This document shows positions 1-33,264 of a stretch of DNA of 33,264 nt, in pieces (the first letter of the stretch is position 1; the number at the start of each line of letters is the position of its first letter). Source of the DNA: Segeticoccus rhizosphaerae (GTDB lineage Bacteria > Actinomycetota > Actinomycetes > Actinomycetales > Dermatophilaceae); the NCBI RefSeq assembly GCF_009192725.1, contig NZ_VOHR01000009.1, positions 1 through 33,264 of the forward strand, read 5' to 3'. The notes under the pieces are model-generated. The model was not told the DNA's origin, made no database searches, and saw only the letters and a program-made list of their open reading frames with translations. Made by a program: the position numbers and the translations under genes.

Positions 1-2
1 CG

Positions 3-2882
3 CAGCAGCGTCGTCCCGCCACCCGACCGGTGACCGCCGCCGCGATCCGCACCCGCCTCGACACGCAGCCGGGCATCTTCGAGCCGGTCGCGAGCCACCC
101 CGCCACGGCTCAGGCCCTCGCCCTCGCCAGCCGTCGGTTGCGCGACGTCTCGCCCGAGGCCCTGACCACGCTCGAGTCGGCGTCCACCCTGGTCAGGGAC
201 GTCGTCCGCCTCCATCGCGAGACCACTGCCGACCTCGCCGAGCACTGGTATGACGTGACCGACCTCCTCTCGACCGCCACCCGACTGGTCCGCGAGCAGC
301 CGGAACTCACCACATCGCTCGGTCGCCTGGTCCTCTACCTCCCCCAGGAGCTGCACCGGGCCGAGACCGCCCTGGTCGAGGCGCTCGCCGGGCACGGCGA
401 CCTGCACGTGATCGCGGGTGTGACCGGGTCTGCGCGTGCCGACCTTGCCGTCAGCTCCACCTGCGAGGCGCTGGGCGTCGAGCTGCCCGAGACAGTCGAC
501 GTCCCTGAGCCGCTCGCCACCCGAGTCGTCAACGCCTCCGACTCCGACGACGAGGTCCGGTGCGTCGTCCGCGAGGTGGTCCGGTCCCTGCGCGATCACC
601 CCGCCCACCGCGTCGCGGTCCTGTATGCCGACCGCTCGCCCTACGCACGCCTGCTGCACGAGCACCTGGGGGCAGCCGGCATCACGACCAACGGGCCCGG
701 AGTCCGGCCGGTCAGCGAGCGCGCTCTGTCGCGGCTGGTCCTCGGGTTGCTCGAGGTGTCCCGTGGCGACTACCGCCGCGGCGACGTCTTCCGCGCCCTC
801 GGGGAGGTGGGTGCGCACGACCTGACCGGCGCGCGGATCAGCGTCTCCCGCTGGGAGCGGGTGTCCCGCGAGGCCGGCGTCGTCGGGGGCGAGCACTGGG
901 ACCAGCGGCTGGTCACCTACATGGAGGGGCAGGACCAGCTCATCGCGACCGAGCGCGCCCAGGAGGAGCCCTACGAGCCGCGGATCGAGCGGGCCGAGCG
1001 CGAGAAGCAGACCGCCGCCGAGCTGCGCGCGTTCGTCACCGGACTGCAACGTGAGTTCGACGAAGCCGGTTCCGTGCAGACCTGGGCCGACCTCGGCACG
1101 TGGTGCCTCGACCTGCTGCACACGCTGGTGCCCCTCGAGGACGTGGCGCGGATGCCGGCCGAGGAGCAGTACGCCTCCGGCGTCATCGACCGTGCGCTCG
1201 CCGGCCTGGCCGCGCTCGACACCACCGGGACACCGCCCTCGCTCGCCGCGCTCGAGGAGGTGCTGGCCCTCGAGCTGGAGTCGGCGCTGCCGCGGGTCGG
1301 GCGGTTCGGCGAGGGGGTGCTGGTCGCACCCATCACCAGCGCGGTCGGGCTCGACCTCGACCTGGTGCACGTCGTGGGCCTGTCGGAGGACCTCTACCCC
1401 GGGCGGCTCCACGACGACTCGCTGTTGCCCGACCGCGTCCGCACCCTCACGGGCGGTGAGCTGCCCTCCATCCGGGCCAGCGTCGACCGCGAACACCGCC
1501 AGCTGCTGGCCGCTTTCGCGTCGGCGGACACGGTCGTGGCGAGCTTCCCCCGCGGCGACCTGCGACGGCATACCCACCGCCTTCCGAGCCGCTGGCTGCT
1601 GCCCTCGATGCGCGCACTCAGCGGCGTCGACAGCTTGCAGGCCACCGAGTGGCAGCGTGCCACCGGCGACTGGCTGTCCACCTCACCGTCCTTCGCCGGC
1701 TCGCTGCTCGCCACCGCCTCGCCGAGCACCGAGCAGGAGTGGCGCGCCCGCGCCGCCTCCGCGGGAGTCGACCTCGACGACGCCACCGTCGACAGCGCCC
1801 TCGCGATGCGGCGGGCGCGAGCCTCGAGCGAATTCACCCGCTACGACGGCAATCTCGCGGGTCAGGACGGGCTGCCCGACCTGGTCGCCGGCACGGGGTC
1901 GGTCTCCCCCACGGCGCTGGAGCGCTATGCCCTCTGCCCGCACGAGTACTTCGTCCAGCGGATGCTGCGGGTGGCACCGTCGGAGGACCCCGAGGAGCAG
2001 GTCGAGATCAGCGTGCTCGACATCGGCAACCTGATCCACGAGAGCTTCGACCAGCTGCTGACCGAGTTCGAGGACGACCTGCCCGGGTTCGGGCAGCCGT
2101 GGACCGACGAGCAGCGGGCCCGCCTGCAGGAGATCGGTCTGGCGCGGGCGGATGCCTATGAGGCACAAGGCCGCACCGGCCATCCGTTGCTGTGGGCCCG
2201 CACCCGCACCAACCTGTTGGCCACCCTCGACTGGATGCTCGCCGACGACGACGCCTGGCGGGCGGACCAGGACGCGCGGGTCGTCGACAGCGAGCTCGCC
2301 TTCGGCATGCGCGGGCAGCCCGGGGTCGACGTGCCGGTCGAGGGCGGCACCATCTCGTTCCGTGGCAGCGCCGACAAGGTCGACCAGCGCCGCGACGGCA
2401 CGCTCCTGGTCACCGACATCAAGACCGGCAGCGCCCGACGGTTCAAGGACCTGTCCGCGGCCAACCCCGTGGCCGGGGGCGAAAAGCTCCAGCTGCCCGT
2501 CTACGCGCACGCGGCCCGGGCACGCTACGGCAGCGCGAGCACGCCGGTCGAGGCGATGTACTGGTTCGTCCGCAAGGACGCCGGCACCCGGGTGCAGGTG
2601 CCACTCACCGACGAGGTGCAGCAGACGTATGCCGAGACGCTCACCGTGATCGCCGACGCCATGGCGCGCGGAGCCTTCCCGGCTCGGGCGCCGGAGAAGC
2701 CCGACTTCGCGTGGGTGCAGTGCCCCTTCTGCAACCCGGACGGCCTCGGCCACTCCGATGTCCGACGACGGTGGGAGGCCAAGCGACTCGCGCCGACCCT
2801 GGTCGACTACACCCGCCTGGTCGAGCCGGACGCGATACCGCCCGATGAGCGGCCGATCGACGAGCAGGAGGTGCTGCGATGA
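3..2882 (+). CDS. AddB/AdnA-like helicase-nuclease subunit, 5' end outside the window
   Basis: The reading frame is open to the left edge, so the GTG at base 30 is probably internal and the N-terminal part is missing. The visible part has a degenerate helicase core; the stretch around bases 1312-1400 (APITSAVGLDLDLVHVVGLS) resembles motif V of the RecB/AddB family. A C-terminal PD-(D/E)XK nuclease follows: SPTALERYALCP (Cys at 1935), GNLIHESFD, then VTDIKTG with Asp at 2415 and Lys at 2421, KLQLPVYAHA, and CPFC at 2721-2732. The Cys and CxxC resemble the iron-sulfur staple of AddB-type nucleases, but the usual fourth Cys is replaced within CNPDGLGHSD. It overlaps the next helicase gene by four bases (ATGA), so the two are probably translated together and form one complex that resects double-strand breaks. 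Whether to call it AddB or AdnA cannot be settled without the missing N-terminus. Confidence 0.85.
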   Translation, partial: QQRRPATRPVTAAAIRTRLDTQPGIFEPVASHPATAQALALASRRLRDVSPEALTTLESASTLVRDVVRLHRETTADLAEHWYDVTDLLSTATRLVREQPELTTSLGRLVLYLPQELHRAETALVEALAGHGDLHVIAGVTGSARADLAVSSTCEALGVELPETVDVPEPLATRVVNASDSDDEVRCVVREVVRSLRDHPAHRVAVLYADRSPYARLLHEHLGAAGITTNGPGVRPVSERALSRLVLGLLEVSRGDYRRGDVFRALGEVGAHDLTGARISVSRWERVSREAGVVGGEHWDQRLVTYMEGQDQLIATERAQEEPYEPRIERAEREKQTAAELRAFVTGLQREFDEAGSVQTWADLGTWCLDLLHTLVPLEDVARMPAEEQYASGVIDRALAGLAALDTTGTPPSLAALEEVLALELESALPRVGRFGEGVLVAPITSAVGLDLDLVHVVGLSEDLYPGRLHDDSLLPDRVRTLTGGELPSIRASVDREHRQLLAAFASADTVVASFPRGDLRRHTHRLPSRWLLPSMRALSGVDSLQATEWQRATGDWLSTSPSFAGSLLATASPSTEQEWRARAASAGVDLDDATVDSALAMRRARASSEFTRYDGNLAGQDGLPDLVAGTGSVSPTALERYALCPHEYFVQRMLRVAPSEDPEEQVEISVLDIGNLIHESFDQLLTEFEDDLPGFGQPWTDEQRARLQEIGLARADAYEAQGRTGHPLLWARTRTNLLATLDWMLADDDAWRADQDARVVDSELAFGMRGQPGVDVPVEGGTISFRGSADKVDQRRDGTLLVTDIKTGSARRFKDLSAANPVAGGEKLQLPVYAHAARARYGSASTPVEAMYWFVRKDAGTRVQVPLTDEVQQTYAETLTVIADAMARGAFPARAPEKPDFAWVQCPFCNPDGLGHSDVRRRWEAKRLAPTLVDYTRLVEPDAIPPDERPIDEQEVLR

Positions 2883-5800
2883 CCGCCATCCGCGAGCTGA
2901 CCGACGCAGCGGCGCGAGACGCCATCCGACGCGACACCGGGCGCACCCTCTTCGTCGAGGCCGGGGCCGGCTCCGGCAAGACCACCAGACTGGTCAGCCG
3001 CATCCAGACCCTGGTAGTCGACGACGGCGTCCCCATCGACGCGATCGCGGCCGTGACCTTCACCGAGCGGGCCGGCGCCGAGCTGCGCGACCGGCTTCGG
3101 GCGCGGCTCGAGAACGCCGCGCACTACGAGCTGGCCAAGCGACCCGACCGTGCGGCGCTCGCCGACAAGGCGCTCGACGGGCTCGACACCGCGGCGATCG
3201 GCACCCTGCACTCCTTCGCCCAGCGCATCCTGGCCGAGCACCCCATCGAGGCGGGCATCCCACCACTCGTGGAGGTGCTCGACGAGGTCGCCTCCTCGGT
3301 GGCGTTCGAGGCGCGCTGGACCGCCCTGCGCACCGAGCTGCTGGACTCCGACGAGATGGCTCCGACCCTCGAGCTCGCGCTTGCTGTCGGCATCAAGCTC
3401 GAGCACGTCCGAGCGCTCATCACCCGGCTCAATGCCGACTGGGACCTGGTCGAGCAACACGTCGTCGCTCCGGGGCAACCGCCCATGGCCTCGGCACCCG
3501 ATGTGACCGCGTTGCGTGCGGAGGCGGAGCGGCTGGCGTCCATGGCCGATCGGTGCAGCGACCCCGACGACAAGTTCGTGCAGAGGCTCGAGTCGCTGGC
3601 CCAGTGGACCGCCGGGCTCGCAACGGCCGGGGACGACACGACCGCCCAGCTCACCGCGCTTCGGGCTGCGGCCGAGCTCAAGTTCAGCTTCGGCCGCAAG
3701 GCCAACTGGGGTGGCGCCCTCGACCAGATCAGGTCCGACTGCGAGGAGTGGAAGGCCTCGGCGGCGCGCCTGGTCGGCGCAGTCGTCGAGATGGTGTTGC
3801 GCTCGCTGGTGCACTGGTGCGGCATACGCGTCCTTGCCGCTGCACAGGAGCGGCGCGGCGACGGGCGGTTGGAGTTCCACGACCTGCTCGTGCTGACCCG
3901 CAACCTGCTGCGCGACGACGCCGAGGTGCGCGCGGCGCTGCAACAGCGTTACCAGCGGCTGCTGCTCGACGAGTTCCAGGACACCGACCCGATCCAGATC
4001 GAGATCGCCACCCGGATCGCCGGAGGCGCTGCGGCAACGCAGGACCGGTGGGAGGACGTGGTCGTGCCGCCCGGGTCGCTCTTCGTCGTCGGCGACCCGA
4101 AGCAGTCGATCTACCGCTTCCGCCGCGCCGACATCGCGATGTACCTGCGCGCGCAACGGGTGATCGGCGACGAGGTGTCGCTCACCACCAACTTCCGCAC
4201 CGTTGCGCCGATCCTGCGCTGGGTCAACGAGGTCTTCGGCACGCTGATCCGGGCCGACGCCGAGAAGCAGCCGCACTACCAGCCGCTCGACCTGCACCGC
4301 GGCGAGCCGACGGTCGGCGACCCGGTCACCGTGGTGGGCGCGGAGGAGCACCCCGGCAAGGTCGCCGCCGACGAGTTGCGCGAGCTCGAGGCCGACGACG
4401 TGGTCCGCGCCATCGTGCGGGCACTCGACGAGGGCTGGACCACGCAGGAGTCGGTGCCGCCCACCACACCGGGCGGCGAGGAGACGACGCGCTGGCGGCC
4501 CATGCGCGCCGGCGACATCACGGTGCTGCTGCCTGCGCGCACGTCGCTGCCCTTCCTCGAGGCCGCGCTCGATGCCGCAGGCGTCCTCTACCGCACCGAG
4601 TCGAGCTCGCTGGTCTACCACGCCGCCGAGGTGCGCGACCTGTTCGCCGCCGTGCGCGCGATCGCCGACCCGTCCGACGCGTTCGCCCTGGTCACCACCT
4701 TGCGCTCGCCGCTCTTCGGCTGCGGTGACGACGACCTGTGGACGTGGAAGCGGGGCGGCGGCGTGTTCCACCTTCTTGCGCCGGCGCCGGACGGGCTGGC
4801 CTCGCACCCGGTCGGGCAGGCGATCGCCTATCTGAAGCGGCTGCACCGCCGTTCGCGCTGGATGACTCCCAGCGAGGTGCTCGGCGCGATCGCGGTCGAC
4901 CGGCGGATGTTCGAGGTCGCCGTCTTCGGGCCGCGGGCACGTGACAGCTGGCGGCGGCTGCGCTTCGTCATCGACCAGGCCCGCGCGTGGTCGGAGGTCG
5001 AGCACGGCGGCTTGCGGTCCTACCTCGCCTGGGCCGCCGCGCAATCGGTCGAGGGTTCACGCGTCGCCGAAGCGGTGCTGCCCGAGACCGACACCGACTC
5101 CGTGCGGATCATGACCGTGCACGCCGCCAAGGGGCTCGAGTTCCCGATGGTCGTGCTGTCCGGTATGACGTCCGCACCCAACCCGGGGCGCGGTGTCCGC
5201 TTCTTCTGGAAGGACGACGGGTATGCCGTGGCCCTGGGCAAGGGCCTGGAGACCGACGACTTCCAGGACCAGGTGCCGCTCGACGAGCAGATGGGTTCCT
5301 ACGAGCGGCTTCGCCTGATGTACGTCGCCGCGACGCGGGCGCGGGACCACCTGGTGGTCTCGCTGCATCGGTCCGGCAAGCGCGACACCAACGCGCGTCA
5401 GCTCGCCGACGCAGCGGCAGGGACGGCCGCCGACGCGGTGGTGCTGCCCGACGACGTGGGCGAGACCGTGCGCATCCGGGAGCGCGCGCCGGTGGCTCCC
5501 CCGCCCGACTTCGACCGGTGGTTCGCCGAGGTGAGCGCCTCTGCGGAGGCGAGTCGCGTCATACCCGCACAAAGCGCCTCCGGCCTCGAGGGCACCGACC
5601 CGGAGGTCGCGTTGGCTGGGGTCGGCCAACCACCCGACGCTCTGGCCGCTGACGATTCGGCGAGCGAGGGCTTCGCGCAGGCGGAGGTGGCCGATGCCTC
5701 AGACCTGGACGAGGTGGCCGGCACCGCCAAGGGTGGTCGTGACGTCGAGCTGCCCGCGTGGTCCAAGGGCCGCTACGGGTCGGCGGTGGGTCGGGCTGTC

Positions 5801-6256
5801 CACGGTGTGCTGCAGGTGGTCGACCTTGCCACGGGCACCGGTCTGGACGACGCGGTGGCGGCCCAGTGCGTCGCCGAGGGGGTCGTCGAGTTCGCCCCGT
5901 TGGTCCGCGACCTCGCGCACTCGGCTCTCGAGTCCGACGTCCTGCAGCGCGCGGCAGCCCGACCGCACTGGCGCGAGTCCTACGTCGGCACGGTGCAGCC
6001 CGACGGCACGGTGCTCGAGGGCTTCGTCGACCTGATCTATCGCGAGGACGACGGCTCGCTCGTGATCGTCGACTACAAGACCGACGACGTCCCCGATGCC
6101 GCGGTGCCCAGCCGGGTCGTCTACTACGCGCCCCAGGTGCGTGCCTACGCGGACATGCTCAGCTGCGCGACCGATGAGCCGCCGGCCCGGACCACTCTGC
6201 TGTTCACCCGCCCCGGTTCCGCGACGGCCGTCGACGTCGAGGAAGCCACGCCATAG
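2879..6256 (+). CDS. UvrD/RecB-family helicase with C-terminal nuclease (AddA-like)
   Basis: This is a 1125-residue SF1 helicase fused to a nuclease. Walker A is AGAGSGKT (residues 28-35), Walker B is LLLDEFQDTDP (Asp about 364), motif III is GDPKQSIYRFRRADI, motif V is MTVHAAKGLEFP and motif VI is MYVAATRARDHL (about 813-824). The C-terminus has GRAVHGVLQ, EGFVDLIY and VDYKTD (about 1063-1068), the RecB/AddA nuclease motifs, followed by QVRAYADML. Both subunits of the pair therefore carry a nuclease domain, as in AddAB and AdnAB and unlike RecBCD. The known role of the family is ATP-driven unwinding and trimming of broken DNA ends ahead of RecA. The start is fixed by the ATGA overlap with the upstream subunit. 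The helicase-nuclease assignment is secure; the exact subfamily name is less so. Confidence 0.9.
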   Translation: MTAIRELTDAAARDAIRRDTGRTLFVEAGAGSGKTTRLVSRIQTLVVDDGVPIDAIAAVTFTERAGAELRDRLRARLENAAHYELAKRPDRAALADKALDGLDTAAIGTLHSFAQRILAEHPIEAGIPPLVEVLDEVASSVAFEARWTALRTELLDSDEMAPTLELALAVGIKLEHVRALITRLNADWDLVEQHVVAPGQPPMASAPDVTALRAEAERLASMADRCSDPDDKFVQRLESLAQWTAGLATAGDDTTAQLTALRAAAELKFSFGRKANWGGALDQIRSDCEEWKASAARLVGAVVEMVLRSLVHWCGIRVLAAAQERRGDGRLEFHDLLVLTRNLLRDDAEVRAALQQRYQRLLLDEFQDTDPIQIEIATRIAGGAAATQDRWEDVVVPPGSLFVVGDPKQSIYRFRRADIAMYLRAQRVIGDEVSLTTNFRTVAPILRWVNEVFGTLIRADAEKQPHYQPLDLHRGEPTVGDPVTVVGAEEHPGKVAADELRELEADDVVRAIVRALDEGWTTQESVPPTTPGGEETTRWRPMRAGDITVLLPARTSLPFLEAALDAAGVLYRTESSSLVYHAAEVRDLFAAVRAIADPSDAFALVTTLRSPLFGCGDDDLWTWKRGGGVFHLLAPAPDGLASHPVGQAIAYLKRLHRRSRWMTPSEVLGAIAVDRRMFEVAVFGPRARDSWRRLRFVIDQARAWSEVEHGGLRSYLAWAAAQSVEGSRVAEAVLPETDTDSVRIMTVHAAKGLEFPMVVLSGMTSAPNPGRGVRFFWKDDGYAVALGKGLETDDFQDQVPLDEQMGSYERLRLMYVAATRARDHLVVSLHRSGKRDTNARQLADAAAGTAADAVVLPDDVGETVRIRERAPVAPPPDFDRWFAEVSASAEASRVIPAQSASGLEGTDPEVALAGVGQPPDALAADDSASEGFAQAEVADASDLDEVAGTAKGGRDVELPAWSKGRYGSAVGRAVHGVLQVVDLATGTGLDDAVAAQCVAEGVVEFAPLVRDLAHSALESDVLQRAAARPHWRESYVGTVQPDGTVLEGFVDLIYREDDGSLVIVDYKTDDVPDAAVPSRVVYYAPQVRAYADMLSCATDEPPARTTLLFTRPGSATAVDVEEATP

Positions 6257-6289
6257 CCGGCTGCGCCGCTGAAGTCGGCGTGACGATGG

Positions 6290-6976
6290 TCAGGCCGGGC
6301 GGGGCACCCCGGCAAACATCGACAGGGTGAACCAGCGCGGCAGCGCCTGGACGAGGCTACGGGGTCCGGTGACGAGCAGGTCACCGGCGCGCACCGCCGC
6401 CGACCAGTCGCGGTCTCCGCGCCAGATGTGGGTGAGGGTGCGCAGGGTGGTGGTGAGCAGGAGGTCGACCCCGAATCCGGGGTCGTCGTCGCAGACGTCG
6501 ACCGGCCGGACGCGGTCAGCCCGGTCGAGCACCGCCCACCAGCGCGCTCCCGGCCCCGTCAGGTCGGTGAACACGAACTCCACGACGACGCGCCGCGCGG
6601 GCAGCTCCTCGAGCTCCACCCGCCGCCGCATGTCCCACAGCAGCAGGTGCGGGTCGAGGTCCTCGTCACCGATCTCGCCGATCCACCGGGTGCCCCAGCG
6701 ACCGATCGTCTCCAGCACCTCGCCGAGCTCCCTGCCGGCCGCGGTCGGCTCGTAGTCGATGTGGCCGTGGCCGTCGAGTCGCTCGATCAGGCCGGCGCGC
6801 TGCAGTTGCCGCAGGCGCGTGGACAGCAGTGCCGGAGAGATCTTGGGGACACCCCGCCGGATCTCGTTGAACCGGCTGCTGCCGGTGACGACCTCCCTCA
6901 TCACGAGCATGGTCCACCGCTGGTCGAACAGCTCCATCGCCTTGGCGATGGGGCAGAACTGTCCGTAGCCGCCCAT
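6290..6976 (-). CDS. HxlR-family winged-helix transcriptional regulator
   Basis: The 228-residue protein opens with an HxlR winged helix (residues about 8-95): a Cys at residue 8, then RWTMLVMREV, SSRFNEIRRGVPKISP, and LLSTRLRQLQRAGLIER, with a wing and YEPTAAGRELG after it. The C-terminal 120 residues (VVVEFVFTDL... WSAAVRAGDLLVTGPRSLVQALPRWF) resemble the SCP2-like lobe found in longer HxlR proteins, which may bind a ligand. HxlR proteins bind DNA as dimers; the Cys-containing members sense oxidants or electrophiles. It is divergent from the methyltransferase gene at 7139, with 162 bases between them that contain small palindromes, so autoregulation and control of that gene are plausible. 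The ATG at 6976 has a GAGG about 10 bases upstream. Confidence 0.88.
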   Translation of the reverse strand: MGGYGQFCPIAKAMELFDQRWTMLVMREVVTGSSRFNEIRRGVPKISPALLSTRLRQLQRAGLIERLDGHGHIDYEPTAAGRELGEVLETIGRWGTRWIGEIGDEDLDPHLLLWDMRRRVELEELPARRVVVEFVFTDLTGPGARWWAVLDRADRVRPVDVCDDDPGFGVDLLLTTTLRTLTHIWRGDRDWSAAVRAGDLLVTGPRSLVQALPRWFTLSMFAGVPRPA

Positions 6977-7020
6977 GGGTCACCGTCCTCGCTGCCACCA
7001 CGGTAGAAGGACCAGCCCGG

Positions 7021-7061
7021 CAGTGTCACTACTGATCCTGAAGCGCGCAGGTACAGATCTG
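7021..7061. promoter_or_regulatory. Candidate operator in the HxlR/methyltransferase divergent region
   Basis: Two small palindromes lie between the divergent starts: AGTGTCACT at 7022-7030, within CAGTGTCACTACTG, and CAGATCTG at 7054-7061. TACAGAT at 7052-7058 could be a -10 element for the rightward gene, but no good -35 is visible. The placement fits an HxlR dimer site; this is inference. Confidence 0.35.
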
Positions 7062-7138
7062 GAACTACCCACCGTGTGCGAGCCGGCGGACGCTGGAAGC
7101 CGGGCCCGACCGCGGCCCCAATGCACCGGAGGAAGATC

Positions 7139-8185
7139 ATGAGCACCACCAGCGCACCAGCGACCGTCACCGCGCCGACCATGCAGCAGCAGGCGGGCGC
7201 ACTACTCACCCAGGTGGCCGGGTATGCCGGCTACCGCACCATCGCGATCGGGCTGCGCACCGGCCTGATCCGCGAACTGGCGAACGGAACGGCGACGACG
7301 CCGGACGACCTCGCGCAGGTCCTCGAGCTCGATCCGTTCTACGTCTCGGTGTGGTGCCAGGGGGCCGTGGCGAACGGCGTCGGCGTCCGCGCCGAAGGCC
7401 GGCTCGAGCTCGCGCCGCACCTGGCCACCCTGTTGCTCGATGACACCTCACCGGCCTACATCGGGGCGATGTTCGACATCTTCTCCCAGCCGGAGCTCTT
7501 CGACCGGTTCGAGAAGGAGCTCCGTGGCACGCGGCTGTGGTGGGACGAGTGCAGTCCCGACATGCTCCGTGCCGTGTCGCGCACGTCCACACCGTTCTAC
7601 ACGCGCCTGGTTCCGGGCGCGCTCGACCAGATCCCTGACGTCGCCCGCCGGCTCCGCGACGGCACCACCGTGGCCGACCTCGGGTCGGGACTCGGGCTCG
7701 GCCTGCGGCGGCTCGCCGAGCACTACCCGCGGTGCCGCGTGGTCGGCGTCGACGGTGACGCCGCCTCCATCGCGATCGCCCGCCGGGGCATCGACGGCGC
7801 CGGCCTGGGCGACCGGGTGGACTTCCTGCACAACCCCTTGGAGGAGCTGGACAGCGAGGGTGAGTTCGGCGTCGTGGTGTCCAACCTCGCCATGCACGAG
7901 TGCCGCGACATCGACGAGGTCACCCGGCGGGTCCGCCGGTCGCTCGAGCCGGGCGGATGGTTCTGCATCTCCGACTTCCCCTTCCCCGAGGACGACGAGA
8001 CGCTGCGCTCCGTGCCGGGACGGATCCTGGCGGCCATCCAGTTCTTCGAGGCCCAGATCGACGACCAGCTGTTGCCCCGACGCACGTATGACGAGCTGCT
8101 CACCCGCCATGGCTTCGTCGATCTCGGCCACCTCGACCTGACGCCGGTGCACGCCGTGACGTTCGCGAGGCGACCGCTCGAGTAG
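7139..8185 (+). CDS. Class I SAM-dependent methyltransferase with N-terminal winged-helix domain
   Basis: The 348-residue protein starts at ATG 7139, behind a GGAGGA at 7128-7133; the upstream in-frame codons back to 7076 look untranslated. Residues about 20-100 (YAGYRTIAIGLRTGLIRELA... DPFYVSVWCQGAVANGV) form the winged-helix dimerisation domain typical of O-methyltransferase-like proteins. Residues about 177-300 are the Rossmann fold: VADLGSGLGLG (motif I), VVGVDGD (motif II acidic end), FGVVVSNLAMHE and LEPGGWFCISDF. The family transfers a methyl group from S-adenosylmethionine to a small molecule or protein; the substrate is not evident. Divergence from an HxlR regulator suggests it is inducible, perhaps for detoxification or a secondary metabolite. 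Confidence 0.85.
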   Translation: MSTTSAPATVTAPTMQQQAGALLTQVAGYAGYRTIAIGLRTGLIRELANGTATTPDDLAQVLELDPFYVSVWCQGAVANGVGVRAEGRLELAPHLATLLLDDTSPAYIGAMFDIFSQPELFDRFEKELRGTRLWWDECSPDMLRAVSRTSTPFYTRLVPGALDQIPDVARRLRDGTTVADLGSGLGLGLRRLAEHYPRCRVVGVDGDAASIAIARRGIDGAGLGDRVDFLHNPLEELDSEGEFGVVVSNLAMHECRDIDEVTRRVRRSLEPGGWFCISDFPFPEDDETLRSVPGRILAAIQFFEAQIDDQLLPRRTYDELLTRHGFVDLGHLDLTPVHAVTFARRPLE

Positions 8186-8223
8186 GCGGTCCGTCAGCCG
8201 CTCGCGCTCTGCCGGCAGGCGAG

Positions 8224-8245
8224 AATCACCCGTTCGGCCGATGGT
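8224..8245 (+). repeat. 22-nt dispersed repeat, copy 1
   Basis: Its core CACCCGTTCGGCCGATGG sits in the intergenic gap 79 bases before the metalloprotease ATG. The identical 22 bases recur at 25090-25111, also on the plus strand and 58 bases before the start of the NERD gene. Identity stops at both ends. The orientation and placement suggest a shared regulatory element. The GCCGAT resembles the -10 of FliA/WhiG-type promoters, but no matching -35 is seen. Confidence 0.6.
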
Positions 8246-8323
8246 TGCCCCGGCGCGCTGGCTGGCAGGCTTCACGGACTGCCGTCGGCGGGCACCACGA
8301 CCGGAGAGGACGAAGCGCGCAGC

Positions 8324-9295
8324 ATGTCGGGGAGGGGGCGAGCCAAGTGCTGGGACGCGGTCACGTTCGGTCCTGCCCGTCGACGGCGCTGGATGAGGCG
8401 ACGCCTTGCCGAGCTGGACCGGCTCGACCACGAGGCGCCGGAGCCTCTCCCGGTCCTACCGCACACTGTGCGGCCAGCTCGACAGCGACGTCCTGACCAC
8501 ACCCGACGTCGCAGCCGTGCGATCCTTGTCGTGCCGATCGGGCTCCTGCTCGTCGGCACCCTGGCCGTCGGCACCAAGCACGTGCCGCTGTCCGCCCTCC
8601 GCGTCGTGCAACAGGCCGGCGACACCCCACCGATCCCGACCGACGCGCGTCGCGACCCGCTGGGGACGCCGCCTCCCGCACCTGCCGGCGTGGGCGGGTA
8701 TCGCTTCATGGCGCACCTGCCTGGCCGACCGGACGTGCCCGTCGCCTACGATCCGTGCCGCCCCATCCACGTCGTGGTCAGCAACGCGTCGGCGCCACCC
8801 GGTGCCGACCGGCTGGTGCGCGAGGCGATCCGCGAGGTGTCCCGCGCCACCGGACTCGTCTTCATCATCGACGGAGCGACCGACGAGCTGCCCAGCAATA
8901 AGCGGCCGGTGCAGGACAGGAGGTATGGCGACCGGTGGTCACCGGTGCTCGTGGCCTGGACCACGCCGGCCCAAGATCCGAGGCTGCGCGGGCGAGTCGC
9001 CGGTATCGGCGGAAGTGCTGCCGGCAACGGTGGCGGCACGGGCGGCCCGCGGTTTCTCACCGGCGCGGTGAGCTTGGACGTGCCAGCCATCAGCAAGATC
9101 CTGGCCCGACCCGACGGCCACCAGCAGGCACGGGCGATCGTGATGCACGAGTTGGGCCACTTGGTCGGCCTCGCCCACGTGCCCGACCCACGCGAGTTGA
9201 TGTACCCGAAGAACAGCGGTCAGGTGACGTTCGGCGACGGAGACCTGCGCGGGCTGCACGAGCTCGGACTCGGCCGGTGCTACTTCGACACCTGA
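8324..9295 (+). CDS. Membrane-anchored matrixin-like zinc metalloprotease
   Basis: The 323-residue protein has an Arg-rich N-terminus and one hydrophobic segment (AILVVPIGLLLVGTLAVG, about residues 66-83), so the rest probably lies outside the membrane. The C-terminal domain carries the extended zinc-binding motif HELGHLVGLAH (residues 275-285; three His ligands and a catalytic Glu), followed by a Met-turn (ELMYP, Met 293). This is the metzincin/matrixin signature of secreted peptidases; the substrate is unknown. A Gly-rich loop (GIGGSAAGNGGGTGG) lies before the active site. A GGAGAGGA about 14 bases upstream supports ATG 8324, and an in-frame ATG at 8394 is the alternative start. It has no obvious operon partner and follows a 138-base gap holding one copy of the 22-nt repeat. 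Confidence 0.85.
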   Translation: MSGRGRAKCWDAVTFGPARRRRWMRRRLAELDRLDHEAPEPLPVLPHTVRPARQRRPDHTRRRSRAILVVPIGLLLVGTLAVGTKHVPLSALRVVQQAGDTPPIPTDARRDPLGTPPPAPAGVGGYRFMAHLPGRPDVPVAYDPCRPIHVVVSNASAPPGADRLVREAIREVSRATGLVFIIDGATDELPSNKRPVQDRRYGDRWSPVLVAWTTPAQDPRLRGRVAGIGGSAAGNGGGTGGPRFLTGAVSLDVPAISKILARPDGHQQARAIVMHELGHLVGLAHVPDPRELMYPKNSGQVTFGDGDLRGLHELGLGRCYFDT

Positions 9296-9340
9296 GCCAA
9301 GGTCACGAAGAGGCAGGTCTCGCGCCCATTCCGTCGCTAC

Positions 9341-10078
9341 TCAGGTCCGATCGCGGGACTGCTCGGCAAGGAGCGATGGTGCGCGTGTGTGCAGTCCCCA
9401 GCCTGCGAAGGCCATCAGGGTTGCCCCGGGGATGATGCCCGCCACCACGGCCACGACAGCCGCCGATCCTCCGGCGAAGTCGATGACCAGCCCGACCACG
9501 CCGGACAACGCGATCGCGGCGCCGAGCACGTGGAAGAAACGCCGCGCGAAGTGCACCGCCAGTGCGAAGAAGTGCACGCCAACCACCAGCGACACCCAGG
9601 CCACTCCCGCCTCTGGTCGGTCGAGCGGACCTGCGAGCAGGCGAACCCCGGCAAAGATCGCCAGGAACTCCACCACGACGACGATCCAGTAGCCGCGGCC
9701 GAAGGCGGGCCCACGCGCCCCGGAAGGGCCTGTGTCGTGTCTGGTCCCCGCCCCCGGCACGACGTCGCCCTCGGTGTCAGTGCCACGAGCTGCAGCGTCC
9801 ACGGATCGGCGGCGGGCCGCGAGCAGCAGTGCCGCCAGGGCCACGACCCCGAGCACGCGCACCGCCCAGGCGGCGGCTCCCGGGAGGGCCCCAGCGTTCA
9901 CCTCGACATAGATGAACCCGAAGGCCCCTCCGATGAGCGAACCGATCAGTTGTCCTGGCAATGCTGCCTCCCATCCAGTCATCCGCACACCGTCCGGGCG
10001 GCGTCCCTGCACGGTAGCCACCGGGAACGCCCTCACACGAATGTTTACCGTGGCAAGCACGTGACCGTCGACGCGCAC
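9341..10078 (-). CDS. Putative six-helix integral membrane protein
   Basis: No family is recognised. The 245-residue product has about six hydrophobic segments: LIGSLIGGAFGFIYVEV, AVRVLGVVALAALLLAA, WIVVVVEFLAIFAGVRLL, VSLVVGVHFFALAVHF, VLGAAIALSGVVGLVIDF and VVAVVAGIIPGATLMAFAGW. A hydrophilic loop of about 40 residues lies between the second and third. The GTG at 10078 is chosen because GGAGGA sits five bases upstream; an ATG at 9982 is in frame but has no clear ribosome site. It is divergent from the PPOX/TetR pair across a region with tandem palindromes, so it may be under the same repressor. A transport or stress role would be a guess. Confidence 0.75.
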   Translation of the reverse strand: MRVDGHVLATVNIRVRAFPVATVQGRRPDGVRMTGWEAALPGQLIGSLIGGAFGFIYVEVNAGALPGAAAWAVRVLGVVALAALLLAARRRSVDAAARGTDTEGDVVPGAGTRHDTGPSGARGPAFGRGYWIVVVVEFLAIFAGVRLLAGPLDRPEAGVAWVSLVVGVHFFALAVHFARRFFHVLGAAIALSGVVGLVIDFAGGSAAVVAVVAGIIPGATLMAFAGWGLHTRAPSLLAEQSRDRT

Positions 10079-10094
10079 TGACGTCCTCCAACCG

Positions 10095-10136
10095 GCAAGT
10101 AATCACTTGCTGAGGCAAGTGACCCCTTGCTACGTT
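10095..10136. promoter_or_regulatory. Tandem palindromic operators overlapping a promoter
   Basis: Two 16-bp near-identical palindromes lie four bases apart: GCAAGTAATCACTTGC (10095-10110, perfect 6-base arms) and GCAAGTGACCCCTTGC (10115-10130, one arm mismatch). Facing half-sites also form CACTTGC-TGAG-GCAAGTG across the gap. TTGCTG (10107-10112) and TACGTT (10131-10136), 18 bases apart, could be -35 and -10, with transcription starting at about the ATG at 10143. The layout is typical of a TetR repressor site, and a TetR gene is the second gene of the operon. It also lies just upstream of the divergent membrane-protein gene. Confidence 0.7.
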
Positions 10137-10142
10137 GTCTCC

Positions 10143-10616
10143 ATGAATGCTGGACGACAGGGCCGCGGCCGAGCCACCGGAGGCTACTTCGGTGCCTTGA
10201 GCCGCCGCACCTACACACAACTGGTCACCTTCCGCCGCAACGGGACACCGGTCGGCACGCCGGTGCACCTCGCCGCCCCACCGGACGGCGAACGAGGCTA
10301 CTTCCGGACCTGGCACACGACGGGCAAGGCCAAGCGGATGCGGCACACCAAGAGGGTGGAGCTGGCGCCGTCGACCTTCCGCGGGCGTCCGGTGGGTGAG
10401 CCGATCCAGGCGACGGTGCGGCTCCTCGACGGCGCCGAGGCGAAGGTCGCCGCCGACCTGCTCGCGGCACGCCACCCGGTGCTGCACGGCATACTGATCC
10501 CGCGCTACCACCGGATGCGTGGGTGGCGGACCCTGCATTACGAGCTCACTCGGCCGAGCGAGCCAGAGCCTGAGAGTGATTCGAGCCAGCCCAGGACTGA
10601 ACGGGGCAACACATGA
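10143..10616 (+). CDS. PPOX-family F420/FMN-dependent oxidoreductase
   Basis: The 157-residue protein has the split-barrel pattern of the pyridoxamine-phosphate-oxidase-like superfamily: YTQLVTFRRNGTPVGTPVHLA (strands 1-2), YFRTWHTTGKAKRMRHTKRVELAPST (cofactor phosphate-binding stretch), and PIQATVRLLDGAEA. It most resembles small actinobacterial PPOX-class enzymes thought to use deazaflavin F420; FMN or haem use cannot be excluded from sequence. ATG 10143 is chosen because the 5' sequence up to it is promoter-like and nothing resembling a ribosome site is present, so the transcript is probably leaderless. Its TGA overlaps the ATG of the TetR gene (ATGA at 10613-10616), so the two are coupled, and the repressor probably controls this enzyme. 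Confidence 0.82.
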   Translation: MNAGRQGRGRATGGYFGALSRRTYTQLVTFRRNGTPVGTPVHLAAPPDGERGYFRTWHTTGKAKRMRHTKRVELAPSTFRGRPVGEPIQATVRLLDGAEAKVAADLLAARHPVLHGILIPRYHRMRGWRTLHYELTRPSEPEPESDSSQPRTERGNT

Positions 10617-11305
10617 GTGACGACGCACCCACGCGTCAGCGCTTGCTGCGCGAGGCCATGCGTCTCTTCGGCGAACTCGGCTACGCGGCGACCTCCATCG
10701 CCATGATCGAGCAGGCGGCCGGTTTGTCGCCGGGATCGGGCAGCCTTTACAAGCACTTCGCCTCCAAACAGGAACTGCTCAGTGCCGGGCTGGACCAGCT
10801 CCTGCAGGGAACGCCAGAGCTCACCGCGCGCCTCGAGCAGACCTCGAGCCGCGCACTCCCCCGCCGACGCGCCGACGCGGAGGCGGCGCTGAACGCCATC
10901 ATGGTGGAGACGGCCAGGGCCGGGCTTGCCCGGCTGGACCAGGACCGCGACCTCAACCGCCTGCTCTTCCGTGGGCTCGAGGCCTTCCCCCAACTCATGG
11001 CGCGCTTCCGCGACGAGGAGCTCCGCCGAGCACAGGACGCGACTGCCGCGCTCCTGGCTGGGCTGGCCGAGCAAGGCTCACGCCGCATCTCCCGAGGCCA
11101 GAACGCGCGGGGCCAGAACCTCCGAAGCAAGGACGCCAATGGCGGTCACGAGGCGGACTGGGACGCCGTCGCCGTGGTGTTCGTCGGCGCCATCGCGCAC
11201 TACTGGCTGCTGCGGGACGTGTTCGGCGAGCACCCATCCGGCATCGACGAGGACCGGCATGTCGACGCGATCGCTCGCGTCGCCGTTGCGGCTCTGCTCC
11301 GCTGA
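10613..11305 (+). CDS. TetR-family transcriptional regulator
   Basis: The 230-residue protein has an N-terminal TetR helix-turn-helix (residues about 8-55): RQRLLREAMRLFGELGYAAT, SIAMIEQAAGLSPG and SGSLYKHFASKQELL. The all-alpha C-terminal domain holds the presumed ligand pocket and dimer face. There is a basic, Asn/Gly-rich insertion (SRRISRGQNARGQNLRSKDANGG, about 158-180) that looks like a flexible loop. It overlaps the PPOX gene by four bases, and its likely operators are the tandem palindromes at 10095-10130. The natural model is autorepression together with repression of the oxidoreductase and possibly of the divergent membrane protein. The ligand is unknown. Confidence 0.88.
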   Translation: MSDDAPTRQRLLREAMRLFGELGYAATSIAMIEQAAGLSPGSGSLYKHFASKQELLSAGLDQLLQGTPELTARLEQTSSRALPRRRADAEAALNAIMVETARAGLARLDQDRDLNRLLFRGLEAFPQLMARFRDEELRRAQDATAALLAGLAEQGSRRISRGQNARGQNLRSKDANGGHEADWDAVAVVFVGAIAHYWLLRDVFGEHPSGIDEDRHVDAIARVAVAALLR

Positions 11306-11330
11306 AGACGCGAAACCGACATGCCTGTGT

Positions 11331-11352
11331 CCCCGCCCGAGTTGGGGCGGGG
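11331..11352. terminator. Hairpin between convergent TetR and DUF222 genes
   Basis: CCCCGCCC (11331-11338) pairs perfectly with GGGCGGGG (11345-11352) across a six-base loop. It lies in the 60-base gap between two converging genes. There is no T-tract, as is common for actinobacterial terminators, and it could serve both strands. Confidence 0.65.
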
Positions 11353-11365
11353 TGGGGCTGGGAGT

Positions 11366-12697
11366 TCAGGGTTGCCAGGCGATGGTGCCGTCGTCGTGGC
11401 GATGAGGCTTCAGGTCGAGGTCGTGCACTCTCGTATGGTGCCGGGGACAGAGCAGGTAGAGGTTGTCGTGGTCGGTCGGCCCGCCCCGGCTCCACCAGAT
11501 GCCGTGATGGGCAGCGCACCACTGTGCCGGCATCGAGCAGCCCTGGTACGTACACCCTTGCTGCTCCAGCCAGAGCGCCCGCCGCTGCGCCGGCGTGGCC
11601 AGCCTGGCCCGGTGGCCCATGTCCAACACCTCGCTGTCGGCGCCCAGCAGGACCGGGATCAGGTCGGCCTCGCACGCCAGCCGCCGCACCGTCGCCGCAG
11701 TCACCTGGTCGCCGGTCATGGTCCGCCCCAGACCGCGCAGGTCGCCGATGAGCTGCTCCCAGGACACGGTGATGACCACCTTGGCGTTGCTGGTCGTGCC
11801 CGCCTGGCCCGGTGAGGACATGCCCCGTTGGAGGATCATCAAGAACGCATCCGCCCGCCGCTGCTGCGGCGACCGCAGGTCGGGCCCGTCACCGTCCGGC
11901 GCCGGCTTGGCCAACGGATCCACCGCGGCCCGCACGAAGGCCGCGCCCTCCGGGTCCAACCGCACCACGAACTCGGTCAAGTCCCCCGCGACCGCCCGCT
12001 CATACATCCCCCGGCCCCGCCGCTGTGCCCTCTCGAAGTCGTCACTGTCCTGCTCCGGGCGCGCGCACTCCACCAGGTGGCGCAACACCTGCCGCAGTTC
12101 CCGGTCGGTGCCGGTCATCGCGACCGGCAGGATGACCGCCTGATCCGCCACATACTCCTCGAACGCGAGGAACGGCTCGATCTGCTCCAACGCCCGCAAC
12201 ACCCGGTCGGCCTTGCGCACCGGCACCTTCCCCGCCGCGACCGCGTCCGCCAACGGCCGGTGCTTGTCCAACCGGCACGCCGCCGCGACCCGCACCGCCT
12301 GATGCGCGCCCGCCGAGTCCAGGCTCGCGCTGTGCGAAGCCACGTAGTCCTCCCCCGACGAATGGCCCTCCGCACCCGGCGTGTTGCGCCCGACCGCGTC
12401 ACCCACCACCGCGACCATGACCCGCTCCACGTCCCGGCGCACCGAGTCCAACCCCTCCAGGACCGCCCCCAGCTCGTCCTCCTGCAACCGCCACGACTCC
12501 TGCTCCGCCGCCCGCGCCAACGCAGCGGCCGCTGCCTGCACCCCACCCAGCACCGGGCGCCCCTCACCTGCCCATTGGGCGCCGGGCTCAGCCGTTTCAG
12601 CGTGGTTAGCGCCCGCCGCGGTCCGCGCACCAAAGGGCGCCGCAGCCTCCGTGGGCTGCTGCGGGAACTCCTCCGCGGCGAACTGGGATTCGAACAT
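11366..12697 (-). CDS. DUF222 domain protein with C-terminal HNH endonuclease
   Basis: The 443-residue protein has a long alpha-helical DUF222 region (about residues 60-330) and a C-terminal HNH motif: CTYQGC (about 389-394), CAAHHGIWWSRGGPTDHDNLYLLCPRHHTRVHD. The central residues of an HNH nuclease (HH, N, H) and the structural Cys residues are all present, so it looks intact. This family (13E12-type) is abundant and multi-copy in actinobacteria, behaves like a dispersed element, and has no well-defined role. The ATG at 12697 has no ribosome site; a TAGTAT (complement of 12704-12709) six bases upstream could be the -10 of a leaderless transcript. The upstream region is unusually AT-rich and holds DnaA-box-like sequences. 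Confidence 0.88.
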   Translation of the reverse strand: MFESQFAAEEFPQQPTEAAAPFGARTAAGANHAETAEPGAQWAGEGRPVLGGVQAAAAALARAAEQESWRLQEDELGAVLEGLDSVRRDVERVMVAVVGDAVGRNTPGAEGHSSGEDYVASHSASLDSAGAHQAVRVAAACRLDKHRPLADAVAAGKVPVRKADRVLRALEQIEPFLAFEEYVADQAVILPVAMTGTDRELRQVLRHLVECARPEQDSDDFERAQRRGRGMYERAVAGDLTEFVVRLDPEGAAFVRAAVDPLAKPAPDGDGPDLRSPQQRRADAFLMILQRGMSSPGQAGTTSNAKVVITVSWEQLIGDLRGLGRTMTGDQVTAATVRRLACEADLIPVLLGADSEVLDMGHRARLATPAQRRALWLEQQGCTYQGCSMPAQWCAAHHGIWWSRGGPTDHDNLYLLCPRHHTRVHDLDLKPHRHDDGTIAWQP

Positions 12698-12734
12698 GCA
12701 TCCATACTAGCCGACCCACCGACAAACGAAAGAG

Positions 12735-12847
12735 TTATCAACAGCGAATCGCCATATTTCACAGACTAATCCGCGTATCACTCATCCACATCTGCTCCCG
12801 GTCACGTCACGTCATCCACAGCCCGCATGCCGGGAAGCGCATCCACA
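12735..12847 (+). other. Cluster of four DnaA-box-like sequences
   Basis: TTATCAACA (12735-12743), TCATCCACA (12782-12790), TCATCCACA (12812-12820) and GCATCCACA (12839-12847) lie on one strand within 113 bases. They match the TTATCCACA/TTGTCCACA DnaA box at 7 or 8 of 9 positions. The first lies in AT-rich sequence. They fill the gap upstream of the DUF222 gene and the divergent lipoprotein gene. They may be DnaA binding or regulatory sites; nothing else suggests an origin of replication. Confidence 0.4.
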
Positions 12848-12923
12848 GCGAGCGGTCGCTACAGGCGGGTGCACTTCCTAGACTGGTGGCCTCGAGCGCG
12901 GCGCCTGCGGAAGGCGGTGATCC

Positions 12924-14435
12924 ATGCGGCATCCGGCCGGAGCGCCTACGACCAGACGCGAGCCGCGGAGCAGCCCACGGACGGCACGGCTCCGAAGTGC
13001 CCTCGCCGCCGCGTCACTGGCGCTGCTCGCCGCATGTTCGGGGCTCGGCTCCGCCCCTCCAGCCAGCAGCCACCCAACCCACGGGACATCCCGCACCGCA
13101 TCCCCGCCGTCAGCGCCATCTGCCGCGGCGACCGCCGCCTCCACGGCCTCATCCTCGTCCGCGGCGTTGTCGCCGACGACGCACAAGGGTGACTGGACGA
13201 CATACCACCGTGACGGCGCCCGCAGCGGCGTCGCGCCGCACGTCACACCAGTCGGCAAGCTCGCCGTCGCCTGGCGAGCCCACCTCGACGGAGCGGTGTA
13301 TGGCGAGCCTCTCACCGTGGGTGACAGCGTCTTCGTCGCCACCGAGAACGACTCGATCTACAGCCTCGACCGCCACACCGGCGACACGAAGTGGCGCGCC
13401 CACGTCGGCACGCCAGTCCCGCTGTCCGAACTTCCCTGCGGCAACATCGATCCCCTCGGCATCACCGGCACCCCCGTCATCGACCGGGCGAGCAAGCGGA
13501 TCTTCGCGGTCGCGGAGACCACTGGCTCCCACCACGTGCTCGTCGGCATCGACCTCGCGACCGGCCGGGTCGAGGTGCGACGCGATCTCCCCACGCCGGA
13601 CGGACACCCGCGCTTCGACCAACAGCGCCCCGCGCTCGCCCTGGCACACGGCCGCGTCTACGTCAGCTTCGGCGGGCTCTTCGGCGACTGCGGCACCTAC
13701 ATCGGTTCGGTCGTCGGCGTCGCGACCTCCGGTCGCGGGCCCACAGTCACCTACCGTGTGCCAACGGCCAACAACGGTGCGATCTGGGCCACTGGTGGCC
13801 CGGTGATCACCTCGAAGGGCAATCTGCTGATCTCGGTCGGCAACGGTGCGGCCACGAGCGATTCGCAGCCGTATGACGGGAGCGACTCCGTCGTCGAGCT
13901 CTCACCAGGTCTCCGCCGGCTCGGCTTCTTCGCGCCGCGCTCCTGGGCGCAGGACAACGCCGGCGACCTCGACCTGGGCTCGCTCACGCCGGCCCTGACC
14001 AGCCACGGCAGGGTGCTCATCGCCGGCAAGCGCGGCACGGCGTACCTGCTCGACGTCGACCACCTTGGCGGCATCGGCGGAGCTCTCGCCGAGAGGCAGC
14101 TGTGCCGCGGCTTCGGGACGCCCGCCCATCGCGGCGACATCGTCTACCTGCCTTGCGTGGACGGTGGACTCGCCGCCGTCGAGACCTCGGGCGACGACAT
14201 CCGCGTCCTCTGGCGCGGGCCGGCCGACGGCAAGGGCAGTCCGACCATCGGAGCCGGCACGGTGTGGGTGGCGAGCTGGGGCACCGGCACCCTCTACGCC
14301 CTCGACGCCCGGACCGGCGCGGTGCGCGAGCAGCTCGACACCGACGCAACACTGCCACACTTCGTCTCCCCCAGCCTGTCCCGCAACCTGGTGCTGCTGG
14401 GCACGACCGACGGTGTCGTCGCCATCACGCACTGA
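12924..14435 (+). CDS. PQQ-like beta-propeller lipoprotein
   Basis: The 503-residue product has an Arg-rich N-region, a hydrophobic stretch and a lipobox LLAAC (Cys 38), so it is probably a lipoprotein anchored on the outer face of the membrane. A Ser/Thr/Pro/Ala-rich linker (about 40-88) follows. The remainder repeats the propeller pattern of a beta-strand plus a short D-x-x-T-G turn: YSLDRHTGDTKW, VGIDLATGRVE, LYALDARTGAVRE. Such PQQ-like propellers often lack the cofactor and act as scaffolds or dehydrogenase-like domains; no catalytic residues can be assigned here. GGAAGG about 10 bases upstream supports the ATG. A strong hairpin follows the stop codon. Confidence 0.85.
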   Translation: MRHPAGAPTTRREPRSSPRTARLRSALAAASLALLAACSGLGSAPPASSHPTHGTSRTASPPSAPSAAATAASTASSSSAALSPTTHKGDWTTYHRDGARSGVAPHVTPVGKLAVAWRAHLDGAVYGEPLTVGDSVFVATENDSIYSLDRHTGDTKWRAHVGTPVPLSELPCGNIDPLGITGTPVIDRASKRIFAVAETTGSHHVLVGIDLATGRVEVRRDLPTPDGHPRFDQQRPALALAHGRVYVSFGGLFGDCGTYIGSVVGVATSGRGPTVTYRVPTANNGAIWATGGPVITSKGNLLISVGNGAATSDSQPYDGSDSVVELSPGLRRLGFFAPRSWAQDNAGDLDLGSLTPALTSHGRVLIAGKRGTAYLLDVDHLGGIGGALAERQLCRGFGTPAHRGDIVYLPCVDGGLAAVETSGDDIRVLWRGPADGKGSPTIGAGTVWVASWGTGTLYALDARTGAVREQLDTDATLPHFVSPSLSRNLVLLGTTDGVVAITH

Positions 14436-14436
14436 G

Positions 14437-14458
14437 CCCGGGCGGCGGGCCGCCCGGG
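14437..14458. terminator. GC-rich hairpin after the lipoprotein gene
   Basis: CCCGGGCGG (14437-14445) pairs with CCGCCCGGG (14450-14458), giving a nine-base stem and a four-base loop that begins one base after the stop codon at 14435. No T-tract follows. The converging gene ends at 14479, so the hairpin may stop both transcripts. Confidence 0.75.
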
Positions 14459-14478
14459 TTGAGATGGGCCGCGCGGAC

Positions 14479-15060
14479 TCAGCCGTGCAGGGTGGGCCGG
14501 TAGACGAGCTCCTGGGTGTTGCCGTCGAGCGTCCGGCTCTCGAGCAGCTCGAGGTCGAAGTCGGCCGCTCCCCCGAAGATCGGGCTCGCCCCGGTCTGGC
14601 CGGTGATCACCGGGAAGATCGTCACTTGCACCCGGTCGACCAGGCCGGCGGCCATCAGCGCATGGTTCATCGACAGGCTGCCGTGCGAGCGCAACGGCGC
14701 GTCGGACTCCTCCTTGAGCCGGGCGACCACGTCGACGGCGTCGCCGCGCGCAGTTGTCGCGTCCGGCCAATCCAGAGGTTCCTCGAGAGTGCTCGACACG
14801 ACGGTGGCAGGAAGGTTGACCATCCGGGTCACCCACGGGTCAAACACCTCGGACTCCGTGTTGGTCGTGGACAGCATCTGCACGAACTCGCGGAACGTGG
14901 TGGCACCGAAGACCATCCGCTGCTCCCCGCCGTAGAGCTCGAGTCGGTGCTCAAGCAGCTCCGGGCCCTGCTTGCCCCAGTAGCCGCCCCAGTCGCCGCC
15001 GCTCGCGGAGCCGAAGCCGTCGAGGCTGGAGAAGACGTCGAAGGTGTAGGTGGCGGTCAT
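14479..15060 (-). CDS. Dihydrofolate-reductase-like (RibD C-terminal family) protein
   Basis: The 193-residue protein shows the RibD-C/DHFR-like pattern: TFDVFSSLDGFG at the start, RMVFGATTFREF, LEEPLDWPDATT, DVVARLKEESDAPLRSHGSLSMNHALMAAGLVDRVQVTIFPVITG and PIFGG. These folds bind NADPH; most members of this group have unknown substrates and are not true DHFR enzymes. The ATG at 15060 is chosen because GAGGAGGG stands just upstream; the longer frame back to 15117 begins poorly. A 13-base-arm inverted repeat sits 74 bases upstream and may regulate it. It converges on the lipoprotein gene. Confidence 0.82.
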   Translation of the reverse strand: MTATYTFDVFSSLDGFGSASGGDWGGYWGKQGPELLEHRLELYGGEQRMVFGATTFREFVQMLSTTNTESEVFDPWVTRMVNLPATVVSSTLEEPLDWPDATTARGDAVDVVARLKEESDAPLRSHGSLSMNHALMAAGLVDRVQVTIFPVITGQTGASPIFGGAADFDLELLESRTLDGNTQELVYRPTLHG

Positions 15061-15133
15061 GATGCCCTCCTCGAGTGGTTGATCGCGTGCGTAGAGGCAG
15101 ACCGGCGTCCACGGCAAAACTCATCTCGGCCGC

Positions 15134-15185
15134 CGGGACGTCCTGCACCGTGGTCACCAGGGCAGCCACCCCGCAGGACGTCCCG
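15134..15185. promoter_or_regulatory. Long inverted repeat between two minus-strand genes
   Basis: CGGGACGTCCTGC (15134-15146) and its perfect complement GCAGGACGTCCCG (15173-15185) flank a 26-base loop. Each arm also contains the palindrome GGACGTCC, so the arms could be two operator sites rather than one stem. It starts nine bases past the stop of the membrane-protein gene (15194) and 74 bases before the DHFR-like start, so it may be a terminator, an operator, or both. Confidence 0.55.
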
Positions 15186-15193
15186 ATCAGGGT

Positions 15194-15625
15194 CTAGCGC
15201 CACCGATCACCTGCGCCACCGCCCAGGCTGCGCCACACGTAGTCCCACGGCGTGACGGCCACGATGACGACGACCAGCGAACAGTTGACGAGAATTCTCG
15301 TGCGCTCGGCGTCCAGGTCGCCGGCGACGGCGTTGGGGAGCGCAACCAAGCCGAGCCACAGCAGCTTCCACACGACCTCGAAGAGCAGCACGGGCAGCAT
15401 CTTGACCGGATACCGCAGACCCAGCAACGCCAGCAGCGACATGCCGGTGAGCAGGCTGAGGGTCACGCCCTCATAGACCGGCAGCGTGTGGGCGCTGGGC
15501 AAGAGGGGCCACTTCACGAGTGCGAGCCCGACCACCATGAACAGGTAGCCGCCGCGCATCGCATACAGACGCGCGATCGAGAGCGGTGCCGAGGTTGCGG
15601 CCGAGGCCTGGATTGTCGTGGACAT
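15194..15625 (-). CDS. Small four-helix membrane protein
   Basis: The family is not recognised. The product is 143 residues with about four transmembrane segments: YLFMVVGLALVKWPLL, VTLSLLTGMSLLALLGL, LPVLLFEVVWKLLWLGLVAL and ILVNCSLVVVIVAVTPWDYVW. The conserved-looking KWP, FEVVWKLLWL and TPWDYVW suggest a real family, and no catalytic motif is seen. The ATG at 15625 follows a good GGAGGAA; the longer frame upstream to 15997 is the complement of the acetyltransferase gene and is rejected. It lies 110 bases after the acetyltransferase gene on the same strand. Confidence 0.78.
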   Translation of the reverse strand: MSTTIQASAATSAPLSIARLYAMRGGYLFMVVGLALVKWPLLPSAHTLPVYEGVTLSLLTGMSLLALLGLRYPVKMLPVLLFEVVWKLLWLGLVALPNAVAGDLDAERTRILVNCSLVVVIVAVTPWDYVWRSLGGGAGDRWR

Positions 15626-15735
15626 GGGTTCCTCCTGGTGAGTTGTATGACGGGTGGGTTCCTTGGCCGACGTGGTGCGGTTCCCGGCGCCGCGACTGGT
15701 GGAGCGCCTCACGGCGTCGTCGGCGGTGATGCGCT

Positions 15736-16614
15736 TCACGACGGCTGCCACTCGTCGGCGAGGAGCGCGTAGGTGACGGTGTCGAGCCATCGCCCGGTCC
15801 GGTGCAGGGACTCGCGGACGGCGTGGCCCTCCCGGCGCATACCGACCCGCTCCATCAGTCGCCACGACGAGTCGTTGGCGAGGAAGCAGCTGGCGACGGC
15901 CCGGTGGACGCCGAGATCGTCGAAGGAGTGGTGCAGCAGCGCGCGAACCGCCTCGGTGGCATACCCGTGCCCGACGTGGGCGGGGTCGAGCGCCCACCCG
16001 AGCTCGACCTGCGCGCCCTCTGCCTGCGCGACCACCTCGCGCTGGGCCCAGCCGTCCTCACGACGGAGCATGAGGTCACCGATGACGTGCCCGAACGCGT
16101 CGTGGCCGAGCTGGACCACGACCGTGGTCGCCAGGCGGGCCGGGTCGGTGAAGAGGTCGCGATAGGCGTCGAGGTCGCTCGGAGTGCCGGTGAGCCACTC
16201 GTTGACCTCGCGCAGCTGTCGGAACGTCCACGTGACGTCGGCGTCCGCGGCCGTCGCTGGCCTGAGCATGAGGCGTTCGGTGCGCAGCGGGCGCTCCAGC
16301 GCCGTCACCTGGGAGTCCCGGTGCGAGGAGCTGCGGTGACAGACCTTTGGTTGCGACGACGCCACCGGTGGTGACGAGGTGGCGGGGCCCAGCGGCTCGA
16401 CGGCGTGGAGCTCGAGCAAGGTGGCTCCGATGTCGCGGATCGCCGCGAGGACGCCGTGCAGCTGAGCCTGGTCTGCGACCGGTCCGGTGAGGCTCGTGGT
16501 GCCGTCCTCGTGACGAGTGAGGGCCAGGTGACAGATCCAGTCGGACCAGTGGTCGTCGAGGTGGCCGGCGACACGGATGTCGTAGACCGCCTGGTCCCTC
16601 CGAGCGGCCTTCAC
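15736..16614 (-). CDS. GNAT acetyltransferase with an extra N-terminal domain
   Basis: Residues 1-75 (YDIRVAGHLDDHWSDWI... LTRHEDGTTSLTGPVADQAQLHGVLAAIRDIGATLLELH) match a small actinobacterial domain usually seen as a free-standing protein of 70-90 residues. Residues about 105-290 are a RimJ/RimL-type GNAT domain: RPLRTERLMLRPATAADAD, VELGWALDPAHVGHGYATEAVRAL (acetyl-CoA loop) and SWRLMERVGMRREGH. The join (about 76-104) is Ser/Pro-rich with no ribosome site before the GNAT part, so it reads as one fused protein. A GTG at about 16314 could still start a separate acetyltransferase. Its start overlaps the stop of the upstream DUF2306 gene (GTGA), with GAGGA nine bases before it, so it is the third gene of that operon. 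Confidence 0.78.
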   Translation of the reverse strand: MKAARRDQAVYDIRVAGHLDDHWSDWICHLALTRHEDGTTSLTGPVADQAQLHGVLAAIRDIGATLLELHAVEPLGPATSSPPVASSQPKVCHRSSSHRDSQVTALERPLRTERLMLRPATAADADVTWTFRQLREVNEWLTGTPSDLDAYRDLFTDPARLATTVVVQLGHDAFGHVIGDLMLRREDGWAQREVVAQAEGAQVELGWALDPAHVGHGYATEAVRALLHHSFDDLGVHRAVASCFLANDSSWRLMERVGMRREGHAVRESLHRTGRWLDTVTYALLADEWQPS

Positions 16615-17378
16615 AGGCTTGCTTCCTCACGACCCTGCCGAACAGCGGCGACGGAGTGCCGAGTTCCCCGGCCCAGAAGAGGCCGTCGGTATGCCGGCTG
16701 GCCGCCAGCAGTCTGAGCGCTACCTTGGGACCGGTCACCTGCGGGCCGGCGGATGGCCCACTCGGCGACGGCGAGGTTGATCAGCCAGCCCGCCGCCTTG
16801 GCGAGGTCGCTGCGGATCTCCCCCGAGCCGAACAGCGCGCCCCCGATGCCTTCGGTGAAGACCTGGGTGCCGGCACCAAGGGCGAGGGCGTAGGACCGGA
16901 TCATCCAGGCCCGGTGGGCGGAGATGTCTCGGCGGCGGATGGCGGCGAAGCCGAGGACCAGGCTGGCAGCCAGCGCGGATCCGAACACGAGGCGAATGAC
17001 GTAGAGAACGTCGCCGGTGCCCGGCTGGGGCGCGTAGAACAAGGTGAGCCACAGCGCGGATCCGGCGACCAGGAGGCCGGCGACCGCCGTCACCCGGCCG
17101 GCCCCGCGGTGCCAGGCCGGGTGGCCGCGACGAATCGCCGGCACGAACTGGAACGCTCCGACGAGGGCAAAGGCGGCGGCACCCACGATGTGCACGACCA
17201 GCGCCGCCGGGAACCCGGTGAACCGGTCGTCGGCAGGCATCACCGCAGGCCCACCAGCAAGCTGAACGAGGCGGAGCGCCCCGGCGGTGAGCGGAATCGC
17301 AGACAGAGCGATGAGGGCCGCCGGCACCGGCCAACCGGCACCGCCGGCCAGCCGGACCCGCACGGGATGGGCAGTCAT
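16611..17378 (-). CDS. DUF2306 multi-pass membrane protein
   Basis: The 255-residue protein has about six transmembrane segments: ALIALSAIPLTAGALRLVQLA, ALVVHIVGAAAFALVGAFQFV, VAGLLVAGSALWLTLFYA, LYVIRLVFGSALAASLVLGF, MIRSYALALGAGTQVFTEGI and AGWLINLAVAEWAI. It has the DUF2306 marks HPAWHRGAGR and ISAHRAWMIRSYAL. The biochemical role of the family is unknown. The ATG at 17378 overlaps the preceding stop (TGATG), so translation is coupled to the upstream membrane protein. The hydrophilic C-terminal tail (about 215-255) is poorly conserved in character. The in-frame extension up to 17942 is the antisense of the neighbouring gene and is rejected. Confidence 0.83.
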   Translation of the reverse strand: MTAHPVRVRLAGGAGWPVPAALIALSAIPLTAGALRLVQLAGGPAVMPADDRFTGFPAALVVHIVGAAAFALVGAFQFVPAIRRGHPAWHRGAGRVTAVAGLLVAGSALWLTLFYAPQPGTGDVLYVIRLVFGSALAASLVLGFAAIRRRDISAHRAWMIRSYALALGAGTQVFTEGIGGALFGSGEIRSDLAKAAGWLINLAVAEWAIRRPAGDRSQGSAQTAGGQPAYRRPLLGRGTRHSVAAVRQGREEASL

Positions 17379-18067
17379 CAGACGGTCGCTCGGCGGACCG
17401 TGGCGCCCCCGGCGCCGGCGGTCGCGGTGACGGTCTCGGCCTGGCGGTGGTGGCGCCACAGGGACACGCCGAGACCGATGAGGGCGAGCCCCTCCGGCAC
17501 GGCGAACGGGCGGTTGAATCCCTCCGGCAGGACGGCGAGCGCCGCGGTGCCGATGGTGCTCACGGCGAGCAGGGCGGCCGCCCAGCGAGCGAGGATCCCG
17601 GTGCGAAACAGGGCGATGCCGAAGATCAGGCCACCGACCATGTATCCGGCACCAGCGAGGTTGAACAGTGTCTGCAGCGCACCGACGTCGCCGGCCGGCT
17701 TCCCGCCCGTCGAGGCGGCGACCACGTCGTTGACGAAACCGGGCTCCGTGTCCACCAGGTTCGGCAGCACCGTCGCGGCGATGACCTCGACGGACAGCAT
17801 CGCCAGGTAACCGGCGGCGAACATGGCATACCCGATGAGGCCGAGGACGCCGGACTGACGGTGCTGACGCAGGTACATGCCGGTGATGCCGGCGAGTGCG
17901 AGCGCCGCCATCACGATCTTTGCGCAGCTGCGCGCGACCCACTGGCTGGTCTCGGTCGTGAACGTGTCGCTCGCGGGGTGACCGATCTGGACGGCGATGA
18001 AGATGGTCCCAGCGACCGCAGCGGCTGCGCCGGCTGCTTTGGTGAGGCCTGAGGCGGTGATGGTCAT
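17378..18067 (-). CDS. Multi-pass membrane protein, first gene of a MalT-linked operon
   Basis: No named family is assigned. The 229-residue protein has about six hydrophobic segments: AAAAVAGTIFIAVQIG, IVMAALALAGITGMYL, LIGYAMFAAGYLAMLSVEVIAATVL, LFNLAGAGYMVGGLIFGIALF, WAAALLAVSTIGTAALAVL and AVPEGLALIGLGVSLW. The ATG at 18067 with GGAG close upstream is preferred; the frame back to 18277 runs through a palindrome-rich control region. It is followed by the DUF2306 and GNAT genes with one- and four-base overlaps, so these three form an operon. The MalT-type regulator gene lies directly upstream on the same strand. Confidence 0.8.
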   Translation of the reverse strand: MTITASGLTKAAGAAAAVAGTIFIAVQIGHPASDTFTTETSQWVARSCAKIVMAALALAGITGMYLRQHRQSGVLGLIGYAMFAAGYLAMLSVEVIAATVLPNLVDTEPGFVNDVVAASTGGKPAGDVGALQTLFNLAGAGYMVGGLIFGIALFRTGILARWAAALLAVSTIGTAALAVLPEGFNRPFAVPEGLALIGLGVSLWRHHRQAETVTATAGAGGATVRRATV

Positions 18068-18086
18068 GTCGGCTCCTGGATCCGAG

Positions 18087-18174
18087 CGCTGGACCTGGAC
18101 GTCCAGCGATGTTCTGGACGATAGGAACCGACGTGGTGACTCCACATCACCAACTGATGTGACGGAGTTGGTGA
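18087..18174. promoter_or_regulatory. Palindrome-rich control region of the membrane-protein operon
   Basis: CTGGACGTCCAG (18095-18106) is a perfect 12-base palindrome inside the longer CGCTGGAC (18087-18094) and GTCCAGCG (18101-18108) repeat. Further upstream are nested repeats: CACATCA-CCAAC-TGATGTG (18143-18161), TCACCAAC (18147-18154) with GTTGGTGA (18167-18174), and TGGTGA (18134-18139) with TCACCA (18147-18152). All lie between the MalT-like stop and the operon start. They suit binding of at least one dimeric regulator, possibly the adjacent LuxR protein. Confidence 0.55.
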
Positions 18175-18221
18175 TTCGCGGGGCGGCTCTCGATCGGCTC
18201 CCTCCGGGCGCGGCGGGCGCG

Positions 18222-21119
18222 CTAGACGAGCCGCCGCTCGGTGGCACGCAGCACGGCTGCCCGCCTGGTGTTGACACCCAGCTTGGTGAAGATGTGCCGG
18301 GTGTGGGTGCGCAGCGTGTTGACCGACACGAACAGCTGCTGGGCGATCTCCGGTCCGCTCAGGCCGGTCGCCAGCAGCCGGAGCACCTCGAGCTCTCGCT
18401 CGCTCAACCCCTCGTCGGCCCTGGGCTGCCCTGCGGTCGGCGGCTGCGCGGCCGGGTCGGGCTCGGCCGACTTCAGCAGCTGGGTCGCGTGCGCCGCGGC
18501 CGGACTCGCCGGTCGCTGGGTGATGGCCCGCAGGAGCGTCTCCACCGGCGCGCCCTCATCGAGGAACAACCGCCGGTAGCCGACCGGCACGCCGAGACCC
18601 AGGGAGAGTTCGAGGTGTGCGAGCGCTCCTTCGTGGTCGCCGAAGGCATGGTGGGCCAGGGCGCGGACGAGGTGGGCCTCGACCACGCTCCCCCCGCGCC
18701 CGCCGGCCTCAGCCGCCGCCACGAGGGCGTCAAGACGCCGGTCGAGGCTGTCCAGGTCGGCGGAGCGGGTTGCCTCACCGTTCGCCACCGATACCTCGCC
18801 CTCCCCGGACCGCTGCTGCGCGGTGAGCAGCCGGTCGAGGGTGAGTCGGTTGAACTCCATGAGGTATGACGACCGCTCACCACCATCGTCGGCCAGCCCG
18901 ATCCCGTGGTCGCCGTCCAGACCGGTGGCCCAGTCCAGGGCCTCGGCGAGTCGTCCCTGCGCGATGAGGAGGCGGGCTCGCTGCGCCGGGATGGGCCGGA
19001 CGTCGGGGAAGAAGCCGGGCAGATACAGCGACTCGGCCAGGTCCAGCATCTCGAGGGCGCCGTCCAGGTCGCCCTGTGCCTGAAGGAGATTCGCCTTGGT
19101 GGTGTACCAGCGGTGGCGGTTCTCCGGCAACGACGCCCGCTCCCCCAGTTCCTTGGCCGTCTGCAGGTGGCGTTCTGCCCCGACCAGGTCGCCCTGTTCG
19201 CACAGCACGTCGGCGAAACCGACGTGCAGGTCACCGCTCGTCGGGAGCGGTGGGCCCGGGTGTGCCTCCGCCTTCGCGAGCGCTTGCTCGTAGAGCCGCC
19301 GTGCCTTGTCCGGCCTGCCCCGCGTCAGCCACATGATGCCGAGCGGCACGGCCGAGCCGAGCTCGTCGGCGAGGTTGCCCGCCGCACGCAGGCTGCGGAC
19401 CGCCTCGCCGAACGTGTCGACTGCGGTCTCGAGGTCGCCGCTCGCCCAGGCGGCCAGGCCGAGGAATCCGCCGGCGGCGCCACGCGAGAAGTGGTCTCCC
19501 GGGCGGGCGAGGTCGAGGCCGTGCCGGGCGTGTGCGACCGTGCCCACCACGTCACCGCGCGCTTGAGCGAGCGACGCCCGGTAGATCGCGATCATCACAG
19601 GCAGGGCGGCCAACTCCTCCCTGCGTGCCTCCGCTGCCTCCCGCAACGCGGCGGGTTCCCACACGGTGAACGCTGAGGGATCTGACGCGAGCCGGTCCTC
19701 AGCGGCAGCCAGCCCGGCCTCGGCGGCATCGAGGTCGCCGTCCGACATGCGCGCCCACGCCGCGTGGGCCGCGAGCAGCGGGCGCCGACGGACCACCTCC
19801 TCGGGGACAGCCTGGAGCCGGTCGCGAAGGATGCGGTCCTCCCGCCGTTTGCGCAGACCGGGCAGGGCCAACTCCACCAGGTCCGCCGCGAGCTCGATGT
19901 CGTCGCCCTCGACCGCGTGGGACACGGCGTCCGAAAGGCGGCCGTGCTCGGCATACCAGCCGGCTGCCAACCGGTGCAGCGTCCGGACCCGGCTGGCGTC
20001 CTGAGCGGTGAGGCGGGCGCGGAGGGCGTCGGCGAAGAGGTGGTGGTAGCGCCACCACGTCCTGACGTCGTCGAGCGGCACGACGAACAGGTTGGCTCGG
20101 TCGAGCGCCTCCAAGGTCTGCTGCCCGTCGGTGCGTTCAGTCAGGACATCGCACAGGGCGCCGGTCAGCTCACCCAGGACCGACGTGTCGAGCAGGAAGG
20201 AGCGGACGTCTTCGGGCTGGTTATCGAGCACCTCTTCGAGCAGGTAGTCGAGGACGAACCGGTGGGTCCCGGTGAACGCCTCCAGGAAGCTTTCGATGCC
20301 GGCGGCGGTGCCCGGGCGGCCCTGCGCCGACAGCGCGGCCAACTGGAGGCCCGCGGCCCAGCCCTCGGTCCGCTGTTCCAGAGCCGCCACCTGGTCCGGC
20401 TCCAGTCCGAGCCCCATGACCTGGTTGAGGAAGGCGGCCGCCTCCGTCTCGGTGAACCTCAGGTCCGCGGCGCGAAGCTCCAAGAGCTCACCGCGTGCCC
20501 GCAGGCGGGCCAGCTGCAGTGGTGGATCCGCGCGCGTCGTGATCGCCAGGGAGGCCTGGGGCGGGAGGTTGTCGAGCAGGAAGGTGACGGCTTCGTGGAC
20601 ACCGGCGGTGTCGATGGCGTGGTAGTCGTCGAGGGCGAGCACGGTGGCTCCGGCGAGCGCGTCGAGGTCGTTGACCAGGCTCACCAGGACGTCCTCGGTC
20701 GAGACACTCTGATCGGCCTGCAGGAGCACCATCGCCTCGGCGCCGACCCCCGCGCGGACATCCTCATCGGTCGACTCGCCGCTGTCCGTGCCGTCCCCCG
20801 TGGTCTCGGCCGCGCCGGCCCACGCCCAGGCGGCCTCCTGGACGGCAGCCACGAGGTTGGCGACGAAGCGTCGTGGGTCTGCGTCGCGGGCATCGAGGGA
20901 CAGCCACGCGACTCTGCGGGCGGGACCGTGCGCGTCGTCGGCCGTCGCTCCGAGCCACTGGGTCAACAGCGTGGTCTTGCCGAATCCAGCTGGAGCCGCG
21001 ATCAGCACGAGCCTCGGCACAGTGGTCCCGTCGCCGCGGAGCCGGTCGGTGAGGCGGGCCCGGACGACGAGCCCTCTCCGCGGCCGCGGGACTTGCAGCT
21101 TGGTGCCCAGCACCGACAT
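18222..21119 (-). CDS. MalT-like LuxR-family ATPase transcriptional regulator (STAND/LAL type)
   Basis: The 965-residue protein begins [14 protein letters not shown], the usual opening of MalT-like regulators. Walker A is APAGFGKT (42-49); a [12 protein letters not shown] Walker B and [21 protein letters not shown] follow. The middle is helical and TPR-like (residues about 400-860). The C-terminus is a LuxR helix-turn-helix: [45 protein letters not shown] (last 70 residues). Members of this family bind ATP and an inducer, oligomerise and activate nearby promoters. ATG 21119 fits the family start; no strong ribosome site is seen, and the longer frame to 21248 lacks family-like sequence. The likely target is the membrane-protein operon 155 bases downstream, because the control region between carries nested palindromes. 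Confidence 0.9.
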
Positions 21120-21286
21120 CGTGCCAGCGTAGGTCCGCCCCCGCCCCGACCGCCGCGGAATCAAGATGTCCCGCCGAAGCGCACCTCGACCGGGGTCCGG
21201 CTGGCGCCGGAACGGTTTCCCGTTCACACTGGCCGCCCGGGACGCCAATGCCGACGAGATTCATTCGTCGGGTTCGTCGTCCTCAG

Positions 21287-21679
21287 CTACCACACGCCAT
21301 ACCGCGGTTGCCGGGCCCAGTTGGTGCAGGGCTTCGTCGAGCCGGCCCGCACGTGTTGGCACGGTGGGCGAGGAAGGTTCTGGACCGGCTCGTCCCCCTG
21401 CACCAGCGCCAGCTCTGTCCGCAAGATCCAGCCGTTGAGGTAGATCTCGCAGTCGCAGAACCCACCGATCTGGCCGAGGCGTCTCGTCAGCGCGGAGGCT
21501 CGCGGCGCCCGAAGGTCGCGATATCGCAGCGCAAAGCGCAGCTTCCCGTCGCAGCCGAACTCCGCGAGCATCCGGTCCACGTAGCACGCCAGGCACTCCC
21601 CCGCCCGCGGCCCGGTGAGCTCGCCCGCCATACTCCGCACGAGCTCCTCTGCCTGCTCGTCCACCCCTTGTGGTTCCAT
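21287..21679 (-). CDS. DUF2695 family protein
   Basis: The 130-residue protein carries GECLACYVDRMLAEFGCDGKLRFALRYRDL and RLGQIGGFCDCEIYLNGW, the signature of DUF2695. The paired Cys (CLAC, CDC) may bind a metal. The function of the family is unknown. The C-terminal 30 residues (NLPRPPCQHVRAGSTKPCTNW) lie outside the domain. The ATG at 21679 is preceded by AAGGGGTGGG, a possible ribosome site; longer upstream readings in this frame are antisense to the esterase gene. Confidence 0.75.
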   Translation of the reverse strand: MEPQGVDEQAEELVRSMAGELTGPRAGECLACYVDRMLAEFGCDGKLRFALRYRDLRAPRASALTRRLGQIGGFCDCEIYLNGWILRTELALVQGDEPVQNLPRPPCQHVRAGSTKPCTNWARQPRYGVW

Positions 21680-21791
21680 CACCCACCCCTTCGATCGCCG
21701 TCTACGGCGATCTTGCTGCCGACCACCGACAGACCGAGTCAAGCTGGACCAGCTCCCGCCCGCCCATCGGGTATGTGGTCCGCTCGCCTCC

Positions 21792-22733
21792 TCAACGTCG
21801 CTGCCCGAAGGCCGCCTGGAGCCGCCCCGCCGCGTAGGACTGTGCCTCCCGTGCGCCGCTGAGCCGCTCCCCGAAGAGCAGGAAGGTGTGGAACATGCCC
21901 TCATACCGGCGCACCTCCACCGGCACACCGGCCTGGCGCAGCCGTAGGGCATACGCCTCTCCCTCGTTGCGTAGCACGTCGGAGCCGGCGGTGATGACGG
22001 TGGCCGGTGGCAGGCCGGTGAGGTCCGCGCACCGCAGCGGCGCGAGCTCGGGGTCGTCGAGGTCCACGTCCGCCGGAAGGTACTGCTCGAAATACCAGTC
22101 CATGTCCCCGCGCGTGAGCGGCAGTCCGGTGGCGAACTCCGCATAGCTCGGCCACTGTTCGGGGTGGGTGTCCACCACGGGCACCAGGAGCAGCTGGTGC
22201 ACGAGCCGTTCGTGTCCCCGGAGCTGCTGGGCGGCGACGGCCGACAGGTTGCCCCCGGCGCTGTCCCCGCCGACGGCGACCGGGAGCCCGTCGAGACCCA
22301 GGCCCGCCTCGTCGTCGAGCAGCAGCCGCACCGTGTCGACGACGTCGTGGACCGCGGCGGGGAAGCGATGCTCCGGCGGCTGCCGGTAGTCCACCGCGAC
22401 CACCGCGCACCCGGCCAGGTCCGCGAGGCTGCGGCACAACGCGTCATGGGTCTCCAGGTCCCCCAACGCCCAGCCGCCACCGTGGACGAACACCAGCACG
22501 GAATCTGGTTCCGGCGCGGGGAGGTAGACCCTGACCGGGATGGGGCCCGCGCGTCCGGTCACCTCAGCGTCCCGCACGGACCACAGCGGTGGTCCCGCTC
22601 CGAGGTCCCGCGCCGGGGCCAGCATGGCCTGCCGGTTCTCCTCGACGGTCAGCCCCTGCCGCTCCGGTCGGGGCGGCACCTGTGCCAGCACCTGCTCCGC
22701 CTCCGGGCTCAGTCCCAGGTGTTCGCTCGCCAT
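21792..22733 (-). CDS. HSL-type alpha/beta-hydrolase (esterase/lipase)
   Basis: The 313-residue protein has the oxyanion-hole motif HGGGW (residues 84-88), the nucleophile elbow GDSAGG (Ser 158), and the likely remaining triad members Asp 252 (AGSDVLRNEG) and His 282 (GMFHTF). This is the hormone-sensitive-lipase (bacterial family IV) pattern, usually a cytoplasmic esterase acting on short-chain acyl esters. Motif VAVDYRQPPEHRFPAAVHD also fits. The length is normal and all catalytic residues are present, so it looks active. AGGAGAGG lies three bases before the ATG at 22733. Confidence 0.92.
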   Translation of the reverse strand: MASEHLGLSPEAEQVLAQVPPRPERQGLTVEENRQAMLAPARDLGAGPPLWSVRDAEVTGRAGPIPVRVYLPAPEPDSVLVFVHGGGWALGDLETHDALCRSLADLAGCAVVAVDYRQPPEHRFPAAVHDVVDTVRLLLDDEAGLGLDGLPVAVGGDSAGGNLSAVAAQQLRGHERLVHQLLLVPVVDTHPEQWPSYAEFATGLPLTRGDMDWYFEQYLPADVDLDDPELAPLRCADLTGLPPATVITAGSDVLRNEGEAYALRLRQAGVPVEVRRYEGMFHTFLLFGERLSGAREAQSYAAGRLQAAFGQRR

Positions 22734-22974
22734 GGCCTCTCCTATCCGTGCCCCTCGTCACCGTAGCGCGGTGCCGTCGCATCGACCTGTTCGTCGGCCT
22801 GCGGTGTGGCAGGCTCGAGGGAGCTCGAAGACCGCACGAACTCGCCATTCTCAACAAGGAATGGCGGGTCGCGCTCCGCACGGACGGCGTGATCAGTCAC
22901 TTCCCGACGACCAGGCTCGCAGCACTCGGGCCCTTGACGACCCTTACGAGCTCGCTTGGGCCTCAGTGGGACCG

Positions 22975-23380
22975 AGCTCTTCAAACGGTGTGAGGTGCAC
23001 GTTCACCGGGTGCGTCGAACCGGGCGTTGAGCGAGGCCCACGGGGTCCCGGGTTGGCGGCGCAACCTGGGTGACGCCTCCGTCGACCGCCGCCGCGGAGG
23101 CCTTCGCCGCGTCACCGACCTCGAGATCGAGCCTCAACCGCGGCGCGACCCGCCGGCCGACATCGACCTCGTCGAATCATCTCCAGCTGGGCGCGGTGTT
23201 GGCGATCTAAAGGGTCGCTCGGCCGGCATCGAGGATCGTGACCTCCGCGCCTCCGCCCCCGGCAAATGCCGCCTCCTGCGGCATGCCCAGTACGTCACGG
23301 AAGAAGCGCAACGCTGCCCCGTAGTCCTCCGCATGGACGACCAGCCGCAGCTGGCGCACGCCGGTGTCGTCGTCGCTCAT
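22975..23380 (-). pseudogene. Decayed VOC (glyoxalase/bleomycin-resistance fold) protein
   Basis: From an ATG at 23380 the frame reads VRQLRLVVHAEDYGAALRFF, RDVLGMPQEAAFAGGGGAEV and TILDAGRATL, a normal VOC N-terminal half, and then meets a TAG (23207-23209) where homologues usually have Glu. The following bases read AQLEMI in a shifted frame, and the original frame meets a second stop. DEVDVGRRVAPRLRLDLEV and AVDGGVTQVAPPTRDP continue after it. The end of the fold appears in yet other frames (WASLNARFDAPG, then VHLTPFEEL at about 22978-22995). So at least two stops and several indels interrupt a recognisable gene. It cannot give a full-length VOC protein. Confidence 0.75.
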
Positions 23381-23715
23381 GGCACGGTCAACTCCGACCT
23401 GCGAAAGAACTTCCCGTCTCCTGCCACGTTCAGTGAAGTCCTCCGTGGCTCGCACCAATAGCTTGCCCCCGACGCGGACCGGTCCCATCATGATCCTGGT
23501 CGACGATGCACCAGCCTCGCCGCCGCAATGCTTCGATCAGATCGACCAGTTGATCTCGCTGATAGGCCCTCGTGCTGGTATGCCGCACCGGCAGCCGCTC
23601 CGTTCCGGGCCGGTCAGCTCGGCAGCCTCGCGACCTGAAGCTCGGGCAGGGCGTTCGTCGCCTGCCCGGCTCGAGAAACATGGTTGACCATCACGCTCCG
23701 GCAATCGCGCTGACG
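23381..23715. other. Gene-poor interval upstream of the VOC pseudogene
   Basis: No gene is recognised here. One minus-strand frame near 23490-23590 reads QRDQLVDLIEALRRRGWCIVD, which looks protein-like but has no clear start, ribosome site or family. It may be more of the decayed sequence or a chance reading. Confidence 0.4.
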
Positions 23716-24876
23716 TCACGGGCACGGAATCTTGGTGTAGCGCCGGCCCTTCTCATCGATCGAGGTGCCATCGGGACCGTAGGCGCGGCAGCCGGTGTAA
23801 CCGTCGTACCCACCAGAGCGAGGCGCGGGCGGCGCAGCCTCCTTTTTCGTTGTGCTCGGCGGCGGCGCCGGGTTGGTCTCTGGTGCGGGTGTGTACCTAG
23901 GGGCGGGAGCCGGCGGCTTTGCTGCGGCATCACGACGTGCCTGAGCCTCGCGCTCAGCCGCCGCTCGGGCCTCGGCTTGCGCTTCCTCCTTCTGCCGCGC
24001 GGCCGCAGCCGCCTCCTTCTTGCGCTGGGCGGCGGCTCTCGCAGCCGCACGGCGTTCGGCCGCCTTCGCCTTCTTCGTATCGAGCTGCTTGGCGATCCGT
24101 CGATCGTTGGCGCGGGCCTCCTTCACCAGGGATCTGGCCTGGGCCGCAAGCTTCTCTTTGAGCGATCCGTCGACGGCGCGCCACGCGAGTGAGGTATGAG
24201 GCTTGTCGAAGAGTTCGCGGACGGCCACAGCAGCCAAGAGCGCGTTTGACGACTCCTGCTGCGCTGCGGTCAATTCTGCGACGGTCGCCTGACTCGTGAT
24301 CCCGGGGGCCGCCGCTACCTGTTTTTGGACCTGCTGGACCTGTCCAGGGACTGTGCAGTCGACCTTCTGCGAGAACAGGCCCCGCCGTCCGGCGACCGCT
24401 TGCTGCTGGGCTGCCTTCACGTCGGTCAGGAACCGCTGGTTGGGTGCGACGTATTTGGCGATGCCCAAGCCCGCGCGCGCGATCGCGGCGTTGACGAAAG
24501 TGCCATTCTGGGTGAAGACACCAGCGAGGGTTCGCCCGTAGCGATCGGTGCGGTCCACGTCATACTTCAATTTCACCGGGGTGCCTTCGGGCAGGAGTCT
24601 CTTGAGGAACTCCGTCGCCTGTGGGCCCAGGCACTGCACCGGCTTGTCCGGGTCCTTGGTCTCTGGGGTGTCGACGTTGAGCAGGCGAACCCGCTGCACG
24701 ACTCCGCCTGTCTTCACGTCCACCGTGTCGCCGTCAATCACCCGGCTCACCACGGGTGGTGCAACGGCACTGCCCGGCTCCTCGGGCTGAACCGCGACCA
24801 CTGCCGCGCCGACGCCGACTACCCCAACGGCGCCCGCGCTGATGAGGCTCAAGACGAGGGTGACAGGGGCGACCAC
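23716..24876 (-). CDS. Exported thermonuclease (staphylococcal nuclease homologue) with coiled-coil tail
   Basis: The 386-residue protein begins with a hydrophobic stretch (VLSLISAGAVGVVGVGAAVVAV), a signal or anchor. Residues 42-170 form an SNase domain: VIDGDTVDV, RVRLLNVDTPE (Arg 64, Asp 69, Thr 70, Glu 72) and DRYGRTLAGV (Arg 115), so the catalytic set matches Arg35/Asp40/Glu43/Arg87 of the classic enzyme. Residues about 240-330 are an Ala/Lys/Arg/Glu-rich predicted coiled coil, followed by a Pro-rich linker and a C-terminal GYTGCRAYGP... RRYTKIPC module with two Cys that could form a disulfide. It probably digests DNA or RNA outside the cell or at the wall. The GTG start at 24876 has GGAGG just upstream. 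Confidence 0.85.
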   Translation of the reverse strand: MVAPVTLVLSLISAGAVGVVGVGAAVVAVQPEEPGSAVAPPVVSRVIDGDTVDVKTGGVVQRVRLLNVDTPETKDPDKPVQCLGPQATEFLKRLLPEGTPVKLKYDVDRTDRYGRTLAGVFTQNGTFVNAAIARAGLGIAKYVAPNQRFLTDVKAAQQQAVAGRRGLFSQKVDCTVPGQVQQVQKQVAAAPGITSQATVAELTAAQQESSNALLAAVAVRELFDKPHTSLAWRAVDGSLKEKLAAQARSLVKEARANDRRIAKQLDTKKAKAAERRAAARAAAQRKKEAAAAARQKEEAQAEARAAAEREAQARRDAAAKPPAPAPRYTPAPETNPAPPPSTTKKEAAPPAPRSGGYDGYTGCRAYGPDGTSIDEKGRRYTKIPCP

Positions 24877-25089
24877 AGGTCCTCCAGGAGGACAGAAGGG
24901 GGAGCGGGCGATGCGGCTTACACCTTAGTCATCGCTCGGAAAGCCCGCAGGGTACGGTTAACTTGCCATCCCGCCTCGCTGTGGTCAGAGCAGACGCGTA
25001 TGCCGTCGCCCCGCCGTGATCACCGAGGTGACTACAGAAATGTCCCCTCTCTGACGGCCACGAGAGGCACTTCGTCTCCACCAAGGCAA

Positions 25090-25111
25090 AATCACCCGTT
25101 CGGCCGATGGT
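25090..25111 (+). repeat. 22-nt dispersed repeat, copy 2
   Basis: It is identical over 22 bases to 8224-8245. It lies 58 bases before the ATG of the NERD gene and in the same orientation relative to the downstream gene as copy 1. It may mark the promoter or leader of that gene. Confidence 0.6.
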
Positions 25112-25168
25112 CCGCCCGTCCACCCCTCGGCAGACTGGAGCCTCCGCCGTCCGAACGAGAGAAGTGGC

Positions 25169-25807
25169 ATGTCGGAAGCACCGCCGGAGTGGCGAGACCT
25201 TGCTGACAACCCCGCTGGCGCGGCTGCCCGAGCACAAGCTGAGCGGCTGAAGGAGGCTGCTCCCTTCCGAACAGCTGTCGCTCGCGTCCTTGGCGTGCGC
25301 AGTGATGAGCGCGCCTGGCGCATCGGTGCCGACGGAGAAGAGAAGGTCGCCGCCAAGCTCGATAAAGTCTGCCGGAAGGACCCGCGCTGGCGCTCGCTGC
25401 ACGCGATCCCCGTGGGACAGCGCGGCTCAGACATCGACCACCTCATCATCGGGCCCGGTGGGGTCTTCACGATCAACGCCAAACACCATCCCCGAGCGAA
25501 GATCTGGGTCGGCGGCGACACGTTCCTCGTCAACGGCCATCGGCACACGTATATCCGGAACAGTCGGCACGAGGCCACCCGCGCCGCTCGACTGCTCGCC
25601 GCAGCCGGAGCACCCAACGCGCCGGTGCGCGGAGTCATCGTGCCGGTGCGTGCGGAGAAGGTGACCATCAAGAAGGCGCCCGATGACGTAGAGGTGATCG
25701 CACGGTTCGAGCTCGCTCGATGGCTCCTCAGACGACCTACGACGCTCGACGACACAACCATCGCGGCAGTCTTCGAGGTGGCGCGCTGCTCCACAACCTG
25801 GGACTGA
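25169..25807 (+). CDS. NERD-domain (nuclease-related) protein
   Basis: The 212-residue protein contains a NERD domain at about residues 48-150: WRIGADGEEKVAAKLDKV, WRSLHAIPVGQRGSDIDHLIIGPGGVFTINAKHH (the D-x-D-H-L-x-x-G-P-x-G core and Asn-Ala-Lys in place of the more common Asp/Glu-x-Lys), and RHEATRAARLL. The family is related to PD-(D/E)XK nucleases and is predicted to bind or cut DNA; actual activity is unproven. There are no transmembrane segments. GAGAG about 10 bases upstream of ATG 25169 may be its ribosome site. It converges on the restriction endonuclease gene at 25837 (29-base gap) and lies at the edge of the nuclease cluster. Confidence 0.82.
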   Translation: MSEAPPEWRDLADNPAGAAARAQAERLKEAAPFRTAVARVLGVRSDERAWRIGADGEEKVAAKLDKVCRKDPRWRSLHAIPVGQRGSDIDHLIIGPGGVFTINAKHHPRAKIWVGGDTFLVNGHRHTYIRNSRHEATRAARLLAAAGAPNAPVRGVIVPVRAEKVTIKKAPDDVEVIARFELARWLLRRPTTLDDTTIAAVFEVARCSTTWD

Positions 25808-25836
25808 AACCGGTCACACGTCGCGCCGAACACTCG

Positions 25837-26913
25837 TCAGCCGGTCTCTTCGTCAAGGACCCAGGCCCGCTTCAGCGGCAAGCGTGCGCGCGTATCAGCG
25901 GGGAGAAGCTCGTAGACGGCGAAAAGCTGATCAAGGACTTTTTCCGAGTCCCATAGCCGAATCTTGAGGCGGTTGGCACGCAGTTCATCCTGGCCTCCCT
26001 TGTTCAGACCTCCCCACGCCACCAAGAGCCCCTGGTCAGCGTGCGTGGTGCCTATCGCCCCATTGAGACCCCGAACTACCCTTGAGCCGATCGGGCTGGC
26101 TTCGGACTTGCATTCCACAATCAGAGTTGGCGAGTCGAGGCCGAGCGGGCCGCTTCCTGCCATGATGTCCACTCCGCCGTCCGGGCCCTCGGGGGACACG
26201 TCGCAAACGTAGCCCTGCACCTCCAGAATGTCAGCGATGAGGCCAGTGAGCTTGTGCTGTCCGAAGTTCTCCACCAAATGAGTGCGGACACGATCACGAA
26301 TGGCTTCCAGCGTCGGCGCAGGATTGGGGTCCGCGACGTCGCTTCCGTCGTCGGCCGTTGTGTCAATCGGGGCCGAGGGGCCCTGTGCGCCAGCAACAGC
26401 TGCGTCGCTTGCTGACAGACCTCCGGGGTCAATCCCGGTGTCGAGCATCTTCGTCAGCCGCACCTCGGCATTGTTCTTGGAAGCCTGGAAGATCGTCATG
26501 GCACCGTTGAGCGTGTTGAGGAGATCATCTTTCACTGCGGCACGGGAGACATCGCTGCGTTTCCAGTCCACGCCGATGGTGTGACGTCGGCTCGGATCTT
26601 CCTCTTGGGAGAGGTACTTGTAGCCGCGGGTGCAGAAGCCCAGTGCGATCTTCTTCGTGGTCTTGAGGGGCATAACGACGACGTCCCCCGGTTGGATTGC
26701 CCCTCGCAAGGCCCACAACTGTCCCGCAAAGTTGTTCTGTCGGCCAACGGACGCGCTCGGATAGCCCGCCTTGACAGCCTCTTTCACCTGGTCGCGGCTC
26801 GTCGCTGAGCTGAGATCACCGACCTCCCGGAACCCGCCCCCTGCGACGTTGTTCTCCAAGGCCCAGCCTTCTCGCTCACCAACGCGCCCCACGCGCACGA
26901 TCCATGCTGCCAT
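25837..26913 (-). CDS. Mrr-type restriction endonuclease with PUA/EVE-like N-terminal domain
   Basis: The 358-residue protein ends in a PD-(D/E)XK domain of the Mrr type: LIADILEVQGYVCDVSPEG, PDGGVDI (Asp 249), LIVECK (Glu 267, Lys 269) and ADQGLLVAWGGL. Mrr proteins cut methylated or otherwise modified DNA. The N-terminal 100 residues (AWIVRVGRVGEREGWALE... GDVVVMPLKTTKKIALGFCTRGYKY) resemble PUA/EVE-like modified-base readers in pattern; that fold call is inference. A low-complexity Asp/Pro/Ala linker (about 175-200) joins them. The ATG at 26913 is chosen because AAGGGG lies upstream; the frame up to 26958 adds 15 residues without support. It follows the HNH gene on the same strand. Confidence 0.83.
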   Translation of the reverse strand: MAAWIVRVGRVGEREGWALENNVAGGGFREVGDLSSATSRDQVKEAVKAGYPSASVGRQNNFAGQLWALRGAIQPGDVVVMPLKTTKKIALGFCTRGYKYLSQEEDPSRRHTIGVDWKRSDVSRAAVKDDLLNTLNGAMTIFQASKNNAEVRLTKMLDTGIDPGGLSASDAAVAGAQGPSAPIDTTADDGSDVADPNPAPTLEAIRDRVRTHLVENFGQHKLTGLIADILEVQGYVCDVSPEGPDGGVDIMAGSGPLGLDSPTLIVECKSEASPIGSRVVRGLNGAIGTTHADQGLLVAWGGLNKGGQDELRANRLKIRLWDSEKVLDQLFAVYELLPADTRARLPLKRAWVLDEETG

Positions 26914-26978
26914 CACAATCCCCTTCGGTGCGGTTGCCTGACACCATATAGACACCACCGGGCCGACACAGACCGGGC

Positions 26979-27001
26979 GACCAAGGCTTCCATCCTTGGT
27001 C
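26979..27001. terminator. Hairpin between HNH and Mrr-type genes
   Basis: GACCAAGG (26979-26986) pairs with CCTTGGTC (26994-27001) across seven bases. It sits 81 bases past the HNH stop and 66 before the Mrr-type start. No T-tract is seen in either direction, so it may be a weak terminator or an operator. Confidence 0.45.
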
Positions 27002-27081
27002 TGCCCTGTTGCATGACCGAGGGTCCCGGACGAACCCCACAGTTCGATCGCCAGATCGGCTTATATGCCCTTCGGGAGGTT

Positions 27082-27999
27082 CTACGCGGACATGAACAGA
27101 GTGTCCATGTGCCACTCGAGAGCGTCGCGGTCCGGCCGATCCACTCGCCGGCTCGGGAGGGACACCAGCGACTCTCCTGCTCGCGAGTAGAACTCGTCAC
27201 CGTTGCCGAAGTCTCGACGCAACCGCGGACTAACGTGTAGCCGCAGCGCAGGGTCGACGCCAAGGTAGCCACGGTCAAACAACGTATGTATGTCCGACCG
27301 CAGTAGGAGTCCGTTGTCCACGCGGTTCTGGCCTTCCTGCGACACCGGGCGGATGTGTGCTGCCTCAAGCACCGGGCGGATCTTCGCCCCCGTGATCGCA
27401 CATCGGCGTTCGTATGCTGTGAGCACCAGCGCCTTGAACGCTCGCTGCCCCAGTCGGGCGGCCACCAGCCGCGGGTCTCCGAAGACAGCTCCGGGCACGA
27501 CGGCGGCTTCCGTGGACGCCCGTAGCAGGGTCTCCAGCGCCGCTTCAAGGTAAGAGCCGGACTCCGACTCGAGGTCGTAAGACTTACCCATGACGATGTT
27601 GGCGGCGAAGTCCGGCGGCGGGCTGATCGCCTCGGACTCGTCAACGAAGAAGACGTCTCGCAAGAGCACGCAGCCCACCATAGGGTCCTCATCATCGCCC
27701 AGCGGTTGTCTGCGATACCTGGCGATCGCGAGGCGCATCGCCTCCAAGGACGGGACACCGTTGGCCTCCCCGAAGAACTCCCACGCCTCCGAGATCCGCA
27801 ACGTGGTGGCGTTGCTGAGGAAGCCGCCCCCGACAAGGTGGTCGTTGGGTTTGTGCGTCTTGAAGACGAAAGGCTCGCCCGACCCGATGGCCTGAAACCC
27901 CCGTCCGCTCGGCCTCCAGAAGTTAACCTCGCTCAGATGAGGTCGCGCCAGGAGGAACTGATACCAGTCCTGGTCGGTCACCCCTACGAAGGCCCTCAC
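27082..27999 (-). CDS. HNH restriction-type endonuclease with N-terminal reader-like domain
   Basis: The 305-residue protein has an HNH_2-type nuclease at about residues 195-245: RCAITGAKIRPVLEAAHIRPVS (Cys 200, His 215), RVDNGLLLRSDIHTLFDRG (Asn 229, His 238). The N-terminus (FVGVTDQDWYQFLLARPHLSEVNFW... GEPFVFKTHKPNDHLVGGGFLS) has the look of a PUA/EVE-type domain seen in predicted restriction endonucleases of the COG3440 type. All expected nuclease residues are present. It has no ribosome site; the GTG at 27999 is a few bases after a promoter-like sequence and probably gives a leaderless transcript. It is divergent from the PLD-helicase gene, a pairing that suggests joint function in defence. 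Confidence 0.83.
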   Translation of the reverse strand: MRAFVGVTDQDWYQFLLARPHLSEVNFWRPSGRGFQAIGSGEPFVFKTHKPNDHLVGGGFLSNATTLRISEAWEFFGEANGVPSLEAMRLAIARYRRQPLGDDEDPMVGCVLLRDVFFVDESEAISPPPDFAANIVMGKSYDLESESGSYLEAALETLLRASTEAAVVPGAVFGDPRLVAARLGQRAFKALVLTAYERRCAITGAKIRPVLEAAHIRPVSQEGQNRVDNGLLLRSDIHTLFDRGYLGVDPALRLHVSPRLRRDFGNGDEFYSRAGESLVSLPSRRVDRPDRDALEWHMDTLFMSA

Positions 28000-28005
28000 G
28001 ACGAC

Positions 28006-28039
28006 AGTCTATTGACGTCAAGCACCCGTCGTGGGTCAA
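28006..28039 (-). promoter_or_regulatory. Possible promoter of the HNH gene
   Basis: On the minus strand TTGACC (complement of 28034-28039) is followed after 18 bases by TCAATA (28010-28015) and overlapping TAGACT (28006-28011). Transcription would begin within a few bases of the GTG at 27999, in line with the missing ribosome site. Confidence 0.35.
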
Positions 28040-28125
28040 GATTTCGCATCGACTGCCGACCTGTAACCGCATTGTCGGCGACGTGTGCCAAGCTCGCCAA
28101 GGCGACGCATGCAGGGAGGCAAACG

Positions 28126-31100
28126 GTGGATGAGGGGCTCTACGAGGCTCTACTCACGGCGAGACTGGCGGCAAACCTGGCCGACGACATACGGTTCGTG
28201 CCCGAGCTACAACTCGTCGACCCCGCAGAGCAGCCCGCGGTCCTCGCCCGGCACGTCGCCCAAGCCACCGCCCGCCGCCTCACCATCGAGCGTGACCCGG
28301 CCAAGCGCGTCGCCCTCGTCAACCAGGTTCTGCATCTCCTCGAGCAGCCCGACGACTCTGTCGAACCGGGCCCGCAGCAGCTCCTGACGCTTGCGGTCCC
28401 GCCGGCCCCGGGCGTTCCACCTACCACCACCCGCCGGCCATCCACGCCTCTCTCCGACGCTGCCCTTCTCACCAACGCTCACGGCGAACCCGCCCTGGGC
28501 CACGAACTCCGCGCCGAGATCGACTCCGCCGACCAAGTTGACCTGCTCTGCGCCTTCGTCAAGTGGTATGGCCTGCGGATCCTGGAGCCGGAGCTGCGGC
28601 GGCTCCGCGAGCGCGGCACCACCCTTCGGGTCATCACCACCACCTACGTCGGGGCTACAGAGCGTGCGGCGCTCGACCGCCTCGTGCGCGAGTTCGGAGC
28701 AGAGGTCCGGGTCCAATACGACATCCTGCGGACCCGCTTGCACGCCAAGGCATGGCTCTTCCGCCGAGACACTGGGTACGACACGGCATACGTCGGCTCA
28801 TCCAACCTCTCCCGAGCCGCCTTGCTCGAGGGAGTGGAATGGAACGTGCGTCTCTCGCGCATCGCAACTCCCTCGCTGCTGCAGAAGTTCGAGGCCACCT
28901 TCGACTCCTACTGGAACGATGAGTCCTACGAGCCATACAACCCGGATCGTGATCGCGACCGTCTCGATGACGCCTTGGCAGAGGCATCCGGGCGCAAGCA
29001 GAGTGACCGGGTCACGGTCTCGCTGTCTGGGATGCAGATCGAGGCCCGACCACACCAGCGACGCATGCTGGAGGCACTCGAGGTCGAACGCGTCGTGCGA
29101 AACCGGCACCGCAACCTCGTTGTGGCAGCCACCGGCACCGGCAAGACGGTCGTGGCGGCGCTGGATTACCGTCGGCTCGCGAGCGAGGCCGATCGTCATG
29201 GTCGCCCTATGCCCACCCTGCTCTTCGTCGCCCACCGCAAGGAGATTCTCGACCAGTCGCTCCGCACCTACCGTGAGGTCCTCAACGACGCGAACTTCGG
29301 GGAGCTATATGTCGGAGGTACTCGCCCTGAGCGTTGGCGTCACGTATTCGCCTCGGTCCAGTCGCTGTCGTCGTATGACGTGACTCAGGTCCCAGGCGAT
29401 GCCTACGAGATTGTGGTGATTGACGAGTTCCACCACGCGCAGGCACCCACCTACCGCCGGATCATTCAGCACCTGACTCCGAACGAACTGCTCGGACTCA
29501 CCGCCACCCCGGAGCGGGCCGACGGAACTGACGTCCGAGATTCCTACTTCGAAGGTCGCTCTGCCTGTGAGCTACGGCTCTGGGAAGCGCTCGAGGACGA
29601 GCTCCTGTCGCCGTTCCACTACTTCGGTGTCGCCGACGGGACCGACCTCGCGCAAGTGCAATGGAAGCGTGGCCGCTATGACGAGGCCGCGCTGTCGTCC
29701 GTCTACACCGGCAACGACGCTCGGGCGCGCATCGTGCTCAAGCAGGTGGCGGAAAAGATCGCCGACCCGGCCACCATGCGCGCGCTCGGGTTTTGCGTCT
29801 CCGTTGCCCACGCTGGCTACATGGCCGATGTATTCAACCGAGCCGGCATTCCAGCGCTGTCCGTGAGCGGCAATACCTCCGGCCACGACCGGACGGAGGC
29901 CCTGCGTCGTCTGCGGCGCCGGGAGGTCAACGTGCTGTTTGCGGCCGACTTGTTTAACGAGGGACTCGACCTCCCCGTGGTCGACACGGTCTTGTTCCTG
30001 CGCCCCACGGAGAGCGCCACGATCTTCCTGCAGCAACTGGGCCGTGGTTTACGTCATGCCGAGGGCAAGGCCGTCCTCACAGCACTCGACTTCGTGGGTC
30101 ATCAGCGCCAGGAGTTTCGCTTCGATCAGCGCTTTCGCGCGCTCACGGGCGCCACTCGGCGTGGTCTTCGGCACCAGGTCGAGCAGGGCTTCCCCACCCT
30201 GCCGTCTGGGTGCCAGGTGATCCTGGACGAGACGACCCAGCGCGCTGTCCTCGACAACATCAAGAGCCAGGTGTCGAGCCGGTGGAACCAGATCGTCGCG
30301 GAGCTTCGCCGGCACCGCACGACCGACCTGGCGGAGTTTGTCCGCGAGTCCGGGGTCGAGTTATCAGACATCGTGCGAGCTGATCGGTCCTGGACTCGGC
30401 TACGGCGTGAGGCTGGCGTGTCGACGCCCGAGGGAGGCCCCCATGAAGCAAGCCTGCTCAAGCGAGTGCGCGCCCTGGTGCATGTCGATGACCCCGCCCG
30501 CGCGGCGGCCTACTCCACATGGCTCTCGGACCCTGCACCCGCGTATGCAGCCGCGTCACCGGGACGCCGAGCCTACGGTCGGATGCTGTTCTTCTCGCTG
30601 TGGCCAGACGGCGGTGGGTTCGGCTCCTACCAGGAGGGTTTGACCGCCCTTGCGGCAGAGCCCACCGTCCGGGATGAGCTGCGGCAGTTGATCGGCATTG
30701 GCCTCGACCAGGCGGCGCACGTCACCACGTCCTTGTCCGGAGCGCTGTCTGAACGCCCCCTTAAGGTCCATGCGCGCTACACACGTGAAGAGGCGGTCGC
30801 AGCCTTGGATTATGTCGCTATTGACGGGCGCAAGCCGAACAGCTTCCGCGAAGGGGTCCTCTTCTCCGAGGCCGCGCACTCGGACGCCTTCTTTGTCACG
30901 CTCAAGAAGTCCGAGTCCGACTACTCACCGACGACGATGTATCAGGACTATGCGATTAGCCCGACGCTGTTCCATTGGGAGTCACAGTCCAACACTACGA
31001 TCGCCTCCAAGACCGGGCAGCGTTACCTCCACCACAAAGAGCGTGGGACCCACGTTTTGCTCTTTGCACGACCCGAGAAGGTCACGGAGTTCGGGTCGGG

Positions 31101-31230
31101 CGCGCCCTACCTTTTCCTCGGCACCGCGAACTATGTCAGCCACCGTGGCGAGCGGCCGATAGCGATCACCTGGAAGCTCGACACCCCGATGCCGGCAGAA
31201 AGGTTCACAGAAGCCAGCGTGGTTGCCTGA
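28126..31230 (+). CDS. PLD nuclease-SF2 helicase-DUF3427 fusion protein
   Basis: The 1034-residue protein has three parts. Residues about 130-270 form a phospholipase-D-type nuclease domain with a single HxK motif, LHAKAWLF (His 206, Lys 208) and GSSNLSRAAL. Residues about 305-700 form an SF2 helicase: ATGTGKT (335-341), VIDEFHHA (Asp 433), LGLTATPERADG, ADLFNEGLDLP and QQLGRGLRH (about 636-644). The C-terminus (about 880-1030, YTREEAVAALDY, FVTLKKSESDYSPTTMYQDYAISP, FHWESQS) is DUF3427. This layout occurs in phage-defence islands of many bacteria; the DUF3427 part may recognise DNA or its modification. GTG 28126 is chosen because GGGAGG stands six bases before it; the open frame to 27706 is antisense to the HNH gene. 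Confidence 0.9.
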   Translation: MDEGLYEALLTARLAANLADDIRFVPELQLVDPAEQPAVLARHVAQATARRLTIERDPAKRVALVNQVLHLLEQPDDSVEPGPQQLLTLAVPPAPGVPPTTTRRPSTPLSDAALLTNAHGEPALGHELRAEIDSADQVDLLCAFVKWYGLRILEPELRRLRERGTTLRVITTTYVGATERAALDRLVREFGAEVRVQYDILRTRLHAKAWLFRRDTGYDTAYVGSSNLSRAALLEGVEWNVRLSRIATPSLLQKFEATFDSYWNDESYEPYNPDRDRDRLDDALAEASGRKQSDRVTVSLSGMQIEARPHQRRMLEALEVERVVRNRHRNLVVAATGTGKTVVAALDYRRLASEADRHGRPMPTLLFVAHRKEILDQSLRTYREVLNDANFGELYVGGTRPERWRHVFASVQSLSSYDVTQVPGDAYEIVVIDEFHHAQAPTYRRIIQHLTPNELLGLTATPERADGTDVRDSYFEGRSACELRLWEALEDELLSPFHYFGVADGTDLAQVQWKRGRYDEAALSSVYTGNDARARIVLKQVAEKIADPATMRALGFCVSVAHAGYMADVFNRAGIPALSVSGNTSGHDRTEALRRLRRREVNVLFAADLFNEGLDLPVVDTVLFLRPTESATIFLQQLGRGLRHAEGKAVLTALDFVGHQRQEFRFDQRFRALTGATRRGLRHQVEQGFPTLPSGCQVILDETTQRAVLDNIKSQVSSRWNQIVAELRRHRTTDLAEFVRESGVELSDIVRADRSWTRLRREAGVSTPEGGPHEASLLKRVRALVHVDDPARAAAYSTWLSDPAPAYAAASPGRRAYGRMLFFSLWPDGGGFGSYQEGLTALAAEPTVRDELRQLIGIGLDQAAHVTTSLSGALSERPLKVHARYTREEAVAALDYVAIDGRKPNSFREGVLFSEAAHSDAFFVTLKKSESDYSPTTMYQDYAISPTLFHWESQSNTTIASKTGQRYLHHKERGTHVLLFARPEKVTEFGSGAPYLFLGTANYVSHRGERPIAITWKLDTPMPAERFTEASVVA

Positions 31231-31645
31231 CCGGTGTGGTTCCGGCGGACACTTGACCAGCTGGGGGAATTCCTACAGTGGCCGAGTATGCAGAGGACCC
31301 GTATTTGTTTGAGGATTTCACGGGATGCTGGGTATACTTTCTCACACTCAAGCTCACGAGATGTGCTGCGAGTTCTATCGCTGCGATTGGTTCTGGTCTT
31401 CTGGATGCAACATCCGACTCCCGCCACTCTCGGTCTGCCGCAGCCTCGTCGCGAGCCCACAGGTACCGGAGGCGGTCGACATACGACTCCTCAACGCATG
31501 CCTCACACAGGAGCCACCTTGGTCACACGTGCGTCCAAACGTGCGTACGCGTGAGGTCGGTCGTCAATGGGGTCTGTCTAGCCCGAATGCGTTGTGATCG
31601 GCACACGCTCTCCGCCACATCTTGATGGTGCACGAAGCCCCGATA
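31231..31645. other. Lower-GC interval without a recognisable gene
   Basis: This 415-base stretch after the helicase stop is visibly richer in A and T than its surroundings. One plus-strand frame from GTG 31278 starts AEYAEDPYLFEDFTGCWVYF, which looks protein-like for about 25 residues, but the rest is Ser/Arg-rich and unconvincing. It may be the decayed edge of an inserted segment. Confidence 0.4.
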
Positions 31646-32116
31646 TTAAGTGGGGGAAACGCCCTCATCTGGATTCATTGCCCAGCACTGTCTGGGCAAA
31701 TGGCCGCGTCCTTCCGCCTTTCGTTGCCGGAGGCACGCACGTATAAGGACGAACTTATGGTCGTCAGAGGAAACCTCCCTCAGATCTCGCGTCACAAGGT
31801 TCCGCTGGCTTTCCGAATCTAGGACGGCATTCCACGCCTCCCATTGGTCTGGTGCAATCCATCCGAGCCGAGCCGCATCAAACTCATCTTCAAACAGCCG
31901 CAGATACCGATGACGGTGTTGCCGATGCTTACGCGTCCCCTTACGGGTTATAAGTAGGTCATCGTCAATCTGCCAATATCGCTCGATGTAAAGGTTGCCG
32001 AGCTGCAATGGCTCCTGTCGAGTTTGCAGTTTGAGTTCTCGGCCCGCGTATGCGAGGCCAACGATCGCGACAATCAAGGTCGCCGCGCTCACGGCTAGCG
32101 CGATCCAAGAAGACAC
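31646..32116 (-). CDS. Small membrane-anchored orphan protein
   Basis: No family is recognised. The 156-residue product has one N-terminal transmembrane segment (WIALAVSAATLIVAIVGLAYAG), then a charged cytoplasmic-looking region (RELKLQTRQEPLQLGNLYIERYWQ, RHRYLRLFEDEFDAARLGWI, WEAWNAVLDSE). The shape is that of small proteins with a single anchor and an intracellular helical tail. GTG 32116 is chosen because AGGAGG lies five bases upstream; a TTG three bases earlier is too close. Codon use is less GC-biased than in the flanking genes, which suggests transfer along with the neighbouring island. It stands between the defence genes and the IS256 element. Confidence 0.65.
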   Translation of the reverse strand: MSSWIALAVSAATLIVAIVGLAYAGRELKLQTRQEPLQLGNLYIERYWQIDDDLLITRKGTRKHRQHRHRYLRLFEDEFDAARLGWIAPDQWEAWNAVLDSESQRNLVTRDLREVSSDDHKFVLIRACLRQRKAEGRGHLPRQCWAMNPDEGVSPT

Positions 32117-32274
32117 CAATACCTCCTAGACGCGACAGGGTGGTCCCCAGGGCCAGTTCAAAGTCGTCGGTTCGGCGTGGCGCCGTGGTGACACGCCGGT
32201 GCGGGTGTACAAGCCGGGCGGGCACGGCCAGTACCGGGATCGTTGTGGGTGCTTGAAATCCATTCCGATCGATC

Positions 32275-33168
32275 GGAGTTGCGTCCCTCATAGTGGTGTA
32301 ACGCGGTCGGCGTGATCTTGTCCGGCGAGTCGTCGTGACGAGAGCGCGGCCACCGCGTGATCCTTCGAGTGAACCGTTCAAAGCACTCTCGAGAGGAATC
32401 ATCACGATGACCGCACCTCACAGTCTGAACCCTGCCCGGCTGTTGGACCAAGCCTTGTCGGATGCCTCGCCGGATTTGATGCGTCACTTGTTGTCCACGG
32501 TGGTCAACGCGTTGTTGTCGGCCGAGGCTGACGTGGTCTGCGGCGCCGAGTACGGCACGCCGTCGCCGGAGCGGGTGACGTCGCGCAATGGCTACCGGCA
32601 CCGCGAGTTGGACACCCGCGCCGGCACCATCGACGTGGCGATCCCGAAACTGCGCCAGGGGTCCTACTTCCCAGAGTGGTTGTTGGAGCGCCGCAAGCGC
32701 GCCGAGTCGGCGTTGATCAGCGTGGTCGCCACCTGCTACCTGCTCGGGGTCTCCACCCGGCGGATGGACAAGTTGGTCCAGTCGTTGGGCATCACGTCGT
32801 TGAGCAAGTCGCAGGTGAGTCGGATGGCGGCCGACCTGGATGAGCAGGTCGGCGCGTTCCGCACCCGCCCGCTCGGTGACGCGGGGCCGTTCACGTTCGT
32901 GGCCGCCGACGCCCTGACGATGAAGGTCCGCGAGAACGGGCGGGTGGTCAACGCCGTGGTGCTGGTCGCGACCGGGGTCAATGCCGATGGCCACCGCGAG
33001 GTCCTGGGCGTCAAGGTCGCCACCAGCGAGACCAAGGAGGCCTGGAACGCGTTCTTCGCCGACCTGGTCGCCCGTGGCCTGGCCGGGGTGCTGCTGGTCA
33101 CCAGCGACGCCCACGCGGGCCTGGTGGAGGCGATCGCGGCGAACCTGCCCGGCGCGTCCTGGCAGCGC
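32275..33168 (+). mobile_element. IS256-family element, right part missing
   Basis: The left end is placed near 32275 because CCCTCATAGTGGTGTAACGC (32285-32304) resembles the terminal repeat of IS256-family elements. The transposase similarity stops at about 33168, where unrelated sequence begins, and no right terminal repeat is seen in the window. Both ends are approximate. Confidence 0.55.
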
Positions 33169-33246
33169 TCATCCGCGAACCTTGGGTGCGGCGGGATGGT
33201 CCCGCTGGTCCACCTCCACCGTCGGGAGAGGACCTTGGCAGCGTGA
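32407..33246 (+). pseudogene. Truncated IS256-family transposase
   Basis: From ATG 32407 (GAGAGG upstream) the frame gives 279 residues, where the family usually has about 400. It contains TSRNGYRHRELDTRAGTIDV, IPKLRQGSYFPEWLLERRKR, MDKLVQSLGI, SLSKSQVSRM, the first catalytic Asp in AADALTMKVRE (Asp 168) and the second in VTSDAHAGLVEAI (Asp 234). After LPGASWQR (33168) the usual CRTHY continuation is replaced by SSANLGCGGMVPLVHLHRRE and an early stop. The region with the catalytic Glu is therefore missing and the protein should be inactive. The break is not a simple frameshift, since none of the other frames resumes transposase sequence. Confidence 0.82.
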
Positions 33247-33264
33247 CCGGACAGGTCCAGCGGC

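Follow-up and report, generated by a model that had tools for sequence, protein, structure and literature searches.

A 22-nucleotide repeat in the leaders of two Segeticoccus rhizosphaerae genes as a probable activator operator of a Tad pilus-linked regulon

The window, i.e., the whole stretch of 33,264 nucleotides of Segeticoccus rhizosphaerae DNA analyzed here, encodes an M10/matrixin-type metalloprotease, with an HELGH motif and (as judged by eye) a hydrophobic N-terminal stretch, and a NERD-domain protein (Table 1). The leaders of both genes contain the same 22-mer, AATCACCCGTTCGGCCGATGGT, as exact copies on the plus strand with dissimilar flanks. The nearest start codons 3' of copies A and B are the ATG at 8324 (79 nt past position 8245) and the ATG at 25169 (58 nt past position 25111), respectively; both starts were judged by eye, and a purine-rich stretch precedes each of them. 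The initial annotation had described just such an identical, same-orientation pair, with differing flanks and at these two distances from the gene starts. The 22-mer is the longest exact repeat in the window, the runner-up being an 18-nt inverted pair. The window also encodes a MalT-like LuxR regulator (18225-21248). No Rfam family reached its gathering score in the window, and a tRNA scan of it was empty.

Table 1. Positions of the 22-mer copies, the putative -10 boxes and the candidate target genes in the window
Feature	Position	Strand	Details
22-mer, copy A (proposed site of an activator)	8224..8245	+	14-nt core CGTTCGGCCGATGG at 8231-8244
Proposed -10 CAGGCT for copy A	8266..8271	+	21 nt past core
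M10/matrixin-type metalloprotease gene, proposed target of copy A	8324..9295	+	323 aa, Pfam PF00413 E 4e-6
22-mer, copy B (proposed site of an activator)	25090..25111	+	core at 25097-25110
Proposed -10 CAGACT for copy B	25131..25136	+	20 nt past core
NERD-domain protein gene, proposed target of copy B	25169..25807	+	212 aa, Pfam PF08378 E 2e-12

The exact 18-mer core occurs at only two places in the 4.44 Mb genome, both of them the 22-mer copies. With up to 3 mismatches the 18-mer was found at 13 places in the genome, including the two window copies, a number close to that obtained by shuffling the window (mean 0.10 per 33 kb); as the genome thus shows no excess over shuffles, a plain mismatch search is uninformative on a regulon. 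The regulon is seen, without the help of that search, through a spaced -10-like box. The 22-mer most plausibly belongs to a promoter, in which the core CGTTCRGCCGATGK is followed after 20-21 nt by NANNNT, a putative -10 box. The core pattern SGWWYRGCCGATGK had 8 matches in the genome as compared to 2.7 expected from base composition and 0 for the reversed control, a count that is partly circular because the pattern was designed from sites in this same genome. Seven of these matches are located in a leader in sense orientation, each with NANNNT at 20-21 nt, which supports the regulon motif put forward in the initial annotation; the core pattern, run over the genome, did not show the scatter unrelated to genes that had been named there as counting against the motif. 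The chance probability of this spacing at 7 of 7 sites is approx. 5e-10, for a rule that was drawn from five of the seven, only sites C13 and C135 being new to it. The genes behind the seven leader sites encode a Flp pilin (which heads the Tad operon), a membrane protein, an Ltp-type protein, a GmrSD_C protein, an unknown protein, and the metalloprotease and NERD protein of the window. The eighth match (C401) lacks a -10, and an opposite-strand gene overlaps it with its 3' end. A loose form of the element also occurs at window position 13294, within a called gene.

The composite pattern CGTTCRGCCGATGK-N20/21-NANNNT was found 5 times in the genome as compared to 0.011 expected (control, 0), and once across 185 other genomes of the family. 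Two extra composite matches (C357 and C690) are inside called genes and were judged to be due to chance. The first letter of the -10-like box is C in 14 of 23 elements and T in only 2. The idea of a non-standard promoter is partly right, in that the element would replace the -35 box and the -10-like box seldom starts with T.

The element was also investigated among relatives. Among 28 Flp leaders, viewed before the pattern was fixed (L210 was left out, as its pilin motif was not found), 6 had a strict core, 5 of them with NANNNT at exactly 20 nt (mean 0.02 in shuffles; 0 on the reverse strand). In 60 held-out Flp leaders, the strict core was followed by the box at 20 nt in 3 cases as compared to 0.037 in shuffles, while any other spacing occurred at most once and the reverse strand gave 0 at 20 nt; with the loose core, there were 6 at 20 nt as compared to 0.22 in shuffles and 2 on the reverse strand. 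Most Flp leaders of the family are thus without the element (strict core at this distance, 5 of 28 and 3 of 60 leaders), and one genome (G005) has it before each of two Flp genes. For the metalloprotease, 22 orthologue loci outside the S. rhizosphaerae genome yielded the element with its -10 outside genes in G022 only, where it precedes the start of an orthologue with 49% identity. The NERD protein had no match at E 1e-10 in the 35 other family genomes searched, and matches were found only in six genomes of other families. In the membrane-protein leader of G205, the operator is kept and NANNNT at 20-21 nt is absent. When 186 genomes of the family and 396 of the order were searched for the 19-mer, one mismatch being allowed, 18 loci outside the S. 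rhizosphaerae genome were obtained, 15 intergenic and 3 in genes according to a gene caller trained on the window; we rejected these loci as proof of a regulon, the spaced -10 being mostly absent.

A NarL/GerE-type response regulator and a HisKA_3 histidine kinase are encoded on contig C740 (5147-7392), the same contig as the Tad operon, with three called genes between the regulator pair and the operon. We compared 45 judged Tad loci under a single element definition per table, regulator presence meaning a gene within the fetched stretch; G205, G204 and G168 were dropped because their contig was too short or TadA was missing from the stretch, and G098, with two Tad operons, was entered twice. 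With the loose core, 15 loci had element and regulator, 0 the element only, 8 the regulator only and 22 neither (P = 1.9e-6; by genus 9, 0, 2 and 8, P = 0.0007; Fisher's exact test); with the strict core, the counts were 9, 0, 14 and 22 (P = 0.0015; by genus, P = 0.013), where all P values ignore relatedness. The 45 loci were gathered in two sets, and in the second of these the element-bearing loci come from two genera only, both present in the first set. The element was hence absent from 8 of 23 regulator-bearing loci with the loose core and 14 of 23 with the strict core. Among the regulator-only loci, a near-element is clear at G171 and weak at G121 and G178, and G181 has one with NANNNT at 22 nt. 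As a dyad, the operator is imperfect: it scored 4.09 of 6 at gap 0 (chance, 1.69) as compared to 3.39 for a direct repeat at offset 8, and the search pattern had itself fixed part of the left half; in the S. rhizosphaerae sites the left half of the dyad is poor. At 7 of the 7 leader sites the core stands where an activator centered near -40 would stand ahead of the presumed -10.

Overall, the sequence features, i.e., the core, its spacing, its position in leaders, its reappearance at some of the Flp promoters in relatives and its co-occurrence with the regulator gene, suggest that the 22-mer is very probably a regulatory operator. Both copies would then be copies of a single activator operator, bound at the core by a protein that is probably a dimer, with CCGATGK as the right half and a degenerate left half. 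The core, centered near -40, would stand in for a -35 box in the position of class II activators, and the bound activator would recruit RNA polymerase to a weak -10 (NANNNT) 20-21 nt onward. This arrangement would serve at least seven genes of the genome, including the Flp pilin gene at the head of the Tad pilus operon. The likeliest activator is the response regulator on C740, encoded with its histidine kinase; that it binds the operator seems reasonably probable, and it would presumably activate these genes in response to a sensed signal. Taken as a whole, an activator operator of a pilus-linked regulon, read by the Tad-side response regulator, is a likely explanation of the repeat.

The operator may instead be read by a different factor, either another GerE-type regulator or a repressor, with the Tad-side regulator merely co-inherited. 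The element is also present in G022 and G158, two genomes in which a search at E 1e-5 gave no Flp gene, so that the Tad-side regulator is not the sole reader of such sites; in G158 the element precedes another pair of histidine kinase and GerE response regulator, and the MalT-like regulator is encoded in the window itself. On the other hand, the Tad-side regulator gene was present in the fetched stretch at 15 of 15 element-bearing judged Tad loci, and we regard a different reader as rather unlikely.

We also considered whether the GCCGATGG part of the repeat could itself be a -10, in a promoter of the WhiG/FliA (sigma-28) type. The genome encodes a sigma factor of this type above the NCBIfam cut-off, its gene adjoins a GGDEF gene with CTCA-N17-GCCGATGG in the leader, and at four of the 19-mer loci, from two other families of the order (L142, L143, L146 and L147), an identical or nearly identical 19-mer makes up the spacer and -10 of CTCA/TTCA-N16/17-GCCGAT promoters, the one at L143 standing before fliQ. 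In the window, both copies have GCCGATGG with the final AA of a GCCGATAA-like -10 absent, neither has CTCA or TAAA at 15-17 nt (by eye, only CARG at 19 nt), and a scan for CTCA/TTCA/GTCA promoters does not return them. Moreover, all seven S. rhizosphaerae sites have the -10-like box 20-21 nt downstream, and the Flp elements of relatives change GCCGAT itself (GCGTAT, GCCTAT, GTCCAT) yet hold ATG and the spacing constant. We rejected this improbable reading for the window copies because they lack a -35.

An accidental landing of two long identical words in two leaders is very improbable; the initial annotation had likewise called it unlikely. Among 500 Markov-simulated windows of order 1, one had a direct exact repeat of at least 22 nt, as did two among 500 of order 3, and a cruder count that added inverted repeats and self-palindromes gave such lengths in 4 of 100 windows for each of three orders. 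Chance gains from the many windows presumably scanned and from the 21 stretches with the exact 18-mer in a collection of 257 Gb, of which the window-trained gene caller, which is rough for other phyla, placed 11 within genes and 10 outside them (including three Cellulomonas and one Phycicoccus); chance does not account for a -10 spacing fixed at seven promoters of the genome and in held-out Flp leaders. A small dispersed repeat or mobile element, offered earlier on the strength of two identical copies 17 kb apart, is virtually excluded, given just two exact copies in 4.44 Mb, no extended flank, the same orientation to genes and a core shared by diverged leader sites.

In the preferred reading, an activator operator of a pilus-linked regulon, the element stands ahead of a small number of genes for surface, exported and nuclease-like products, the Tad pilus included. 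The operator as defined here, along with its candidate regulator and the few targets listed, makes control of the Tad pilus directly testable in this group and gives the NERD protein and the metalloprotease, roles so far unassigned, a first context. It is tempting, if tentative, to hypothesize a previously unrecognised pilus regulon of Actinomycetota, in which the Tad pilus would be driven by a two-component switch of the NarL type that, here, has captured GmrSD_C-type nuclease-like, NERD, membrane metalloprotease and surface proteins into a coordinated contact, DNA-handling or DNA-uptake programme. Among the matches listed for open PMC papers, none described such a regulator or site in Actinomycetota.

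Micrococcus luteus belongs to the same order as the family of S. rhizosphaerae. In M. luteus, as far as the accessible parts of these reports go, Flp pilus biogenesis is linked to natural transformation (PMC4322843), and com promoter activity or transformation changes on mutation of a putative two-component regulator or of sites near Tad-type genes (PMC8467076). For Actinomycetota, competence control is described as little known (PMC12849477). The accessible part of the com gene paper gives no such operator, and the DNA-binding protein it highlights has an HTH_17 domain (PMC8467076). The WhiG/FliA sigma regulon includes Rubrobacter type IV pili, with consensus -35 TAAA and -10 GCCGATAA in the portion available (PMC8325347); GCCGAT, pilus genes and the presence of such a sigma factor in the genome are shared, whereas the window copies are without its -35. 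In Pectobacterium, according to the available sections, kinase and regulator genes adjoin the flp/tad cluster and a regulator mutant has lower flp/tad expression, but the regulator domain is of the OmpR type rather than GerE and no operator is given in those sections (PMC3767616). Finally, PprA-PprB of Pseudomonas aeruginosa belongs to another phylum and, in the part of the source at hand, has the putative recognition site GGCTAATAC, unlike CCGATGK (PMC6821963). There, the response regulator is required for transcription of flp (Tad pilus) and has further targets too (PMC6821963), so that the likeness lies in a two-component response regulator tied to a flp promoter and to other targets.

The initial annotation had reported an exact 22-nt repeat before two unrelated genes; we found AATCACCCGTTCGGCCGATGGT at both places, in the same orientation, and the distances of 79 and 58 nt to the start codons of the metalloprotease and NERD genes, respectively, were also confirmed. 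This 22-mer is the longest exact repeat within the window. A direct repeat of this length occurred in 1 of 500 windows simulated under an order-1 Markov model and in 2 of 500 under an order-3 model, and 4 of 100 simulated windows reached the same length when inverted repeats and self-palindromes were also counted.

A 14-nt core, SGWWYRGCCGATGK, was derived by comparing the window copies with leader near-matches from the S. rhizosphaerae genome (contigs C135, C185 and C740, both strands). It matched 8 places in this genome versus 2.7 expected by base composition; the reversed core, a weak control because reversal alters CpG content, matched none. The proposed genome scan and position test bore out a relation to genes, as 7 of the 8 matches were sense-oriented and lay in leaders, whereas that on contig C401 is not such a site. 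A -10-like NANNNT was located 20 or 21 nt past the core at all seven leader sites; five of these sites had served to derive the spacing rule, and the two sites new to it (C13 and C135) both fitted. The composite CGTTCRGCCGATGK-N20/21-NANNNT occurred 5 times in the genome versus 0.011 expected, and once among the other 185 genomes of the family (control, 0). A looser search of the own genome with a 20-nt spacing returned the same seven sites and two places within called genes. A further element on C185 is directed towards the divergent gene. Overall, the 22-mer is very likely a regulatory operator.

Sites of the element in S. rhizosphaerae and features located in the window and on other contigs
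Feature	Contig	Coordinates	Strand	Gene downstream or description
22-mer, copy A	window	8224-8245		metalloprotease (8324..9295)
22-mer, copy B	window	25090-25111		NERD protein (25169..25807)
Element	C740			Flp pilin, head of the Tad pilus operon
Element	C740			479-aa membrane protein, no Pfam match
Element	C13			protein with Ltp repeats; export-like N-terminus (by eye)
Element	C135			protein with GmrSD_C and lamin-tail domains; export-like N-terminus (by eye)
Element	C185			254-aa protein of no known kind
Kinase and regulator	C740	5147-7392		HisKA_3 kinase and Response_reg-GerE regulator
Sigma and GGDEF genes	C103 (L156)	3573-6124		WhiG/FliA-type sigma gene, then GGDEF gene
LuxR regulator	window	18225-21248	minus	1008 aa, MalT-like (AAA, TPR, GerE), between copies A and B
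Nuclease pair	window	30-6256		PDDEXK protein paired with a UvrD-PDDEXK helicase-nuclease; AdnAB/AddAB-like
HNH_2 pair	window	27085-31230		HNH_2 gene adjoining a large helicase (PLD-ResIII-DUF3427); similar to a restriction or defence pair

Among 28 Flp leaders from other genomes, a set inspected before the pattern was fixed, the strict core was found in 6, and 5 of these 6 carried NANNNT at exactly 20 nt, as compared to an average of 0.02 in shuffles and none on the reverse strand. In 60 held-out Flp leaders, drawn from the matches listed, we observed 8 strict cores, 3 of them with NANNNT at exactly 20 nt as compared to 0.037 in shuffles; a looser core gave 6 versus 0.22 in shuffles, with 2 on the reverse strand. 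The element is therefore genuine at Flp promoters, although just a minority carry it. Outside the Flp leaders, the element is located 33 nt before the start of the metalloprotease orthologue in the relative G022. In G205, the Flp gene carries TGGCCGATGT-N20-CAGGCT, and the leader of the membrane-protein orthologue keeps the operator (one mismatch) without NANNNT at 20-21 nt. On C740 of S. rhizosphaerae, a phosphoribosyltransferase-like frame (ComF-like, by eye) immediately precedes the Tad operon, and a near-perfect palindrome, GGGTCATCCGTTCGGATGACCC, is located at the end of this frame, approx. 100 nt ahead of the Flp element (L173).

If NANNNT represents the -10 (-12 to -7), the core would be centred near -40, which is the place of class II activators; no -35 is conserved. 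Of 23 elements, 14 have C and only 2 have T as the first letter of the -10-like box. In these 23 elements, the left hexamer matched the reverse complement of CCGATG without a gap at 4.09 of 6 positions (chance, 1.69), with the C-R-G of the left half having been part of the search pattern; other gaps reached at most 2.57 of 6. The remaining left-half positions fit relatives (A 10/16, T 11/16) better than own sites. The no-gap inverted match suggests a dyad, with the score of a direct repeat at offset 8 (3.39 of 6) counting against it.

Simple searches gave a misleading picture. The 4.44 Mb genome has 13 near-matches to the 18-mer core of the repeat, approximately the shuffle expectation, and exact matches occurred at 21 stretches in 257 Gb of other genomes, 11 of them within called genes. 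One of the 21 (L052; Phycicoccus sp. Root101, from the family searched, i.e., NCBI Intrasporangiaceae, Micrococcales) has the same sequence as L129 from the family search. Outside the own genome, 15 of 18 loci matching a 19-mer at one mismatch were intergenic, and these sites are a mixed set, not one kind. Four (L142, L143, L146, L147) are sigma-28-type promoters (CTCA/TTCA-N16/17-GCCGAT) that precede different genes in two other families of the order, with L143 located before fliQ; their common spacer, TCACCCGTTCG or TCACCCGGTCG, is identical to, or one letter off, part of the 22-mer. The intergenic loci L130-L133 (G175, G177, G178, G179; GCGCC preceding three) showed no -10 at 20 nt, and their genomes no FliA_WhiG match above the cut-off. 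For most loci apart from the four sigma-28-type promoters, no common partner box was seen by eye. A WhiG-type promoter at the window copies is unlikely, as both fail the -35 test. Separately from the operator, the GGDEF gene leader on C103 carries CTCA-N17-GCCGATGG, and a c-di-GMP-linked sigma-28 regulon is suggested in this genome.

On C740, three called genes lie between the end of the Tad operon and the genes of the kinase and the GerE-type regulator. Regulator homologues, sought by tblastn in the fetched stretch of two sets of Tad loci, showed 48.6-65.9% identity where found. With one element definition applied to all 45 judged loci, the loose core gave 15 loci with element and regulator, 0 with element only, 8 with regulator only and 22 with neither (P = 1.9e-6, Fisher's exact test; by genus 9, 0, 2 and 8, P = 0.0007), and the strict core 9, 0, 14 and 22 (P = 0.0015; by genus, P = 0.013); loci were picked partly by element status, these P values ignore shared ancestry, and in the second set the loci with the element came from two genera that the first set also contained. 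Of the 8 loci with the regulator but no loose-core element, G171 has a near-element that was equalled in 4 of 300 shuffles, G121 and G178 have weak ones, and G181 has one with NANNNT at 22 nt. The C740 regulator is a strong but unproven candidate reader of the operator. Counting against this assignment, G022 and G158 carry the element yet show no Flp match at E 1e-5, and the G158 element precedes, by 34 nt, another pair of kinase and GerE regulator genes; both cases would be explained if related GerE regulators formed a family acting on similar sites. The loose scan found no element in the leader of the MalT-like LuxR regulator.

According to extracts of the sources, type IV pili are under WhiG control in Rubrobacter (PMC8325347), and Tad pili are under two-component control by PprB in Pseudomonas (PMC6821963) and by a system with an OmpR-type regulator in Pectobacterium (PMC3767616). 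Two-component control of Tad pili, as proposed here, is thus already known elsewhere; as compared to the Pseudomonas and Pectobacterium systems as described in those extracts, however, the candidate presented here would involve a GerE-type regulator, another phylum and another operator.
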